Origin: an uncultured Lachnospiraceae bacterium
GTDB lineage: Bacteria; Bacillota; Clostridia; Lachnospirales; Lachnospiraceae
DNA: 64,000 bases
Reading direction: 5' to 3'
Assembly (NCBI GenBank): GCA_902781455.1
Contig: CACZJF010000001.1
Location: 186,001 to 250,000 of the forward strand
The notes under the pieces are model-generated. The model saw only the letters and a program-made list of their open reading frames with translations. It was not told the origin of the DNA and searched no databases. Position numbers and translations under genes: made by a program. Within the stretch, counting starts at the first letter, position 1. The number at the start of each line of letters is the position of its first letter. This document shows positions 1-64,000 of the stretch, one piece after another.

Positions 1-1153
1 CGAAGTTGGCAACCATCAGGATCACCATCAGCATCTGGAAAACGGTTTTTACCTTGCCCCAGATGTTTGCGGCAATGACAACGCCTCTCTCGGCTGCAAC
101 CAGCCGGAAACCGGATATGATGAATTCCCGGGCAATGATGATGATGACAATCCAGCTCTCAAGTCTGCCAAGATCCACAAGACAGATCATCGCAGAACAG
201 ACAAGAAGTTTGTCTGCCAGAGGATCCATGAACTTGCCGAAGGTTGACACATAATTATACTTTCTGGCTATATATCCGTCTGCCGTATCCGTCAGGGACG
301 CGATGATAAAGACGATCATCGCAAGAATATTGCCAAGCGGCTTCGGCACCCAGAGGATCAGGACCACAAACAGCGGAATCATACAGATTCTGGCGATTGT
401 CAGATAATTGGGCAACTGAGGGCTGGGAACCCAGTTCCTGATTTTTTCCTTTCTTGCTTCCCTGGCTTCTCTTCTTGCTGCCTTCTTTGCTTCTTTTTCA
501 GCCTTTTTTTCTTCTGCGATTCTGGCGTCTTCCTCTGCCTTCTTCTGCGCAGCGATTTTCGCCTCTTCCTGGGCCTTTTTCTCCGCAGCAAGCCTTGCTT
601 CTTCCTGAGCCTTTCTCTCCGCGGCAAGCCTCGCTTCTTCCTGAGCCTTTCTCTCCGCGGCAAGCCTTGCCTCTTCCTGGGCTTTTCTCTCCGCGGCAAG
701 CTTTGCCTCTTCCTGGGCCTTTCTTTCCGCTTCCAGCCTTGCCTCTTCCCGGGCTCTCTCCTCAGCAAGCTTTTCCTCTTCCCGGGCTTTTACCCCGGCA
801 AGCCTTGCTTCTTCCTCTGCGCTCACCTCGGCAAGTATTTCCTCTTCCCGGACTTCTTCGTCAGGAAATCGGTTGATTTCCGGCATGGCTTCTTCGCCGG
901 ATCCTGCAGAAGGATTCTCCTCAAAACCGGTTTCAGATCCGGCTTCCAGCGCGGAATTGAAAGCTGTTTCGGCTGAGGGTTCCGCTGCCGCTTCAAAGCC
1001 AGGTTCTGCAGCCGTTTCCGCGTCTGCCTGCACTGCCGCTTCCAGATCCGGCTCAGCAAACAGTTCCTCCTCCGGACCGGCAACCGCTTCGGCAATCGTC
1101 TCATCACTCTCTAATGTTGCATCATTCCCAAACAGATCCTTGTTCTCTTCCAT
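1..1153 (-). CDS. pgsA: CDP-diacylglycerol-glycerol-3-phosphate 3-phosphatidyltransferase with long N-terminal Ala/Glu helical extension (3' end outside window)
   Basis: Open from an ATG at 1153 with a GGAAGGAG site just upstream, running off the left edge (384 codons visible). The C-terminal part is PgsA: the domain begins near residue 247 (NYLTIARI) and carries the CDP-alcohol phosphotransferase signature D-x2-D-G-x2-A-R-x8-G-x3-D-x3-D from D289. It makes phosphatidylglycerophosphate, the first committed step to phosphatidylglycerol, at the membrane. The first ~245 residues are not part of the family: an acidic Ala/Glu-rich stretch (1-~125), then seven 12-residue units of the type AxLAAERKAQEE (138-221) that should form a long charged helix, then a basic linker. 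No start codon lies close to the PgsA domain, so the extension is probably translated. It is the last gene of the yicC-remA-gmk-rpoZ-rimO line, 115 bp after rimO. The identity is secure; the role of the extension is unknown. Confidence 0.9.
   Translation of the reverse strand, partial: MEENKDLFGNDATLESDETIAEAVAGPEEELFAEPDLEAAVQADAETAAEPGFEAAAEPSAETAFNSALEAGSETGFEENPSAGSGEEAMPEINRFPDEEVREEEILAEVSAEEEARLAGVKAREEEKLAEERAREEARLEAERKAQEEAKLAAERKAQEEARLAAERKAQEEARLAAERKAQEEARLAAEKKAQEEAKIAAQKKAEEDARIAEEKKAEKEAKKAARREAREARKEKIRNWVPSPQLPNYLTIARICMIPLFVVLILWVPKPLGNILAMIVFIIASLTDTADGYIARKYNYVSTFGKFMDPLADKLLVCSAMICLVDLGRLESWIVIIIIAREFIISGFRLVAAERGVVIAANIWGKVKTVFQMLMVILMVANF
491..742 (-). repeat. Seven tandem 36-bp units encoding 12-residue helical repeats in the pgsA extension
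   Basis: Residues 138-221 of the pgsA product are seven contiguous units with consensus A(R/K)LAAERKAQEE, drifting toward the C-terminal end (AKIAAQKKAEED, ARIAEEKKAEKE). There are no spacers and the reading frame is kept, so this is a protein repeat and not a CRISPR array. The alternating charge and alanines predict a continuous amphipathic helix or TolA-like stalk. Long open frames on the opposite strand here are shadows of the repeat. Confidence 0.85.
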
Positions 1154-1268
1154 GGCGTTCTCCTTCCCTGTTGCATGCCGATGGCTTTTCAAAGCTCAGT
1201 CGAATTGCCTCCCTGTCATTCTGCGCCCGGCAGACAGTTTATACCGTCTGCGCCCGGCGCATGATTCT

Positions 1269-2606
1269 TCAAATCAGCTCTGCAGTCAGATCATAGGCAT
1301 CAGATCCTGTGATCCTTCCATGTACAAAGCTTCCGGTTTCAAGAGGTTCGCTGGTTTTTACAAAGATATATCCGTCCACATCCGGGGCATCTGCATACCC
1401 TCTTCCGATGAAAACATCCTCTCCGGGAACATATCCCTCAATCAGGATATCTGTTTCCATGCCCTTTCTCTTCTCATTGAGATCAGCAGAAATCTCCTGC
1501 TGAAGCTCCATCAGCTCATCCCGGCGGGAAAGCTTTGTCTCTTCATCAATCTGATCATCAAACAGGGCAGCCGGCGTCCCTTCTTCCTGCGAATAGGGAA
1601 ATACACCCAGTCGGTCGAATTCCATTTCATTGATAAAGCGGCACAGATCTTCAAACTGCTCGTCCGTCTCCCCGGGAAATCCGGTGATCAGAGTCGTGCG
1701 GATGCAGATATCCGGCACTTCCTGCCGAAGCTTTGCGATAATCCTGCGAAGATCAGCCTCGCACGTACGCCGCCCCATCCGCTTTAAAACCGCGTCGCTG
1801 CTGTGCTGGATCGGAATGTCAAGATAGTGCACAAACTTTGGCTCAGTCTTCATGCATTCGATCAGCTCGTCATAGATTTCTTCCGGATAACAGTACATCA
1901 CGCGGATCCAATCAAGGCCTTCGATTCCGGCCAGCGAATGAATCAGCTCATGCAGACACTTTCTGCCGTACAGATCCGTACCGTACAGCGTAGTCTCCTG
2001 CGCGACCAGGATCAGTTCTCTGACACCCTGAGACGCAAGAGTGGCAGCTTCTTTCATAAGTGATTCAGCCGGAACAGAGCGGAAAGGCCCTCTCATGGCA
2101 GGAATCGCACAGTAGGTGCAGTGTTTGTCACAGCCTTCCGCAATCTTGAGATAGGCATAATGTCCCCCGGTTGTCAGAAAACGCCTGCCTTCCGGAAGCG
2201 CGATTCTGTCCAGGGCATCCAGTCTTTCAACCTTGTCTCCCTGCAGGGCTGTGTCGATCACCTCCCGTATGGCATCATAGGCAGTGGTTCCGACAATGGC
2301 GTCCACCTCCGGAATCTCGTCCCGGATCTCCTGCGCGTAACGCTGTGCCATACAGCCCGTGGCGATCAGCGCCTTGCATCTGCCCTCTTTCTTGCAGGAG
2401 GCTAGTGAGAGAAGCTGATCAATCGACTCTTCTTTGGCCAGTGTGATAAAACAGCAGGTATTTACGATGATGACATCTGCCTCCTGCTCATCGTCCGTCA
2501 GGAGATAATCCCCCTGCGTCAGAAGGCCGAGCATCTTCTCGGCATCGACCCTGTTTTTGTCACAGCCCAGAGAAACAAAAAGAATCTTTGGCTTATCCTG
2601 TGTCAC
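1269..2606 (-). CDS. rimO: Ribosomal protein uS12 methylthiotransferase RimO
   Basis: 445 residues, normal length for the MTTase family. It opens with a UPF0004 domain (LGCDKNRVDAE near residue 15, with further cysteines in VNTCCF and ATGCMAQ that bind the auxiliary 4Fe-4S cluster). The radical-SAM core has the triad CxxxCxxC in CDKHCTYC, and the end resembles a TRAM domain. It adds a methylthio group to an aspartate of ribosomal protein S12. The start is GTG at 2606, overlapping the rpoZ stop by 4 nt (GTGA), so translation is probably coupled. MiaB is the main alternative, but SLGCDKNRVD and CAIPAMRG point to RimO. Confidence 0.92.
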   Translation of the reverse strand: MTQDKPKILFVSLGCDKNRVDAEKMLGLLTQGDYLLTDDEQEADVIIVNTCCFITLAKEESIDQLLSLASCKKEGRCKALIATGCMAQRYAQEIRDEIPEVDAIVGTTAYDAIREVIDTALQGDKVERLDALDRIALPEGRRFLTTGGHYAYLKIAEGCDKHCTYCAIPAMRGPFRSVPAESLMKEAATLASQGVRELILVAQETTLYGTDLYGRKCLHELIHSLAGIEGLDWIRVMYCYPEEIYDELIECMKTEPKFVHYLDIPIQHSSDAVLKRMGRRTCEADLRRIIAKLRQEVPDICIRTTLITGFPGETDEQFEDLCRFINEMEFDRLGVFPYSQEEGTPAALFDDQIDEETKLSRRDELMELQQEISADLNEKRKGMETDILIEGYVPGEDVFIGRGYADAPDVDGYIFVKTSEPLETGSFVHGRITGSDAYDLTAELI

Positions 2607-2956
2607 TGGCCGTCTTCTGCCTCCCTGGCCCTTTCTTCAAGGATTTCCTTCCTCTCACTGGCGGAAGGGATATTATCCTCGACAAAGCGGTCTACCATAT
2701 CGGAGATCTCCTGCGCGTCTTCCAGATTCTCATCCTGCGACACAATCCTGATCAGGCCGTTCTCGAGTTCACTGACCGCTTCCGAAAGAGGCTTCCTGCC
2801 TCCTGTCAGCGTGCTGTGCGTATCATCAGAGACAATCTGTCTGGCACGCTTGGCGGTAGCCATGACGATCGAATAACGGGAATTGATCACAGGGGTATCA
2901 TCCTCGGAATCCTGGTTGATGATCTTCATTAATTCGGTATAAGACGGATGCAGCAT
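2603..2956 (-). CDS. rpoZ: RNA polymerase omega subunit
   Basis: 117 residues from an ATG at 2956 (MLHPSYTELM). The conserved omega core is NSRYSIVMATAKRARQI followed by KPLSEAVSELENG. An upstream in-frame ATG would add about 41 residues that overlap gmk and do not look like omega, so the shorter form is chosen. Omega helps assemble and stabilise RNA polymerase. The C-terminal tail after residue ~85 is long and acidic, as is common in clostridial omegas. It sits 5 bp after gmk, the order found in many bacteria, and overlaps rimO by 4 nt. Confidence 0.88.
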   Translation of the reverse strand: MLHPSYTELMKIINQDSEDDTPVINSRYSIVMATAKRARQIVSDDTHSTLTGGRKPLSEAVSELENGLIRIVSQDENLEDAQEISDMVDRFVEDNIPSASERKEILEERAREAEDGQ

Positions 2957-2961
2957 ATTGG

Positions 2962-3600
2962 TTAACACTCCTTTTTTGAAAAATCTACGAGTTCTTTCTG
3001 CAGTTTCTGAATGAAGGGAAGATTGTTGCTTACCCTCTGCCGCTGCGCACGGATCAGTGCATGCAGGTTCGCGGCACATTCATCAATGTCATGATTGACA
3101 ATGATATAATCATACTTCACAAGGTATTCTGCCTCTTTCGCGGCACGTGTCATACGCTTCCTGATGATCTCCTCTGTCTCGGTTCCTCTCCCCGACAGCC
3201 TCTCATAGAGGGGCCGGGCTCCGGGCGGAAGCATATAGATCAGAATGGCATTCGGCTCTTTTTCCTTCACGAGCAAAGCGCCCTGCACTTCAATCTCCAG
3301 GATGACATCAAAACCCTGCTCCAGCTTCTCTTCCACATATGCCTTCGGGGTACCGTAATAGTTTCCGACGTAAGAGGCATACTCGAGCAGCTCTTCTTTC
3401 TCGATCATCTCTTCAAAACGTTCTTTCGAGATGAAAAAATAATGAACACCGTCCACCTCGCCGGGACGCGGAGACCGGGTTGTGGCAGAGACGGAATAGG
3501 CGTATCCTTCCTCCGTCTCAAACATTGCTTTCAGAACCGATCCCTTCCCGACACCGGCAAAGCCGGACAGAACAATCAGGTTTCCTCTCGTTCTCATCAC
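2962..3600 (-). CDS. gmk: Guanylate kinase
   Basis: 212 residues. The P-loop is GFAGVGKGS (residues ~13-21); the usual GPSG start is replaced by GFAG, a variant familiar in clostridia. The GMP-binding segment includes TTRSPRPGEVDGVHYFF, followed by the lid region with IRKRMTRAAKEAEY. It phosphorylates GMP to GDP, feeding GTP and dGTP pools. It directly follows remA, whose stop at 3601 abuts the gmk start, and precedes rpoZ by 5 bp. This tight yicC-remA-gmk-rpoZ order is a classic Bacillota arrangement and supports a single transcript. Confidence 0.95.
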   Translation of the reverse strand: MMRTRGNLIVLSGFAGVGKGSVLKAMFETEEGYAYSVSATTRSPRPGEVDGVHYFFISKERFEEMIEKEELLEYASYVGNYYGTPKAYVEEKLEQGFDVILEIEVQGALLVKEKEPNAILIYMLPPGARPLYERLSGRGTETEEIIRKRMTRAAKEAEYLVKYDYIIVNHDIDECAANLHALIRAQRQRVSNNLPFIQKLQKELVDFSKKEC

Positions 3601-3867
3601 TCAGCCTCCCTGCCCGATCAGAGCGGGCGCTCCTCCAAGCCTTCTTCCGATCGTATCCGGAACCAGGCTTGACAGGACAACCCTGTCATTCTCACACACA
3701 ATCACAGCTTTTGTCTTCCTGCCGGCTGTCGCGTCAACCACCTTATCCTGTTCTCTGGCCCGCTGGACTAGACGTTTGATCGGCGCCGCGTCCGGGCTTA
3801 CGATAGAAATGATCTTATCGGAATTGACCAGATTCCCGAAACCGACATTGATAAACTGACTATTCAA
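3601..3867 (-). CDS. remA: DUF370 / RemA-family regulatory protein
   Basis: 88 residues from a TTG start at 3867, giving MNSQFINVGFGNLVNS. The conserved RemA core follows (INVGFGN, ISIVSPDAAPIKRLVQ, VDATAGRKTKAVIV). Longer in-frame starts would lie deep in yicC and add non-homologous residues. The start overlaps the 3' end of yicC by 8 nt, with only a weak purine-rich site, so expression probably depends on coupling. In Bacillus subtilis RemA is a DNA-binding activator of biofilm matrix and osmoprotection genes; that role cannot be assumed here. The C-terminus (GGAPALIGQGG) is longer than in the Bacillus protein. Confidence 0.85.
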   Translation of the reverse strand: MNSQFINVGFGNLVNSDKIISIVSPDAAPIKRLVQRAREQDKVVDATAGRKTKAVIVCENDRVVLSSLVPDTIGRRLGGAPALIGQGG

Positions 3868-4738
3868 TATTCTGTACCTGCTCGCGGATCTTTTCGATGA
3901 GTGTCTTGAGATCAATCGCGTAATTGCTTGTGTCAAGATCGTTCGCCTTGGAAAGGATGGTATTCGCCTCACGGTTCATCTCCTGCGCGATGAAATCCAG
4001 CTTCCGGCCGATATCATTGCCCTTCCCAAGCTCCCTGCGCATGGTGTCGATGTGGCTTCTGAGCCTGACGGTCTCCTCGTCCGTTGCCAGCTTGTCGGCA
4101 AACAAAACCACTTCAGCCGCCAGCCTGCTCTCGTCGATCTGGCTGTCCTCCAGCAGGGAGGAGATCTTCTCCTTCAGGCGCTGTTCATACGCAGAAATGA
4201 TCTCCGGATAACGCGCCTCAACAAGGCCAACCAGCGTTTCCATCTGGTCCAGCTTATCCATCAGGTCCGTCTTCAGATTAGAGCCCTCTCTCGTTCTCGT
4301 CTCCACCAGCATCTCAAGCGCTTTGTCAAGCGCTGCCTTCAGAACACCCCAGACCTGGTCCTCGTCCATGGCATCCTGCTTCAGACGGAAGATCTCCGGC
4401 TGGGCACCCAGCCTGGCAGCAGTGAGGTCATTGGTCAGATGAAAACGTTCTGCCATCCTGGCATAGGCATCTACGTATTCCTGCGCAAGATGCTCGTTAA
4501 ACTGCAGATCATACTCTGCCTCTCCAATCACCTCGTAGGTGACAAAGACGTCAATCTTTCCTCTTCCCAGATATTTCTTCAGTTCAGAGCGGACGGAAGT
4601 ATCCAGAAACGCGTATTCCTTCGGGATCCGGACGTTCGAGTCAAGATAACGATGGTTCACACTCTTCATCTCAACGGTGAACTTCAGCGTATCAGAAGAA
4701 AACTCTCCGCGGCCGAACCCGGTCATGCTTTTGATCAT
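3860..4738 (-). CDS. yicC: YicC/YloC family endoribonuclease
   Basis: 292 residues, full length, starting MIKSMTGFGRGE, the family hallmark. Other conserved pieces are VEMKSVNHRYLD near residue 25 and a C-terminal DUF1732 segment with KLDFIAQEMNREANTILSKAND. YicC of E. coli is an endoribonuclease linked to small-RNA turnover. It is the first gene of the minus-strand operon, about 45 bp downstream of a good sigma-A promoter (4783-4812). Its 3' end overlaps remA. Identification is secure; the precise RNA substrate is not known. Confidence 0.93.
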   Translation of the reverse strand: MIKSMTGFGRGEFSSDTLKFTVEMKSVNHRYLDSNVRIPKEYAFLDTSVRSELKKYLGRGKIDVFVTYEVIGEAEYDLQFNEHLAQEYVDAYARMAERFHLTNDLTAARLGAQPEIFRLKQDAMDEDQVWGVLKAALDKALEMLVETRTREGSNLKTDLMDKLDQMETLVGLVEARYPEIISAYEQRLKEKISSLLEDSQIDESRLAAEVVLFADKLATDEETVRLRSHIDTMRRELGKGNDIGRKLDFIAQEMNREANTILSKANDLDTSNYAIDLKTLIEKIREQVQNIE

Positions 4739-4782
4739 GTCAGAAACCTTTCAGCGCATATACACATAATGATACAGAAAAC

Positions 4783-4812
4783 ATTATATGCCAAGCATCA
4801 AAATAAAGTCAA
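4783..4812 (-). promoter_or_regulatory. Sigma-A-type promoter of the yicC operon
   Basis: On the minus strand TTGACT (4812-4807) and TATAAT (4788-4783) are separated by 18 bp. The perfect -10 and near-perfect -35 lie 45 bp before the yicC start. No other gene lies between, so this should drive yicC-remA-gmk-rpoZ-rimO-pgsA. Confidence 0.75.
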
Positions 4813-4823
4813 TGTGATATAAT
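4813..4823 (+). promoter_or_regulatory. Possible extended -10 promoter for rqcH
   Basis: TGTGATATAAT on the plus strand resembles an extended -10 element. No good -35 hexamer is seen 17 bp upstream, but that segment is shared with the opposing yicC promoter. Use of this site would give rqcH a ~245-nt leader that contains the hairpin repeat at 4955-5026. Confidence 0.4.
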
Positions 4824-4839
4824 CGGACTGGCTGCTGCC

Positions 4840-4980
4840 CCTGAACAAGACCTCGACATCTCTCAACGGCTGTTACAGGGCTCCTGAACATAGACGATCG
4901 GCGCTTTCGACTGAGCCGTGACAATGCAGCCTGAACAAAGACATTCGGTATTACCGATCCGGAGGACAGGGCTCCTGAAC
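4840..4980. repeat. Four spaced CCTGAAC motifs in the yicC-rqcH gap
   Basis: CCTGAAC occurs at 4840, 4883, 4930 and 4974, spaced 43, 47 and 44 bp, each followed 2-4 bases later by AGAC. The second and fourth copies share the 14 bases ACAGGGCTCCTGAA. They look like degenerate tandem copies of the 5' half of the hairpin element at 4955-5026. The whole 338-bp gap 4739-5076 thus consists of two opposing promoters and this repeat array; no coding sequence is credible. Confidence 0.5.
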
Positions 4981-5026
4981 GTAGACTTTTGGGGGTCGGA
5001 GTGAAGGAGCCCTGCCCTCCGGATCG
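4955..5026. repeat. 72-bp hairpin repeat element, copy 1
   Basis: Two 21-nt arms (4955-4975 and 5006-5026) pair with one irregularity, around a 30-nt loop containing GACTTTTGGGGGTC. The same element occurs at 12293-12360 with an equally long loop (24 of 30 loop bases identical). The single irregular stem position is A opposite C on the plus strand, which is a G.U pair in minus-strand RNA. Read as RNA it is a long stem with an internal GAC/GTC mini-stem. It lies 50 bp before rqcH. Family unknown to me. Confidence 0.65.
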
Positions 5027-5076
5027 ACAGTATTATCAAAATTGAAACCCTGACCATACAGAAAGGAATAACACGA

Positions 5077-6834
5077 ATGGCCCTGGATGGAATAACCGTT
5101 GCGAATATTGTTTCCGAGATGAATGCAGCCCTGCAGGGTGCCCGGATTCAGAAGATTGCGCAGCCGGAAGTGGACGAGATCATGCTGACGGTGAAGACGC
5201 TGCAGGGGACAAGGCGGATCCTCATGTCCGCCTCCGCTTCCCTTCCGCTCATCTATTTCACGGATAAGAACAAACTCAGTCCGATGAAAGCGCCGAACTT
5301 CTGCATGCTCCTGCGCAAGCACATCGGAAGCGGTAAAATCCTGCGTGTCTGGCAGCCTTCCCTGGAGCGGATCATCCATTTTGAGATCGAACACTATGAC
5401 GAGATGGGAGACCTGAAGAAGAAGGACCTGATCCTGGAGCTGATGGGAAAGCATTCCAACCTGATCTTCTGCGATGACGAAGGGATGATCATTGACTCCC
5501 TCAAGCATATCTCCGCGCAGACCTCTTCCGTCAGGGAAGTGCTTCCCGGAAGAGAATACTTCATCCCTGTCACACAGGAAAAGCTGGATCCGCTCAGTGC
5601 CGGGCAGGATGCATTTCTGAGCACTGTGTTTTCCAGGCCTCTGCCCCTGTACAAGGCCATCTATATGTCATTTACGGGGATCAGTCCCGTCATCGCGCAG
5701 GAATTATGCTGCAGGGCAGGTCTTGACAGTGACCAGAGCGCAAAGGAATTCTCCGTTGATGAGCAGCTTCACCTGTGCCGGATCTTCCTGCAGCTGATGG
5801 AGGATGTCCGGGAAGAAAGCTTTGGTCCGAACATCATCTACGACGCGGACGGCGTGCCGGTCGAGTTTGCTTCTGTTCCCCTCACCCTGTACCGCGAGCT
5901 GAACGCAGAGAAGTATGACACGGTTTCAGAAGTCCTGGAAACCTATTATGCCAGAAAGAATGATGTCACCCGCATCCGCCAGAAAAGCGCAGACCTGCGT
6001 CATCTGGTGAATACCATGCTCGAGCGCGAGTCAAAAAAGCTGGATCTGCAGAGCCGCCAGCTGAAAGACACAGAAAAAAGGGATCAGTTCCGCCTCTACG
6101 GCGAGCTGCTTCACACCTGGCAGTACCAGATCGAGCCAGGTGCTTCCAGCGCAGTCGTCCCGAACTACTATGATGATGACAAGGAAGTTAAGATCACGCT
6201 TGATCCGAATAAAACTGCTTCTGAAAATGCGCAGCGCTACTATGAAAAATATGAGAAGATGAAGCGTACCTATGATGCACTGAGCGAACTGATATCCCAG
6301 ACTCGCGCAGACGTAGAGCAGCTGGAATCCATCAAAACATTCCTGGATCAGGCTGTCAGTGAAGCGGACTTGAACCAGATCCGGGAGGAGCTGGCACAGT
6401 CCGGTTACATTCACAGGCAAGCTGCCCAAAAAAAGAAGGGCGCGTCCCGCCCTGAAAAGTCCCGCCCCTGGCACTATCGCACTGAGGACGGATATGATAT
6501 CTATGTCGGAAAAAACAATCTGCAGAATGACGAGCTTACTTTCCGCATCGCCAATGCTTCCGACTGGTGGTTCCATTCCAAGAAAGCGCCCGGCTCCCAT
6601 GTGATTGCAAGAAGAAAAGACGGTCAGGAACTTCCGGACCATGTTTTTGAGCTGGCCGCTTCCGCCGCCGCCTGGTATTCAAGCCTTAGGGACGCCGATA
6701 AAGTTGAAATCGACTATGTGCAGCGGAGGGAGGTCAAAAAGCCGAACGGAGCAAAGCCTGGCTTCGTGGTGTACTATACGAACTATTCCATGACAGCACG
6801 GCCGGATATCTCTTCCCTGACACTGGTGGAGTAA
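5077..6834 (+). CDS. rqcH: Rqc2 homolog RqcH (NFACT family), ribosome-associated quality control
   Basis: 585 residues, typical length. The N-terminal NFACT-N domain starts MALDGITVANIVSEM; a central coiled-coil pair lies around residues 290-470 (KSADLRHLVNTMLERESKK... YDALSELISQTRADVEQLE); the C-terminal NFACT-R/DUF814 domain has WHYRTEDGYDIYVGKNNLQND, WWFHSKKAPGSHVI and a basic end. RqcH binds stalled 50S-peptidyl-tRNA complexes and recruits alanyl-tRNA to add an alanine tail. Older names are fibronectin-binding protein or FbpA. The start follows AGAAAGGAATAACACGA. It is the only plus-strand gene in the first 44 kb and converges on leuS. Confidence 0.93.
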   Translation: MALDGITVANIVSEMNAALQGARIQKIAQPEVDEIMLTVKTLQGTRRILMSASASLPLIYFTDKNKLSPMKAPNFCMLLRKHIGSGKILRVWQPSLERIIHFEIEHYDEMGDLKKKDLILELMGKHSNLIFCDDEGMIIDSLKHISAQTSSVREVLPGREYFIPVTQEKLDPLSAGQDAFLSTVFSRPLPLYKAIYMSFTGISPVIAQELCCRAGLDSDQSAKEFSVDEQLHLCRIFLQLMEDVREESFGPNIIYDADGVPVEFASVPLTLYRELNAEKYDTVSEVLETYYARKNDVTRIRQKSADLRHLVNTMLERESKKLDLQSRQLKDTEKRDQFRLYGELLHTWQYQIEPGASSAVVPNYYDDDKEVKITLDPNKTASENAQRYYEKYEKMKRTYDALSELISQTRADVEQLESIKTFLDQAVSEADLNQIREELAQSGYIHRQAAQKKKGASRPEKSRPWHYRTEDGYDIYVGKNNLQNDELTFRIANASDWWFHSKKAPGSHVIARRKDGQELPDHVFELAASAAAWYSSLRDADKVEIDYVQRREVKKPNGAKPGFVVYYTNYSMTARPDISSLTLVE

Positions 6835-6864
6835 CCTGCAGAAAATGACTGCCATACTTGAAAA

Positions 6865-6892
6865 GATGCTGTGTGCCCGGGCACACAGCATC
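6865..6892. terminator. Perfect 28-bp palindrome between convergent rqcH and leuS, probable bidirectional terminator
   Basis: The arms GATGCTGTGTGCCC and GGGCACACAGCATC are perfect complements with no unpaired centre. It starts 30 bp after the rqcH stop and ends 31 bp before the leuS stop. T-rich stretches follow on each strand (GATTGTTT on plus, TTTTC on minus), although neither is a long U-run. Confidence 0.6.
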
Positions 6893-6923
6893 GATTGTTT
6901 GATCGAATGTTTGATCGACGTTT

Positions 6924-9347
6924 TTACTTCGCGACGATATTGATAATCTTTCCCGCGACGAAGATCTCCTTCAGGATCTTCTTGCCTTCCAGCTTCGCGC
7001 CAAGCGCTTTCTTCGCAGCTTCAAGTGCTTCTTCCTTCGAAGCATTGACCGAAATCCGGATAACAGCTTTCGTCTTGCCCATCATCTGGACCGGATACTC
7101 AACCTCGTCTTCCGCCATGGCTTCTTTGTCACAGACCGGCCATGCCTGATGGAAGACAGAGTCATCATGTCCAAGCTCTCTCCACAATTCTTCTCCGATG
7201 TGCGGAGCGAAGGGCGCGAGCATGAGGACAGCGTCTTCCAGCGTAGCGGTATCAATTCCGCCCTCCGTCTGATTCAGTTTTACAAGTGCGTTTGTATACT
7301 CCATGAATCCGGAGACAACCGTATTCAGCGAGAAGCTTTCGAATCTCTTGCTGATCGTATCGATCATCTTATGATGGATACGATTCATCTCGCGGCTGGG
7401 CTTGAAGTCCTTCTTGTCCTTGTTTTCCATTACCAGATTGTAAAATCTGGAAAGGAAACGATAGACACCGTCGATTCCCCTGTCGTCCCATTCCGCATCC
7501 AGTTCCGGCGGACCGACGAAGAGCTCATACATACGCAGGCTGTCACAGCCATAGTTCTCCACCAGGTCATCCGGGCTGATGACATTGCCCTTCGACTTCG
7601 ACATCTTGATGCCGTTCTTGCCGGTGATCATGCCCTGGTTAAAGAGCTTGGTGAAGGGCTCGTCAAAGTCTACAACGCCGATGTCATGCAGAAACTTCGT
7701 CCAGAATCTCGAGTACAGCAGATGAAGCACCGCGTGCTCTACGCCGCCGATGTACATATCGACCGGCAGATACTTGTCGGCCTTCTCCCGGGAGACGAGC
7801 TCCTTGTCATTGTGCGGATCAACATAGCGCAGGAAATACCACGACGATCCGGCCCACTGGGGCATGGTGTTCGTCTCTCTCTTCGCGCTCTTTCCGCACT
7901 TCGGGCAGGTGCAGTTCACCCAGTCTTCGATATGGGCAAGCGGTGACTCACCTGTATCGGTGGGCTCATAGCTCTTCACATCGGGAAGCAGAACCGGAAG
8001 ATCTTCCTCCGGCACCGGGACATTGCCGCAGTCCGGGCAGTGGATAATCGGAATCGGCTCTCCCCAGTATCTCTGTCTGGAGAAGACCCAGTCACGCAGC
8101 TTATAGTTGACGGTCGCCTTGCCGATACCCATCTCTTCGACGATATGGGGTGCTTCCTTCTTCATCTCGGCACAGTCTCTTCCGTTCCAGTCGCCGGAAT
8201 TGATCAGGACACCGCTGACAGCAGTGGTCGCCTCCGTCATCTCCTCGATTTCATTTCCATCCTGGGAAATGACCTGGACGATGGGAAGATCAAACTTCTT
8301 CGCGAAAGCGAAGTCTCTGTCATCATGGGCCGGAACGCACATGATGGCACCGGTGCCGTAATCCGCAAGAACATAATCGGAAGTCCAGATCGGAATCTTC
8401 GCTCCGTTCATGGGATTGATGCAGTAAGAGCCGGTAAAGACGCCGGTCTTGTCCTTATCAGAGACAGACATACGGTCCACATTGGACTTATTGGCCGCGT
8501 CCTGAATGTATTTCTCCACAGCCTCCCTGGTCTCATCGGTCGCAAGACTCTTCGTCAGCTCATGCTCCGGGCTGAGCACCATGAAGGTAGCGCCGTAGAG
8601 TGTATCCGGGCGGGTGGTGTAGACCTTGATCTTCTCTTCCCTTCCCTCGACAGGGAAGTCGACCTCGGCACCGTAGCTCTTGCCGATCCAGTCGGTCTGC
8701 ATCTTCTTGACCTTCTCCGGCCAGTCAAGACCGTCGAGGCCTTCCAGAAGACGATCCGCGTATTCTGTGATCTTCAGCATCCACTGACGCAGATTCTTCT
8801 TCGTGACGGCACTGCCGCAGCGCTCGCAGCAGCCATTGACGACTTCCTCATTCGCCAGAACAGCCTTGCAGGAAGGACACCAGTTCAGCGGATATTCCTT
8901 CTCATAGGCAAGTCCATGCTTGAACAGCTGGACAAAAATCCACTGCGTCCATTTATAATAATCCGGATCCGTCGTATCTACTTCACGGTCCCAGTCATAG
9001 ACAGCCGCGATCTGCTTGATCTGCTTCTTGATATTTTTGATGTTCGCGTCAGTGGAGATTCTCGGATGCTGTCCCGTCTTGATGGCATAGTTTTCTGCCG
9101 GAAGGCCGAAGGCGTCCCACCCCATCGGATGAATCAGGTAATAGCCCTGCATCATCTTGTATCGGCTCCAGGCATCGGAGATCACATAGCCTCTCCAGTG
9201 TCCGACGTGAAGTCCGTTACCGGACGGATACGGGAACATATCCAGACAATAATACTTCTTCCGGTCACCTTCGACATTGATCGGATGCTCTTCCCAGTCT
9301 TTGCGCCACTTCTCTTCAATCGCTCTGTGATTGTACGTGATTGCCAT
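6924..9347 (-). CDS. leuS: Leucyl-tRNA synthetase
   Basis: 807 residues from an ATG at 9347 preceded by CAGGAGGATCATCAGG. A longer open frame reaches 9530, but the extra 61 residues are encoded by the repeat element and are not LeuRS-like. The protein starts MAITYNHRAIEEKWRKDW; the HIGH motif is HVGH (in GNGLHVGHWRGY), a Zn-binding CxxC set is CPSCKAVLANEE...CERC, the CP1 editing domain has TTRPDTLYGATFMVLSPEH, and KMSKS is KMSKSKGN. It charges tRNA-Leu and edits mischarged products. No T-box (AGGGTGGnACCGCG) is seen upstream, which is unusual for a clostridial leuS. Confidence 0.96.
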   Translation of the reverse strand: MAITYNHRAIEEKWRKDWEEHPINVEGDRKKYYCLDMFPYPSGNGLHVGHWRGYVISDAWSRYKMMQGYYLIHPMGWDAFGLPAENYAIKTGQHPRISTDANIKNIKKQIKQIAAVYDWDREVDTTDPDYYKWTQWIFVQLFKHGLAYEKEYPLNWCPSCKAVLANEEVVNGCCERCGSAVTKKNLRQWMLKITEYADRLLEGLDGLDWPEKVKKMQTDWIGKSYGAEVDFPVEGREEKIKVYTTRPDTLYGATFMVLSPEHELTKSLATDETREAVEKYIQDAANKSNVDRMSVSDKDKTGVFTGSYCINPMNGAKIPIWTSDYVLADYGTGAIMCVPAHDDRDFAFAKKFDLPIVQVISQDGNEIEEMTEATTAVSGVLINSGDWNGRDCAEMKKEAPHIVEEMGIGKATVNYKLRDWVFSRQRYWGEPIPIIHCPDCGNVPVPEEDLPVLLPDVKSYEPTDTGESPLAHIEDWVNCTCPKCGKSAKRETNTMPQWAGSSWYFLRYVDPHNDKELVSREKADKYLPVDMYIGGVEHAVLHLLYSRFWTKFLHDIGVVDFDEPFTKLFNQGMITGKNGIKMSKSKGNVISPDDLVENYGCDSLRMYELFVGPPELDAEWDDRGIDGVYRFLSRFYNLVMENKDKKDFKPSREMNRIHHKMIDTISKRFESFSLNTVVSGFMEYTNALVKLNQTEGGIDTATLEDAVLMLAPFAPHIGEELWRELGHDDSVFHQAWPVCDKEAMAEDEVEYPVQMMGKTKAVIRISVNASKEEALEAAKKALGAKLEGKKILKEIFVAGKIINIVAK

Positions 9348-9384
9348 CCTGATGATCCTCCTGATTTTGTTTATTAGATTAACC

Positions 9385-9655
9385 CGCCAAAAGCCGATTA
9401 CGGATTGTTCCGCGCTACGCGCTCCCACAATCCTGCCCACCATTCGTGCTCCATGGGGCCCCTGGTCTCCGCTTCGCTCCGGTCGGCCCATAGCCGACGT
9501 CCACTGGACGTCGTGGGCCCCACTACGCACTCATGTTGGGGCGCGCCAACTTCTACGCTCCGCTTCGGTCGGCCCAAAGCCGACGTCCACCGGACGTCGT
9601 GGGCCCCTTTTCCTCCATCGCAAGCAAGCTTGCGTGGAGGTCAGGCTTTTGGCGC
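9385..9655. mobile_element. 271-bp MITE-like element with 11-bp inverted ends between leuS and obgE
   Basis: The ends CGCCAAAAGCC (9385-9395) and GGCTTTTGGCG (9645-9655) are exact inverted repeats. Inside are two near-identical 41-bp structured units (9481-9521, 9567-9607) and, at the right end, a stem formed by CCTCCA/TGGAGG around CAAGCAAGCTTGC. The right ~50 bp recur at 63577-63627 beside ddh. No transposase or credible ORF is present. The element fills almost all of the 313-bp gap 9348-9660 and its flank touches the obgE stop codon. The mobile nature is inferred from structure and recurrence. Confidence 0.55.
9481..9607. repeat. Two 41-bp direct repeats, each with two adjoining hairpins
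   Basis: Copies at 9481-9521 and 9567-9607 match at 39 of 41 positions and start 86 bp apart. Each holds GTCGGC-n5-GCCGAC followed by GACGTCC-n3-GGACGTC, so each can fold as two abutting stem-loops. A shared GCTTCG-rich flank precedes each unit. Confidence 0.75.
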
Positions 9656-9660
9656 TGTAA

Positions 9661-11013
<1,353 letters not shown>

Positions 11014-11043
11014 TCAGCCTGCTTTTCTCATTGATTGAGAAAA

Positions 11044-11071
11044 GGGTGCGGATACACTTGTACCCACACCC
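11044..11071 (-). terminator. Terminator-like hairpin between rpmA and obgE, overlapped by an alternative hairpin
   Basis: On the minus strand a 13-bp stem (two G.U or G.T pairs, 2-nt loop; arms 11071-11059 and 11056-11044) is followed directly by TTTTCTC. A second perfect stem (CTTTTCTCA pairing with TGAGAAAAG, 11045-11023) uses the T-run and the last bases of the first stem. The two overlap, so this could be an attenuator setting obgE level relative to ribosomal proteins. Confidence 0.55.
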
Positions 11072-11115
11072 CCTGATCCTCAGCAAAACGTTACAGGCAG
11101 CTGCCTGCGCATAGA

Positions 11116-11418
11116 TTACTCAGCAGCAGCCTCGGTCTCTTCTCTGACGATAATGGAGACCTGCTTGCGATACTTGCCCAGTCTGGAAAAATGGACAATT
11201 CCGTCTGCCTTCGCGTACAGAGTGTCATCCTTTCCAAGTCCAACGTTCTCACCCGGATGAATGTGGGTTCCGCGCTGTCTGTACAGGATATTTCCTGCCT
11301 TTACAAACTGTCCGTCCGCTCTCTTGGCGCCAAGTCTCTTGGACTCGGAATCACGGCCGTTCTTTGTGGAACCGACACCCTTTTTATGAGCGAAGAACTG
11401 AAGGTTCATGTTAAGCAT
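11116..11418 (-). CDS. rpmA: 50S ribosomal protein L27 with N-terminal pre-sequence
   Basis: 100 residues. It starts [24 protein letters not shown]: the LQFFA pre-sequence found in Bacillota and cleaved after the phenylalanines by Prp, followed by the mature L27 N-terminus that reaches the peptidyl-transferase centre. The core is [35 protein letters not shown]. The C-terminal tail is acidic. It lies 5 bp after prp, the protease that matures it. Confidence 0.97.
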
Positions 11419-11423
11419 AATTC

Positions 11424-11771
11424 TTACCTCCCGTAATTCTTTCTTTCGATGTGTCTGATCCGGAGATTCTCCGGATAACTCTCAGCCATCTGACTGACCG
11501 CGAGCACCATGGACTTCAGAAGAAGCTGTGCGTCGTGATCTTCCGCCGTCTCCGGCTTCAGAATGACTTTCAGGTAGCCGCCGTCATCAGCCGCATCCTC
11601 TACAAAGCCTGCCTGTGTGAAAGTCTCGATCGAATTCACACAGCCGATCGCAAGCGCGCTCACTGCGCTGCATACAATATCGTAACCTTCCTCGCCCGCA
11701 TCTGCGTGTCCTTCCATACAGAAGCCGCCTATGGAGCCGGTTTTAAGCTGATAGATGCTTACCCTGATCAT
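11424..11771 (-). CDS. prp: Ribosomal-processing cysteine protease Prp
   Basis: 115 residues from an ATG at 11771 ([17 protein letters not shown]); a longer open frame to 11954 lies inside rplU and is ignored. The family motif is [20 protein letters not shown], with catalytic His and Cys 12 residues apart. Prp (YsxB) removes the pre-sequence of L27, which is essential for ribosome function in Staphylococcus. It lies between rplU and rpmA, as in most Bacillota; the start follows rplU by 22 bp. Confidence 0.93.
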
Positions 11772-11793
11772 GCGGATCCCCTGAGGTTCCGGT

Positions 11794-12102
11794 TCAGGCG
11801 TTGATCTTTTCGATCTTAACCTGCGTGTACTGCTGTCTGTGGCCGTTCTTCTTGTGATAGCCGGTCTTGCGCTTATACTTGTAAACGATGACCTTCTTCG
11901 CCTTACCGTTCGCCACGACCGATGCATCGACTGTTGCGGAAGCAACATCCGCACCGGCCTTCAGACCATCGTCTGTGCTGACTGCCAGGACCTGATCGAA
12001 GACAACCTTCTCTCCCTCGTCCTTGCCGAGCTTCTCGACTCTGATCTCGTCGCCTTCCGCGACCTTGTACTGTTTACCACCTGTTGCGATAATAGCGTAC
12101 AT
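11794..12102 (-). CDS. rplU: 50S ribosomal protein L21
   Basis: 102 residues, full length: MYAIIATGGKQYKV at the start, VVANGKAKKVIVYKYKRKTGYHKKNGHRQQYTQVKIEKI at the end, the L21 signature. It is first in rplU-prp-rpmA-obgE, with a strong promoter and a GC-rich leader upstream. The ribosome-binding site is GGGAGGAAACCCAG. In many clostridia RNase G lies directly upstream; here rng is 24 kb away, beyond the signalling island. Confidence 0.97.
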   Translation of the reverse strand: MYAIIATGGKQYKVAEGDEIRVEKLGKDEGEKVVFDQVLAVSTDDGLKAGADVASATVDASVVANGKAKKVIVYKYKRKTGYHKKNGHRQQYTQVKIEKINA

Positions 12103-12190
12103 CTGGGTTTCCTCCCATTCTTAAAAACTCGCCAGCTTCGGCGGCATCCCGGTAAAAAGGACACACTTAAGCCCCGCTGAGCGGCATACT
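12103..12190 (-). ncRNA. Probable ribosomal protein L21 leader
   Basis: The ~90-nt leader between the promoter and rplU contains two stems in minus-strand RNA: GCCGCTCAGCGG and a GCCGCCGAAGCTGGCG region followed by AGTTTTTAAGAATGGGAGG at the ribosome-binding site. The placement and GCCGnnGAAGCnGGCGA-type core recall the Rfam L21 leader of Bacillota. I judge this from memory; a covariance-model search would decide. Confidence 0.45.
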
Positions 12191-12195
12191 TGAGA

Positions 12196-12225
12196 AATAT
12201 ATCACACAGTATGAAGACACGTCAA
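12196..12225 (-). promoter_or_regulatory. Sigma-A promoter of rplU-prp-rpmA-obgE
   Basis: Minus-strand TTGACG (12225-12220) and TATATT (12201-12196) are 18 bp apart, about 95 bp before the rplU start. The ribosomal operon therefore has its own promoter and does not depend on rng. Confidence 0.75.
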
Positions 12226-12292
12226 CCGTTTTTTCGACATACCATGTGATTCTTTTGGCATTTCCTTGCTGCAGTCTCCTATCTCGTCTCAT

Positions 12293-12360
12293 CTACAGAC
12301 GGCAAGGCTCCTGAGCGATGACTTTTGGGGGTCAGAGCGAGGGAGCCTTGCCGCCTGTAG
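12293..12360. repeat. 68-bp hairpin repeat element, copy 2
   Basis: Arms 12293-12311 and 12342-12360 (19 nt each) pair with one irregularity around a 30-nt loop that matches copy 1 (4955-5026) at 24 of 30 positions. A stem pair changed in a compensatory way between copies (G-C in copy 1, A-T here, next to GGCTCC), which supports selection for pairing. As in copy 1, the only irregular pair is A.C on plus and G.U in minus-strand RNA. It sits at the left edge of the accessory island, between the DNA glycosylase gene and the rplU promoter. Confidence 0.65.
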
Positions 12361-12379
12361 AGAGGGGAGAATTCCTGCA

Positions 12380-12874
12380 TTACGCTCCCTGGCGGATCCG
12401 GCTCCAGGCCTCCACGAGCCGTTCCAGGCTCCACGCCGCGTTTGCAGGACTGGTGGACGGCAGACAGATACAGGGTCTCCCGGTTAATGGCTGCGTATAC
12501 TTGCAATACATTTTTTCTGCTGTTTTTCCGTTGACATAGATCTGCCCGATCATGGCTGTCTCAAGAATCGGCCGAAGGTCATTCACTGTCACATCCTTGA
12601 TACTCGCATCGGACGAACCTTCAATCCGGCAGGACGCGATGACATCCCATACCGCGATATGATTGCGCAGAAGAAAAGCTTTTCTGTCAGGCACCGTCAT
12701 CGGAACCGGTTCCTCAAAGACGTCTGCCGCAACTCTCCAGAACCGGTTCTGCGGATGCCCGTAGAAGAACATGACTTCCCGGGATTTCACAGAAGGAAAG
12801 CTCCCCAGAATCAGGATCCGGGAACTGCTGTCATAGACAGGCGGGATCGGATGAATGATAAACGAGTTTGTCAT
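12380..12874 (-). CDS. Hypoxanthine/uracil-DNA glycosylase family protein
   Basis: 164 residues of the uracil-DNA-glycosylase superfamily, closest to the DNA-deoxyinosine glycosylase group: LGSFPSVKSREVMFFYGHPQNRFWRV near residue 27 supplies the water-activating motif, IAVWDVIASC follows, and LPSTSPANA near the end is the DNA-intercalation motif. It should excise hypoxanthine or uracil for base-excision repair. It lies 23 bp after the upstream secreted protein, at the island edge next to the hairpin repeat. Whether it belongs to the island or to the ancestral chromosome is unclear. Confidence 0.8.
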   Translation of the reverse strand: MTNSFIIHPIPPVYDSSSRILILGSFPSVKSREVMFFYGHPQNRFWRVAADVFEEPVPMTVPDRKAFLLRNHIAVWDVIASCRIEGSSDASIKDVTVNDLRPILETAMIGQIYVNGKTAEKMYCKYTQPLTGRPCICLPSTSPANAAWSLERLVEAWSRIRQGA

Positions 12875-12897
12875 AGCTTTCCCTTATCTTACTCTTG

Positions 12898-13590
12898 TCA
12901 GCAGGAAGAGAAGTAAGCAAGAACTTTCTTTCCCTCAACATAGACATGAAGCACAGGTGCTTTGTACATTTTTCTTGCTTCTTTTTTTGCCTTTTTTCCT
13001 TTATTTACAAAGATTCCTGCATCCGCATAACCATAATAGGTATTTTTTGTCAATTTGAAAGATCTGCTGCTTTTATACTTTAGCTGTTTGGAACCTTTCT
13101 TCTTTTCCAGCATCGGTTTTCCATTAATGATAAGTTTATTGCCAGAGATCGATATTTTTTTAATATAGTTTTTTGAGAATTTGCTTTTAAAACTTACCCC
13201 CCAATACTGCTTATAGTTCGCAACCTGAATCGTCATCTTTGCGATCGTTCCGCTTTTGTCTGACTTCACCAGGAGAGTGGCGATTCCTCGTTTCTTCGCT
13301 GTTATGGATAGTTTTCTTCCATACGAAGACTCCCTTGTATAACAGTTGAATTCCACTATCTTTGGATTCGAGCTGACATAGTGATAAGTATCTCCTGAAG
13401 GAATGGAGACATTAAGAATCTCTTCCGTAGTTTCACCCGGACGAAGAATATCATAATTTCCAAAGAAATACGCTGAAGCAAAAACGTTTCTTCTAAGCGT
13501 CAGCGATGCTAAGAATACAATGGACAGCAGCAGACCGACATGTAATACCGCAGTTGTTTTCCTGTGATTTTGAATTCTTTCACCTGACAT
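12898..13590 (-). CDS. Secreted or membrane-anchored protein of unknown function, Ig-like fold suspected
   Basis: 230 residues from an ATG at 13590, chosen because GGAAGGAG precedes it by 8 nt; an ATG 18 nt upstream overlaps that site. A hydrophobic segment at about residues 18-36 (VGLLLSIVFLASLTL) is a signal anchor. The next ~90 residues (LRPGETTEEILNVSIPSGDTYHYVSSNPKIVEFN...GIATLLVKSD) resemble a bacterial Ig-like (Big_2) domain. The rest is very rich in Lys and aromatic residues and ends VLAYFSSC. No enzymatic motif is seen. It is the last island gene before the glycosylase. Confidence 0.6.
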   Translation of the reverse strand: MSGERIQNHRKTTAVLHVGLLLSIVFLASLTLRRNVFASAYFFGNYDILRPGETTEEILNVSIPSGDTYHYVSSNPKIVEFNCYTRESSYGRKLSITAKKRGIATLLVKSDKSGTIAKMTIQVANYKQYWGVSFKSKFSKNYIKKISISGNKLIINGKPMLEKKKGSKQLKYKSSRSFKLTKNTYYGYADAGIFVNKGKKAKKEARKMYKAPVLHVYVEGKKVLAYFSSC

Positions 13591-13684
13591 AAATATATCT
13601 CCTTCCATATCCCGGTTCTCCTGCCGGGAAGTGAATCCTATGCAGCCTTTGACAGCTGCATAATAATTGTATCATATCTGCATG

Positions 13685-14758
13685 TCACTTTGCATTTCTC
13701 CAGAGTGAGCCGATCTGTTCTTTGGTGGAACTGAATCCGCGGCTGATCTTCTCTTTCCTGTTTCTCTTTACCTCTTCCTTGCGGTTTCTGGCCTGAGTCC
13801 CCATATTGCGTACGCGGCTGTCGGCTTCTTCGATAAGACGTGGAGCAGAGGTATTAATGCGGTCGAAGTTATCCTTATCCTGCCGAATCGCCGCTTCAAA
13901 CTGAAGATTCATATAATTCACGGTTTCTTCAAGAGTATGCGTAATCTTCTGGTTCAGGCTGCCTTCTGAATAGCGCAGAACCCGGCGGAAATACCTGGCA
14001 TTCACCATAGCCTTGAAGCTTTCCATTCGTCTGGTCCACCCGTTCACTGAGGAAGGGTAAGAGTGCTCGATTCCACTGTACTGTTCACGGATCTCTTCCC
14101 TGGAGAGGTATCCCTTAAGTTCATAGGTTTCTTCCTGAACCCGTACATGCTCGTCAAAGTCCTTGATGACCTCAACTGTTTCCACGCATGTCTGACTCAG
14201 TTCACAGCAGTACTTTCCCCTGATATCATTGAGCCACCGATCCACATCGCTTCTCCTCTGTTCTGCAAGAAGAAGTCCAAGATGTGCTTCTCCGTTATGA
14301 GGCTCCTTGTTCAGTGCTTCCGAGAAGTACGCATTAGCAGCTTCCCAGTGATGATCCTCCAGTTCCAGCATACCACGGTCGATCAATTGCTGTACGGACA
14401 TGGACAGGAGACGTTCATAATCCAACTCATTGTTTGCCGGCCTGACAGCGGGCTTATTGAATGAGACCGATGAGAGAGCGCTGCCTGATACAGCACGGTT
14501 GGCTGAAGCGGTACTGGCAGAAATGGCAGCAACACTGTTCGTCTGAACTTCTGATACAGCCTGAACGAGGCTTCCGTTCCTGATACAGAATTCGTGATAG
14601 ATTTTTTCAAGCAGCACATTGGTCTGACGCTGCTGATCCAATCTGGCGTTGATCTTAAAGTACCAGCAGATGATCTCCCGACAGATGAAAAAGACAACAA
14701 TACTGATCAACATAAATATGATGATAAACTGCAGAAAATCGCCTGAATCGTAATACAT
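13685..14758 (-). CDS. Membrane-anchored coiled-coil protein with a TPR-like unit
   Basis: 357 residues from an ATG at 14758 with AAGGAGGGAATT upstream; an earlier start adds 18 unsupported residues. One membrane segment at ~10-28 (FIIIFMLISIVVFFICREI) is followed by CWYFKINARLDQQRQTNVLLEKIYHE, a stretch almost identical to the 66-residue protein at 15065-15265. A Ser/Ala-rich linker leads to one TPR-like unit (WEAANAYFSEALNKEPHNGEAHLGLLLAEQ) and a long charged helical C-terminus. Topology suggests the bulk is cytoplasmic. It is third in a unit of three small membrane proteins driven from the site at 15343-15386. Function unknown. Confidence 0.65.
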   Translation of the reverse strand: MYYDSGDFLQFIIIFMLISIVVFFICREIICWYFKINARLDQQRQTNVLLEKIYHEFCIRNGSLVQAVSEVQTNSVAAISASTASANRAVSGSALSSVSFNKPAVRPANNELDYERLLSMSVQQLIDRGMLELEDHHWEAANAYFSEALNKEPHNGEAHLGLLLAEQRRSDVDRWLNDIRGKYCCELSQTCVETVEVIKDFDEHVRVQEETYELKGYLSREEIREQYSGIEHSYPSSVNGWTRRMESFKAMVNARYFRRVLRYSEGSLNQKITHTLEETVNYMNLQFEAAIRQDKDNFDRINTSAPRLIEEADSRVRNMGTQARNRKEEVKRNRKEKISRGFSSTKEQIGSLWRNAK

Positions 14759-14849
14759 AATTCCCTCCTTGATGAACTTCTCCGGAAACAGAGCTCCGTC
14801 TTCTTTGTACAATACCTGTACTCGCTTTATTACAGACCGAATGATGTGC

Positions 14850-15062
14850 TCAATGTCCTCTTTTCCTCAACCTCTTTTCCACTCTTGTTTCCGCGATCTT
14901 GTCCGGACTTTTAATGATGACTGCGCAGATGATCAGGAAGATGCAGAAACCGGATATGATGAAGATGACCGGCTGCGAAATTCCTTCCGAGTGCTGGAAC
15001 AGAAAGAAAAGAATCAGACTGTTAATGATGATTGTCAGGGCTTTGATGATCGGATTTCTCAT
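14850..15062 (-). CDS. Small two-helix membrane protein
   Basis: 70 residues with two hydrophobic helices (IIKALTIIINSLILFFLF and VIFIISGFCIFLIICAVII) and a basic tail (RVEKRLRKRGH). The start lies 2 nt after the stop of the 66-residue protein, and its AAGGAG site is inside that gene, so translation is coupled. I recognise no family. It sits between two proteins that share an N-terminal module, which suggests a membrane complex. Confidence 0.6.
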   Translation of the reverse strand: MRNPIIKALTIIINSLILFFLFQHSEGISQPVIFIISGFCIFLIICAVIIKSPDKIAETRVEKRLRKRGH

Positions 15063-15064
15063 GC

Positions 15065-15265
15065 TTATGCATCTCCTTTTCCATTTTGTGTGCTCAGTTC
15101 GTTGTAAAGCTTCTCGAGCAGTACATTGGTCTGACGCTGCTGATCCAGCCTAGCGTTAATCTTGTGATACCAGCACAACAATTCTCTGCAGATGAAGAAC
15201 ACTATGATCGAGATAAAAGTTATGATCAGAATCACCTGCAGGACATCACCTGATTCGATATACAT
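15065..15265 (-). CDS. 66-residue membrane protein, paralogue of the N-terminus of the 13685-14758 product
   Basis: A single membrane helix (VILIITFISIIVFFICREL) followed by LLCWYHKINARLDQQRQTNVLLEKLYNELS. The last part is identical over INARLDQQRQTNVLLEK to the larger protein encoded two genes downstream, and the rest differs mainly by conservative changes. AAAAGGAGG precedes the ATG. It is the first gene after regulatory site E (15343-15386). Such a free copy of a membrane/helix module could cap or compete with assembly of the long form. Confidence 0.65.
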   Translation of the reverse strand: MYIESGDVLQVILIITFISIIVFFICRELLCWYHKINARLDQQRQTNVLLEKLYNELSTQNGKGDA

Positions 15266-15342
15266 ATTTTTCCTCCTTTTTGTTTGAAATTCCCGTCATT
15301 AAATCTGTCATGAAGCATTGAAGTCTTTGTTATGTTGATTGA

Positions 15343-15386
15343 AGCTTACTATATATACCGGCCAGTTCTGTAATTCTCAGGTTACA
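15343..15386 (-). promoter_or_regulatory. Island regulatory site E and -10 upstream of the small membrane-protein unit
   Basis: Minus strand: the 18-bp site TGTAACCTGAGAATTACA (15386-15369), exactly 20 bp, then TAAGCT (15348-15343). This is one of five such arrangements in the island. The first downstream gene starts at 15265. A TTGACT/AGTCAA inverted repeat at about 15397-15415 lies just upstream. Confidence 0.6.
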
Positions 15387-15431
15387 CAACCGAAATTGAC
15401 TTTATGACAGTCAATTATCAGCCAGAGCATC

Positions 15432-15465
15432 AAAAAAGGCTTACAGTCCAAAAGGACCGCAAGCC
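15432..15465 (-). terminator. Rho-independent terminator after the 53-residue membrane protein
   Basis: A 12-bp minus-strand stem with two mismatched positions (GGCTTGCGGTCC and GGACTGTAAGCC, 4-nt loop) is followed by TTTTTT. It lies 43 bp beyond the stop at 15508 and separates it from the next unit. Confidence 0.75.
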
Positions 15466-15507
15466 TGATAAAATGGGCACAATCATTCATTTTCGATATT
15501 TCGCAAT

Positions 15508-15669
15508 TCACATAATACTGCATTTGACCGGACTCATTCCGTCCTTCTGTGTGGCAGCCGGTGTTGTTCTGAATGCGATCACCAGAACCGCAAAACAAAC
15601 GCATAATACGGTTGTATAAAATGCGCGATTGTATCTTCTGTCTGTACAGACTGTTCCCTGATCTCCCAT
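15508..15669 (-). CDS. Small single-pass membrane protein (53 residues)
   Basis: The ATG at 15669 is preceded by GAGGAGGAGCAGGT, a strong ribosome-binding site. The product has one hydrophobic helix (FYTTVLCVCFAVLVIAF) and short polar ends; no family is recognised. A regulatory site with -10 lies about 70 bp upstream (15740-15783) and a good terminator follows, so this appears to be a short monocistronic unit. The longer frames overlapping it lack ribosome-binding sites. Confidence 0.5.
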   Translation of the reverse strand: MGDQGTVCTDRRYNRAFYTTVLCVCFAVLVIAFRTTPAATQKDGMSPVKCSIM

Positions 15670-15739
15670 ACCTGCTCCTCCTCTTTTCTGACACAATTTC
15701 GAAGCTATCTTGTCACTTTGTGCTTCGCCTGTTATCCGC

Positions 15740-15783
15740 ATCCTATCAGATGAGGAGCATGGGGCTGTAACGTGCAGGTTACA
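15740..15783 (-). promoter_or_regulatory. Island regulatory site D and -10, overlapping the CoA-transferase stop codon
   Basis: Minus strand: TGTAACCTGCACGTTACA (15783-15766), a near-perfect dyad, then exactly 20 bp, then TAGGAT (15745-15740). The TAA stop of the CoA-transferase gene lies inside the site. The next gene starts at 15669. Confidence 0.65.
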
Positions 15784-17290
15784 TTTCTACCTCAAACGGC
15801 AGCTTCCGGACAATGTCTTTTTCTATGTCAACGCCCGGATAAGCCTCGATCAGCTTTAGTCCTCTGGGAGTAAGGCGGAATACACAGCGTTCCGTCACAT
15901 AGAGAACTTTTTGTCCGTTCTGGATCGCCCGCTTTGCGGAAAAACTGATGGTGCGGATCTTTTTGACAAACTTAGGAATCTCACCTTCCTTCTCAATAGT
16001 AACAATACCTTTGTTCTGGGACACTTCCAGGCCCTTCGCGGAAAATGACATACAGAAAATCACAGTCGGCGTCTTAGCCGTAATGTTGGCGAAACCACCG
16101 ATCCCGGCGTATGCACCGTCGCTGCGGTGCGCATTTACATTGCCCTTTTCATCCACTTCATAGGCACCCATGAAGCAGATATCCAGCCCTCCGTTATCAT
16201 AAAGGTCAAACTGGTTGGCCATATCGTACACACAGGCTGCTCCGATCGTCGCACCGAAATACTGGCCGGACACCGGAAAACCTCCGACACTGCCTGACTC
16301 GACCGTCAGCGTAATATTGTCCAGCATTCCGATCTTGCGCGCATGCCGGGATACCATCTCCGGCATGCCGATTCCGATGTTTACGATGTCGTCCAGCCGT
16401 AGCTCGGAAGCTGCCCTGCGCCCGATGATATTGCCGATCACATCATTTTTCCCTCGGCCCAAAGATGCGGCATCAATCTTATCGTTCCAGGTTTTCCAGT
16501 CTTCAAACGGAATCTCAAAGCTTCCGGTCAGCGCGACGAGGGATTCATCCTTCTGCTCCGGCTCCACGACAACGATGGCGTCCACGAGGCAGCCCGGGAT
16601 GATCGCATTTCTGGGACGGGAAGGAACATTGACCAGTCGGTCGACCTGGACAATCACCTTGCCATGATTTGCCTTGACTGCCTGGCAGATCGACAGAGCG
16701 TCACCCGACATGTACATATCGTCGAAAGTAATGTTTCCCTTCCGGTCCGCTGCAGTGCCTTTGATCAGAGCGATCGTCAGTTTCGGAATCTTGTAGTAGA
16801 GAAATTCCTCTCCATCAACCTCCACATATTTCACGAAAGAGTCATCAATCGACAGCCGGTTGACACCGGGTCCTTCGTTGCGGGGATCCACAAAGATATC
16901 CAGCCCGACCTTGGAGAGCGCTCCGGGCAGTCCTCCCGCCTGTGCGCGGATCGCGTGTGAGATACAGCCGAGGGGAAGATTGTAGGCTTCGAACCGATCC
17001 TCCAGAAGAATCTTCTTGGTGCTGGGCATGGCGCCGAAGTGTCCGCAGATCAATCGGTCAACCGCGCCTTCCCGGATATACCCTTCCGCGTTGCGTTCCT
17101 CGTCCCAGACACCGAAGCCTGCACTGGATACAATGGTCAGATGGTTTGGAGACTGCATACGCTGATACCGTCGGTAGATGGCTTCATGCAGTTCAACCGG
17201 ATTCTCGATTCCGACAAAAGAATTGACGCAGATGACATCCCCGTCCCGGATCAGACGGATTGCTTCATCCGCGCTCATGATTTCAAACAT
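15779..17290 (-). CDS. Acyl-CoA:carboxylate CoA-transferase (YdiF / propionate CoA-transferase type)
   Basis: 503 residues, the length of fused alpha-beta CoA-transferases of family I. The N-terminal half has GDVICVNSFVGIENP and the glycine-rich GGLPGA region; the C-terminal half contains NIGIGMPE and TVESGSVGGFPVSG, whose Glu is the expected nucleophile that forms the glutamyl-CoA intermediate. It moves CoA between short-chain acids; the substrate cannot be read from sequence. The start at 17290 lies 36 bp after the GH3 gene, so both may share a transcript. Its presence inside a signalling island is odd. Confidence 0.85.
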   Translation of the reverse strand: MFEIMSADEAIRLIRDGDVICVNSFVGIENPVELHEAIYRRYQRMQSPNHLTIVSSAGFGVWDEERNAEGYIREGAVDRLICGHFGAMPSTKKILLEDRFEAYNLPLGCISHAIRAQAGGLPGALSKVGLDIFVDPRNEGPGVNRLSIDDSFVKYVEVDGEEFLYYKIPKLTIALIKGTAADRKGNITFDDMYMSGDALSICQAVKANHGKVIVQVDRLVNVPSRPRNAIIPGCLVDAIVVVEPEQKDESLVALTGSFEIPFEDWKTWNDKIDAASLGRGKNDVIGNIIGRRAASELRLDDIVNIGIGMPEMVSRHARKIGMLDNITLTVESGSVGGFPVSGQYFGATIGAACVYDMANQFDLYDNGGLDICFMGAYEVDEKGNVNAHRSDGAYAGIGGFANITAKTPTVIFCMSFSAKGLEVSQNKGIVTIEKEGEIPKFVKKIRTISFSAKRAIQNGQKVLYVTERCVFRLTPRGLKLIEAYPGVDIEKDIVRKLPFEVEM

Positions 17291-17326
17291 AATTTTCAGG
17301 TCCTTTCCATCAGTATCTTATCTTCC

Positions 17327-18682
17327 TTATTCTTCAATAATAACACCGTCAAATCCTTCCTCTACAGTCACTGATCCGTCTGAATAGGGCACCTGCTGAA
17401 TATCCTCTCCATCCTGCACCTGCTGTCCTCCAAAGACATCGACGGCAGCTTCTTCCGACTGAATGCCGGCTGACTGTTCCTGCTGCCTGAGTTTCAGGCT
17501 GATGATCCGTCGCAGGGATTCCTCCAGTCGCTCTTCACTGATCCTTCCGGCGCCAACTTCATTCAATACGGCAGCGTAAGCCGACTGAAAATCAGCCGGC
17601 ATCAGAAGCAAATCCGATCCTGCAAGAAAAGCCTGAACAGCAGCTTCTCCGGAACCATACAGATTCGTGACGGCTCCCATGGAAAGTGCATCCGTAATGA
17701 TGACCCCGTCAAATCCCATCTGCTCTCTCAAAAGGTTTGTCAGGAAAAAGTGGGAAAGAGACGCAGGGGTATGATCGCCCGTGATATTCGGAAAAGCAAT
17801 GTGTCCTGCCATCACCAGATCAGCGCCGGCAGCGATTCCGCTCTCAAAAGGAATCAGTTCACAGCTTTTCAGTTCCTCCAGCGTCTTATAACTGACAGCC
17901 GCTCCCTGATGGCTGTCCTCACTGGTATTTCCATGTCCCGGGAAATGTTTCAATGTTGCGCAGATTCCTTCCTCCTGCAGGCCTTTCACATCAAAAGAAA
18001 CCATGCTTGCTGCAAGATTCGGATCTGATCCAAACGACCTGCTGCCGATCACTGTATTATCCGGATTTGTCAGTACGTCCGCTACCGGTGCAAAATCAAC
18101 ATTGAAACCAAGCTGTCTCAGATAAGCTCCGATGGTTGTTCCGCTCTTGTAAGCCTGCAGTGGATCTTTGGTGTTTCCCACAGAAAGCATCTCAGGAATA
18201 TAAGGCGTATTCTCAATACGTCCGGAGACACGCCGGACATTGCCGCCTTCTTCATCAACGCAGAGAAAAACCGGAAGTCCGATCCTGGCATCACTGATAT
18301 CCTGCATGGCTGACAACATCTCGCTGGTCTGCTCCCATGTCTGAATATTGGGTTCCATATATATGATACCACCGACAGGATAACTGGAAAAAGCCGCCGC
18401 TGTTGTTTCTCCGGCCATCGTCACACTGTCTACACCGGTCAGCGCTTCCGGAGTGACCACAAAAAGCTGCGCAACCTTTTCCTGAAGGGTCAACCCTGCA
18501 AGGATTTCTTCTACACACTGTGTGGGTATTCCGTTCCCCGTTTTTAGATCTCCTTCTTCGCTGTCAGTGATATCTTCCGTTTTGACAGAACCAATCTGTC
18601 CATGAAGGTCAGCCGCTTGCCCTGTCATGGCAGAATAAAAAAAACAGAGCGAACATAGAACAAAGCATGCACTTTTCTTCAT
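17327..18682 (-). CDS. Secreted glycoside hydrolase family 3 protein (beta-N-acetylhexosaminidase type)
   Basis: 451 residues from an ATG at 18682 after AAAGGAGATTTTTGTCGGG; an upstream ATG would spoil the signal peptide. A Sec signal lies at ~1-24 (SACFVLCSLCFFYSAMTGQA). The GH3 N-terminal barrel has NVDFAPVADV, the NagZ-type loop KHFPGHGNTSEDSHQG with the His/Asp dyad, and the nucleophile in GVIITDALSMGAV. It should release beta-linked N-acetylglucosamine from cell-wall fragments or glycans outside the cell. Lying directly after the VWA/lectin gene, it could supply or process the glycan sensed by the island. Confidence 0.85.
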   Translation of the reverse strand: MKKSACFVLCSLCFFYSAMTGQAADLHGQIGSVKTEDITDSEEGDLKTGNGIPTQCVEEILAGLTLQEKVAQLFVVTPEALTGVDSVTMAGETTAAAFSSYPVGGIIYMEPNIQTWEQTSEMLSAMQDISDARIGLPVFLCVDEEGGNVRRVSGRIENTPYIPEMLSVGNTKDPLQAYKSGTTIGAYLRQLGFNVDFAPVADVLTNPDNTVIGSRSFGSDPNLAASMVSFDVKGLQEEGICATLKHFPGHGNTSEDSHQGAAVSYKTLEELKSCELIPFESGIAAGADLVMAGHIAFPNITGDHTPASLSHFFLTNLLREQMGFDGVIITDALSMGAVTNLYGSGEAAVQAFLAGSDLLLMPADFQSAYAAVLNEVGAGRISEERLEESLRRIISLKLRQQEQSAGIQSEEAAVDVFGGQQVQDGEDIQQVPYSDGSVTVEEGFDGVIIEE

Positions 18683-18799
18683 CCCGACAAAAATCTCCTT
18701 TATAATCAAAACACAGCTTTTTATCTGGTTCAATCCGTTCGAAGCTGAATATCTCAAATCAATCATCTCATTTAACCCGAATAATCAGCAATCGGAAAA

Positions 18800-20413
18800 T
18801 CATGATTCATATTCACAGATGTATCCCAGATTTCCCTTAAAGTAATCCAGCCCGGAATCGAGTACATCCTCTCTCTGATCATTCCAGGACCATGCATTTT
18901 CTACCTTCCAGAGCATCAGATAAAACTCCGGCGTTCCGTCCAGGTCGTTACGGGAGGGTTCTCCGGGATACCACGCCGTGTAGCCAAAAGGCTCTCCCGT
19001 GATCCAATGTCCAAAGGCACCGTTACCTCCCACAGAGGTGTATCCGCCGAGCCAGCAGTATTTGACGCCAGCACCCTCGCACATGCCAACGAGCTGATCC
19101 ATCTCGGCCTGCGACGTGATAGTGGCCAGATGACCGCCGCGGGCAATGCAGGCATCATTCGCTTCGGACCAGCTGACATCATCGCGGATAATCTCATATC
19201 TCGACAGATGCGCAGCCTGCTCAATCACCTTGGTAGCCTGGAACGTATAATCTGTGATGGCACCAATATAGAATTCATCCTGAAGGGTACAGCTGATCCT
19301 GCGCTGTGCATACGGATCAGCATTCGGGTCTGACTCATATTCAATGCAGTACATCTCTTTCTGATCAGAATAGATGGTCTGCAGAATCTGTCCGATATCA
19401 TAGATACTGTCCACATCCCAGTAACAGCCGCCAGTCTCATCACAGATATATTCCAGAATATAGCTGTCTGCGTCTGCAGTTCCGATCAGGTAGACGGGAA
19501 CTTCTCTCTGCAGTGCAAGACTGACTACTTCCTCTTCCGTATAAACACTTTCATTATCCATTCCATCAGTAAACCCAATCACACATCTGGCTCCCGCCTG
19601 ACTTCCGGCATTCATGATTCCCGTTACCAGGGCATCATACAAGGCAGTTTCCCCATAGGCGACCATGTTGTAGATTCCGTTCTGCAGCAATGAGGTATCC
19701 TGTGTATATGTACACATGTACATCACATAGGAGTCGAATGACAGAATCTCCACCTTGTCTCCATGCGCATAATCAAGGCTGGTGACAAAATCGCTCATGA
19801 TTCTCTGCATCTGGGAAAGGTCATATTCCATACTTCCCGACTTGTCAGCGACAATATCAATGCTGAGCCCCTGATTGCCCGCAAGCTGCTGAATCTGACG
19901 GACAGTTCTCTCGATCTCAGATCCACCGGTGATAGTCTCTGTGATATTCGCAGTCATGGAATGAAGTGTGATCGGGTCATCGTATTCATCATTGAATTCA
20001 AAATACAGCTTTACATTCGGATAGTCTGAAACATCACTGGATACAAAGCTCATATTCGCTGTAATCGTAGTTCCCGGCTGGGTTGTTCCGGGCGCCACCT
20101 GAGATATGGAATCACCCTGCGTAGTCTGGGCATTCGCTGCCTGCCCGGCCTGTGCGGCGGCAGATACTCCCTGTGCCGCATCCTTTGCCGTTCCACATTC
20201 GCTGCAAAAATTCCCTGTCATCACTGCACCACAATTGGAACAGGTCCATTCATCGGACGGCCTCGGGGAGCCGCAGACACTGCAGAAATTCCCTATTACC
20301 ACAGACCCACAGACAGGGCAGGTCCATTCCTGGGATTCGGCGTACACGGCTCCGGAATAAAACAGTGTTGTAAGAACTATCACGAAAGAAAGAATAACGG
20401 CTGTTTTTTTCAT
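18800..20413 (-). CDS. Secreted double zinc-ribbon, von Willebrand A, C-type lectin protein
   Basis: 537 residues from an ATG at 20413 (GGAGGGGATCTG upstream); it overlaps the PP2C stop by 1 nt (TGATG). Order: signal peptide (1-25); two zinc ribbons (C32/C35/C44/C47 and C58/C61/C70/C73); low-complexity Gln/Ala/Thr linker (~75-120); a VWA domain (~183-375) with the MIDAS motif DKSGS at D190, then T and D in later loops (GETALYD, GFTDGMDN); a C-type lectin-like domain (~415-537) with WSEANDACIARGGHLATI, WLGG, EPSRND, WSWND and YICEYE. Zinc ribbons behind a signal peptide are unusual, as such ribbons are normally cytoplasmic. It probably binds a glycan or protein at the surface. The domain combination is one I do not recognise. 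Confidence 0.8.
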   Translation of the reverse strand: MKKTAVILSFVIVLTTLFYSGAVYAESQEWTCPVCGSVVIGNFCSVCGSPRPSDEWTCSNCGAVMTGNFCSECGTAKDAAQGVSAAAQAGQAANAQTTQGDSISQVAPGTTQPGTTITANMSFVSSDVSDYPNVKLYFEFNDEYDDPITLHSMTANITETITGGSEIERTVRQIQQLAGNQGLSIDIVADKSGSMEYDLSQMQRIMSDFVTSLDYAHGDKVEILSFDSYVMYMCTYTQDTSLLQNGIYNMVAYGETALYDALVTGIMNAGSQAGARCVIGFTDGMDNESVYTEEEVVSLALQREVPVYLIGTADADSYILEYICDETGGCYWDVDSIYDIGQILQTIYSDQKEMYCIEYESDPNADPYAQRRISCTLQDEFYIGAITDYTFQATKVIEQAAHLSRYEIIRDDVSWSEANDACIARGGHLATITSQAEMDQLVGMCEGAGVKYCWLGGYTSVGGNGAFGHWITGEPFGYTAWYPGEPSRNDLDGTPEFYLMLWKVENAWSWNDQREDVLDSGLDYFKGNLGYICEYES

Positions 20414-21219
20414 CAGATCCCCTCCGTATACACCTTGCACAGAATCGCGGTTGCATTGTCTTTCGCACCGGCCTGCAGAATTGCCTGCTGCAGGTTCATC
20501 AGGCAGATCGTAACAGATTCCTCTTGCAGCAGATACTTCTCGATCTCCTGATCTGTGACCATGTCTGTCACGCCGTCCGTGCACAGAAGAATGCGGTCAC
20601 CAGGGGATAAGCGTATCTTTCCGATCTGCGGAAGAAGGATCATCTCCTCTTCTTCTATTCCAAGATACTGACTTAGCGGTGGTTTTGAGTAAAATATGGA
20701 AGAGGATACCTGGTCTGTCGTAATCTGCTGTAACCTGCTTCCATGGAGAAAATATATTCTGCTGTCTCCTATGTTGGCGAAACAGGCTTCCTGTTCCCGG
20801 AAAAGCACGCATACTGCCGTTGCCCCCATGGAACGGATCCGCTTCTCTTTCTCAAAGCGACAGACTTCGCTGTTCATATCCCGGCAGAGATCTTCCAGAA
20901 AGATTTCAGGCTTCCATGACGCTGATCCTTCCGGACTGCTCTCCATGTTCCGGAGCACAGCAGCCTGCCGCTCTTGATCTTTCTGTCTCATGGTATCAGC
21001 TGCAATGAAAGCAGCAGCCTCTCCATAGCTTTCTCCACCCATTCCATCGAATACACCAATCAGTGGCTGATTGCAGAGACTTATCTTACCACTGATCACA
21101 CTTTCAGAACCGTTGTTGTTCATCGGAAGCATATGCTGTGCAATATACAGATTGTCTTCATGATTGTTTCTGATACTGCCAATCATGCTGAAGTATGCAT
21201 ACTGTAATACAGTGTTCAT
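20413..21219 (-). CDS. PP2C-family Ser/Thr phosphatase (first of three)
   Basis: 268 residues. PPM metal-binding motifs are all present: RNNHEDN near residue 17, GVFDGMGGE near 55, GDSRIYF, CTDGVTDM and AKDNATAI near the end. It should dephosphorylate the island kinases or their substrates in the cytoplasm. An insertion of ~45 residues after the second motif (MRQKDQERQAAVLRNMESSPEG...) is longer than in typical Stp-like enzymes. Start ATG after CAGGAGGGAAG. It overlaps the VWA/lectin gene by 1 nt, so the two are translationally linked. Confidence 0.9.
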   Translation of the reverse strand: MNTVLQYAYFSMIGSIRNNHEDNLYIAQHMLPMNNNGSESVISGKISLCNQPLIGVFDGMGGESYGEAAAFIAADTMRQKDQERQAAVLRNMESSPEGSASWKPEIFLEDLCRDMNSEVCRFEKEKRIRSMGATAVCVLFREQEACFANIGDSRIYFLHGSRLQQITTDQVSSSIFYSKPPLSQYLGIEEEEMILLPQIGKIRLSPGDRILLCTDGVTDMVTDQEIEKYLLQEESVTICLMNLQQAILQAGAKDNATAILCKVYTEGI

Positions 21220-21297
21220 CTTCCCTCCTGTCAGTCTTCAGGAATGCCACTGGCTTCGTCTGGTGACAGATAAAATTCCGCGGTGAACGAATAACAT

Positions 21298-21320
21298 CGC
21301 CGTGGCTGTCATCCACGGCG
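21298..21320 (-). terminator. Stem-loop after the 21343-22203 FHA gene
   Basis: An 8-bp perfect stem (CGCCGTGG/CCACGGCG, 7-nt loop) lies 23 bp after the stop, followed on the minus strand by ATGTTATT. The weak U-run suggests partial termination or an mRNA-stabilising structure. Confidence 0.4.
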
Positions 21321-21342
21321 AAATCTTTCAGATATGTGTTGA

Positions 21343-22203
21343 TTATCCAAGCCTGAATTCATTGTTCGATTTGCCGATTCGGATTCTGGAGCCCGGACTC
21401 ATAAAGACGTCCATATTCTTTGCGATCGGAGCACCCTGCATGTCGAAGACGCCGTTTCTGGAGACATCTCTCACTGTGTATCCATTCTTATCCGCGATGT
21501 AGGTTACATAACAGTGGATCCTGCTGATTGCCTGATCTTTCAGAACGAGGTTGCAGACGGCTGCATCTCTTCCGATTGTAACTCTTTCCCCGTCCTTCAT
21601 CGTGACTGACGCGTCTTTGTATTCACCGGCAATTCCGATCAGACGTCCCTGACTGTCTTCTGCAACGTTCTTGATGCTCAGTGGATCCAGCGATTCGAGG
21701 CGCGGACTGATGGAAGTAAAGCCGGACACTCCAACAGCGATGGCAATCGCTGCAATCACAATCAGGAGATACTGCCAGGTAGAAAACTTATAGGCAAGGG
21801 AGAATATTTCCGGCAATGTGATGATCTGCAGGATATACATGATTTCACACAATACACCACAGAAAAATGCGAAGGTCTTGTTCCCGATTACACCGAAAAC
21901 AATCAGTCCGATGGATCCGATTACCGGCAATCCGTACAGAAGAACACAGTCAAGAGCGCTGTTGAAACCAAGCCACTGTGCAACAATGTTCGGATGATCA
22001 GAGCTATCAAAGATGGCCGAAAGCACTCTGTAGGCACTGATCTTTGTAACATTCATGCTGCCTGCCTCCTCCAGGAGACCGGTAATCGTCGAATTCCAGT
22101 AGGCCTGTCTCATCTGGAAAATCGGAAACAGAAAGAATCCGATCAGACCCGCAATACCGCACAGCGCAACAATAAAAGAAAAAGATTTCATCTTGTTTTT
22201 CAT
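21343..22203 (-). CDS. Multi-pass membrane protein with C-terminal FHA domain
   Basis: About 286 residues. ATG at 22203 has the AGGAGG site 11 nt upstream; a GTG at 22209 (5 nt from it) is the alternative. Four hydrophobic segments (~8-30, ~90-108, ~112-135, ~145-165) are followed by a cytoplasmic FHA domain from ~200 with IGRD, a serine in SRIHC and SRNG, the phosphothreonine-binding loops. It may read phosphorylated Thr on an island kinase at the membrane. Regulatory site C lies 83 bp upstream. It is the first of a unit leading to PP2C and the VWA/lectin protein. Confidence 0.8.
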   Translation of the reverse strand: MKNKMKSFSFIVALCGIAGLIGFFLFPIFQMRQAYWNSTITGLLEEAGSMNVTKISAYRVLSAIFDSSDHPNIVAQWLGFNSALDCVLLYGLPVIGSIGLIVFGVIGNKTFAFFCGVLCEIMYILQIITLPEIFSLAYKFSTWQYLLIVIAAIAIAVGVSGFTSISPRLESLDPLSIKNVAEDSQGRLIGIAGEYKDASVTMKDGERVTIGRDAAVCNLVLKDQAISRIHCYVTYIADKNGYTVRDVSRNGVFDMQGAPIAKNMDVFMSPGSRIRIGKSNNEFRLG

Positions 22204-22259
22204 AATCACTCATACCTCCTGTTTGAAAAGAAATCTGATATCTTCCTGAATCTGGTCTC

Positions 22260-22303
22260 ATGATACAGGATACGGATGTCATTTCTGTAGAACACAGGTT
22301 GCA
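22260..22303 (-). promoter_or_regulatory. Island regulatory site C and -10 upstream of the membrane FHA gene
   Basis: Minus strand: TGCAACCTGTGTTCTACA (22303-22286), exactly 20 bp, then TATCAT (22265-22260). The gene starts about 57 bp beyond the -10. Confidence 0.6.
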
Positions 22304-22371
22304 CCGAATCATCTGATGTAATTCCATGTTCTTTCGCAGATATTCTTAGGGCGGACCTACCGCTGAAACTG

Positions 22372-23682
22372 TCATCTCAGCAGGAACTGGTTGGTTCCGC
22401 TTCCCAGCGAAAGAAGAGTTCCGGGAGCACAGCGGACCGCAGCTTCCTTTACCAGCCGGTCACTGCCGTTCAGCCAGGTTCCGTTTCTCGAATGATCAGT
22501 CACATAATAATACTTTCCTTTGCTGTCCAGACTGATACTGCAGTGGATCCGGCTGACGTCTCCTCCGTCCAGGACCAGATTGCAGTGTTGGATATCCCGT
22601 CCCAGGACCAGCTTCTCTCCGGGTTTCATCGGAATAGAAGCTCCCAGGTAACTGCCGCCCAGGCCTTCCATGACACGATCCCCCGCGTCCGGCAAGGCCG
22701 TGTGATGAATCGTATCCGTATGGATCGGAGTCTGCGTATCGTCGAACAGGGAGGATTCTGTCGAGCGATTGGAATCCCTGAGCTGCATCAACGTTCTTTT
22801 CATCGTTTCGGCGTCCGGAAACCGTTTGGAGGGTTGGTAGGCGCAGGCCTTCCGGATGACATAGGAGAAATCTCCGGAAGCATCCACCGGATCCGGCAGG
22901 GCTTCTCCTTCCATGCGCCTTCGAAGTGCTTCTTCTCTGTCATGATAGTAGATCAGGTGCTTATCAGGATCGATGAAAGGATCTCTGTTGCGGTTCATGA
23001 AACGATACAGAACGATGCCGAGGGAATAGAGGTCTACCCGATTGTCATATCTTTCCTGACGATAGACTTCCGGTGCCATATAGCTGAAGGTTCCCTTTGT
23101 GGAGTAGGTTCCGAAAGTCATGTCAAGACGCCGGGCTGTGCCAAAATCACCCAGTTTATAGATCCCGTCATCAGACCGGAAAATATTGTCGGGCTTGATG
23201 TCCCGGTGGATAATCTTGTGGATATCGCACGCAATCAGCGCATCGCACAGATCAATACCGATCTGAATGGCTTCCTCTTCTGTAATCACCATCCCGGCAT
23301 AATAATCTCTCAGAGGCGTCAGAAGTTCCATCCGAATCAGAATGCGGTATTCCAACGGGGAGATCTCCTCAATCATATGATCTTCGATCTTTACGATATG
23401 AGGATCCTCCTGCAGTACATACATGGCCCGGATCTCCTTGGAATAGTTTTCCAGAAGATTCTCCAGGTACTGATGAGCAGCGTCTTCACTTTTGCATTCC
23501 ACCAAAAGGGCTGCCTTTTCCGAATCATCCCTGGGCAGGGAGATCACCTTGATCGCGCTTTTCTTTTTCCCTTTTTCAGCCAGATAAACCGTACCAAAGG
23601 AGCCGGTTCCGATCTGTTCCATGATGGTCCAGCCTCGCCAGGCATCAGGAAGGCGTATGTTGTTTTCTGATTCTCTCATCAT
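22372..23682 (-). CDS. Ser/Thr protein kinase with C-terminal FHA domain
   Basis: 436 residues. The kinase core is complete: glycine loop GTGSFGTVYLA (25-35), Lys45 in AIKV, HRDIKPDN (159-166), DFG (179-181) and APE (203-205). After a linker the FHA domain (~350-436) has GRD (361-363), SRIH (377-380) and SRNGTW (398-403). No membrane segment, so cytoplasmic. A Thr-rich linker (STESSLFDDTQTPIHTDTIHH) between the two domains is a plausible autophosphorylation target for FHA binding. It lies 96 bp after the receptor kinase gene. The ribosome-binding site is weak. Confidence 0.9.
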   Translation of the reverse strand: MMRESENNIRLPDAWRGWTIMEQIGTGSFGTVYLAEKGKKKSAIKVISLPRDDSEKAALLVECKSEDAAHQYLENLLENYSKEIRAMYVLQEDPHIVKIEDHMIEEISPLEYRILIRMELLTPLRDYYAGMVITEEEAIQIGIDLCDALIACDIHKIIHRDIKPDNIFRSDDGIYKLGDFGTARRLDMTFGTYSTKGTFSYMAPEVYRQERYDNRVDLYSLGIVLYRFMNRNRDPFIDPDKHLIYYHDREEALRRRMEGEALPDPVDASGDFSYVIRKACAYQPSKRFPDAETMKRTLMQLRDSNRSTESSLFDDTQTPIHTDTIHHTALPDAGDRVMEGLGGSYLGASIPMKPGEKLVLGRDIQHCNLVLDGGDVSRIHCSISLDSKGKYYYVTDHSRNGTWLNGSDRLVKEAAVRCAPGTLLSLGSGTNQFLLR

Positions 23683-23778
23683 ATGAATAACTCGTCATTG
23701 GTTGAATACGGATTGCAGCGCAAAGGCTGCATATCAGGGTTTCACGCTACACTGTTCCTGAAAAAAACCGAATATCTG

Positions 23779-26700
23779 TCACTCAGCCTGTATCTCTCTG
23801 TCTCTGAAGAAATACTCTCCACTAATTCCATATTCTATCTGGAGAGGACAGTTCGCGAACATGCCATTCGAATTATCATCATCAGTCAGAGGCACACCGC
23901 TCAGATCCCAGCCAACGAGGTTCAGCTGGGTAAGTTCTGCACACCCATCGAACATTCCACTCGTGGAATGAACATTTCTCATATTAAAATGTTCCACATT
24001 GACTCTCTGAAGATGCGGGCAGTTCGTAAACATGTTTGTCATTCTGGCAGCCTGGGTTGTATCAAACCTGGCCGGATCCAAAATGATCTCCGTGATGTTG
24101 TCGCAGTCCCGGAACATACCGGAATACTGGGTCACATTCGGTGTTGCAAAGGATCTCAGGTCCAGCACGGTAAGGGCATTGCAGAACTGGAACATATAAT
24201 AAAAGCTATGTGACTGCGAAGTATCGAATGTGGACAGGTCCAGCGACTGAACACTCTTGCATGCAGTAAACATCTTTATGAATGTAGTGCCCATGGAGGT
24301 ATTCATACCGGAAGTGATAATCGTATGGGCTTTCTCACAATGGTAGAAGAAGTACTGGAAGTCTGTCGTGTTATCAGTATGCAGGTTGCCGCCCAGGTCT
24401 ATGATTTCAGCGTTTTCATAGTATGCAAACAAAGCAGCACCGTTCTCCGGAGCTTTAACGCCACCCTCTCCTGCCAGGATCAGGTTACCGGCGGCATTGA
24501 TCCACCCAATGACTCCCTGGTCCTGCGCCGCGGAAAGGTCAACCGCATTGACAGGATTGCCTTCTTCATCTTTCTGTCCCATGACACCGCCTGCCCGGGC
24601 AGTGGCCAGATCGACTGTATTCGCCGGACGGTAATCAAGATTGTTCCTGACATAGATTGCCGTGACAGCTGAACGATCCCATTCCGGAATGCCGAATACC
24701 ATAGTATCTTTTTCAGGCACATTTCCGCTTTCTCCCAGATCACCTTTCGCACCATGCTCTTCGACCAGCTGGTTCATCGTCCAGTCGCGGGGCATGGAGC
24801 TTGCTGTCTCTGCCGGTCTGGGGAACTGATCCATATTCATCATGGTTTCATCCCCATACATCTGCAGACGGTTCATCTGCACCCAGCCAGTGTAATCTCC
24901 ATATGCCGCTTTGCCGTAACCATTCTCAATCTGGTCCACATACAGGAATGAGTCGGCAGGAACAGCGGCAAGGACCTGACCTGAAGCGTCAGGGGCAGTA
25001 AGCAGATCCACAGCACCAGTAAGATCTACTTTATACAAAGCATTCAGAACATCCACAGTCAGATCAGACATGGAGATCCATCCTGTATTTCCATCAATTG
25101 TCACCTGCCCCCAACCGTTCTTTACAGCCTGCAGTTCACACGGCTGCGAAGAATTCTGTATGATTGCAGCGACATTGCCGGAAGTACTGGGAGCGTCACG
25201 CATCTCAAGGCTGACAGAGGCTGAACTGATGTGAGCCCTGCTTCCTGTCTGCGCAGAGATATCATTCCGTGACCGGAGATTCAGGTCGGATTCACGCCAG
25301 ACAAACCAGCCGGGAACACCGCAGTAATTCGTATGTCCCCAAAGCTTTCCGGCATACTCAACGATCTGATCCACAAACAGGATCTTTCCCGTCGCAATCG
25401 GATATGTCTCCGCGTCCTCAATACGGCTCAGTTCTTCTCCGGCTGAGCTGCCGCTTCCGCTTTCCCTGTTAATCACGAATCCGTCTGCGGCAACCTGATA
25501 AGAACCCAGATACTGAATCTCATTCTCCGGAGCAGTGGCTTCTGTCAGAACCTCTGTAACTTTCTCTGTCACAGGCTCTGTCTGCTTCTTGGTGACTTTC
25601 TCTGTCACAGACTCTGTCTGCTTCTTGGTAGCTTTCTCTGTCACAGGCTCTGTCTGCTTCTCCGTAATCTTCTCTGTCACGGGCTCCGTCTGCTTCTTGG
25701 TGATTTCCTCTGTCACAGGCTCCGTCTGTTTCTCATCGGCAGTCTCAGAAACTGCAGCCTGTGTTTCTTTTTCTACTGACTGGATGACATGAACTTCTTC
25801 CGCCGGCTTTTGTGTTTCCTGAACGACAGGAGTCTCCGTAATCTTTCCCTGCGTTTCACGGGGTTCTTCCGCCTTCTTCGTCTCCGCTGTCTGCTGCGAT
25901 TTCCGGGTCGAAGTCTCGCTGCTGACAGTACCGGTCCCGCTCTGGCCTGTATTTCCCGTATTGTCCTTTTTCAGGAACATAAAATAAGCACCAATTCCGG
26001 CTGCGATCAGGATTGCCGCAATCAGAGCACCGATCAAAGCTTTCTTTCCGGATCCGGAAGAACCGCTGCCGGACACGGAAGCAGTTGTTCCCCAACCGTC
26101 TTTCTCTGACGAAGAAGGACCACGGTTATGTCTGGATAACACTGTCTTCTCAGAATACAGCGCCTGCTGAAATGCCTCCATGGACTGGAATCGGTCATCC
26201 GGCTTGACGCTGAGGCCTTTATAGATTGCTTTCTCCACATTTTTCGGTACCTTGATTCCAAGAGACTCGAAGGATTCAAGACTGTCGATCTCTCCCGCTC
26301 GGTCCGTCGAATCTGCAGGCGGTTTGCCGGACAGACAGAAATACAGAGTTGCAGCCAGCGCGTAGACGTCCGTCCATGGCCCCTGCTTTCCTCTGCTGTA
26401 CTGTTCGATCGGGGAGTAGCCGATCTTCCGGATGATCATGGCGCTCGCACCGTGACCATCCGTATCGATTCTTGCTCCGCCGAAATCGAAAACCTTCAGA
26501 GATCCGTCCTTGAGGAGCATGATATTGTCCGGACTGATATCCCTGTGATAGACTCCCTGGTCATGAAGTGCCTGCAAAGAAGCGAATACAGGTCTAAGCT
26601 TATCCGCCAGATCATTCCATGAAATATGTCCGCCGTTGGACTGGACATAAGCCTTCAGCGTAGTTCCTTCCAGGAATTCCATTACGATATAGGCGGTATT

Positions 26701-27123
26701 GTTCTCATGGAAATAGTCAGAAACGCCGACGATTCCCGGGACATTGTCAAATCTCCCGAGAATCTTTGCTTCCTGCTCGAACTTTTCCATGTTCGCGTAG
26801 TACAACCGCTCTGATACATTGCCATCCGTGATCAGCGAAACCTGCTCACTGGTCCCGCCCTCACGGTACATGGATCCCCGGACAAAGAATTCCTTGATGC
26901 AGACCTTCTTGTCAACCTTGAGATCGCGGGCAACATACGTGATTCCGAACCCTCCGGCACCCAGCACTCTGCCGATCAGATACCGCCCCTGAAGGACTGT
27001 CATCGGCATCAATGCATGGGAAGGCGCGGTATACTGGCTGTTGCGATACTTACAGTATGGACAGATATCCTGATAGGAGGATATCTTCTCCATACAGTTT
27101 ACGCAGAAATAACTTTGTTCCAT
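23779..27123 (-). CDS. Receptor-type Ser/Thr kinase: zinc ribbon, kinase, TM, repeat stalk, SH3-like and BspA-like ectodomain
   Basis: 1114 residues. Order: zinc ribbon (C7/C10/C21/C24); active-looking kinase (~46-325) with GAGGFG (55-60), Lys77, HRDISPDN (193-200) and DFG (213-215); a single membrane helix (361-384); a Thr/Glu/Lys stalk with five 12-residue repeats (466-525); about three SH3b-like segments (~535-760; GWFVWRESDLN, GWGQVTIDGNTGWISMSDL, GYGKAAYGDYTGWVQMNRL); then a BspA-like DUF285 region (~790-1110) with repeats such as MFTACKSVQSLDLSTFDTS. The layout parallels PASTA receptor kinases but with a different sensor. The last third resembles the secreted protein at 33788-34813. Start ATG after GGGAGAGTGTTTTC. 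Confidence 0.88.
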   Translation of the reverse strand: MEQSYFCVNCMEKISSYQDICPYCKYRNSQYTAPSHALMPMTVLQGRYLIGRVLGAGGFGITYVARDLKVDKKVCIKEFFVRGSMYREGGTSEQVSLITDGNVSERLYYANMEKFEQEAKILGRFDNVPGIVGVSDYFHENNTAYIVMEFLEGTTLKAYVQSNGGHISWNDLADKLRPVFASLQALHDQGVYHRDISPDNIMLLKDGSLKVFDFGGARIDTDGHGASAMIIRKIGYSPIEQYSRGKQGPWTDVYALAATLYFCLSGKPPADSTDRAGEIDSLESFESLGIKVPKNVEKAIYKGLSVKPDDRFQSMEAFQQALYSEKTVLSRHNRGPSSSEKDGWGTTASVSGSGSSGSGKKALIGALIAAILIAAGIGAYFMFLKKDNTGNTGQSGTGTVSSETSTRKSQQTAETKKAEEPRETQGKITETPVVQETQKPAEEVHVIQSVEKETQAAVSETADEKQTEPVTEEITKKQTEPVTEKITEKQTEPVTEKATKKQTESVTEKVTKKQTEPVTEKVTEVLTEATAPENEIQYLGSYQVAADGFVINRESGSGSSAGEELSRIEDAETYPIATGKILFVDQIVEYAGKLWGHTNYCGVPGWFVWRESDLNLRSRNDISAQTGSRAHISSASVSLEMRDAPSTSGNVAAIIQNSSQPCELQAVKNGWGQVTIDGNTGWISMSDLTVDVLNALYKVDLTGAVDLLTAPDASGQVLAAVPADSFLYVDQIENGYGKAAYGDYTGWVQMNRLQMYGDETMMNMDQFPRPAETASSMPRDWTMNQLVEEHGAKGDLGESGNVPEKDTMVFGIPEWDRSAVTAIYVRNNLDYRPANTVDLATARAGGVMGQKDEEGNPVNAVDLSAAQDQGVIGWINAAGNLILAGEGGVKAPENGAALFAYYENAEIIDLGGNLHTDNTTDFQYFFYHCEKAHTIITSGMNTSMGTTFIKMFTACKSVQSLDLSTFDTSQSHSFYYMFQFCNALTVLDLRSFATPNVTQYSGMFRDCDNITEIILDPARFDTTQAARMTNMFTNCPHLQRVNVEHFNMRNVHSTSGMFDGCAELTQLNLVGWDLSGVPLTDDDNSNGMFANCPLQIEYGISGEYFFRDREIQAE
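25549..25728 (-). repeat. Five tandem 36-bp units in the receptor-kinase stalk
   Basis: They encode residues 466-525, five contiguous units close to QTEPVTEKxTKK. The DNA copies are highly similar, which makes the array a likely site of length variation. No spacers, in frame, so not CRISPR. Confidence 0.85.
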
Positions 27124-27224
27124 GAAAACACTCTCCCGACAGCATCTGGCAGTATGACATCATGTTATCGGCAGCAGCGTGTGAGCGAAAAGCGCTCGTT
27201 CTTTGCGGCCACCGTAAACTCCGC

Positions 27225-27926
27225 TTACTTTCTTGCGTCTTCCCAGTTGAAACGCGTATCACAGAACGGTACAAAACGAAGTACAGTGTTGCCAAGTGTA
27301 AGCTGGTCACGGTCATTGAGTTTGACTGTCCCAAGCACAACCTCGTCATTGACATAGAACAGTGCATGGGAATCTCCCGGCTGGGCGTAGAACTGACACT
27401 GCTTCGGTTCATAGGTGACGATCGCGTGGATGTCACGGGAGATTGCGTTGTCTCCCTGCAGATAAACATCGTGTTGCGGGGAACGTCCGATAAAGTTTTT
27501 GCCGGTAAAAAGGTTATAGCACTTTCCGAAATTGATTCCAGAGGTACAGACCAGCCAGCCGACAACCGGGTTTCCGGCGCTGGAAGACTTGGCTGACATC
27601 TGCTTCTGGTCGGCCGGTCCGGGCTGGCTGAAATAGGCTACAGTCGCGCCATCATCATAGGCCGGCTCTGACGGGAACGGGATATTATTGACAGACATTC
27701 TGCGGGCCTGGTCCTTCAGATTTACCTGCAGGTCTTCCTCAGGTGTCTCCGCCTGCGTCACATCCATATCCGCCTCGGCGTCCGCAGCCGCCGTCACGGA
27801 AGCGGTCTTGAAGTCATTGGACTGAAAACCGATCGTCTCGTTGACGGCTCCGCCGGAGCAGTACGGGCAGCTGCTGAACTTTTCCGCATCATAAAAGTGT
27901 CCGTTTGCACATCTTTCCATTCTCAT
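27225..27926 (-). CDS. Zinc-ribbon FHA-domain protein
   Basis: 233 residues from ATG at 27926 with GGAGGGACATAAG upstream. N-terminal ribbon MERCANGHFYDAEKFSSCPYC, a form I associate with clostridial FHA proteins; an acidic Thr-containing linker (~30-110, including ETPEEDLQVN) that might itself be phosphorylated; then an FHA domain (~125-230) with IGRSPQHDV and ISRDIHAIV. The third FHA loop is degenerate (DSHALFYVND, no NGT). It is soluble. It is first in the unit carrying the receptor kinase and kinase-FHA genes, with site B 83 bp upstream. Confidence 0.8.
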   Translation of the reverse strand: MRMERCANGHFYDAEKFSSCPYCSGGAVNETIGFQSNDFKTASVTAAADAEADMDVTQAETPEEDLQVNLKDQARRMSVNNIPFPSEPAYDDGATVAYFSQPGPADQKQMSAKSSSAGNPVVGWLVCTSGINFGKCYNLFTGKNFIGRSPQHDVYLQGDNAISRDIHAIVTYEPKQCQFYAQPGDSHALFYVNDEVVLGTVKLNDRDQLTLGNTVLRFVPFCDTRFNWEDARK

Positions 27927-27982
27927 CTTATGTCCCTCCATTTTCTTTGACTGCTGATATTTCTTATCTGTTCTCTACTGGT

Positions 27983-28026
27983 ATTGTACACGACGATGCC
28001 GGCGGCAGTGTAACCTTCAGGTTTCC
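27983..28026 (-). promoter_or_regulatory. Island regulatory site B and -10 upstream of the zinc-ribbon FHA gene
   Basis: Minus strand: GGAAACCTGAAGGTTACA (28026-28009), exactly 20 bp, then TACAAT (27988-27983). The site also forms the loop side of a stem (CGGCAG/CTGCCG) after the VWA-FHA gene. Confidence 0.6.
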
Positions 28027-28062
28027 TGCTGCCGGTCAGCTCCGGAGTCATTTAACCGGTGC

Positions 28063-30159
28063 TCAGTCCGTCCATGTGACACGGAAATGCATCTTTCCAG
28101 CCTGGATATCATCTCCGGGACGGATCTCTGTCTTCTGTGTGATCTTTTCTCCGTTCACACGAGTTCCATTCCGGGAGCCAAGATCTTCCACACAGAATCT
28201 CCCATCCTGTTCCAGGATCAGGCGGAAATGCTTCCGCGACATGATCGCGTCATTGCAGAAAATATCGCAGTCTTCCTTAGAGCGACCCACCGCAAGGCTT
28301 CCCCGGACCGTATAAGGCACCTTCTTCGGCGCTTCTGTTCCGTTATCGATCTCGATCAGGACTTCCCTGGGCTTTGAAGTGTCACCGATATTCACCTGCA
28401 CTTTCTTATTAACATGGCTTTTCTCTACGGCAACTCCTTCGATAAGGGTCACCTTGTTTTTCTTCATCCTGCGGCTGTTCAGAATCATGATCAGAAGCAG
28501 GATCAGGACAACGATGGTCAGTACAAGCGGCCACCACTTCAGGAGAAGGGCGGTAACGTCCGTCTTCTGTTTTACACCCTGTACTTTCGCTGCCCAGTCA
28601 GTCTGCTCGAGCGCATTTGCCTGATCAGACTGATCCTTGACATTCTTTATGTGAATCGTATAATCACCGTTCTCAAGGTTCTGTGAAAGGACAATCTTAT
28701 AACGGAGACCTTCCTTGTCCAGCGCCTTCGCCTGGGCAACCGTCACATCTTTCTCTCCCAGTATAACAGAATAGTTACCGTTGATCTCAGCTCCGGATAC
28801 CGGCTCAGAGAAGGTGATCTCGAATCCGTCCGGCTCACTTGCCTTAATCCCGGTCACGGTCGGTACCGTCACATCTTTGGGTTCGGTCTCAGGCTCTGTC
28901 TCCTCCGGCAGGCCTGCCACAATCAGAGGCTGAGGCTCACTGTAAACCTGCAGCGGGTTCTTTTCCTGCGTATTATCAGTCACATTCTGAATCTGAAGCG
29001 TGTAGTTTCCATTCGTAAGCTTTTCTCCCAGAACCAGGCTGTATGTGTTCGCGGCGGAATCTTCTGCGACAACCTGGCTGACTGCCAGCGTATGATCTCC
29101 GCTCACCTTGTAATTTTCTGTCTTTTCCGCACCCGCAACAGGCTTGGAGAATGAGACACGGATCTCATTGTCTGAGATGACACTCACATCTGTTACAGAA
29201 GGTGCCTGATCGTCCGCTATATGTCTGGAGACCAGAATCTTTTTGGTCAGCTCTTTTCCATCCGGGAAACGAAGCACCAAGTCCTCCAGCTTCATTGAGA
29301 TCTGATTGGAAGCGGCTGAAAGCTCCATATGGTTTGTGTTCAGGACAGTATCTCTGATCAGATTCAGTCCGTTCAGGACAGAATTGGCCCACAGGTTTTC
29401 CACGCCTTCCGGCAGCTGATCAACGGTCCACGGGACGCCTCCGGTATTGATCGCGACAGCACTGAAACTGCTGCGGTTGGTTCTGGCCTGCTCTTCCGTC
29501 TCCTCTTTTTTCTCGACAGCGACGGTATATACCGGAATACCCTTCGAGGAGATGCTGTCTGATACGGTCTGCGCATCGTGGGTGTTGTCCGCGAAATCTT
29601 CTCCGTCTGAAATGCAGATAATCAAACGATGCATCCCATCGTCAGAGATCTGCTCGATCTCGGAAGCAGCCTGGTTCATCGCATCAAACAGGGCGGTATT
29701 CATATCCCCGTTTGTAAGAGAAGCAACGGTCTGAACCGCGCTCTCTCTGTCTTCCTCTCCGGCCAGAATCTTTTGAACCGAATCCCCGAAGGTGTAAAGT
29801 ACAAGCCGGTCATTTTCTCTCAGCTCAGCAATGAACTGCTGCAGAGAAGCCTTGATATTCTCAAAACGGTCGGTACTGATGGATCCGGAAATATCGAGCA
29901 GTACATAATACTCGATCCCGATGTCGGAATCCGCAATCCTGACTGGCTGGTTTTGCTGCGTCAGCTGCTCCCCGTCCAGGAATACAGAAGGTACCTGGTC
30001 TATCGCGCCCCTGTAGTCCACACGAACCAGAGGTTTGCAGACTACAACCTGTTCGACTGCCGCTTCCTCATCAGCATGTACGCATACACTGCAAAGCAGC
30101 ATTATGATCATCAGCAGCAGGCCTGTCAGTAATGTGCGCCGTTTCACTGGTTTTTTCAT
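28063..30159 (-). CDS. Transmembrane VWA/Ig-like protein with cytoplasmic FHA domain
   Basis: 698 residues after a very strong site (GAGGAGGAGAGGAAGG). Signal peptide (1-29); VWA domain (~84-280) with MIDAS DISGS (89-93), TALFDAM and CISDGEDF; two Ig-like repeats (~318-410 and ~430-530), each with a SFSKPVAGAE or TFSEPVSGAE segment and an LxNGxYTxxIxNV ending; membrane helix at ~548-572 (WWPLVLTIVVLILLLIMIL); basic RRMKKNK stop-transfer; FHA domain (~620-698) with VGRSKEDC, SRKHF and SRNGTRVNG. It can link an extracellular adhesive domain to a phosphothreonine reader inside. First of the two VWA proteins of the island. Confidence 0.88.
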   Translation of the reverse strand: MKKPVKRRTLLTGLLLMIIMLLCSVCVHADEEAAVEQVVVCKPLVRVDYRGAIDQVPSVFLDGEQLTQQNQPVRIADSDIGIEYYVLLDISGSISTDRFENIKASLQQFIAELRENDRLVLYTFGDSVQKILAGEEDRESAVQTVASLTNGDMNTALFDAMNQAASEIEQISDDGMHRLIICISDGEDFADNTHDAQTVSDSISSKGIPVYTVAVEKKEETEEQARTNRSSFSAVAINTGGVPWTVDQLPEGVENLWANSVLNGLNLIRDTVLNTNHMELSAASNQISMKLEDLVLRFPDGKELTKKILVSRHIADDQAPSVTDVSVISDNEIRVSFSKPVAGAEKTENYKVSGDHTLAVSQVVAEDSAANTYSLVLGEKLTNGNYTLQIQNVTDNTQEKNPLQVYSEPQPLIVAGLPEETEPETEPKDVTVPTVTGIKASEPDGFEITFSEPVSGAEINGNYSVILGEKDVTVAQAKALDKEGLRYKIVLSQNLENGDYTIHIKNVKDQSDQANALEQTDWAAKVQGVKQKTDVTALLLKWWPLVLTIVVLILLLIMILNSRRMKKNKVTLIEGVAVEKSHVNKKVQVNIGDTSKPREVLIEIDNGTEAPKKVPYTVRGSLAVGRSKEDCDIFCNDAIMSRKHFRLILEQDGRFCVEDLGSRNGTRVNGEKITQKTEIRPGDDIQAGKMHFRVTWTD

Positions 30160-30277
30160 CCTTCCTCTCCTCCTCTTTCAACACCGGATTGTATCCGATA
30201 CATCTGCATCTGGCTGTAAGCGGATACTGCAGCTTCCTCTTTGCCGGGGTTCGCTGACAGAATACCGTTCCTTCTTC

Positions 30278-31006
30278 TCATGATACCATGATACAGATAG
30301 CCGAATAATTGTCTCTCTGCGTTCCTGACGCCTGTTCCCTGGCGATCTCATCCATACGTCTGAGCCACTCTTTGGGCGATGCGGAAGAGATGAGACATTC
30401 TTCCATTCGGCTTTCATCAATATATTCCCAGAAACCATCGCTGCACAGGAGAAACGATTCCGATCCTTTCAGCGTGTATTGTTCTGATACACTGAACGGG
30501 TTGGAGGTCCATTCTCCACCGATCACCTTCAGAAGACGATTCTGCTGCGGATGCCCCCTGACTTCGTCCTGGCGGATCTCACCAAGATTTACCAGAAGCT
30601 GGGGAACACTATGATCCTTTGTACAGTCCTTCAGATGACCGTTCTCGAAATAATAAACTCTGGAATCTCCGATATGCGCCCATGCAGCAGACTTCTCTCC
30701 AAGATACAACACAGCCAGTGTTGTACTCATGGCAGCAAGTGATCTGTCATCCTCCTGCTTTTTCAGAACTTCTTCCTGTGCCTTGCGGATTGCTTCCGGC
30801 AGGATACCGGGACTGTCGGCCGCTGACAAAAAGCAGGCAGCAGAAGCATTCACAGCTGTATCGGAAGCAATTCTGCCGTTTCCGCAGCTGCCCAGCCCGT
30901 CCGCCAGCGCGAACAGGTACCTTCCTTGACAGGATTCTATCCGGATCGCGTCTTCGTTCTGGCCGCGTCCTCCTTTGGAAGTGATGAAATCGTAACGGAC
31001 GTTCAT
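30278..31006 (-). CDS. PP2C-family Ser/Thr phosphatase (second)
   Basis: 242 residues from ATG at 31006 after CAGGAGGGGAAA; a GTG 15 nt upstream is less likely. Motifs: GGRGQNEDA, FALADGLGSCGNG, HIGDSRVYYF, LLCSDGFWEYI and RDNYSAI, covering the PPM metal ligands. The second motif reads ADGLGSCG in place of DGMGG, a divergence that might affect the metal site. No membrane segment. It follows the pseudokinase gene by 70 bp and precedes VWA-FHA. Confidence 0.85.
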   Translation of the reverse strand: MNVRYDFITSKGGRGQNEDAIRIESCQGRYLFALADGLGSCGNGRIASDTAVNASAACFLSAADSPGILPEAIRKAQEEVLKKQEDDRSLAAMSTTLAVLYLGEKSAAWAHIGDSRVYYFENGHLKDCTKDHSVPQLLVNLGEIRQDEVRGHPQQNRLLKVIGGEWTSNPFSVSEQYTLKGSESFLLCSDGFWEYIDESRMEECLISSASPKEWLRRMDEIAREQASGTQRDNYSAICIMVS

Positions 31007-31076
31007 TTTCCCCTCCTGCACGATGCAGGCAATCCTTTCTTTGTGGTTTCCGGTTATGATTCTACCATAAGCAGAC

Positions 31077-31994
31077 TCACAGGCTGTAATGGTCAGATAA
31101 CAGCCGGGTCAGTTCCCCGCAGCTTGTGCTTCTCTTTTTCAGGTTTGGAGCTGACAGGCGGTTCAGTACTTTTTTGATCTGAGACCGCTGCCTGAACGGC
31201 ATATCTTTCACCTGCTGGTACAGTTCTTTCCCGATCAGTCCCAGAGAATACAGATCTGCCCGTCCATCCGCCTGATTCCCCTCCAACAGCTCCGGCGCGG
31301 AATAAGGAGAGAACAGAGAAGTATGATTCATCTTGACAGCTGTCAGTATCTTTGCGGTTCCGAAACCGGTCAGCCTCCCGTTACAGTTTTCATCGACATA
31401 GATGTCAGAAAGAGACAGGTTCCAGTGGCAGATTCCCCTCTGGTGCATCTCATCGATGCAGCGGCACAAGCCCCCCAGAAGATGATCTGCTTTCTCACGG
31501 GGAATTGCGGATTCTTTCTCCAGTATCTCTTCCAGAGTATCATCATATACATATTCCGACACAGCAAAAGCGGTTCCCCTCTCCCGGAAGCAACGGAAAA
31601 CAGGAACCAGCCCGTCAATGTCCTGGTTCCGGTTCAGTCTTCCGGCTTCTTCTTCAAAAGCGTTCTGCCCGTATTCAAATATGCTGCCATCAAACTGTCT
31701 GAGCGGTTCTGGTACTGCCTGGCCGTCGATCCTTCTGCAAAGATCCGATGGATAGTATTCACTGAGAAACACCTTTTTCTCCAACAATGCATCCCATGCG
31801 ACGTAAGTGTTGGAAAAACCATCCTGTGTCTGAAGACAGCCCAGAATATATCGCCCCATCAGGATCGTTTCGGCGTCAAGCGCTTCCGGAAAGCGGACCT
31901 TCTGTGTTCTCTGCTCTTCTATGCTGTATCCGCAGTGAGGGCATTTCGTCAGAGTCTCCTCATACTCCTGCATGCATCTCATGCATCTTCGCAT
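31077..31994 (-). CDS. Zinc-ribbon pseudokinase
   Basis: 305 residues; ATG at 31994 follows GGGAGGAAACAAT and lies 16 nt inside the PP2C gene. N-terminal ribbon C4/C7...C18/C21, then a kinase fold. Every catalytic position is altered: the glycine loop is LQTQDGFSNTYVA, the VAIK lysine is Ser78 (VFLSEYYP), HRD is HWN (190-192), the DN asparagine is Asp197, and DFG is GFG (210-212). Structural landmarks (APELLEG, DLYSLGLI) remain. By family knowledge such a protein can scarcely phosphorylate and would act as scaffold or allosteric partner, perhaps of the receptor kinase, which has the same ribbon-kinase order. Confidence 0.85.
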   Translation of the reverse strand: MRRCMRCMQEYEETLTKCPHCGYSIEEQRTQKVRFPEALDAETILMGRYILGCLQTQDGFSNTYVAWDALLEKKVFLSEYYPSDLCRRIDGQAVPEPLRQFDGSIFEYGQNAFEEEAGRLNRNQDIDGLVPVFRCFRERGTAFAVSEYVYDDTLEEILEKESAIPREKADHLLGGLCRCIDEMHQRGICHWNLSLSDIYVDENCNGRLTGFGTAKILTAVKMNHTSLFSPYSAPELLEGNQADGRADLYSLGLIGKELYQQVKDMPFRQRSQIKKVLNRLSAPNLKKRSTSCGELTRLLSDHYSL

Positions 31995-32782
31995 ATTGTT
32001 TCCTCCCGGTGATACTGAAGAAGAATCACGGTTGTATTGTCCTGTGTCACTTTAGAGAGGCGGTGTGCCTCCATACACAGCCTCCTGGCTGCAATATCCA
32101 TATTTCCTCCACTTTCTTCTATGACAGCGCGGATCTGCTCATTATCCAGCGCCTTATAGAGGCCGTCGCTGCACAGGATCAGGATATCTTCTTCCTTCCA
32201 GGGAATCAGGTTGGCGGACAGATCCATCAGGGACAGATTACCGATCCCGATATAACTGATCAACGCTTCTCCCTGACCTGCCTTCAGCTGGTATTCTTCG
32301 GGATCAATCTTTCCGGTCCGAAGCTGCTCGTTCAGCTGAAGAAACAGATTATGCTTCCTGGTCAGAATATAGAGGACACCCGAACGAAGGAGCATGATCT
32401 GACTGTCTCCGACGCTGCCCCACAGAAAATGGCTGTCATCGGACAGTACCATGACGCAGGTGCTTCCCGCGTGGAGCAGGTTCCCTCTTTCATCCGTAAG
32501 GGACGAGACAACGCTGTCTGCACTGACCAGAACGTTCTGCGTCCATTCGGCAAATGTCTTTGAATCGTCCGGCGGCGAATTGTGAAAGGCATCCGCAAGA
32601 ATCTTTGCCGCCGTGCAGCTGGCCGCCTCGCCTCCGGTCAGACCACCCATCCCGTCACAGACAGAAGCGATCACCATCGGTCTGTCATCAAGACATTCCA
32701 ACAGATAAGAATCCTGCTGGGATTTACGGTCACCCTGGATCCGGCAGATCCCGGTTTTCAGATTGCAGATCGGTATATTCAT
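31979..32782 (-). CDS. PP2C-family Ser/Thr phosphatase (third)
   Basis: 267 residues. Motifs: GDRKSQQDS, SVCDGMGGLTGGE, SVGDSQIML, LCSDGLYKAL and TQDNTTVILL. Metal ligands are conserved. ATG after CAGGTGAGTC. It lies 10 bp after the membrane FHA gene and overlaps the pseudokinase start by 16 nt, so phosphatase and pseudokinase are made together. Confidence 0.88.
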   Translation of the reverse strand: MNIPICNLKTGICRIQGDRKSQQDSYLLECLDDRPMVIASVCDGMGGLTGGEAASCTAAKILADAFHNSPPDDSKTFAEWTQNVLVSADSVVSSLTDERGNLLHAGSTCVMVLSDDSHFLWGSVGDSQIMLLRSGVLYILTRKHNLFLQLNEQLRTGKIDPEEYQLKAGQGEALISYIGIGNLSLMDLSANLIPWKEEDILILCSDGLYKALDNEQIRAVIEESGGNMDIAARRLCMEAHRLSKVTQDNTTVILLQYHREETICEDA

Positions 32783-32792
32783 GACTCACCTG

Positions 32793-33785
32793 CTACAGAA
32801 GCTGGATTGAACAGTTTCCCGTTCCCAGGAAGATTTCGCTTCCTCTCCTGATCTCATTGGTCCCGGTTCCAAGCGGTTTTCCGTTCAGAATCACAGGAGC
32901 ATTCTCATAAACGGTCACACAATAGTTTCTCTTCTCAGGGACATAGCAGATTCTGCAGTGGCATGGAGCCAGATCGCTGCGTTCAATCACCATGTTCGAG
33001 CAGGAGGGATCGCTTCCGAATGAAATCTCGCCCTGATCCATAAAGGGGATCACCTCTCCTGCAAGCGGACCGTGAGAACAGCGGAACGAAGGCTGCTCAG
33101 CAGCGGATCCTCTCACGTCTGAAGCAAGGGTATCCTTCATGATCAGGCGAAGGAACGATACAATCAGCGCAATCACAAGAGCTGCAAGAATCACCCATAA
33201 AGCCGGTTTGATTCCATGAAGGATCATACTGCGGATTTCGGAGCTGCTCACTGCTGTCTCAACAGAACCCCCTGCAGCTGTCTCAGTCCCGGCTCCTTCC
33301 GTGATCTGTGTCACCACCACACTCACGGAATCCCCTGCTTTGTCAGCGATCATTGCGGCCAGCCTGGAAGGGAGATGCCAGAACAGGAGAAAGCCCATAC
33401 CGATGCATCCGGCCGCGGAAAAAATCAGCGACAGTATCTTCGCCCACTTCGCACTGATCAGTCCAAAGATCAGCAGCCCGACAGCACTGACAAGAGCAAT
33501 CAGTACCAGGATCCTCACAAGCAGCAGAAGTTCCGTTCCGGCGCTTCCCAGACTCTCTGCTTTTTTCGTAAGGGAAAACAGCACTGCCTTCCCTGAGACT
33601 CCAAGCACCTGTCCGGAGTCGTCCGATCCGAACACTCCGGAGACTCCCTGCAGCTGTTCAGTAAACGGAAGGCCGTCGTCCGTGACTGAGGAAAGATCCA
33701 GCTTCAGCAGCGGAAACAGGGTGCATACAAGAATGATAATACTGAGAAACACCGTCAAAACCGACAATTTGCCACTACGCTTCAT
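32793..33785 (-). CDS. Membrane protein with C-terminal FHA-like domain
   Basis: 330 residues after AAAGGAGG. Four hydrophobic segments (~8-28, ~85-110, ~114-136, ~192-214) flank an extracytoplasmic region, and the FHA-like domain spans ~240-330 (GEISFGSDPSCSNMVI, LAPCHCRICY, NAPVILNGKPLG). The usual GR and SRxH residues are replaced by GSD and APCHCR, so phosphothreonine binding is uncertain. The overall plan matches the FHA membrane protein at 21343-22203. It starts 2 bp after the BspA-like gene. Confidence 0.75.
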   Translation of the reverse strand: MKRSGKLSVLTVFLSIIILVCTLFPLLKLDLSSVTDDGLPFTEQLQGVSGVFGSDDSGQVLGVSGKAVLFSLTKKAESLGSAGTELLLLVRILVLIALVSAVGLLIFGLISAKWAKILSLIFSAAGCIGMGFLLFWHLPSRLAAMIADKAGDSVSVVVTQITEGAGTETAAGGSVETAVSSSEIRSMILHGIKPALWVILAALVIALIVSFLRLIMKDTLASDVRGSAAEQPSFRCSHGPLAGEVIPFMDQGEISFGSDPSCSNMVIERSDLAPCHCRICYVPEKRNYCVTVYENAPVILNGKPLGTGTNEIRRGSEIFLGTGNCSIQLL

Positions 33786-33787
33786 AC

Positions 33788-34813
33788 CTAATACAACCTC
33801 CTTTTGTCTTCGTCAAAGAAGTATTCTCCGTCCTGTCCGTAATTAACTTCCAGTGAACTGTGTGCGAACATTCCATCATGCTCTTCCACGTTTTTCAGAT
33901 CCCATTTTGTCAGATTCATGTTAGGAAGACTGCTGCAGCCCATGAACATATTGGTGACGGATCTCACTTCTCCCATATCAAACCAGGAAACATCAAGGGA
34001 AGAGAGCTTCGTACAACAGATAAACAGATCTGTCATTCTCTGGACATTGGACGTATCAAACCGTTCCGGGGAGAACAGGATCTCTTCCAGATTCTTACAG
34101 CTGTGAAACATCAAGGCCATGGTGTACGCAGATACCGGATTGAATGTCGTCAGATCCAGTTTTTTCAGTGAGATACACTGGATAAACATCTGGTAAAAGC
34201 TGCGGCAGCAGGACGTCTCAAATGAAGAAAAATCCAGCTGTGTGATACTCTCACAATAGGCAAACATCTTGGAAAATGTCTCCGCCTTCCCGGTATCCAT
34301 ACCCGTCAGGTTGATCTTCTGTGCCTTGTAGTTATGATAAAACATATACCGAAAATCTGTTGTGTCCTCTGTATGAAGATTGCCGCCGGGATCAATCACC
34401 TGCGCGTTCTGGTACCAGGCAAAGAGCCCGGATGCGTCTTTCGGCGCTTTTACACCGCCCTCTCCGGCGATATAAAGATTGTCTTCCGCGTCCAGCCAGC
34501 CCATGACTGACCCGTTTCCGGACTCGGACAGATCAACGGCGTCCGCCGGCATCTCTTCCAGTGTATCAAGTACATAGACTCCCCGGATATCTTTTCTCTT
34601 CCATGACTGTACCCCAAAAGCGGTTTCGACTGGATCCTTCACGATCCCATCCTCAGCAAGATCTCCTTGCGCACCGTGCTCCTCCTTCAGTACATTAGCC
34701 TCCCAGGACGGCAACAAAGCCTCTGAGTCCGGTTCCTGCGCGAAAGGTATCATACCGAAAATGGCTGAGAGCACCAGAACTGATGCAGCCAGCAGGTTCT
34801 TCTTATTCTTCAT
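33788..34813 (-). CDS. Secreted BspA-like (DUF285) leucine-rich-repeat protein
   Basis: 341 residues with a signal peptide (1-~25, LLAASVLVLSAIFGMIPFAQ). The rest is BspA-family repeats of the form MF-x2-C-x2-L-x2-L-D-x-S-x-F-D (for example MFAYCESITQLDFSSFETS, MFHSCKNLEEILFSPERFDTS). It is clearly related along its length to residues ~790-1110 of the receptor kinase, including VMGWLDAEDNLYIAGEGGVKAP near GVIGWINAAGNLILAGEGGVKAP and a common ending GEYFF. It has no anchor, so it may be a soluble ligand, decoy or partner of the kinase ectodomain. Confidence 0.85.
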   Translation of the reverse strand: MKNKKNLLAASVLVLSAIFGMIPFAQEPDSEALLPSWEANVLKEEHGAQGDLAEDGIVKDPVETAFGVQSWKRKDIRGVYVLDTLEEMPADAVDLSESGNGSVMGWLDAEDNLYIAGEGGVKAPKDASGLFAWYQNAQVIDPGGNLHTEDTTDFRYMFYHNYKAQKINLTGMDTGKAETFSKMFAYCESITQLDFSSFETSCCRSFYQMFIQCISLKKLDLTTFNPVSAYTMALMFHSCKNLEEILFSPERFDTSNVQRMTDLFICCTKLSSLDVSWFDMGEVRSVTNMFMGCSSLPNMNLTKWDLKNVEEHDGMFAHSSLEVNYGQDGEYFFDEDKRRLY

Positions 34814-34924
34814 ACGCCGTCTCTCCGTTTCCTGGTATATTCATGCACCGTCTCTTCACTTCTGCGTATGTTTATGCCCCGCCACTTCATTTCTCCATAT
34901 CTGCATGCGCTGTCTCTTTGTATA
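34803..34924 (-). repeat. Imperfect ~31-bp tandem repeats and a 13-codon upstream ORF at the BspA-like start
   Basis: About four units of ~31 bp (boundaries near 34831, 34835, 34866, 34897) share TnTTCATGC-CCGTCTCTTC on the plus strand. Read on the minus strand, each unit repeats a purine-rich stretch followed by a GCATG- or GTATG-like start. The last unit is the genuine start of the secreted protein at 34813. One earlier unit opens a 13-codon frame (34844-34803) that ends inside the real gene start, which would allow translational coupling. Confidence 0.45.
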
Positions 34925-34932
34925 CCTGACAG

Positions 34933-36132
34933 TCATTCCTGCCGGAAAGACATCTCCCAGATTTCCGAATAGGTGGAAAGCGGGACTTCGCTCAGAAGGC
35001 ACATCAGAATAAACGCTTCATAAGCATTCACCGGATACAGTCCACTCATGTAGCATTGTCCCAAAAGGAAATTGATCTCATCCAGATAATTCATGCAGCG
35101 AATCTCAGGCTCGTCCTCAGACATCTCCTGTGAATAGATAAAGAAGAGCAGTGTAATCAGATCAAAACGGTCAACAGCCGCCTGACGATGCTCAATCTTT
35201 TCGATCCTTTGCCGGCTCAGTCTTTTCTGATTAAAATGTCTGTTGAGCAATGATGCTGACATCTTCTGAAGATTTCCGTTGTCAGTCACTGGAATGCCGC
35301 AGCAGATAATTTTTTCCAGATCAGCCGGTGAGATGTCTTCCTTCGTCCATTCCCTTCCGTTTCCAAGTTCTTCGTCCTCACAGTAAATCCTGGCTACATG
35401 TCTTTTCGCGCGGTCCATAAGCTGAAGAAAAACCTGATATGCCGTATCATCTTCCCTTCTGTCACCATGCGTCTTCTTCAGCGACAGCAGGTAGTGATCC
35501 AGTTCCTCTTCATCTGCAAGAAGCGGCATCTGACTGTCCGATATCTTTTCTGCGGCATCTGTCTCATTAACCTCCACATTCTGATACCATTCCTGCTTTT
35601 TCTTCGCAAATGACCACGGGAGCTGATTCCTGTAGCAATAATGGTAGATTACCTCCTGTGGCAAAACAGGATTAAAATCTTCTTCCTTAAGCACCTTGGT
35701 CAGGAATTCAGACACTTCGGTTTCTTTCATCCTGAGCCCGAATCCAATCAGAAACATGGTCGGACGCCGGACACTCTCTGATGACAGCCAACCTTTCACA
35801 ATCGCAGACCAGCGTTTGGTGGTCGGTTCCACAGAATGGGGTGTAAAAGACTCTTCAAAGGATTCCATGATGATGTCTCTATAGACGTCATCCTGAACCG
35901 AATAAAACGGTTCCTGAATCTGTGCTTCGGAATAAAGATACCGACGCAGGAAATCTTTGAAAGAGACAATCTGCATCTTTCCCTGAAGATAAGAAAAAAT
36001 CATATCCGCGTCCATATCCTCAAAATCACCGGAATAGACAACACTGTGGATCTCGTTTATTGCCTTTCGCGTAAACTCGAAGTCCTTGATGGTACTGTCA
36101 AAATCAACCTTGGCCCACATATCATTCTTCAT
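34933..36132 (-). CDS. Cytoplasmic protein of unknown function, first gene of the island
   Basis: 399 residues, no signal peptide, membrane helix or motif I recognise. It is mainly helical and charged, with many Glu/Lys, and a Cys pair near residue 270 (IICCGIPV). An acidic segment around residues 190-215 (NETDAAEKISDSQMPLLADEEELD) looks like a linker. Start ATG after AAGGGTGGACAG. It is transcribed first from site A, 87 bp after rng. Its steady co-location with readers and phosphatases would suit a kinase substrate or effector, but that is inference. Confidence 0.7.
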   Translation of the reverse strand: MKNDMWAKVDFDSTIKDFEFTRKAINEIHSVVYSGDFEDMDADMIFSYLQGKMQIVSFKDFLRRYLYSEAQIQEPFYSVQDDVYRDIIMESFEESFTPHSVEPTTKRWSAIVKGWLSSESVRRPTMFLIGFGLRMKETEVSEFLTKVLKEEDFNPVLPQEVIYHYCYRNQLPWSFAKKKQEWYQNVEVNETDAAEKISDSQMPLLADEEELDHYLLSLKKTHGDRREDDTAYQVFLQLMDRAKRHVARIYCEDEELGNGREWTKEDISPADLEKIICCGIPVTDNGNLQKMSASLLNRHFNQKRLSRQRIEKIEHRQAAVDRFDLITLLFFIYSQEMSEDEPEIRCMNYLDEINFLLGQCYMSGLYPVNAYEAFILMCLLSEVPLSTYSEIWEMSFRQE

Positions 36133-36178
36133 TACTGTCCACCCTTGTCTTATAGCCAGTGCTTTCTGTGCTGATCAC

Positions 36179-36222
36179 AGCATAACAGGAACACATAAGA
36201 GAACTGTAACCTGCTGGTTTCA
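36179..36222 (-). promoter_or_regulatory. Island regulatory site A and -10, overlapping the rng stop codon
   Basis: Minus strand: TGAAACCAGCAGGTTACA (36222-36205), exactly 20 bp, then TATGCT (36184-36179). The first three bases of the site are the rng TGA stop. The first island gene starts at 36132. Confidence 0.65.
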
Positions 36223-37593
36223 CTGACTTCTCTCTGTCTTCACCGCCTCTTTCAGCGGCACCTCTATCTTCTGTCTGGTCATTTCCACCAGCCCGAGCTT
36301 TGTCAGATCTACAACCTGTGTTTTCACCGGATCTTTTCGGACGGCGTCCTTGAGTTCATCCAGTATGCGCAGTGAATTTTTCTGTTTTTTCAGGTTGATA
36401 AAATCAATCACGATAATCCCGGACAGATTCCTGAGACGAATCTGACGGGCCGCCTCCCGCGCCGCTTCCAGATTGACCGTCAGAAGGGCTTCCTCTTTCT
36501 GCTTTCCGCTTTGAAACCGTCCGGAGTTCACATCTATAATATGGAGTGCCTCCGTGGATTCGATCACCAGATCTCCTCCATCCTTCAGGTTCACCCTCTT
36601 TTCCAGAGCGTGCTCCAGTTCCCGTTCAAGAGAATACACCTTCTCCATGGAGACCATACGATCCGAATAGAGCCGGATGTTCAGATCTGGATTCCTGTTT
36701 TCCGCTGCTGCACTACGCATCTGATGGAACAGAGCGTTGTCATCCGTGATAACAGCCTCGATCTCCTGGCTGAAAAGACGCAGAACTCTCGAGATCCATC
36801 GGGGAGGCTGCTTCTTCAGAACAGAATGAACACTGCGATAGGGCGCCTTGAGTTTCAGATCTGTCATCTCCGCCTCAAGGGCGGCGATATCGTCAAGAAT
36901 CTCTTCTCTCAGGATCTCTGTTTCCTCCAGGTCCTTATCTTTTCCCACCAGATTCCTGTCTGTTTCTTCCGGATCCTTATCTTCTTCGAACTTTTCCGCT
37001 CCATCTGTATATGCAGAAGGAATCGTAAGCGAAGACTCCTGTTTTCGGCTGACGGCAGACTCCATTTCGGCAAGAAGCATACCTGCGCTCGTACGCACCA
37101 CCAGACCACACTGCCCGATCCGCTCCTGCAAACGCCCGAATTCTTCCGAGCTCAGGATCCGGTCTTTCAGCGTCTGACGAAGCTGCTGAGGAATCTTCTT
37201 CGATACGCCGAGACCGATTCCTCCCTGTATCAGCACGACATGCTTTCCCTGCAGAGTGATCTTTGTGGACAGAGACATATCCTTGCTGCCGAATGCATCT
37301 CTGGTGATCTGTACGACAAGCTGATCGCCTGCCTGTATGTCCGGACCAGGTCCCTTTGAGGTATAGATCGGACAGACAATCTCATCGAACGGCAGATAAC
37401 CGTTGATGCCCGGAACAAGTTCCACAAATGCGGCGTTCAGATTCTTCGCGACCTTCTGCACCAACCCGATATAGATATCTCCGATTCCGGGGCCCTGTGT
37501 CAGCGGGTCCGCGTGTATCTCCACAGCATGACCGGCCTCATTCAGCAGGAAGGAGAGAACCTTTTCTTCTTTTTTTACTACAATATATTTCAT
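36220..37593 (-). CDS. rng: Ribonuclease E/G family protein with acidic insert
   Basis: 457 residues. The S1 domain lies N-terminal (GDIYIGLVQKVAKNLNAAFVEL), the catalytic DNase I-like part C-terminal with the two metal aspartates in HIIDVNSG and GIIVIDFINLKK. The family core is intact, but between residues ~190 and 240 there is a low-complexity acidic insert with repeated DK(D/T)xEET-like segments (EEDKDPEETDRNLVGKDKDLEETE). It should process rRNA or mRNA. It overlaps the DUF2344 gene by 4 nt. In many clostridia rplU follows rng directly; here the island begins at its stop codon. Confidence 0.92.
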   Translation of the reverse strand: MKYIVVKKEEKVLSFLLNEAGHAVEIHADPLTQGPGIGDIYIGLVQKVAKNLNAAFVELVPGINGYLPFDEIVCPIYTSKGPGPDIQAGDQLVVQITRDAFGSKDMSLSTKITLQGKHVVLIQGGIGLGVSKKIPQQLRQTLKDRILSSEEFGRLQERIGQCGLVVRTSAGMLLAEMESAVSRKQESSLTIPSAYTDGAEKFEEDKDPEETDRNLVGKDKDLEETEILREEILDDIAALEAEMTDLKLKAPYRSVHSVLKKQPPRWISRVLRLFSQEIEAVITDDNALFHQMRSAAAENRNPDLNIRLYSDRMVSMEKVYSLERELEHALEKRVNLKDGGDLVIESTEALHIIDVNSGRFQSGKQKEEALLTVNLEAAREAARQIRLRNLSGIIVIDFINLKKQKNSLRILDELKDAVRKDPVKTQVVDLTKLGLVEMTRQKIEVPLKEAVKTERSQ

Positions 37594-38390
37594 GACAGGT
37601 CTTTGCCAAGCGCAATCAAGGGTACGAATGCATGCTGACCATCCTTTCCTTTGTCGGCATACACTTCATCCCGGTTGATGGAAAACATGCAGGGATGGTA
37701 TTCTCTTCCGGTCTGATCCGCAAAAGCCTGCATGACAAGCTCAGGTCTGATATTCCGGTCAAGTCCCGCGCTCAGTCCGAGCATCAGCTTTGGTCCGTCA
37801 AACCTGGCCTCAAAGATCAGCGGACGGATATTGATCTCTTTCAGTGCTTTCTTTCCTTTTTTCATCACCATTATCTCAGGTTTTTTCAGCCATGACAGGA
37901 AATCCTCATGCCATGCAAGATCCCACGGTGTTCTCCGCGAATCTTCCGATGAAACGACAAACGGCTCAGCCTGGCTCCGCGCCTGGCTTTCTCCGGCCTC
38001 GGCCGGACCCGTCTCCGGAACAGTACAGGGTTTCATTCGCAGAGTAAAGTCTGCCCTCGCGGCAAGGTTCATCCCTTTATGTATCTTTCCTTCCGGTATC
38101 TGACGCGCCTCCGTAAAATGGATTCCTTCCGGTACGGAACGGTTCAGCCGGTTCACGATCTCCTGCCCGGGTATGGATTCCACCAGATCAACGTCGACAT
38201 ACTCGGAATCACTGGTCATACCGACACCGAGCGGGAGCGCAAACGACATGGACATATGAGGGCTCATCCCTTCCGTATAGACTACATCGATCCCGGCTCT
38301 TCGGCAGGCCTTCTGGAAATAACGCATCATATCCAGATGGCCGATGAACCGCATCAGACCCTGTTTGGAGTATTTGACACGTACTCTCAT
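37590..38390 (-). CDS. TIGR03936 family (DUF2344) radical-SAM-linked protein
   Basis: 266 residues starting MRVRVKYSKQGLMRFIGHLDMMRYFQKACRRAGIDVVYTEGMSPHM, the family signature. It is constantly found beside, or fused to, the radical-SAM protein TIGR03960, as here, where the genes overlap by 4 nt. Its biochemical role is unsettled. A Pro/Glu/Ser-rich stretch at ~130-155 interrupts the domain. The overlap with rng by 4 nt indicates one transcript of the three genes. Confidence 0.9.
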   Translation of the reverse strand: MRVRVKYSKQGLMRFIGHLDMMRYFQKACRRAGIDVVYTEGMSPHMSMSFALPLGVGMTSDSEYVDVDLVESIPGQEIVNRLNRSVPEGIHFTEARQIPEGKIHKGMNLAARADFTLRMKPCTVPETGPAEAGESQARSQAEPFVVSSEDSRRTPWDLAWHEDFLSWLKKPEIMVMKKGKKALKEINIRPLIFEARFDGPKLMLGLSAGLDRNIRPELVMQAFADQTGREYHPCMFSINRDEVYADKGKDGQHAFVPLIALGKDLS

Positions 38391-40459
38391 GAACCCTCCG
38401 TTTCCGTATTCTGCATGATGCTGTCACCTTCAGCGCCATTCTCTTCCGGTTCTCTCAGTTCCCGGATACCGGGAACCGGATTGCACGCCGCAACAGGATA
38501 TGTGTACTGCAGATCCGTGCCTGCCCGTAATATCTGCTTTCCATCCTTCGTATTGAAACAGACGCCGCATCCAAACTTGGCCGCTCCGCAGGCGCTGCAT
38601 GACATGTGGCAGTTTGGCGTCACCTCTTCCCGGAGCGCCTTATGCCACTCATCGAGGAGAAACTTCTTTGAGGGGCCTGCATCGATAAAGTCCCACGGGA
38701 AGATCTCGTCTTCCCCTCGTTTCCTGCGGGTATAGAAGTCCAGGTCAATCCCGGTTTCGTACATCGCCTCCACCCAGCGATTCCAATCCCAGTGTTCCGT
38801 CCAGGCATCAAAGAGCGCTCCCTTCCGGTAGGCCGCCTCGATGGTGTACGACACCTTCCTGTCACCGCGGGCCAGCAGTCCCTCCAGAACCGTGCCATAA
38901 GCTTCATGCCAGTTATAACGGATCGACTTATGATTCAGGCTCTCTTTGACTTCTCTGTTCACAGTATGGGCAAACGTCAGATATTCCTCCGGCGTAAACA
39001 TTTCCGCCCATTGAAACGGCGTAAATGGCTTTGGAACGAAGAAGGAAGTGGAGATCGTTATCATGCACTTTCCGTTCCGCTTTTCCTTTGGAACAGTGTC
39101 GTAATACAGCTCGGCAATCTTCTCTGCCAGCTGCGCGATTGCTCTGCGGTCTTCTTCCGTTTCGGTCGGCTGCCCAAGCATGAAATAAAGCTTCACCTTA
39201 TTCCAGCCGCCGAGAAACGCATCCCGGGCCCCCTTCAGAATATCCTCTTCCGTCAGCCCTTTGTTGATCACATTCCGCATTCTCTGGGAACCGCCCTCCG
39301 GCGCAAAGGTCAGGGAACTCTTCTTGACATCCTGCACCTTGCTCATCACATCCAGCGAAAATGCATCGATGCGCAGAGACGGAAGCGAGATGTTGATGTT
39401 CTTCGTCTTTCCATGTTTCTCAATCAGATCGGTGACCAGTCCCTCAAGCTCGGGATAATCACTGGTGGACAGGGAACTGAGTGAGATTTCTTCATGCCCG
39501 CTCTCGCGAAGCAGCCGGTCGGCATCTTTTTTCAGCGTTTCCAGGCTTTTGGTCCGCGTCGGACGATAGATCATGCCCGCCTGGCAGAACCGGCAGCCAC
39601 GGATACACCCTCGCTGTACCTCCAGGACAACACGGTCCTGGGTAACCTGCATGAACGGAACCAGCGGTTTCGAAATATAGGAAACCTGATCGAGGTCAGC
39701 CACAATCTGTTTTCTGATACGACGCGGAATTCCTTCCTTTACCGGTTCGAAGGATCTGAGCGTACCGTCCTCGTGATAGGCCGGCTGATACAGCATCGGG
39801 CAGTAGATGCCCGGGATCTGCGCGGCCCTTTCGAGGAACTGCAGTCTGGTCATTCCTTCCCGCCTGCACTCCTGATAGAGATCAAGCAGGTTATCATATA
39901 CGGTCTCGCCTTCTCCGATATAAAACAGATCAAAGAAATCCGCGACCGGTTCCGGATTATACGCGCAGGGACCTCCGCCGATCACAACCGGTGATTCTTC
40001 CCCAAGAAGCTGTTCTATCTCAGCGCCTGATTCATCTTTTGCATATAATCTGTCTTTCGCGCGCAGAGGAATCCGGCTCAGATCCAGGATCTGCAGGATG
40101 TTCACGTAACACAGTTCATACTGCAGTGTGATCCCAAGAAAATCAAACTCCCTGACCGGGTCCTGAGACTCGAGCGCAAACAGCTCGATTTCCTTCTCCC
40201 GCATCATCCGGTCAAGATCCACCCACGGAGAATAGACCCGCTCACACCAGGTGTCGGGTCTTGCGTTAAACATATCATACAGAATCTGAATCCCGAGATG
40301 CGACATACCGATCTCATAGACATCCGGGAAACACATCACAAAACGGATGCTGATCTTTTCCGGATCCTTATGTACGGCATTCACCTCATTGCCAAGATAC
40401 CGTTCCGGTTTTTCCACGGAGAGAAGAATCTCTTCAGGAAGCGCCAGTCTCTCTGCCAT
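38387..40459 (-). CDS. TIGR03960 family B12-binding-domain/radical SAM protein
   Basis: 690 residues. The N-terminal cobalamin-binding-like part has FVMCFPDVYEIGMSHLGIQILYDMFNARPDTWCERVYSPW; the radical-SAM core has VQRGCIRGCRFCQAG (CxxxCxxC); the C-terminal region has a conserved Cys group (CHMSCSACGAAKFGCGVC) that may hold another Fe-S cluster. Function is unknown, although association with RNase G and ribosomal genes suggests RNA or ribosome modification. Start after AAAGGAAGG, 16 bp past the small basic gene. Confidence 0.9.
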   Translation of the reverse strand: MAERLALPEEILLSVEKPERYLGNEVNAVHKDPEKISIRFVMCFPDVYEIGMSHLGIQILYDMFNARPDTWCERVYSPWVDLDRMMREKEIELFALESQDPVREFDFLGITLQYELCYVNILQILDLSRIPLRAKDRLYAKDESGAEIEQLLGEESPVVIGGGPCAYNPEPVADFFDLFYIGEGETVYDNLLDLYQECRREGMTRLQFLERAAQIPGIYCPMLYQPAYHEDGTLRSFEPVKEGIPRRIRKQIVADLDQVSYISKPLVPFMQVTQDRVVLEVQRGCIRGCRFCQAGMIYRPTRTKSLETLKKDADRLLRESGHEEISLSSLSTSDYPELEGLVTDLIEKHGKTKNINISLPSLRIDAFSLDVMSKVQDVKKSSLTFAPEGGSQRMRNVINKGLTEEDILKGARDAFLGGWNKVKLYFMLGQPTETEEDRRAIAQLAEKIAELYYDTVPKEKRNGKCMITISTSFFVPKPFTPFQWAEMFTPEEYLTFAHTVNREVKESLNHKSIRYNWHEAYGTVLEGLLARGDRKVSYTIEAAYRKGALFDAWTEHWDWNRWVEAMYETGIDLDFYTRRKRGEDEIFPWDFIDAGPSKKFLLDEWHKALREEVTPNCHMSCSACGAAKFGCGVCFNTKDGKQILRAGTDLQYTYPVAACNPVPGIRELREPEENGAEGDSIMQNTETEGS

Positions 40460-40475
40460 AGAAACAGTCCTTCCT

Positions 40476-40583
40476 TTATTTTTTCTTAGCTGCCTGCTTC
40501 CTCTTCAGCGCCGCAAGCTGCTGGGCAATTTTTTTGTTCGCCGCTTCCTTGCTGTCCTTGTTTTTCTTGCCAAGCTTTCCCAT
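40476..40583 (-). CDS. 35-residue highly basic peptide
   Basis: ATG at 40583 follows CAGGAGGTGTTTGAAT, one of the best ribosome-binding sites in the window. The product starts MGKLGKKNKDSKEAANKKIA and ends KRKQAAKKK: more than one third Lys/Arg, with a probable amphipathic helix. It ends 16 bp before the radical-SAM gene and must be its operon partner. I know no family name; an RNA- or ribosome-binding peptide is plausible from charge alone. Confidence 0.6.
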   Translation of the reverse strand: MGKLGKKNKDSKEAANKKIAQQLAALKRKQAAKKK

Positions 40584-40664
40584 ATTCAAACACCTCCTGA
40601 TTGCAAGTCTTTTGGTATTTTATCACATTGTTGGAAGATTGTGCCATCCAATCCTTTCCGTCAC

Positions 40665-40706
40665 AAAACCCCGCCCTGATGAGGTCCGCGGATTCATCAG
40701 GGCGGG
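40665..40706 (-). terminator. Rho-independent terminator of the xdhD operon
   Basis: Minus strand: perfect 13-bp stem CCCGCCCTGATGA/TCATCAGGGCGGG with an 11-nt loop, followed by GTTTTG. It lies 59 bp after the xdhD stop. Confidence 0.85.
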
Positions 40707-40764
40707 TGTCTTATCTCTGTGACTGATTCCGGTCTGCGCCGGGTTTTATGAAATCTTTCGCTGG

Positions 40765-43700
40765 TCAGGTATCGGCCTTCGCTGAAAGTTTCCCAAGCTT
40801 GCGCAGAATTTTCTCCGGGGTCATCGGCCAGTCCTGCAGCCATATGCCGATCGCGTCATGAATTGCAATACCGATCGCCGGGGCAGCGCCGTTGCAGGCG
40901 ATCTCAGAGATCGACTTGGCGCCGAACGGACCGTCCGCGTCATCGACATCGATCAGTACAGCCTTGAAGTCTTCCGGCTGTTCGTAGATCATGGGCACGC
41001 CGTAGTCTGTCATATTGGCATTCACGCAGTGTCCATCCTTATCCAGAATCATCCCTTCATAGAGCGTATGCCCGATGGACTTGAGCGCCGCGCCGTACAT
41101 CTGGCAAAGCGCCAGTTCCGGATTGATCGGCGTACCGGCATCCTGCAGCGCATAAAACTTCTGGACATCAATCTCGCCTGTTCTCGTATTGACTGCCACC
41201 TGCGCAAAATGCGCACCGTACGGCACAGACGATGCTGCCGTAACAAATGTTCCATGGTAGACCATGGTACCGTGTCCTGTTCCGCTGCATGCCGTGTGTG
41301 AAAGATCCGCATAGCTCAGTGTTTTTCCGGTCTTTCTGGAGTAGACTTCACCTGGCATGCGAAGCTCCAGGTCTTCTTTCTCCTCTTCCATCTGGAAGGC
41401 TGCTTCCTTCAGAACCTCTTCCTTCAGGCCTCTGGCCGCGACAACTGCAGCATTGCCGGAGAAGAAGGTTCCGGATGAAGCATAGGAACCGGTGTCAAAG
41501 ACCGATCCGTCCGTATCACCGGAAAGTACCGTAATATGCTCCATCGGCATACACATGATCTCGCTGACAACCTTCGCACAGATCGTATCCAGGCCGGTAC
41601 CGATGTCCGCGCAGCCGCTGTTCAGGATCACCGTGCCGTCTGTTTCCATCTTGGCGATAGCCTCCGCATGATCCAGGCCGGGAAGACCGGATCCCTGCAT
41701 GATCATCGCGAAGCCTTTTCCGATCCTGACATCAGGATCGCTGCTGGTCTCCTTTACGCCCCAGTGGATCATGTCACAGCCCTGCAGCACGGCTTCTCTC
41801 AAGCCGCAGGAGCCGACCGGAACGACATTTCCTTCGCGGCCTTCGCCCAGGCCCTTCAGGATATCCAGGCGGTATCCGGTCTCTACATGGTTCTTCAGAA
41901 CCATCTCCTTGTAATCGCAGCCGAGCTTCTCCGCCAGTTCTGCCATGACCATCATGATACCGAATGTCCCCTTCGGCGTACCGTATCCCTGATAAGCGCC
42001 TGCAGGAGGTGTGTTGGTATAGTAGACCTTCAGGTCATATGCCATATTGGCACACTTGAAAAGCGGAAGTGTCTTGGAACAGCTGTTCATCGGAACGGTC
42101 AGACAGTGGTTGCCGTAAGGACCGGTGTTGGCACGTACCTCCATGAAGATACCAGTAATGGTGCCATCCTTCTTACCACTCATCTTCACACGGGCACGCA
42201 TCGGATGCCGCGTAGAATTGGCAATAAATTCCTCTTCCCTGGTATTGCGGCAGTAGACAGCCCGGCCGGTGATAAAGGAAGCGTATGCTGTCACATCTTC
42301 AATCAGGATATCCTGTTTGGATCCATAACCGCCTCCGACTCTCGTCTTGACCACATGAATCCGGTTTTCCGGAAGTCCGGTCACCCAGCCGACAATTCTG
42401 CGCACATGGAACGGCACCTGCGTCGATGCGTAGACCGTCAGGCGGTTCCCTTCCATCCGCGCAAAGCACACATGCGGCTCCAGCGGTGTCTGCTGCACCT
42501 GGCTGGTCTGGTAGGTTCTCTCAACGACTGCGTCTGCCTCGGCAAATGCCTTCTCGATGTCTCCGATGCCGCCGGAATTCGATGCTGCAACGTTATGATG
42601 AATATCCGCGCCCAGCGGGAACTGGTAGATCACCTTACCGTCTCTCCAGTCACCGGCATCCTGATTATACTCGTCCAGATCTGCCGGAGCACCGGCACGA
42701 TATTCGACAATGCCGTTGTGTACGCGCGGAGCACCCTCCGCCATCGCCTCTTCTACCGTAAAGACAGCCGGAAGGATCTCATAATCAACCTTGATCAGAT
42801 CTCTTGCCTTCTCGCCGGCTTCTTTGGTTTCCGCAACGATACCGGCAACACGATCACCGACATGCCGTACCTTCCAGTTGAACAGTCTCCTGTCATGAGG
42901 AGAGGGTTCCGGATTGCCCTGTCCGGCCTGCATATAGAAGGTGTCAGGGCAGTTGGCCGCGGTAATGATCTTCACGACACCCGGAACCTTTTCCGCTTCC
43001 GAGGTATCGATGGACTTGATATAGGCGTGCGCGTGCGGCGAGCGGAGCATGACAAGGCAGCAGGCATCCTGGGAAACATAATCTTCTACAAACACCTTCT
43101 CACCGCGTACAAGCTGCGGTCCGTCCACCTTCCCGGCAGGTTTGCCGACAATCCGAAGATGCGGGCGGAATGACGGAGCCGCCTCGGTGGAAGATGAACC
43201 GTTTTCGATCATCTCCTTTGCCAGCTGAACGGCGAGGTAATAATGCTCATATCCTGCGTCACGGATAAAGATACCGGACATGGCATCCCGGATCTGATCC
43301 CGTGTCGGTGACGGGTGCTGCACCAGCAGCCAGGTCAGCATCAATGCAGCGGCAGGCGCATTGTACGCACTCTGTACCAGGCCGGCATCGATCATCGCCT
43401 GCTGGACAACGGTCAGACAGTCCGGACCGCTCTTCCCGTTCAGCATCAGTGCCTGTTCCAAAGCTTTTTTCTGCTCCGCGCTGATATCGGTTTTTCCGAA
43501 AAATGACCGTGACAGATCTGCTCCGGACGCAGCCAGAATTCCCAGCTCCCTGAGGCCGTCAGGCGTCACAATATAAGTATCTTCCGCCAGTGCCGCGGGA
43601 ACCAGGTCGGAATACACCGGAACCCCGTCCATCAGAACAGTGTCGCTTCCGCAGAATCCCTCATAATCATCAGAATCACGCACCGCGGAAAACCCATGTT

Positions 43701-43782
43701 CAAAGAGCAAATCCCGCAGGGGCTTCGAAGCACATGTCTCGTAGGTCCGTTCGATCTGATTGACCCATAGTCTGATCTTCAT
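40765..43782 (-). CDS. xdhD: XdhD-type molybdenum hydroxylase with degenerate 2Fe-2S domain
   Basis: 1005 residues. It matches E. coli XdhD from end to end by motif: AVRDSDDYEGFCGSDTVLMDG, GGGYGSKQDILIEDV, CADIGTGLDTI and GPFGAKSISEIACNGAAPA, whose Glu is the catalytic base. The N-terminal ~160 residues have the 2Fe-2S ferredoxin fold pattern, but the cluster cysteines are gone: one Cys remains in the first motif, and the second (normally CGxC...CRC) reads SAYNAPA...IFIRDAGY. The Mo-cofactor domains look complete. XdhD is a proposed (hypo)xanthine oxidase in purine-degrading clusters; the substrate here is inferred. It overlaps ygfM by 4 nt. Confidence 0.9.
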   Translation of the reverse strand: MKIRLWVNQIERTYETCASKPLRDLLFEHGFSAVRDSDDYEGFCGSDTVLMDGVPVYSDLVPAALAEDTYIVTPDGLRELGILAASGADLSRSFFGKTDISAEQKKALEQALMLNGKSGPDCLTVVQQAMIDAGLVQSAYNAPAAALMLTWLLVQHPSPTRDQIRDAMSGIFIRDAGYEHYYLAVQLAKEMIENGSSSTEAAPSFRPHLRIVGKPAGKVDGPQLVRGEKVFVEDYVSQDACCLVMLRSPHAHAYIKSIDTSEAEKVPGVVKIITAANCPDTFYMQAGQGNPEPSPHDRRLFNWKVRHVGDRVAGIVAETKEAGEKARDLIKVDYEILPAVFTVEEAMAEGAPRVHNGIVEYRAGAPADLDEYNQDAGDWRDGKVIYQFPLGADIHHNVAASNSGGIGDIEKAFAEADAVVERTYQTSQVQQTPLEPHVCFARMEGNRLTVYASTQVPFHVRRIVGWVTGLPENRIHVVKTRVGGGYGSKQDILIEDVTAYASFITGRAVYCRNTREEEFIANSTRHPMRARVKMSGKKDGTITGIFMEVRANTGPYGNHCLTVPMNSCSKTLPLFKCANMAYDLKVYYTNTPPAGAYQGYGTPKGTFGIMMVMAELAEKLGCDYKEMVLKNHVETGYRLDILKGLGEGREGNVVPVGSCGLREAVLQGCDMIHWGVKETSSDPDVRIGKGFAMIMQGSGLPGLDHAEAIAKMETDGTVILNSGCADIGTGLDTICAKVVSEIMCMPMEHITVLSGDTDGSVFDTGSYASSGTFFSGNAAVVAARGLKEEVLKEAAFQMEEEKEDLELRMPGEVYSRKTGKTLSYADLSHTACSGTGHGTMVYHGTFVTAASSVPYGAHFAQVAVNTRTGEIDVQKFYALQDAGTPINPELALCQMYGAALKSIGHTLYEGMILDKDGHCVNANMTDYGVPMIYEQPEDFKAVLIDVDDADGPFGAKSISEIACNGAAPAIGIAIHDAIGIWLQDWPMTPEKILRKLGKLSAKADT

Positions 43783-44543
43783 GACTCGGTTCCTCCTTCC
43801 CCGCCCAGTTTTTCATACATGGTATCCAGCGTCGTTTCCGTCAGGTATCTTTTATACTCCTCGGAACCGAACATATCGTCCTGCACACCGGCTTTCTTCC
43901 ACGATATTCCCCAGTTGGTAATATCCGGCAGGAAGATCCCGCTGTTTTTGATCGCCAGGCCGATCCGGTAGGTATCCCCTTCCTTCCCCATGGCGATCGT
44001 CAGACAGGCATGGCTTTCCACCGTATTGGCATAGCGTTTGGCAAGAATCTGAACCTGCTCATCCGGTTTTACCAGAATCCCGGTGATCAGCGCGTCAGAA
44101 TACTTCTCCCTGTCAGCTGCATACTGTCCGATCTCCTCCAGAAGGATTCCTTCCTTCCCCATCAGGCTCAGCTTCGCGCCTGAGGCGATCAACGTCGGAA
44201 CCAGGTAGGAATCGCTTCTCCAGGAAGCAACATTTCCTCCTATGGTTGCCCGGTTTCTCTTCTGCAGCGAGCCGCAGAACAAAATAGCTTCCTTCAGATA
44301 TGCCGGAACCGCTTCCTCTTCCAGTGCCTGCGTAAATGTGACAAGCGCGCCGATCTGAACCAGTCCGTCCTTTATGGTGACTGTATGCATCTGTTCCTCA
44401 TCCGGTATCACGATATATTTCTTCGCGCAAATGCCGGAATCCTTGTAACAGATTCCGGTTCCCCCGGCAAAAAAGGCAGTCTCACTGTCCTTCAGAGACA
44501 CCGCCTCATCAAACCCGGATACTCTGATCAATTCACCATCCAT
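43779..44543 (-). CDS. ygfM: FAD-binding subunit of molybdenum hydroxylase (YgfM type)
   Basis: 254 residues, like E. coli YgfM and shorter than XdhB. FAD-binding segments are FFAGGTG near residue 25 and ATIGGNVAS near 105. It should pass electrons from the XdhD molybdenum site to an external acceptor. With the XdhD clusters apparently lost, the electron route is unclear. It is the first gene of a two-gene unit, overlapping xdhD by 4 nt. None of the other purine-catabolic genes (ssnA, ygfK, hyuA) is in the window. Confidence 0.85.
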   Translation of the reverse strand: MDGELIRVSGFDEAVSLKDSETAFFAGGTGICYKDSGICAKKYIVIPDEEQMHTVTIKDGLVQIGALVTFTQALEEEAVPAYLKEAILFCGSLQKRNRATIGGNVASWRSDSYLVPTLIASGAKLSLMGKEGILLEEIGQYAADREKYSDALITGILVKPDEQVQILAKRYANTVESHACLTIAMGKEGDTYRIGLAIKNSGIFLPDITNWGISWKKAGVQDDMFGSEEYKRYLTETTLDTMYEKLGGEGGTES

Positions 44544-44779
44544 ATCGTATGGCCCCTTTCTCCTGATTATTCAGAAATCCTGATGATAGAAACTGTTTTT
44601 TTGAAATCTACCGGAACCCCTGTAAACAGCGGCTCTGATTCTTTTCCTCTTTCTTTAAACAGTTTACCACTGTTCTTCCTGTTTTTGTAAAAAACTTTTT
44701 TAAACAACCTATTCGAGAATAGAATGATTTTCATTGGAATTCATGATGAATGCGGTGTTGACTTGTTCAGAACGAAAGC

Positions 44780-44808
44780 TTGTAGAAATGGATTTCGGAT
44801 GTTATAAT
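44780..44808 (+). promoter_or_regulatory. Sigma-A promoter of putP
   Basis: TTGTAG (44780-44785) and TATAAT (44803-44808), 17 bp apart, 75 bp before the ATG. A GCACT/AGTGC stem follows in the leader. The rest of the 340-bp divergent gap (44544-44883) is AT-rich with several TAAACAG repeats and no credible ORF. Confidence 0.75.
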
Positions 44809-44883
44809 CACCTCTGTGCACTTTAATGCTTTAGTGCCACACAGTATTAAACAAGCAGCTTTTATAGTAAGGAGTATTGGAGT

Positions 44884-46446
44884 ATGAATCTTTCAGGTGT
44901 TTCTCTGTTCGGGATTGTCGTAGCCATGGTAGCCTACCTGCTGGGCATGCTGACCATCGGCTTCGTTGCTTCCAGAAAGAATGAAACGGTCGGTGATTTC
45001 TATCTGGGCGGCAGAAAGCTCGGGCCCTTTGTCACCGCCATGAGCGCAGAAGCTTCTGACATGAGCAGCTGGCTGCTGATGGGGCTTCCGGGACTCGCGT
45101 ATCTGTCCGGAATCGCGGAGCCGGTCTGGACGGCGATCGGTCTTGCGGTCGGTACCTATGTGAACTGGCTGATTGTCGCAAAGAGGCTGCGCCGCTATTC
45201 TCTTGCCGCGGATAATGCGATTACGATTCCGCAGTTTTTCTCGAACCGGTTCCGGGACAAAACCAGGATGCTGACACTCGTGTCCGCTCTCATTATTGTA
45301 ATCTTCTTTATTCCGTATACTGCGTCCGGATTCGCCGCGGTCGGAAAACTGTTCGCTTCCCTGTTTGAAGTGAACTATCACCTGGCGATGATCGTCGGCG
45401 CAGTTGTCATCATCGGCTATACGATGACCGGCGGATTCCTCGCCGCAAGCTTCACTGACCTGGTCCAGAGTATCATCATGACTGTGGCGCTCGTAATTGT
45501 CCTGTTCTTCGGCATCAATCAGGCAGGCGGCTGGGACGCTGTCGTTGCCAACGCCAGGTCCCTTGCAGGACAGCTGTCGCTGACGATGAGCCATGTTCCG
45601 GACGAAACGAATCTGTTCGCGGCCGGCAGTACAAGCCCGTATGGATTTCTGACGATCGTTTCTACGCTCGCCTGGGGACTTGGTTACTTTGGCATGCCCC
45701 ATATCCTGCTTCGCTTCATGGCCATCGAAGATGAAAACAAGCTGAAGCTTTCCCGCAGAATCGCGAGTGTCTGGGTCGTCATCGCCATGGGCGTTGCCAT
45801 CGTGATCGGTCTGATCGGCCTTGGCATGTCCAAAGCCGGAGCGATCGGTGAGCTGACTACTTCCGGCGTTTCCGAGACTGTCATTATCAGGATCGCGCAC
45901 AGGCTCAGCACCTTCGGATTCTTCCCGGCGCTGATCGCAGGTCTGATTCTTTCCGGCATCATGGCTTCCACCATGTCAACGGCTGACTCACAGCTCCTTG
46001 CCGCGTCCAGCTCGATCTCGCAGGACATCTTTGTCACCTTCTTCCATGTAAAGCTTGGTGAGAAGGCGCTCATCAAGGTTGCCCGTGCATCCCTGCTGAT
46101 CATTGCGGTGGTCGCGGTGTTCCTTGCCTGGAACCCTGACAGCTCTGTCTTCCGAATCGTGTCATTCGCCTGGGCAGGCTTTGGCGCGGCGTTCGGTCCG
46201 CTGGTCCTGTTCTCTCTGTTCTGGAGAAGAACAAACCGCTACGGAGCGCTTGCAGGCATGATCACCGGCGGTGCCATGATCTTCATCTGGAAGTTCATCG
46301 TTCGTCCGATGGGCGGTGTCCTGGACATCTACGAGCTTCTGCCGGCATTCCTGCTCTCTGCCGCTGCGATCGTTATCGTATCTCTGATCACGCCGGCTCC
46401 GGAGAAGGAAATCACGGACGTTTTTGACAAAGTGTCCGAAAACTGA
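44884..46446 (+). CDS. putP: Sodium:proline symporter family transporter
   Basis: 520 residues with about 13 membrane helices of the sodium:solute symporter family. PutP-like features are SAEASDMSSWLLMGLPG near residue 55 (Na+ and proline site), YTASGFAAVGKLF, and SGIMASTMSTADSQLLAASSSISQDI. Proline is the likely substrate, although related solutes cannot be excluded. RBS AGTAAGGAGTATTGGAGT. It is divergent from ygfM-xdhD and ends at a shared terminator with the tRNA. Confidence 0.9.
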   Translation: MNLSGVSLFGIVVAMVAYLLGMLTIGFVASRKNETVGDFYLGGRKLGPFVTAMSAEASDMSSWLLMGLPGLAYLSGIAEPVWTAIGLAVGTYVNWLIVAKRLRRYSLAADNAITIPQFFSNRFRDKTRMLTLVSALIIVIFFIPYTASGFAAVGKLFASLFEVNYHLAMIVGAVVIIGYTMTGGFLAASFTDLVQSIIMTVALVIVLFFGINQAGGWDAVVANARSLAGQLSLTMSHVPDETNLFAAGSTSPYGFLTIVSTLAWGLGYFGMPHILLRFMAIEDENKLKLSRRIASVWVVIAMGVAIVIGLIGLGMSKAGAIGELTTSGVSETVIIRIAHRLSTFGFFPALIAGLILSGIMASTMSTADSQLLAASSSISQDIFVTFFHVKLGEKALIKVARASLLIIAVVAVFLAWNPDSSVFRIVSFAWAGFGAAFGPLVLFSLFWRRTNRYGALAGMITGGAMIFIWKFIVRPMGGVLDIYELLPAFLLSAAAIVIVSLITPAPEKEITDVFDKVSEN

Positions 46447-46472
46447 CATCTGATATCATTCCATAAAAAAAG

Positions 46473-46510
46473 AAGAACCCGGACGCTTCTAACGTCCAGG
46501 TTCTTTTTTC
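46473..46510. terminator. Bidirectional terminator between putP and tRNA-Pro
   Basis: Stem AAGAACCCGGACG with CGTCCAGGTTCTT around a 7-nt loop, with TTTTTTC after it on plus and TTCTTTTTTT on minus. It can end both putP and the tRNA transcript, whose 3' end lies 2 bp away. Confidence 0.85.
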
Positions 46511-46511
46511 G

Positions 46512-46586
46512 TCGGAGTGGTGAGATTCGAACTCACGGCTTCTTGACCCCCAGTCAAGCGCCCTGACCATGCTGGGCCACACCCCG
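46512..46586 (-). tRNA. tRNA-Pro (anticodon GGG)
   Basis: 75 nt without CCA. The acceptor CGGGGTG pairs with CACTCCG (one G.U), the D arm has GCCC/GGGC, the anticodon stem CTTGA/TCAAG encloses CTGGGGG, giving GGG, and the T arm has GAGTTCGAATCTC. Discriminator A. The CCA end is not encoded. It has its own promoter at 46597-46625. Confidence 0.93.
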
Positions 46587-46596
46587 ATAAATCAGG

Positions 46597-46625
46597 ATTA
46601 TAACAGGTTCATGAATCAAATTCAA
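46597..46625 (-). promoter_or_regulatory. Promoter of tRNA-Pro
   Basis: Minus strand TTGAAT (46625-46620) and TATAAT (46602-46597), 17 bp apart, with the tRNA 5' end 10 bp beyond. The -35 overlaps the last codons of the HD gene. Confidence 0.75.
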
Positions 46626-48601
46626 GTAGTCGTTTTCCGCTTGAGCAGCTTGTGATACGTCTTTTTATAGAAAGCCTCCCGCCGTACCTTCAGAATCAAT
46701 TCCAGTTCTTCATGAATCTCCGGACAGGAAAGGATATCAGCCAGCCATGGCGCATATCTGGTTCCGCTTCCTGCTCTCACCTCATCAATATATTCGTCCA
46801 GCGTCTTCCCGCGGTTATAGCTGCGTCCGATCGAATCTGTTGCAGCATCCATACAATCCGCGACTGTCACAATGTCAACCAGAGGCTCACAGGGAGAATC
46901 CTTCAGCGAAAACGCTTCCGGATAGCCTGCCGAATCGTCATACCACTTATGATGTCCTCTTGCGATATCCACAAAACCCCGGTCCGCCGGAATACGGTCC
47001 AGCATCTTCCTGCCCAGGTCTGCATGATGCCGGATCAGGTCAAACTCAAAGTCAAACAGACGTCTTCCATAGACAAAGATCAGTTCAATCAGTGGAATCT
47101 TGCCGAAGTCATGACACATCGCGGCATCCCGTATGAAGGTGAGAATCTCTTCTTCCCTGCCGCGTACTTCCTGTACATTCTGACAGCCCATGATACCGGT
47201 CAGACGCTCCGGTGCCAGACGGATCACATGGCGGCACAGACACCGGCTGATCTCTCCTACCATCAGCGTATGAACATAGGTTGGCGGATGAAGCGCTCTC
47301 ATCAGGCTCAGGCAGAAACCGCTGAATGTCACACCGGGAACCTCAATGAAATGCGTGAGCAGCATGCTGAGAAATTCAAGCATAAAGGAGAGAGAGCCCG
47401 TTTCAACGGTATACAGTGCTCTCTTCTCGATCACATGATAGAAATGGGTTAATGTCCTGATCTGTTGTTTCGTCAGAGGCTCCGCCGGACCGTTCACGCT
47501 GACATAGTCCGAATCCAGCGTCACATAGCCGGAAGGTCTTTCCAGCGCATAGAGATACTCCAGCGGAATTCCGATAATATAATGCACTTCCTCTGCCGCT
47601 GTGAAATGATTCTCCTCCTCTTCGCATTCCCGGTAAAGAAGAACAAGTTCTTCCAGGTAATGATCCCGGTCCATGTGGCCGCTCAGAAAACGACAGTTCA
47701 TGGTCTCCAGCCTGACCTTAATCCGTGGAGACAGGCATTTATAATAGGCAGGATCACTGTCCCAGGTCTCCAGAAGACGGCCGCAGACACTGTAGATATA
47801 GCGGCGCTGTTCCAGCGTACAGCCTCTGCTGTTGTTATGTTCGCACACAGATCCGGTATATTCCATGATACGGAACAGATGATATCTCCAGTCATAACCG
47901 GGAACCAGCTCACGAATCCGGGGATCATCGACCAGCCGGGCAGATCTCTTGAGGATATCCAGTTCTTTCTGACAGATAATCGGATCTGCCTGGAGTCCTT
48001 CATACAGGCAGGTAACAAAACGGGAGTTTATCAGCACAAGCCTGCGCGTGCTTTCCTGCTCCAGAGAAGCGAGAGCATCCTTGTTATAGAACTCTCTGAT
48101 ATAATGCGCCGCGCGGAAACCGGTTTCTCTGTAGGCGGCAAATGCTTCCGTTCCGAACCCGAGACGTTTGGTCAGATTGATCATGGCATAGCTGGAAGAA
48201 ATGACATAATCAGCCTGCAGCAGCTTCCGTCCTGTGTCATCTCCTCTCATGGCCATCTCAAAAAGACGGGTCGAAATCAGATGGCTGAGCGGAATATCCA
48301 GACTCTCTATACTGCTCACATTCAGCAGTTTCTCTGAAAAACAATTCAGTATGTCCAGATCCTCATCGCAGGGAAGGTCTTCCCCGGCAAGAAGGGGATG
48401 CAGAACACTGGAAAGAATCGCGCGGTTTTCCTTCGCGATCTCCCCGATCCGTATGAAATTCGCGCGCAGCACCTTGCTGTACGCGGTATCCGAATCAAGC
48501 TTCAACGGATCCGGGCGCGAAAGCGCCCGGATCTCAATGGTGTTTCGGATATACAGATCCAACTGTTCTCTCAGCATCTTGAAGCCATTCTCCCTGATCA
48601 T
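46622..48601 (-). CDS. HD-domain phosphohydrolase
   Basis: 659 residues. The C-terminal third holds an HD domain: HTLMVGEI, CHDFGKIPLIE (the HD pair), HHADLGRKML, GHHKWYDDSAGYP and VADCMDAATD, close to the HD-GYP layout but with GHHKWYD in place of HHE(R/K)xDGxGYP. The first ~400 residues are helical with no named domain and may be a sensor. It could cleave a cyclic nucleotide; the substrate is unknown. ATG at 48601 has a weak site; an ATG at residue 9 is an alternative. Confidence 0.75.
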   Translation of the reverse strand: MIRENGFKMLREQLDLYIRNTIEIRALSRPDPLKLDSDTAYSKVLRANFIRIGEIAKENRAILSSVLHPLLAGEDLPCDEDLDILNCFSEKLLNVSSIESLDIPLSHLISTRLFEMAMRGDDTGRKLLQADYVISSSYAMINLTKRLGFGTEAFAAYRETGFRAAHYIREFYNKDALASLEQESTRRLVLINSRFVTCLYEGLQADPIICQKELDILKRSARLVDDPRIRELVPGYDWRYHLFRIMEYTGSVCEHNNSRGCTLEQRRYIYSVCGRLLETWDSDPAYYKCLSPRIKVRLETMNCRFLSGHMDRDHYLEELVLLYRECEEEENHFTAAEEVHYIIGIPLEYLYALERPSGYVTLDSDYVSVNGPAEPLTKQQIRTLTHFYHVIEKRALYTVETGSLSFMLEFLSMLLTHFIEVPGVTFSGFCLSLMRALHPPTYVHTLMVGEISRCLCRHVIRLAPERLTGIMGCQNVQEVRGREEEILTFIRDAAMCHDFGKIPLIELIFVYGRRLFDFEFDLIRHHADLGRKMLDRIPADRGFVDIARGHHKWYDDSAGYPEAFSLKDSPCEPLVDIVTVADCMDAATDSIGRSYNRGKTLDEYIDEVRAGSGTRYAPWLADILSCPEIHEELELILKVRREAFYKKTYHKLLKRKTTT

Positions 48602-48654
48602 GATCCGTTCTTTTCAGTCAGATTGTACTGACATAAGACAGCATCATCAGACGA

Positions 48655-50127
48655 CTACCACTTCCGAATATTGGAAACAGGCTCACTGGTCAGATCTACG
48701 CCAAGCCGATGGAATACATGCCGGTCCACTTCTGTCAGCATGACAGAGGTATGAACCTGACATCCTCTCAGCCTGGGGATCTGCTCCAGGCTCTCCCGCG
48801 CTTTCAGGTCTGAGCGGGCAGCAAGAGAAAGAGCAATCAGTACTTCGTCCGTATGCAGCCTCGGGTTCTTCCCATGCAGAAATCTCACCTTGAGATCCTG
48901 AATCGGAACAATCTCTTCCGGAGAGATCAGCTTCACACCGTGATCCACACCGGCCAGATGCTTCAGCACATTCAGAAGAAGCGCTGCGCTCGCGCCGAGA
49001 AAGTCTGTGGTCTTTGAGGTAATAATGCTGCCGTCCGGAAGCTCTATGGCCGCCGCTGCAACACCCGTTTCTTCCGCTCTTTTCTTTGCGGCAACGGTGA
49101 CTCTTCTGTCGTCTGTCGTGATCTTTGCCTGCTTCATGAGAAGTCGGATCTTATATACTTCCTCTTCACTGGCTTCGTCATTGACTACCTTGCAGACTGT
49201 CTGATAATAACGCCGGATAATCTCCTGACAGGCCGCCTTGCAGACAGCTTCATCGTCCGATATGCACATCCCGGCCATATTCACGCCCATATCCGTCGGG
49301 GATTTGTAGATGCATTCACCGTATATCCCCTCAAACATGGACTGCAGCACAGGAAAGATCTCAATATCCCTGTTGTAATTAACCGTGGTCTCCCCGTAGG
49401 CTTCCAGGTGGAACGGGTCAATCATGTTCACATCGTTCAGGTCGGCCGTAGCCGCCTCATAAGCGAGATTGACCGGATGTTTCAGCGGAATATTCCAGAT
49501 CGGGAAGGTCTCAAACTTCGCGTATCCTGCCTTGATGCCGCGCTTGTTGTCATGGTACAGCTGCGACAGACAGGTTGCCATCTTTCCGGATCCGGGACCG
49601 GGGGCAGTCACAACCACAAGCGGTCTTGTGGTCTCAATATAGTCATTTCTCCCGAACCCTTCTTCGGACAGAATATGTTCCACATTGGAAGGATATCCTT
49701 CAATGATATAGTGAAGATAGACCCTGAATCCTTTCTTTTCCAGTTTTTCGCGGAAAGAAGACGCCGCATCCTGTCCGGTGTAATGGGTGATGACAACAGA
49801 ACTGACATACAGTCCTCTGTCCTGGAACTTGGAAGCAAGCCGGAGCACATCTTCATCATACGGAATTCCGATGTCACCGCGCATCTTGTTCTTGACGATG
49901 TCCTCCGCGCTGATGACAATCACCAGTTCTGACAGATCAGACAGCTGCATCAGCATCTGAAGCTTACTGTCCGGTCTGAATCCCGGCAGTACACGTGATG
50001 CATGCAGATCATCGAACAGCTTCCCGCCGAATTCGAGGTACAGCTTGTCCCCGAACTTGTCAATCCGCTTCCGGATGTGCTCTGACTGAATCTTCAGGTA
50101 TTTATCGTTATCAAAACCGATCTTCAT
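48655..50127 (-). CDS. DUF1846 domain-containing protein
   Basis: 490 residues, full length, starting MKIGFDNDKYLKIQSEHIRKRIDKFGDKLYLEFGGKLFDDLHASRVLPGF, the family hallmark. A nucleotide-binding-like segment VVVTAPGPGSGKMATCLSQLYHDN lies near residue 178, and CISDDEAVCKAACQEIIRRYY near 300. The family is widespread in Bacillota with a solved structure but no firm function. The gene precedes the HD protein by 53 bp and follows the nucleotidyltransferase by 21 bp, so the three may be co-transcribed. Confidence 0.88.
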   Translation of the reverse strand: MKIGFDNDKYLKIQSEHIRKRIDKFGDKLYLEFGGKLFDDLHASRVLPGFRPDSKLQMLMQLSDLSELVIVISAEDIVKNKMRGDIGIPYDEDVLRLASKFQDRGLYVSSVVITHYTGQDAASSFREKLEKKGFRVYLHYIIEGYPSNVEHILSEEGFGRNDYIETTRPLVVVTAPGPGSGKMATCLSQLYHDNKRGIKAGYAKFETFPIWNIPLKHPVNLAYEAATADLNDVNMIDPFHLEAYGETTVNYNRDIEIFPVLQSMFEGIYGECIYKSPTDMGVNMAGMCISDDEAVCKAACQEIIRRYYQTVCKVVNDEASEEEVYKIRLLMKQAKITTDDRRVTVAAKKRAEETGVAAAAIELPDGSIITSKTTDFLGASAALLLNVLKHLAGVDHGVKLISPEEIVPIQDLKVRFLHGKNPRLHTDEVLIALSLAARSDLKARESLEQIPRLRGCQVHTSVMLTEVDRHVFHRLGVDLTSEPVSNIRKW

Positions 50128-50148
50128 AAACTATCATCTCCGGATCAT

Positions 50149-51096
50149 TCAATTCCAAAGCTTCGCCGGATATACGCCATCCTCAACAAGCTTTTTGAAG
50201 CTTTCCTGTACAGACGGAATGTCTTCATGATAGGTGACGCCGAACCATCTGTCATCGGTCGGAAGTACGCTCACGGTTGCTTCTCCCTTCTTCAGCATCT
50301 CATCCACAATCGTGGGAAGCAGGTACTCTGCCGTCAGCTCACTCTCTGTTCCAAGATTCTCCTGCAGGAAGGAAGCAAATCCGTTCTGAAGAACTTCCAG
50401 GAATTCAGGCTGGAATCCCCACATATTCATGGAAACCAGCGTGTCGGAAGCGACCGCGTTCCACGTGTCGCTCTCGCCCGGAATCATTGCCTTGCCGTCG
50501 CGGCGGGTAATGTTCTTCGTCTCGTTGATTCCTGTCAGGTTTCCATCCGCGTCTACGCTGCAGATCCCGCGTGTTACGCCGCCGTTATCAGAAAGTGTAT
50601 TGTCGAGAATAAAACCGGACATACTGATTCTGTGCACGTCTCCTCCTGCAGGCGCTTCCGCTTCCTTTACCAGCCAGTCATGGATGTCCTTGAATGCCTT
50701 TTTTCCGTAATAATCATCTGCGTTAATGACGCAAAACGGTTCCTTCACGACACCTCTGCAGGCAAGAATCGCCTGGCCGGTTCCCCAGGGTTTCTTTCTG
50801 TCTGCCGGGCAGGTATATCCCTCCGGAAGGTTCTCTTTCTCCTGGAAGACGTACGCTGTGTCGATATACTTTTCGATTCTGCTGCCGATGATCTCCCTGA
50901 AATCCTTCTCCAGATCCCTTCTGATTACAAATACGATACGGTCAAAGCCGGCCTGCACTGCATCATAGATGGAATAGTCCATGATAATCTCTCCGGACGG
51001 ACCAAAACTCGTCAGCTGCTTGATCCCCTGACCAAAACGGCTCCCGATTCCTGCTGCCATGATTACCAGACTGGTTGAAACACCTGATTTGCTCAT
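50149..51096 (-). CDS. Nucleotidyltransferase family protein (NDP-sugar synthase-like)
   Basis: 315 residues from ATG at 51096 with GGAGGTAGAT upstream; an upstream start is ignored. The signature is SLVIMAAGIGSRFGQGIKQL near residue 12, with the metal-binding VINADDYYGKKAF near 115 and KPWGTGQAI before it. The fold is that of sugar-1-phosphate nucleotidyltransferases. The C-terminal part lacks the left-handed beta helix of GlmU or GlgC. The sugar cannot be assigned. Confidence 0.82.
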   Translation of the reverse strand: MSKSGVSTSLVIMAAGIGSRFGQGIKQLTSFGPSGEIIMDYSIYDAVQAGFDRIVFVIRRDLEKDFREIIGSRIEKYIDTAYVFQEKENLPEGYTCPADRKKPWGTGQAILACRGVVKEPFCVINADDYYGKKAFKDIHDWLVKEAEAPAGGDVHRISMSGFILDNTLSDNGGVTRGICSVDADGNLTGINETKNITRRDGKAMIPGESDTWNAVASDTLVSMNMWGFQPEFLEVLQNGFASFLQENLGTESELTAEYLLPTIVDEMLKKGEATVSVLPTDDRWFGVTYHEDIPSVQESFKKLVEDGVYPAKLWN

Positions 51097-51324
51097 ATCT
51101 ACCTCCATTATTCTGTTTTCAGTCATACAAACCAACAGATTCATTTCACATTCGACAAAAACAGTTTACTACATCTGAAACAGGAAGAAAAGTATAAACA
51201 TGCTGACAAATACTGTAGCATACCCTGCTCCAGTTATGATATAGTATACCTGTCCGAGTGACAGCATTGTTTGCATGGATGTCATGACCAAACCATGAAC
51301 ATCATCGAAGGGAGATATGAGACT

Positions 51325-52203
51325 ATGAAAACTTCATTCCGCAGAAAGATCTGGCTTTTGTTGCCTTCTCTGATTCTGGTTTCAGTACTGATCGCACTGA
51401 TGCCACATTCCCGCACATTTGCGGCATCCGTAAAGATCAGCAAGTCCAAAGTGACCCTCTACAAAAACGGTGGGCGGAAAAAGATCCATCTCTATCTTTA
51501 TGAGGATGGGGAGAAGGTGTCCGCCAAGTGGAAGTCTTCCAAAAAGAGCGTTGCCACAGTCTCCTCTTCCGGATACGTTAAGGCAAAGAAAAAGGGCACT
51601 GCCAGGATTACTGCCACTTACCACGGCAAGAAGTATACCTGCAAGGTTAAAGTGAGCGGTACTTCCGGAACCTATAAAAAGTGCATCAAGGCATACAACA
51701 CATTCCTGAAGAATCCGTATGTTACATACACGGCCAAGGGAGCCACGGATCAGGCTGACAATTTCTGCTCCATGGATCTGGATGGCGACGGTATTCCGGA
51801 GCTTCTGGTCAATGTCGTTTCCTCGAACGGTAAGCGCTATCATGTTCTGTACCGTTTCTCCAACAAGAAGATGTCAACCGGCCAGATTCTTGGTGCCTGC
51901 GAAGATTTTGTCTGGTATCCTTCCAGAAAGATCATGAGTTACAAGGAGATCGAAAGCAATCAGACACTTTATGTATGGTCAAAGCATAACGGTACTACCC
52001 TGAACACCAAGGCAATCATTGTCAGAAAGAAGGGCAAGAATACGTACTATATCGGCGAAGGTACAGCTGATACGTATGGGACGAAGACATCTGCCCTGAA
52101 GTTCCGCAATTATGTTGATCATGACCTGCTTCACTATTGCAATGGTAAGGCTGTTATTCTTCATGTCAATACACCGTACAACCGTTCCGTGTTCCTGAAA
52201 TAA
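51325..52203 (+). CDS. Secreted Big_2 (Ig-like) domain protein
   Basis: 292 residues from ATG at 51325 (GAAGGGAG 11 nt upstream); ATGs 54 nt earlier would put a polar stretch before the signal. Signal peptide at ~1-33 (WLLLPSLILVSVLIALMPHSRTFAA). Residues ~35-110 are a Big_2 domain (KSKVTLYKNGGRKKIHLY...SSGYVKAKKKGTARITATYHGKKYTCKVKV). A calcium-binding-like MDLDGDGIPELLV is at ~150, and the rest is a compact domain I do not recognise. It is alone on the plus strand, ending at a terminator. Confidence 0.75.
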   Translation: MKTSFRRKIWLLLPSLILVSVLIALMPHSRTFAASVKISKSKVTLYKNGGRKKIHLYLYEDGEKVSAKWKSSKKSVATVSSSGYVKAKKKGTARITATYHGKKYTCKVKVSGTSGTYKKCIKAYNTFLKNPYVTYTAKGATDQADNFCSMDLDGDGIPELLVNVVSSNGKRYHVLYRFSNKKMSTGQILGACEDFVWYPSRKIMSYKEIESNQTLYVWSKHNGTTLNTKAIIVRKKGKNTYYIGEGTADTYGTKTSALKFRNYVDHDLLHYCNGKAVILHVNTPYNRSVFLK

Positions 52204-52225
52204 AAAACCTTGCTGATAACGATTA

Positions 52226-52258
52226 CAGGCAACCTCCTGACGGGGCTGCCTGTTTTTT
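52226..52258 (+). terminator. Terminator of the Ig-like protein gene
   Basis: Stem CAGGCA/TGCCTG with a partly paired interior, followed by TTTTTT. Begins 22 bp after the stop. Confidence 0.8.
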
Positions 52259-52322
52259 ATGGAGACTGCTGCCGCCCGGACACCTGACACGCTTCGTCTG
52301 AAGCTGAATGAACGGCGTTGTC

Positions 52323-53441
52323 TCAGTAAGCTCTCTCCCTGATTATATCCTCTGAGACGATCATGACGGGGTATTCCTTCTGCTCTACCGTGACAGCCAA
52401 GACCGGCTCATAAGCGCTGAACTGTTCTTCGTCATAATAGTTTTTCTTTTCCACCGTCTTTCCATTCTCCAGATCCAGGATCAGACGGCTGAGCGCGGGA
52501 CCATACATGGGATTGCATTCCGTATCAACGGCAATCTTTCCTTCCATCGTATATTCCAGACCTTTTCTGGCGGAGTCAAACGAGATCACCAGGATCTCAC
52601 CTCCGCTCAGGTTTGTACCCGGCCGGATGCCCGCCTCCTGAAGCGCTTCGATCACTCCGTAGGCCATATTGTCATTTTCACAGTAAATGACCTTAATTCT
52701 GTCCGCGTATTCCCTCAGGGCAGCCTCAGCAACCTCTTTCCCTTTCGCCTGCACAAAGTCACCGGAAACACTCTGCAGAATGTTCCAGCCGTTTGCTTCG
52801 GCAGCGTCAAACAGCGCCTCTGACCTTCCGATCTGCGCCGAAGAGCCGGGAGTGCCCTGTACATGCAGAATGCCGATGTCCTCTCCCTGCCTGGATTCCT
52901 GCAGAAAATCCTTCAGCCAGGCACAGGCTCTGTCGCCTTCCAGGCGGAAATCAGATCCAAGCCATGCCGTGTAGAGGTCTTCATCATCAAGCCTGACTTC
53001 ACGGTCAACAATGATGACGGGAATCCCGGCTTCCTTCGCCTCCCTGAGCGAAGACGTCCATCCGGTTTCAACAATCGGATCCAGCACGATGTAATCGACG
53101 CCCTGGTCAATGAATTCGCGGATGGCCTTGATCTGATTCTCCTGCTTCTGCTGTCCGTTGTCGAAGATCAGATTATAGCCGTTGTCAATACTGAAGGTAT
53201 CCTCCATTGATACACTGCTCGCAAGACGCCAGTCTGATTCCGCGCCGATCTGCGAGAAGCCGACCGTGAGCTGTTTTCCGCGCAGAACCACTGCCCCTGC
53301 TCCGTTAACAATATAATCTGCATGGCCGGCAGCGTCTGCAGGCTCTGTTTGCGCGCTTTCCTTGTTGTTCCCGCATGCACATAATCCTGCCAGGACGAAT
53401 CCTGACAGGATGCATGCCGACACTAACGTTCTCTTTTTCAT
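52323..53441 (-). CDS. Sugar-binding lipoprotein of the YtfQ type
   Basis: 372 residues from ATG at 53441 (MKKRTLVSACILSG). A lipobox is visible (VLAGLCACGN), so it should be membrane anchored. The periplasmic-binding fold has LTVGFSQIGAESDWRLASSVSM and VDYIVLDPIVETGWTSSLREAKEAGIPVIIVDREV, close to the binding protein at 57270-58283. It ends the operon, after yjfF. It may be an alternative binding protein for the same permease or a co-sensor for the histidine kinase. Confidence 0.85.
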   Translation of the reverse strand: MKKRTLVSACILSGFVLAGLCACGNNKESAQTEPADAAGHADYIVNGAGAVVLRGKQLTVGFSQIGAESDWRLASSVSMEDTFSIDNGYNLIFDNGQQKQENQIKAIREFIDQGVDYIVLDPIVETGWTSSLREAKEAGIPVIIVDREVRLDDEDLYTAWLGSDFRLEGDRACAWLKDFLQESRQGEDIGILHVQGTPGSSAQIGRSEALFDAAEANGWNILQSVSGDFVQAKGKEVAEAALREYADRIKVIYCENDNMAYGVIEALQEAGIRPGTNLSGGEILVISFDSARKGLEYTMEGKIAVDTECNPMYGPALSRLILDLENGKTVEKKNYYDEEQFSAYEPVLAVTVEQKEYPVMIVSEDIIRERAY

Positions 53442-53502
53442 ATTCCGTCGTTTTTCAAGTGAACCGCCGCCAGTGAAGGCGGCGGCAGCTGAGCAAAGAT
53501 TA

Positions 53503-54534
53503 TTATTTACTGCGTCTGCGGACAGCAGCAAAGATACTCTGAATGACAATGAATACAAACAGCAGGATCGCGGTCAGAATGTTCGGCCAGGAACTGGCAA
53601 GCTTACCATTCGTCTTCACGATCGAAGAGATCGTACCATTGATCAGAACACCGAAGAAAGTTCCGAACACATTGCCGACACCGCCGGTCAGCAGCGTCCC
53701 GCCGATAACGGCGGAAGAAATCGCATCCATCTCCAGACCGGTCGCCTGTGTCACGGAGCCGGCCATTGTGTTCAGGCAGTAACAGATACCGCCGATCGAA
53801 GCCAGAACCGAGCACAGCACATGCACTTTCATCTTGATGGCCTTGACATTCAGACCCATCATGGCTGCCGATGTCGCATTGCCGCCGACCGCATACAGCG
53901 AACGGCCGAATCTCGTGTAGCGGAGCATCAGGAAGATCGCCACCAGTACAATCAGCGCGATCACAACCGTGATGCGGATGTAAGGCTGCATGATCATCCC
54001 CTTCTTGTTGGCATATCCGCCAAAGGGAATGATAATCTTCATGTTCGCCAGATCATAGAAGATCTTGCTGATGGACTCAGTGATGGAAACCTGTTCCGTA
54101 CTGATCACCGCCGTCATGCCTCTGCAGAAGAACATGCCTGCCATGGAAACAATGAACGGCTGGATCTGCAGATAACCGACCAGGAAGCCCTGAAGGCAGC
54201 CGAACGCGACGCCGACCACGAGAACCAGAAGCATCATCACAGGAGCACTGATCCCGCTTCTCATGCCAACTGCGAGCATCATGCAGTCCATCGCAACCAG
54301 CGCGCCGACTGAAATGTCGATTCCGGCTGTCAGCATGACCAGGGTCAGGCCGCAGGCAACACAGATCAGGCCTGCGTTCGTAATCAGTATGTTCAGGAAA
54401 GTCTGCAGATGCGTAAAACCCTTATATCCATACGCGATGCAGCCGCCTGCGTACAGGACAATGAACAGTCCGATGGTAATCAGAAGGAGGATCGTGTTGC
54501 TGTTAAAACCGGCTTTTTTGTTTTTCATATCCAT
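53503..54534 (-). CDS. yjfF: ABC sugar permease (YjfF type)
   Basis: 343 residues with about 10 membrane helices of the BPD_transp_2 family. GLTLVMLTAGIDISVGALVAMDC is the family core near residue 60, followed by VGNATSAAMMGLN-like ...VGGNATSAAMMGLNVKAIK near 225. Together with YtfT it forms the channel of a galactofuranose-type importer. It lies 10 bp after ytfT. Confidence 0.88.
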   Translation of the reverse strand: MDMKNKKAGFNSNTILLLITIGLFIVLYAGGCIAYGYKGFTHLQTFLNILITNAGLICVACGLTLVMLTAGIDISVGALVAMDCMMLAVGMRSGISAPVMMLLVLVVGVAFGCLQGFLVGYLQIQPFIVSMAGMFFCRGMTAVISTEQVSITESISKIFYDLANMKIIIPFGGYANKKGMIMQPYIRITVVIALIVLVAIFLMLRYTRFGRSLYAVGGNATSAAMMGLNVKAIKMKVHVLCSVLASIGGICYCLNTMAGSVTQATGLEMDAISSAVIGGTLLTGGVGNVFGTFFGVLINGTISSIVKTNGKLASSWPNILTAILLFVFIVIQSIFAAVRRRSK

Positions 54535-54544
54535 TCACCTCCCC

Positions 54545-55615
54545 TTAAACTGCCTTTACGGCTCTTCTCTTCTTCATGTAAGCCTTCACCGGTTCAGACT
54601 GAATCGAAACGATCAGTATGACGATGATAGCTTTGAAGACCGGAGCCTGTGTTGTGGAAACACCCAGCGCATACAGGGTTGTCGTGATCGCCTGGATGGT
54701 ATAGGCACCGATGATGGAGCCCGCAAGATTGAACCGGCCGCCGCCAAGGCTGTTTCCGCCAAGCGCAACCGCAAGGATGGCATCCATCTCTAGGTAAAGC
54801 CCGATATTGTTGGAGTCCGCGGAGGTAATCCTGGAAGCATTGACGATGCCGGCGATACCCGCGAACATACCGCAGACCACATACGTGAGGAAGATGATCT
54901 TCGTGGAGTTCAGACCCGAAATACGGCTCGCGCGGCGGTTGATGCCGACCGACTGGATATACATGCCGAGAGCTGTCTTTCTGAGCACCACAGTCATAAT
55001 GATCACGCAGATCGCTGTGATGATGATCGGTGTCGGAATCGGTCCAAGAAAGGAACCGAAAAACGCGAACGAATCATTCCTGACGTAGACAATCAGGTCA
55101 TTGCACAGCAGAAGTCCAATCGCGCGTGCCGCGGAATACAGGATCAAAGTGGCAACCATGGGCTGAATCTCAAAGACCGCAACCAGCGTACCGTTGAACG
55201 CGCCGCATACAACACCCATCAGAATACCGGCAAGTACACCGATTACCAGCGGAACCGCCAGATCATTGGTCGAAGATACGCCGTATCCTGCAAGGAGCAT
55301 GCAGCAGAAGCTGGCACACAGGCTCATCACGGATCCGACTGAGATATCGGTTCCTGCCGAGGAGGATACAACCAGCGTCATGCCGATGGCCAGAATGGCA
55401 GCCTCACTGCCGCGGTTCAGGATATCGATGATACGTCCGTACAGAACCATTCCGTTGCTGGTCGTGTTCTGCATCGTAATCATAAAGAAGGAAAACGGAT
55501 TGTTCCCTGAAGCGATGTCAAATATGATGTTGACCGCCATGACAAGGATCAGGGATATGATCGGCAGAAGCAGATTTGAGCTGCTCAGCCGGCTGAAGAC
55601 TGATTTCTTTTTCAT
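54545..55615 (-). CDS. ytfT: ABC sugar permease (YtfT type)
   Basis: 356 residues, BPD_transp_2 family, with IGMTLVVSSAGTDISVGSVMSLCAS near residue 80 and SVGINRRASRISGLNSTKIIFL near 220. Overlaps the ATPase gene by 4 nt. Paired with YjfF as the heterodimeric membrane part. Confidence 0.88.
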   Translation of the reverse strand: MKKKSVFSRLSSSNLLLPIISLILVMAVNIIFDIASGNNPFSFFMITMQNTTSNGMVLYGRIIDILNRGSEAAILAIGMTLVVSSSAGTDISVGSVMSLCASFCCMLLAGYGVSSTNDLAVPLVIGVLAGILMGVVCGAFNGTLVAVFEIQPMVATLILYSAARAIGLLLCNDLIVYVRNDSFAFFGSFLGPIPTPIIITAICVIIMTVVLRKTALGMYIQSVGINRRASRISGLNSTKIIFLTYVVCGMFAGIAGIVNASRITSADSNNIGLYLEMDAILAVALGGNSLGGGRFNLAGSIIGAYTIQAITTTLYALGVSTTQAPVFKAIIVILIVSIQSEPVKAYMKKRRAVKAV

Positions 55616-57129
55616 GACTCCTGCTCACCTCCCGCGATTGCTTTCATGACGTTCTCCTGCGTCAGCTCATGGTCGAGTTCTCCGACCTTCTCTCCATCTC
55701 TCATGATCGCCATCCTGCTGCAGGTACGGAGCATCTCAGAAATCTCCGAAGAAATAAACAGAATACTCTTGCCCTCTCCTGCCAGCTTCAGGATCAGCTT
55801 CTGGATCTCCGCCTTGGTTCCGACATCGATACCACGTGTCGGCTCGTCCAGGATCAGGAAGTCCGGGTTCGTCGCAAGCCATCGTCCAAGAATAACCTTC
55901 TGCTGGTTGCCGCCTGACAGCTGTTTGATCAGCGTCTCTCTGGTCGGTGTCTTTACCTGCAGCGTACGGATCATCTCATCCGCGATCTCTTCCTGCTTTG
56001 CCCTGGACAGAAGCTTGAACATGCCCTTCTTCGCCTGAAGCGCCAGAATGATATTCTCTCTCACAGACAGATCCGCGATGATGCCTTCTGCTTTCCGGTC
56101 GTCAGGAAGCATTCCCATGCCAAGGTGCATCGCGTCGATCGGCTGATTGATCTTTACTTCCTTGCCTCCCACCTCAAGTGTACCGGTGTTTGCCTTATCG
56201 GCACCGTAGATGGAGCGCGCCAGCTCAGAACGGCCGGAGCCCAGAAGGCCGGCGATTCCGACCACCTCACCCTTGTGAATGTCAAGATCAAACGGTTTGA
56301 CCGTACCGGTGTGGCTGAGTCCCTTCGCGCTGATCTCAAGAGCCGCGTTCTTCACATCGAGGCTCTCTTTATGGATCTCTTCGAGATCATTCAGGTCCTT
56401 GCCCATCATCGCGGCGACCAGTTTCACGCGGGGAAGATCCGCAATCGGGTATTCACCTACAAAATGACCATCCCTGAGTACCGTGATCCGGTCACATACC
56501 GCATACACCTGCTCCAGGAAATGCGTAACAAAGATGATGCCGACACCCTGATCACGAAGTCTTCTCATCAGAACGAAGAGCTTCTCCACTTCTTCATCAT
56601 CAAGAGAGGAGGTCGGCTCGTCAAGGATCAGTACCTTGCAGTCCATATCAACAGCTCTCGCGATTGCCACCATCTGCTGGATCGCAAGAGAATAGTTTTC
56701 GAGATTCTGTGTGACATCGACTGAAATGCCCAGCTCATCCATGATCTTCTGGGATCTTACGTTGTAGGACTTTCTGTCGATGGTATGAAGCTTGGTCATC
56801 GGTTCTCTTCCGATGAAAAGATTCTCCGCGACCGAGAGGTTCGGGCAGAGATTGACTTCCTGATACACGGTAGAGATGCCTACGTTCTGGGCTTCTCTGG
56901 TGGAATGATTCTTAACCGGGCCATTGACGCCCTCGATATGAATCTCTCCGGCTTCAAAATCATTGATGCCGGTCAGGCACTTGATCAGCGTAGACTTTCC
57001 GGCTCCGTTTTCGCCCATCAACGCATGGATCTCGCCACGTCTCAGCGTGAAATCAACGTTCTCCAGGGCCTTTACACCAGGAAATGTCATTGATATGCCT
57101 CTGGCAGTCAATACAACATTTTCCTCCAT
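55612..57129 (-). CDS. ytfR: ABC sugar ATPase with two nucleotide-binding domains (YtfR type)
   Basis: 505 residues. The first domain has Walker A GENGAGKST (~38) and the signature NYSLAIQQM in place of LSGGQ, then ILDEPTSSLDDEE; the second has Walker A GLLGSGRSE (degenerate) and the proper signature LSGGNQQKVILGRWLA with ILDEPTRGIDVG. This is the usual asymmetric pattern of the carbohydrate CUT2 ATPases. It powers uptake by YtfT/YjfF. 140 bp, with a hairpin, separate it from ytfQ. Confidence 0.93.
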   Translation of the reverse strand: MEENVVLTARGISMTFPGVKALENVDFTLRRGEIHALMGENGAGKSTLIKCLTGINDFEAGEIHIEGVNGPVKNHSTREAQNVGISTVYQEVNLCPNLSVAENLFIGREPMTKLHTIDRKSYNVRSQKIMDELGISVDVTQNLENYSLAIQQMVAIARAVDMDCKVLILDEPTSSLDDEEVEKLFVLMRRLRDQGVGIIFVTHFLEQVYAVCDRITVLRDGHFVGEYPIADLPRVKLVAAMMGKDLNDLEEIHKESLDVKNAALEISAKGLSHTGTVKPFDLDIHKGEVVGIAGLLGSGRSELARSIYGADKANTGTLEVGGKEVKINQPIDAMHLGMGMLPDDRKAEGIIADLSVRENIILALQAKKGMFKLLSRAKQEEIADEMIRTLQVKTPTRETLIKQLSGGNQQKVILGRWLATNPDFLILDEPTRGIDVGTKAEIQKLILKLAGEGKSILFISSEISEMLRTCSRMAIMRDGEKVGELDHELTQENVMKAIAGGEQES

Positions 57130-57165
57130 TCGTCCACTCCTTTCCCCAATCTGTAAAACTTCCCT

Positions 57166-57197
57166 AAAAGGAGGGGCCCCCGATCATGGGGGCCCCT
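57166..57197 (-). terminator. Strong GC hairpin between ytfQ and ytfR, probable attenuator
   Basis: A perfect 10-bp stem (AGGGGCCCCC/GGGGGCCCCT, 6-nt loop; 57172-57197) is followed on minus by CCTTTTAGGG. Such hairpins after binding-protein genes commonly give more binding protein than permease, by partial termination or 3'-end protection. Confidence 0.65.
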
Positions 57198-57269
57198 GAA
57201 GTGTTCAATCCGTGATTCCAGCCTTTCAGGGTTCCCTGTCATAGCGGCAGGTACTCTTACCGGATCGAA

Positions 57270-58283
57270 TTAATACTGAGCTTCGATGATCTCATCGGTT
57301 ACAACGGTAACTTCCTGCGGCTCGCCGTCGATCTCGAACGGAACAGCAGCGTCCTCAAGTCCATACCAATGCTCAACCATGAAGACTTCCTTCTCAGGCT
57401 CTTCGCCGTTCTGCAGCTGCTTGATGACTTCCTCAACAAACGGAGCTGCCAGCGGGTTGCACTCGAAGTCAGCAGTGATCTTCTCAGCCTGGACATCCTT
57501 CAGACCAGCGGTGCAGGCATCAAAGGAGATCAGGATCACATCGCCGTTCGGGCCATAGGAAACACCAGCGTTGTCCATAGCGGTCATAGCGCCGAATGCT
57601 TCGTTGTCGTTCTGGCAGACAACTACGTTGTACTTTCCTTCATAGGACTTCGCATAAGACTCCATGACTTCCTGGCCGCCGGCCTCGGTGAAGTCACCGG
57701 TCTGCTCGTCAAGGATCGTCCAGCCTTCTCTGTCAGCGATTTCCTGGAAGCCCTCGGAACGTCCGATCTGTGCGGAAGAACCGGTGGATCCGGAGATAAC
57801 CAGAGCATTGATCTCGTCGATGCCCTTCGCCTCAGCATAAGCCTTCAGCCATTCGCCGGCTGCAAGACCTTCTGTCTTGAAGTTGGAGCCGACCCATGAT
57901 ACATACTTGTCGGAGTCGTCGATGGTACGGTCGATTACGATAACCGGAATGCCGGCGTCCTCGCACTCTGTCAGAACAGTGTCCCAACCGGTAGCGATGA
58001 TCGGGTCGATGATGATGTAGTCAACTTCCTGCTCGATGAAGGAACGAACCGCTTCTTTCTGAGCCGCCTCGTCGTTGTCGCAGTCGACAAAGCTGAGGTT
58101 GTATCCGTTCTCCTCACTGAAGACATCCTGGCAGGACTTCGTGGAAGCAGTTCTCCAGTCAGACTCATGTCCGACCTGAGCGAAACCGATGCTTACCAGA
58201 TCGTCTGCGGAAGCTGTCATCGCGCCGACAAAAAGACCGGCTGTCATAGCAATCGTAAGACCCGCAACCAATTTCATTTTCAT
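57270..58283 (-). CDS. ytfQ: Sugar ABC substrate-binding protein (YtfQ type), with a non-lipoprotein signal
   Basis: 337 residues from ATG at 58283 (AAAAGGAGGATTCTTT). The signal peptide (MKLVAGLTIAMTAGLFVGAMTASA) has no lipobox cysteine. The mature part has VSIGFAQVGHESDWRTASTKSC, VDYIIIDPIIATGWDTVL and GSTGSSAQIGRSEGF, typical of galactofuranose-binding YtfQ. In a Gram-positive cell a soluble binding protein would diffuse away, so an unlipidated form is unexpected. It starts the operon ytfQ-ytfR-ytfT-yjfF-second binding protein. Confidence 0.9.
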   Translation of the reverse strand: MKMKLVAGLTIAMTAGLFVGAMTASADDLVSIGFAQVGHESDWRTASTKSCQDVFSEENGYNLSFVDCDNDEAAQKEAVRSFIEQEVDYIIIDPIIATGWDTVLTECEDAGIPVIVIDRTIDDSDKYVSWVGSNFKTEGLAAGEWLKAYAEAKGIDEINALVISGSTGSSAQIGRSEGFQEIADREGWTILDEQTGDFTEAGGQEVMESYAKSYEGKYNVVVCQNDNEAFGAMTAMDNAGVSYGPNGDVILISFDACTAGLKDVQAEKITADFECNPLAAPFVEEVIKQLQNGEEPEKEVFMVEHWYGLEDAAVPFEIDGEPQEVTVVTDEIIEAQY

Positions 58284-58338
58284 AAAGAATCCTCCTTTTC
58301 CGGCGGCCAAGCGCCATTCCAATTTATTGGTTGTACAC

Positions 58339-58367
58339 ATTCTATGTCAGTACTTGTACCATCTCAA
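58339..58367 (-). promoter_or_regulatory. Promoter of the ytfQ operon
   Basis: Minus strand TTGAGA (58367-58362) and TAGAAT (58344-58339) with a 17-bp spacer. The ATG lies 56 bp beyond the -10. The 22-bp direct repeats at 58443-58485 lie about 80-120 bp upstream. Confidence 0.6.
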
Positions 58368-58442
58368 TGGAACAATTTCGGAAAAAAGTTCAATATTTTC
58401 ACGAATCCGAAAGTAGATTCTTTGCATTTTTCGTAAAAAAAG

Positions 58443-58485
58443 AAAAAAGTCGACTTTTTTACGATGTAAAGTCGACTTTTTTACG
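58443..58485 (-). promoter_or_regulatory. Two 22-bp-spaced direct repeats, candidate AraC-type response-regulator sites
   Basis: AAAGTCGACTTTTTTACG occurs at 58446-58463 and 58468-58485, exactly 22 bp apart (about two helical turns). The first is also within an 18-bp palindrome (58443-58460). They lie between the histidine-kinase gene and ytfQ. AraC-type activators bind such tandem repeats, so the adjacent response regulator is the prime candidate. They could also form a kinase-gene terminator. Confidence 0.55.
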
Positions 58486-58505
58486 CTTCAGGACCCATAC
58501 CTGTA

Positions 58506-59990
58506 CTAAAACTCGTCTGACGGGTTGTATACCGTGACCTTCGTGCCCTCCCCATAGGTGCTGTCGATCCGGATGGTATACTTTTCCCCGAAATTCAGGC
58601 GGAGCCGTTCGGCGGCATTCGCGATTCCGAATCCGGTATTGTCTTCAGAAGGCTGACGGCTGCCGCTCACAAGCTCTCTGACCTTCTGCAGGTCTTCCTC
58701 CTTCATGCCGATCCCGTTGTCGGCCACCTGGATGCATACATACTCGTCCTGGGGCCAGGCCGTGATGGTCAGAAGGCCCATTCCTCTTTTATTCTTGATC
58801 CCGTGATAGAGCGCATTTTCCACAAGAGGCTGCAGCGTCATCTTGATCACGGAAACATTCATCAGATTCTCCGGGACATGGATTTCATAGGAAAGAATAT
58901 CCTGATAGCGGAACTTCTGGATCTGAAGATAGGCTTCTACGTGAGAGATTTCCTCGCTGAGCGGGATAATGTCTCTTCCGCCGGATAATGTCGTGCGGAA
59001 GAACCTGGACAGTGCCATGACAAGTTCCTGCACATCTTCCTTTCGCCCGGCTTCGGACAGCCAGAGAATATTGTCAAGGGTGTTATAGAGAAAATGCGGA
59101 TTGATCTGCGCCTGCAGAAGCTTCTGCTCCATGTTGCGGTTATAGATCTGTTCTTCCTTGATGTCAGCGACCAGTACCGTGACCTGCTCGGCCATCCGGT
59201 TGAAACTGTCACCGACGATAGAAAGCTCATTGCCTGACGCAATGTGGATCCTTGTGTCAAAATGCCCCTGCCCGATCTCTTCCGCGCCGTCACACAGCAT
59301 ATGGACAGGACGCGTAATGCTCCTGGTAATCAGCACAACAGCCACTGCACTGATCGACAGCACGAGGATCAGAATCACGACGGCAATTCTGACCAGCTTC
59401 TGCCGCTTCTCCACCGTCTGTTCGCGGATCTCGCCCATGCTTTTTGTCTCATAGGAGATGTACTCCGTAATTCTTTCCTGAATCAGTTCCGTGATGATCC
59501 GGATATCTGTCTCCAGGCGCTCCATGTTCTCCTCATAGCTTCCGGTCTGCTTGACAGTGTCGTCAATATCGTCCACATGCCTGCGAAGTGTTTTAAGAAG
59601 CTTTCCAAGTCTGGAGGCAGCCTGCGCAGCCTCCGGAGAGGATGAGCTTTTCTCAAGCATCGTAAAGCTGGCTTCCGCCTGGTCGATCATGGTATCAGGA
59701 TTCGTCATGCTGACAACCGGGCCGACCTCATTTTTCCCTAAAGAGCGGGCGATCATCTGATACATGACAGAGTCCATATCCTCTTTGAAATGAATGTTGT
59801 AGACATTCGCCCTTGTCACATTCTGCGCAATGGAATCGTAGGATTCGCCGACACCGCCTAGCATGACCAGAAGAAAGACAGACAAAAACAGGAATGGGAT
59901 AAAAATCATTCCTGTCATAATCGCCAGCTGTCCGGTCAGGTTCATGTTCTCGATCTGAGCGGACAGCTTCTGAAAAGCTCTCTTTATCAT
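58506..59990 (-). CDS. YesM/LytS-type sensor histidine kinase
   Basis: 494 residues. Membrane helices at ~22-46 and 201-222 bracket an extracellular helical domain; HAMP at ~223-275; His_kinase with QINPHFLYNTLDN (phospho-His299); HATPase with GIGMKEEDL and NTGFGIANAAERL. It begins 4 bp after the response-regulator gene. Proximity to ytfQ and a second binding protein suggests sugar sensing. Confidence 0.92.
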   Translation of the reverse strand: MIKRAFQKLSAQIENMNLTGQLAIMTGMIFIPFLFLSVFLLVMLGGVGESYDSIAQNVTRANVYNIHFKEDMDSVMYQMIARSLGKNEVGPVVSMTNPDTMIDQAEASFTMLEKSSSSPEAAQAASRLGKLLKTLRRHVDDIDDTVKQTGSYEENMERLETDIRIITELIQERITEYISYETKSMGEIREQTVEKRQKLVRIAVVILILVLSISAVAVVLITRSITRPVHMLCDGAEEIGQGHFDTRIHIASGNELSIVGDSFNRMAEQVTVLVADIKEEQIYNRNMEQKLLQAQINPHFLYNTLDNILWLSEAGRKEDVQELVMALSRFFRTTLSGGRDIIPLSEEISHVEAYLQIQKFRYQDILSYEIHVPENLMNVSVIKMTLQPLVENALYHGIKNKRGMGLLTITAWPQDEYVCIQVADNGIGMKEEDLQKVRELVSGSRQPSEDNTGFGIANAAERLRLNFGEKYTIRIDSTYGEGTKVTVYNPSDEF

Positions 59991-59993
59991 AGC

Positions 59994-61667
59994 TTATTCC
60001 TGCCCCTGGCTGGACATCCGGTATTCTCTCGGTGTCATGCCCTGCATCTTCTTGAATGTGGAACTGAAGTAATGCGGATCCCTGTAGCCGACTCTGTACG
60101 CAACCTCGGAGCTGCGCATCTGCGTTGTCCTGAGCAGTTCCTTCGCCTTCTCCATCCGCTTTCCGATCAGGTATTCGATAAAGGTGGTTCCCATTTCCTG
60201 GGAAAAGATGGAAGAAAAATGATTCGGGCTCATGCCGACCCGCTGCGCGACACGGTTCAGAGAGATCTCCTCGCTGTCATAGTTCTCATCGATATATGCG
60301 ACGGCCTCCCTGAGGATCTTTCCATATCGCTTTTCCGTATTGTGATCTCTCAGAAGAATCAGTTCCTTGAGATACAGCGCAAGATAGTTTCTGATCTCAT
60401 CGACTGTCACATGATTCTTCAGAAGTGAATTGATATCACCGCATTTTTCATCCACCTCATCCACTCTCCTGCCCAGTCCCCGCAGGAAACGCACCATCGT
60501 AAAGTACATGTCCATGGAAAGATAGGTCAGAAACAGTCTGGATTTCAGGTTGTTTTCTCCGATCGACCGGAAGACACCTTCCAGAAACGGCTCCGCCTCC
60601 TCCAGCGTACCGGTCCGCAGGAAGTTTTCGAGCATCTCCCTGGAGCTGTCATCTGTGACAGCCCTGGACAGATCAAGTGCCGGACCGTCGCCTGCAGATC
60701 CGGGAGAAGCAGCGTCCGCCTGGTCCGCAGTCAGACGTGTGCTGTACAGGTCCGCTCTCACGCTGTCGCTCTCCGCCGACGTCACCACACGGTTCAGCTG
60801 CGTGATAAACCGGCACGAGAACGCTTTATTCGCCGAATAATATGCTTTCCCGATATCACTGATCCTGCCTACGGTCTCCCCTGCTCCGATAAACCAGGTA
60901 TGATCCGTTTCCTGCCCGACAGTCTCTTTCAGCCGGCGGATCAGCTGATCCTTTGTACTGTCCAGTTCCTCTTTCGAATTCGCCATCCCGATCATGGCAA
61001 ATCCATTTTCATTCCGGTCAAAAAAGATCCATCCGGGAATCTGTTCCGGGATCTCCGAAAGCGCGCTGCGCAGGTCTTCGGAAGGCATCGCGTTGTCCTT
61101 CCCGCGAACGGTCATCAGCATCACTGCATAATACCGGGCAGAGATGGGAATGCCAAGATGATCGGACATTGCCAGGATCTCTTTCAGCGGGCGGTCGTTC
61201 GTCACCAGTGCGCGGAACAGCAGATTCTTCTCTGCGTCCTTCTGTTCCCTTGCCAGCTCATCGCTCCACACGCTGCCCTGCTGCGATCGCTCCTTTTCGA
61301 TCTTATCCTGTACACGCCGGATGCACTCCAGGAGTTTTCCCGGCGGCAGAGGTTTGAGCAGGTAATCTGTCACGCCGAGTGACACCGCCTGCTGGGCATA
61401 GGAAAATTCATCGTATCCGGAGAGGATGATAATCGATGTGTCAGGAAGCTCCTTTCTGACAAGCGCAGAAAGCTCCAGCCCGTCCATGAAAGGCATCTTG
61501 ATGTCTGTCAGCACGATGTCAGGCTTTGTTTCCAGAATCATGGGCCAGGCCAGTTCACCGTCGCTTGCCTCACCGACGAATTCGATGTCTTCCTTTTCCC
61601 AGTTGATCTGTTTTTTGATGCCGTCGCGCATGACGATTTCGTCTTCGACAAGGAATAGTTTGATCAT
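59994..61667 (-). CDS. Response regulator with AraC-type DNA-binding domain
   Basis: 557 residues. Receiver domain 1-~120 with acidic pocket E8/D9, phospho-acceptor D55 (LTDIKMP) and K105 region (LLKPLPP); a long middle segment (~150-420); C-terminal AraC helix-turn-helix pair (~455-555; ISLNRVAQRVGMSPNHFSSIFSQEMG, SSEVAYRVGYRDPHYFSSTFKKMQGMTPREYR). Partner of the kinase 4 bp downstream. No good ribosome-binding site; it may be coupled to azlD, 9 bp upstream. Confidence 0.92.
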   Translation of the reverse strand: MIKLFLVEDEIVMRDGIKKQINWEKEDIEFVGEASDGELAWPMILETKPDIVLTDIKMPFMDGLELSALVRKELPDTSIIILSGYDEFSYAQQAVSLGVTDYLLKPLPPGKLLECIRRVQDKIEKERSQQGSVWSDELAREQKDAEKNLLFRALVTNDRPLKEILAMSDHLGIPISARYYAVMLMTVRGKDNAMPSEDLRSALSEIPEQIPGWIFFDRNENGFAMIGMANSKEELDSTKDQLIRRLKETVGQETDHTWFIGAGETVGRISDIGKAYYSANKAFSCRFITQLNRVVTSAESDSVRADLYSTRLTADQADAASPGSAGDGPALDLSRAVTDDSSREMLENFLRTGTLEEAEPFLEGVFRSIGENNLKSRLFLTYLSMDMYFTMVRFLRGLGRRVDEVDEKCGDINSLLKNHVTVDEIRNYLALYLKELILLRDHNTEKRYGKILREAVAYIDENYDSEEISLNRVAQRVGMSPNHFSSIFSQEMGTTFIEYLIGKRMEKAKELLRTTQMRSSEVAYRVGYRDPHYFSSTFKKMQGMTPREYRMSSQGQE

Positions 61668-61676
61668 GGTTTTTAT

Positions 61677-61985
61677 CTAGATAATAAAAAATTCCGAAAT
61701 CAGAACCACCACGCAGCACAGGCTTGCGACCTGCAGCAGGCTGCGGCCGAACCATGCGGCGAGGATGCCAGCGGCGAGGGCGAGGATGCCTGAGACAGGC
61801 GTCTGTGTGGATTCGATGATTGCGGGAAATGTCATCACCGCAAGGGTGACATACGGTACATAGTACAGAAAGGATCTCAGGAAAGGAGAACGGATCTTTC
61901 TGCGGATCAGGGTGACAGGCAGTGCGCGGATCAGATAGGTCACCGCAAACATAACCAGAATATAGAGATTGATGTTTTTGCTCAT
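61677..61985 (-). CDS. azlD: AzlD-type branched-chain amino acid transport protein
   Basis: 102 residues with three or four membrane helices: VTYLIRALPVTLIRRKIRSPFLRSFLYYVPYVTLAVMTFPAI is the family core. It works with AzlC as an exporter of branched-chain amino acids or analogues. 28 bp after azlC. Confidence 0.88.
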   Translation of the reverse strand: MSKNINLYILVMFAVTYLIRALPVTLIRRKIRSPFLRSFLYYVPYVTLAVMTFPAIIESTQTPVSGILALAAGILAAWFGRSLLQVASLCCVVVLISEFFII

Positions 61986-62013
61986 ATCATCTGTCCTTAT
62001 CAGCTGCTGTCAG

Positions 62014-62757
62014 TCACACATTTTGTTCAAGTGGTTCTTCGTCTTCCTCCTCCGGATGCGGAAACAGAATCGCCGCGCAGGCAGACAAAAGAATGGTCAG
62101 AAGGATGATCCGGTTTCCTGTGGACAGAAGATTCAGATATGGAAGCCTGGAGGCGGCAAAGCTTGCGGCGAAGCTTATGATGACAAGCACCAGGATAATC
62201 CGGTCTTTCCTGGCCGGAGGTATGATCACCGCAAGGAACATGCCAAAAAGGGCAACGCTCAGAGCGCTCACCAGACGGACAGGCATCAGGTTGCCGACGA
62301 GTATGCCAAGCGCGGTTCCGATTGCCCACAGCGGTGCGGCGACCGTACCTGCGCCATAGGTGTAGAAGGGATTCAGGTTCCCCTTCTGCCACATCTCGAT
62401 CGCGAAGATCTCATCCGTGATAAAGTATGCCACCCCGAAGCGGTGGACCGGCCTGATCTTTTCAGACAGCTTCTGGCTGACCGCTGTGCTCATCAGCAGA
62501 TAGCGGGCATTGATAATCAGAGTGATCAGCACCATCTCAAACATGGGAGATGCTGCGGCGATCACGGTGAATCCCGCGTATTCTCCGGCAGAAGCCAGAC
62601 AAAGAATACTCGCGATAAAACCCTGCACGGGGCTCAGCCCGGCATCCCGCGCTGCCACACCAAGCGCGAAGGCCACTGCGAAGTATCCCAGCCCGATGGG
62701 TACGCCGTCTTTCATTCCTTCACGGAATGCTTCCTGATTGCTTCTCATCTTTCTCAC
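62014..62757 (-). CDS. azlC: AzlC-type branched-chain amino acid permease
   Basis: 247 residues; GTG start at 62757 overlapping larB by 4 nt. FREGMKDGVPIGLGYFAVAFALGVAARDAGLSPVQGF is the AzlC opening, and several helices follow. Partner of AzlD just downstream. Confidence 0.9.
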   Translation of the reverse strand: MRKMRSNQEAFREGMKDGVPIGLGYFAVAFALGVAARDAGLSPVQGFIASILCLASAGEYAGFTVIAAASPMFEMVLITLIINARYLLMSTAVSQKLSEKIRPVHRFGVAYFITDEIFAIEMWQKGNLNPFYTYGAGTVAAPLWAIGTALGILVGNLMPVRLVSALSVALFGMFLAVIIPPARKDRIILVLVIISFAASFAASRLPYLNLLSTGNRIILLTILLSACAAILFPHPEEEDEEPLEQNV

Positions 62758-63521
62758 TTCCGGTTTATCATGGCTGCCTGGTACCCTGCGCCGAATCCAT
62801 TGTCGATGTTGACGACCGACACACCGCTGGCACAGGAATTGAGCATCGCAAGAAGGGCACTCACACCGCCGAAGCCTGCGCCGTATCCGACCGAGGTCGG
62901 CACAGCGATCACCGGACAGTCTGCCAGTCCTGCTATGACACTGGGCAGAGCGCCTTCCATGCCGGCAACCGCGATGATAACGGTTGCGCTCATGATTTCA
63001 TCCAGATGGGACAAAAGCCTGTGAAGTCCGGAGACGCCCACATCAGTCAGACGCACAACCTTGTTTCCCAAAGCCTGGGCCGTCAGGGCCGCTTCCTCAC
63101 TGACCGGCAGATCTGACGTTCCGCCGGAAGCCACCACGATGGTGCCCCGTCCGGCCGGTTCCGGAACCGGGCCGATGATAGCAAGCCTGGGAATCTCGTG
63201 ATACTGAAAGAACGGCTTTTCCACAGCAAGCCCCAGGCCCTTCCCGATATACGATGCCTTTTCTTCAGAAAGTCTGGTAATCAGGATGGTCTTTACGCCG
63301 CTTTCGAGCATCTTCTTGGTGATTCCGAGAATCTGATCCTTCCGCTTTCCTTCCCCGTAGATCACCTCCGCAAACCCCTGACGGAGCTGGCGGTGATTGT
63401 CTATCATGGCATACCCCAGATCCGTGTAGGGTTCCTCACGGATTTTAAGCACCGCGTCATCCAGGCTGAGCTCTCCATTCTGAACCAGCGCAAGTATTTT
63501 TCTCAGATAAGACTGCTCCAT
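62754..63521 (-). CDS. larB: Nickel pincer cofactor biosynthesis protein LarB
   Basis: 255 residues from ATG at 63521 (AAAGGATTTCAT). The AIRC/PurE-like C-terminal domain has VVASGGTSDLPVSEEAALTAQALG near residue 125 and VAGMEGALPSVIAGLADCPVIAVPTSVGYG near 180. LarB carboxylates and hydrolyses NaAD in making the nickel pincer cofactor of lactate racemase-type enzymes. LarC and LarE are not in the window; azlCD follow directly, which is unusual company. Confidence 0.9.
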   Translation of the reverse strand: MEQSYLRKILALVQNGELSLDDAVLKIREEPYTDLGYAMIDNHRQLRQGFAEVIYGEGKRKDQILGITKKMLESGVKTILITRLSEEKASYIGKGLGLAVEKPFFQYHEIPRLAIIGPVPEPAGRGTIVVASGGTSDLPVSEEAALTAQALGNKVVRLTDVGVSGLHRLLSHLDEIMSATVIIAVAGMEGALPSVIAGLADCPVIAVPTSVGYGAGFGGVSALLAMLNSCASGVSVVNIDNGFGAGYQAAMINRK

Positions 63522-63562
63522 ATGAAATCCTTTACTTATGCATGCTGTGAAACAGAAACGTC

Positions 63563-63627
63563 CAGCGCCCCTTCCCTCCACTTACAAGCAAGCTTGCGTG
63601 GAGGTCAGGCCTTTGGCGCTGTAATCA
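63563..63627. repeat. Short copy of the leuS-obgE repeat, hairpin after ddh
   Basis: Nested stems CAGCGCC/GGCGCTG (63563-63569, 63615-63621) and CCTCCAC/GTGGAGG enclose CAAGCAAGCTTGC. The right ~50 bp match 9613-9665 with few changes, and, as there, the repeat lies just past a stop codon (ddh at 63633). It could act as a transcript end or be a truncated mobile unit. Confidence 0.65.
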
Positions 63628-63632
63628 TCATA

Positions 63633-64000
63633 TTATAAATAATGCGCTCTCAGCCATTCGTCTGTCTGCGGGCTGAGATACTTCGGCGCGATATCGAACA
63701 TCGTCCTTGCGCCGGTCTGGCCTTCCTTGTTCATGCGGTACGCCGCCCGCGCGACAGCCGCGATGACACTTCCGGTGAATTCCGGGTTGGAATCCAGCTT
63801 CAGGCTGTACTCAATGACATGCTTTTTGTCTCCGGTCCGTCCGGAATACATAACCACGCCGCCGTGCGGAAGCTCACTGTGATTTGCTTTCATCTCTTCC
63901 GCGGAAATGAACTCCACGCTCGTATCATAGTCCGCGAAGTAGTTCGGCATCTCCTTAATCTCTTTCTCGATTCTCGCAAGATCAGCGCCTTCTTCAGCGA
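63633..64000 (-). CDS. ddh: meso-Diaminopimelate D-dehydrogenase (C-terminal part, 5' end outside window)
   Basis: The last ~122 residues are visible, in frame to the right edge (AEEGADLARIEKEIKEMPNYFADYDTSVEFIS... at the start of what is seen). HGGVVMYSGRTGDKKHVIEYSLKLDSNPEFTGSVIAAVARAAYRMNKEGQTGARTMFDIAPKYLSP is typical of the Ddh family. It makes meso-diaminopimelate in one step from tetrahydrodipicolinate for lysine and peptidoglycan. The internal ATG at 63950 is not the start. Confidence 0.88.
   Translation of the reverse strand, partial: AEEGADLARIEKEIKEMPNYFADYDTSVEFISAEEMKANHSELPHGGVVMYSGRTGDKKHVIEYSLKLDSNPEFTGSVIAAVARAAYRMNKEGQTGARTMFDIAPKYLSPQTDEWLRAHYL

Follow-up and report, generated by a model that had tools for sequence, protein, structure and literature searches.

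The window analysed here, a stretch of 64,000 nucleotides from an uncultured Lachnospiraceae bacterium, carries a signalling island of kinase, phosphatase, FHA and VWA genes on its minus strand, which raises the question of whether these genes are controlled together and, if so, by what protein. The original prediction had described five 18-bp sites on that strand, each followed after exactly 20 bp by a TAnnnT hexamer, and we found all five sites and all five hexamers in place (Table 1, sites 1 to 5). It had not found the arrangement elsewhere in the window, but a sixth site with its own hexamer had been overlooked (site 6); the 20-bp gap is present at six of six window sites. For the PP2C ORF behind site 6, the first start listed is a GTG located 38 bp downstream of the end of the hexamer. 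Of 20 gaps scanned, 14 are without a site of this type. Sites 1 and 4 overlap the upstream stop codon as claimed, and site 4 additionally covers two bases of the last codon of the upstream gene. Which small ORF lies between sites 4 and 5 is uncertain, and one of the listed choices (15377-15694) would enter site 5.

Table 1. Genes, operator sites and -10-like hexamers of the signalling island, in window positions.
Feature	Position	Strand	Remark
Operator site 1 TGAAACCAGCAGGTTACA	36205..36222	-	starts on rng (RNase E/G-family) stop codon
-10-like TATGCT	36179..36184	-	20 bp past site 1
399-aa candidate regulator, family F0	34933..36132	-	first gene behind site 1; without Pfam/NCBIfam family
DUF285 / PARCEL-repeat protein	33788..34813	-	
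330-aa protein, weak FHA match	32793..33785	-	E 0.005, below cut-off
PP2C phosphatase	31979..32782	-	
Ser/Thr protein kinase	31077..31994	-	
Operator site 6 TGTTATCTGACCATTACA	31085..31102	-	within 3' end (last codons) of kinase ORF 31077..31994
-10-like TAGAAT	31059..31064	-	20 bp past site 6
PP2C phosphatase behind site 6	30278..31021	-	
VWA-FHA protein	28063..30159	-	
Operator site 2 GGAAACCTGAAGGTTACA	28009..28026	-	
-10-like TACAAT, site 2	27983..27988	-	
FHA protein behind site 2	27225..27941	-	
Kinase with SH3 and DUF285 domains	23779..27123	-	
Kinase-FHA protein	22372..23682	-	
Operator site 3 TGCAACCTGTGTTCTACA	22286..22303	-	
-10-like TATCAT, site 3	22260..22265	-	
FHA protein behind site 3	21343..22209	-	
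PP2C phosphatase	20413..21219	-	
VWA protein, lectin-like domain, weak zinc-ribbon match	18800..20584	-	
Operator site 4 TGTAACCTGCACGTTACA	15766..15783	-	perfect TGTAAC-N6-GTTACA; overlaps CoA-transferase gene stop
-10-like TAGGAT, site 4	15740..15745	-	
Operator site 5 TGTAACCTGAGAATTACA	15369..15386	-	
-10-like TAAGCT, site 5	15343..15348	-	
66-aa small protein behind site 5	15065..15265	-	apparently membrane-spanning (by eye)

To gauge how specific the architecture is, we scanned the source genome (2.39 Mb, 81% complete) with the exact pattern AACCNGN5TACA-N20-TANNNT, as had been proposed, and obtained five places, all five in the window, against none for the reversed-pattern control. Frequent random matches, which would have counted against the prediction, did not occur outside the window for this pattern in this genome. 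A looser pattern, TGNNANCNGN4TTACA-N20-TANNNT, which was composed once site 6 was known, gave seven places in the same genome at up to one mismatch, six of them the window sites. Across 145 genomes the exact pattern was matched in 32, the source included; the remaining 31 had 39 places between them, never more than three in any one, and the reversed control gave 33 in the same genomes, so that this is chance level. A pattern match in genome G028 (locus L070) lies inside a coding sequence that by eye resembles rnfD and was dropped as chance. The exact pattern is absent from all 18 other genomes of the same genus. That the sites are themselves a chance resemblance selected by eye is a reading to which we attach almost no probability: the pattern was indeed chosen post hoc, but its confinement genome-wide, the sixth member that had been overlooked and the recurrence in other islands all speak against it.

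This recurrence emerged from the comparison with related islands that had also been suggested. A first scan of genome contigs with the kinase as query returned no relative. In Lachnospiraceae and in other Clostridia, related islands show the same geometry with other letters, approximately GGGAAAxTnnAnnTTACA-N20-TATAAT. Across 26 related loci there were 24 sites at a spacing of 20 against zero to four at each of 20 other spacings tested, a peak that is partly built in because the relatives' consensus was derived from matches limited beforehand to spacings 19-21; this does not apply to the excess at 20 relative to 19 and 21. The reversed control at spacing 20 gave zero in the same 26 loci. Near-identical or identical loci were left out of the counts: L108, which is the same stretch as L066, from the 30-locus family count, the 26-locus spacing count and the 27-locus counts, L111 from the spacing count, and L184 and L186 from a count of seven later loci. 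The control of the spacing test, loci with the kinase and without F0 (the family of the 399-aa protein in Table 1), is given as six loci plus one because the seventh, L068, has an F0 fragment at a contig end; the F0 status of 23 other kinase neighbourhoods was not read individually. The association of sites with F0 is incomplete, as no site was present in 8 of 27 F0 loci under the loosest test counted, the same loose form at a wrong spacing (25 bp) also placed a site in 7 of the 27, and clear sites occurred in only three of the seven later F0 loci. With one mismatch allowed, the relatives' generic pattern was found at 77 places against 57 for the reversed control in eight F0-positive genomes, and at 101 against 99 in eight F0-negative ones; being near chance, it is useless genome-wide.

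The letters, in turn, follow the island. In the source genome the GGGAAA variant, at up to one mismatch, occurs at two places, both in a second island (contig C15), with none in the control. In G005, a genome of the same genus, all four exact matches of the GGRAAA pattern lie within its C15 island, and no further genome among 116 has such a cluster. Sites within a locus differ by 4.8 mismatches against 6.6 between loci (35 sites), and with repeats removed and the two G005 stretches merged the values are 4.8 and 6.7 for 33 sites in 17 loci (permutation p 0.0002). Each island seems to own its operator variant.

What kind of protein reads these sites? The original prediction had called it CRP/FNR-like in geometry, and the geometry stands: among the hexamers located 15-19 bp ahead of the -10, none agrees with TTGACA in over three of six positions, and the sites centre near -41.5 if the TAnnnT hexamers are -10 elements. 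The family identity is not supported, as the arms differ and no such regulator was found above the cut-off in this incomplete genome. CRP/FNR proteins bind TGTGA-N6-TCACA or a related 16-bp dyad, unlike the window sites, which are 18 bp long and of the TGTAAC-N6-GTTACA type. The cNMP-binding domain PF00027 had no match in the 81%-complete genome, and the CRP-type HTH PF13545 had three, none of them above the cut-off, so that a CRP/FNR regulator was set aside after a search for these two families. NtcA-activated promoters are reported to have a GTAN8TAC site at about 41.5 nt (PMC3898017). The island promoters resemble CRP/FNR class II and NtcA promoters in their centre, in having no good -35 and in the TAnnnT at about 20 bp, but differ in arm sequence, in arm spacing and in operators that vary between islands. 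GTA-N10-TAC is found in sites 4 and 5, and the other window sites have no GTA in the first arm. A true CRP/FNR-family activator, whether cAMP-, oxygen- or NtcA-like, would account for the position, the missing -35 and the TGTA...TACA ends; we nevertheless consider it very unlikely, given the domain searches, complete arms that read TGTA-N10-TACA rather than GTAN8TAC or TGTGA-N6-TCACA, and an arm sequence that is altered in related islands.

Two operator variants in one genome, each confined to its own island, suggest that the regulator is probably encoded in the island, and the statement that it is not encoded in the window is probably wrong. The best candidate appears to be F0. Full-length F0 was found in 2 of 116 genomes, the source and G005, which are exactly the two with site clusters. 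Only three families are common to more than five of 30 loci, namely F0 (23), one kinase (19) and one PP2C (16), in a set of which most loci were selected for F0. The protein has about 400 aa and is almost entirely helical. None of 21 members of the F0 family matches Pfam HTH models, and one of the 21 weakly matches the NCBIfam model of TprA, a conjugation transcription factor (E 0.029). Fold searches found nothing at E <=0.001 with the full model in the PDB (best 0.42) or BFVD (best 0.59), or with the C-terminal part in the PDB (best 0.67), and PDB sequence searches with queries A1, A2, A3 and A4 and with a small F0 relative gave no convincing match. This small relative adjoins a kinase, matches HTH_31 at E 5.7e-4 (below cut-off) and aligns to F0 by hhalign with a probability of 92% (E 5.5e-7, 59 columns). 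XRE/HTH_31-fold proteins can activate from near -42, and a possible link of F0 to them runs through this distant relative; F0 itself differs in its lack of a Pfam HTH match, its length and its almost wholly helical make-up.

Co-divergence does not single out F0, as operator divergence correlates better with the kinase (r 0.68) than with F0 (r 0.49; 14 loci), and the partial correlations are 0.55 for the kinase given F0 and 0.04 for F0 given the kinase. A Mantel test considered as support for F0 was undone by this kinase control. The closer tracking by the kinase would suit an activator encoded elsewhere in the genome, perhaps an HTH protein of another family that is a kinase substrate, acting on real class II-type operators, the two variants being served by separate regulators or by tolerant ones. 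F0 having no recognised DNA-binding domain beyond the weak TprA match points the same way, and the survey of regulators outside the window covered the two CRP families only. We regard this as possible but rather unlikely, since the two variants are each restricted to their island and the genomes with full-length F0 coincide with those that have site clusters.

With roughly even confidence, we read the six sites as class II-type operators of one local regulon, whose regulator is probably island-encoded, with F0 as the best candidate. A dimer would bind from about -50 to -33, overlapping the poor -35 region, and would recruit RNA polymerase to the -10 that starts 20 bp downstream. The six sites would thereby join the island's transcription units, an island-encoded regulator would be matched to its own operator, and F0, as a putative DNA-binding protein, would also activate its own operon. 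Dimeric binding is presumed, and the dyad is imperfect: positions 1, 2, 4, 5 and 6 are mirror-paired in four to six of the six window sites and positions 3 and 7-9 in only two or three; the outermost pair is symmetric in just 6 of 35 sites (relatives and window), and this asymmetry in the relatives weakens the case for a dimer.

The earlier proposal that an activator switches on the whole kinase/phosphatase/FHA/VWA set holds insofar as one non-random promoter architecture is common to the island, and activation itself is presumed. A protein covering the -35 region could block polymerase as well, and the sites might then serve a repressor or a dual regulator at promoters active without it. Repressor sites, however, usually tolerate shifts, whereas here the position relative to the -10 is fixed to the base at the window sites and is mostly kept in the related islands. 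This fixed position, together with the lack of a good -35, suits activation, and we judge repression improbable.

Extending the activator reading, we suggest tentatively, and somewhat short of even confidence, that F0 represents a new activator family, remotely XRE-like, in which each member has an operator variant of its own and forms part of a kinase/PP2C/FHA island. Ser/Thr phosphorylation would then directly set island transcription from class II-type promoters, with the 20-bp geometry kept while the letters diverge, and the kinases and phosphatases may control F0. To our knowledge, the links from Ser/Thr kinase, PP2C and FHA networks to gene expression in gut Firmicutes are poorly known, and we found no literature on FHA/PP2C/Lachnospiraceae gene sets. 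Because the island is self-contained, has a promoter code to itself and includes a candidate regulator outside the known families, it offers a directly testable link of signalling to expression, together with a natural series of operator-regulator pairs. No Ter protein was matched among the window ORFs scanned. TerY-P triads consist of VWA, PP2C and kinase, and the island likewise has these genes together, but it adds FHA, DUF285 and F0 genes and a common promoter layout.

The five 18-bp operator-like sites of the original prediction lie on the minus strand at the positions tabulated below, and in all five a -10-like TAnnnT hexamer starts after exactly 20 bp. We searched the source genome (2,392,143 bases in 65 contigs, 81% complete) for AACCNGN5TACA-N20-TANNNT and found five places, all inside the window, with none for the reversed pattern. 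There were no matches in 18 other genomes of the same genus. Across 145 genomes, 32 matched (source genome included), and the other 31 held 39 places together, at most three in any one, compared with 33 for the reversed control. The original prediction had not found the arrangement elsewhere in the window; this holds for the exact pattern, but a scan of 20 intergenic gaps, 14 of them without a site, revealed a sixth, looser site in the window. A looser pattern, composed with this sixth site already known, occurred at seven places in the source genome with up to one mismatch, six of them the island sites, and at 35 places with two mismatches versus 10 in the reversed control. The expected lack of a good -35 element was also borne out: hexamers lying 15 to 19 bp ahead of the -10 agreed with TTGACA at three of six positions at most. 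We conclude that the six operators form a real, island-confined regulon, one instance of a promoter design that recurs with private operator variants, and the sites are predicted to activate the island promoters.

Coordinates of sites and genes in the window
Feature	Position	Strand	Remark
Site 1	36222-36205	minus	head of island, before the F0 gene
Site 2	28026-28009	minus	
Site 3	22303-22286	minus	
Site 4	15783-15766	minus	
Site 5	15386-15369	minus	
Site 6	31102-31085	minus	before PP2C gene; 20-bp gap to TAGAAT
F0 gene	34933-36132	minus	399-aa candidate regulator
rng	36220-37593		RNase E/G family; island flank
GH3 glycoside hydrolase and CoA-transferase gene	15779-18766		within island, between sites 3 and 4
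66-aa small protein	15065-15265		
357-aa protein	13685-14758		weak TPR matches
Obg-family gene	9661-10989		
Clostridiales-1 RNA (RF01699)	9395-9663		73.6 bits; directly downstream of Obg-family gene
AraC-type response regulator	59994-61667		
RemA-like protein	3601-3972		

The island lies between rng and a block of ribosomal protein L21, Prp protease, and Obg genes (Pfam), within which an L27 gene was named by eye. It contains kinases, PP2C phosphatases, FHA and VWA proteins, DUF285 repeats, a GH3 gene, and a CoA-transferase gene. Besides the protein encoded behind site 1, the only likely DNA-binding regulators in the window were the AraC-type and RemA-like proteins, based on 50 ORFs compared with Pfam, a set with few small ORFs. 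The 66-aa protein and the N-terminus of the 357-aa protein are near copies.

The original prediction proposed a dimeric, CRP/FNR-like activator. The position fits class II, in which the site is centered near -41.5 and overlaps the -35 region, but site sequence and spacing differ, and no CRP-family protein was found. The source genome yielded no cNMP-binding domain and no CRP-type HTH above cut-off (three matches were weaker), an absence that is not proof because the genome is 81% complete. CRP/FNR class II is a fair description of the geometry rather than of the regulator's identity. Site symmetry is partial: of the nine mirror pairs, only those at positions 2, 4, and 5 match in 30 or more of the 35 sites, which makes binding by a dimer likely rather than proven.

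To find related loci, an alignment of four homologs of the 399-aa protein (family F0) was searched against named genome contigs, yielding 25 loci whose labels read Lachnospiraceae, Oscillospiraceae, Ruminococcaceae, or other Clostridia. A ruminant is named in the titles of eight of these loci, and another 10 carry RUG names, which we take to be rumen assemblies. The layout recurs in many of these islands with other letters, approximately GGGAAAxTnnAnnTTACA-N20-TATAAT. Across 398 kb from 26 loci, [AGT]G.AA.{9}TACA, a degenerate form of the site, preceded TAnnnT 24 times at 20 bp, with none at 20 bp in reversed sequence. Every other gap between 10 and 30 bp gave 0 to 4. Part of the contrast with distant spacings is built into the pattern, which was derived from hits pre-limited to spacings of 19-21 bp. 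The preference for 20 bp (24) over 19 (4) and 21 (0) is not built in by the choice of pattern. A single site at 20 bp occurred in the seven kinase loci counted as lacking F0 (101 kb), among which L068 has an F0 fragment, and a single one in 23 other kinase neighborhoods (79 kb). Counted by locus, a looser form was present at 20 bp in 16 of the 27 F0 loci, the window among them (37 sites). Reversed sequence had it in 1 locus (1 site), and the wrong gap of 25 bp in 7 loci (9 sites); for the strict form these counts were 13, 0, and 3. The looser form reached 19 of 27 loci when a gap of either 19 or 20 bp was accepted, and a 19-bp gap with TATAAT was seen by eye in some (L117, L120, L122, L123, L129, L130). 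Three sites in L107 (453, 5658, and 19740) end in TTCTAC[AG], possibly a further island-specific variant of this layout. Genes behind sites in L113, L120, and L124 include BspA-type LRR, Big_2, and kinase-LRR proteins, with several others lacking a clear match, which suggests that surface proteins belong to the regulon in these islands.

Contig C15 of the source genome carries a second F0/kinase island (L067), whose F0 is 48% identical and whose two GGGAAA-type sites are the sole two in that genome even at one mismatch. In G005, a genome of the same genus, all four exact GGGAAA-type hits fall in the C15 island there. Such a cluster was absent from the rest of the 116 genomes, five of which had 2 or 3 scattered hits. 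Among 35 hand-picked sites, mismatches averaged 4.8 within loci and 6.6 between them. After we merged adjoining stretches and dropped repeated sites, the means were 4.8 and 6.7 (33 sites, p 0.0002), and with the window left out 4.3 and 6.1 (27 sites, p 0.0002). The geometry is therefore largely kept while the letters drift island by island, and because of this the private variants are easiest to explain by a regulator travelling with each island. A family-wide search of 397 genomes found F0 in nine (source genome counted) with E values of 1e-30 or less, leaving seven new loci after two contigs present in earlier sets were dropped. By our reading, three of the seven contain four sites fitting the consensus well (one in L185, two in L188, one in L189), and the remaining four have no clear site. 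The strict form occurred twice at 19 bp, twice at 20 bp, and at most once at other spacings (reversed, 1 and 0), counts that fit the model but carry little weight alone.

Only three families were common to more than five of 30 loci: F0 (23, partly by construction, as most loci were picked for F0), one kinase family (19), and one PP2C family (16). Some F0 match occurred in 8 of 116 genomes (source genome included), full-length only in the source genome and G005, the same two that carry site clusters. Of the others, G014 has a fragment where its contig ends, and five show weak or partial matches. F0 may be the activator at the six sites. Across 19 loci, site divergence correlated with F0 distance (r 0.30, p 0.001). 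When F0 and the kinase were compared over the same 14 loci, however, the kinase did better (r 0.68 vs 0.49), with partial correlations of 0.04 for F0 given kinase and 0.55 for kinase given F0. F0 adds nothing to site divergence once the kinase is counted, and since islands co-diverge as units, this test does not name the binder.

The predicted structure of F0 is almost wholly helical with good confidence (mean pLDDT 86.9, pTM 0.84). At E 0.001, there was no fold match in PDB or BFVD for the whole protein, nor in PDB for its C-terminal part. None of 21 F0 members matched Pfam HTH models, and one weakly matched the NCBIfam model of TprA, a conjugation transcription factor (E 0.029). A distant 155-aa relative in G002, with a kinase match on the same contig, hit HTH_31 (E 5.7e-4, short of the curated cut-off) and aligned to the F0 N-terminal alignment with an hhalign probability of 92% over 59 columns, which we read as the rear part of a helix-turn-helix and the helices behind it. 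In G115, a 469-aa relative adjoins a kinase gene. We therefore consider the chances about even that F0 is a remotely XRE-like regulator.
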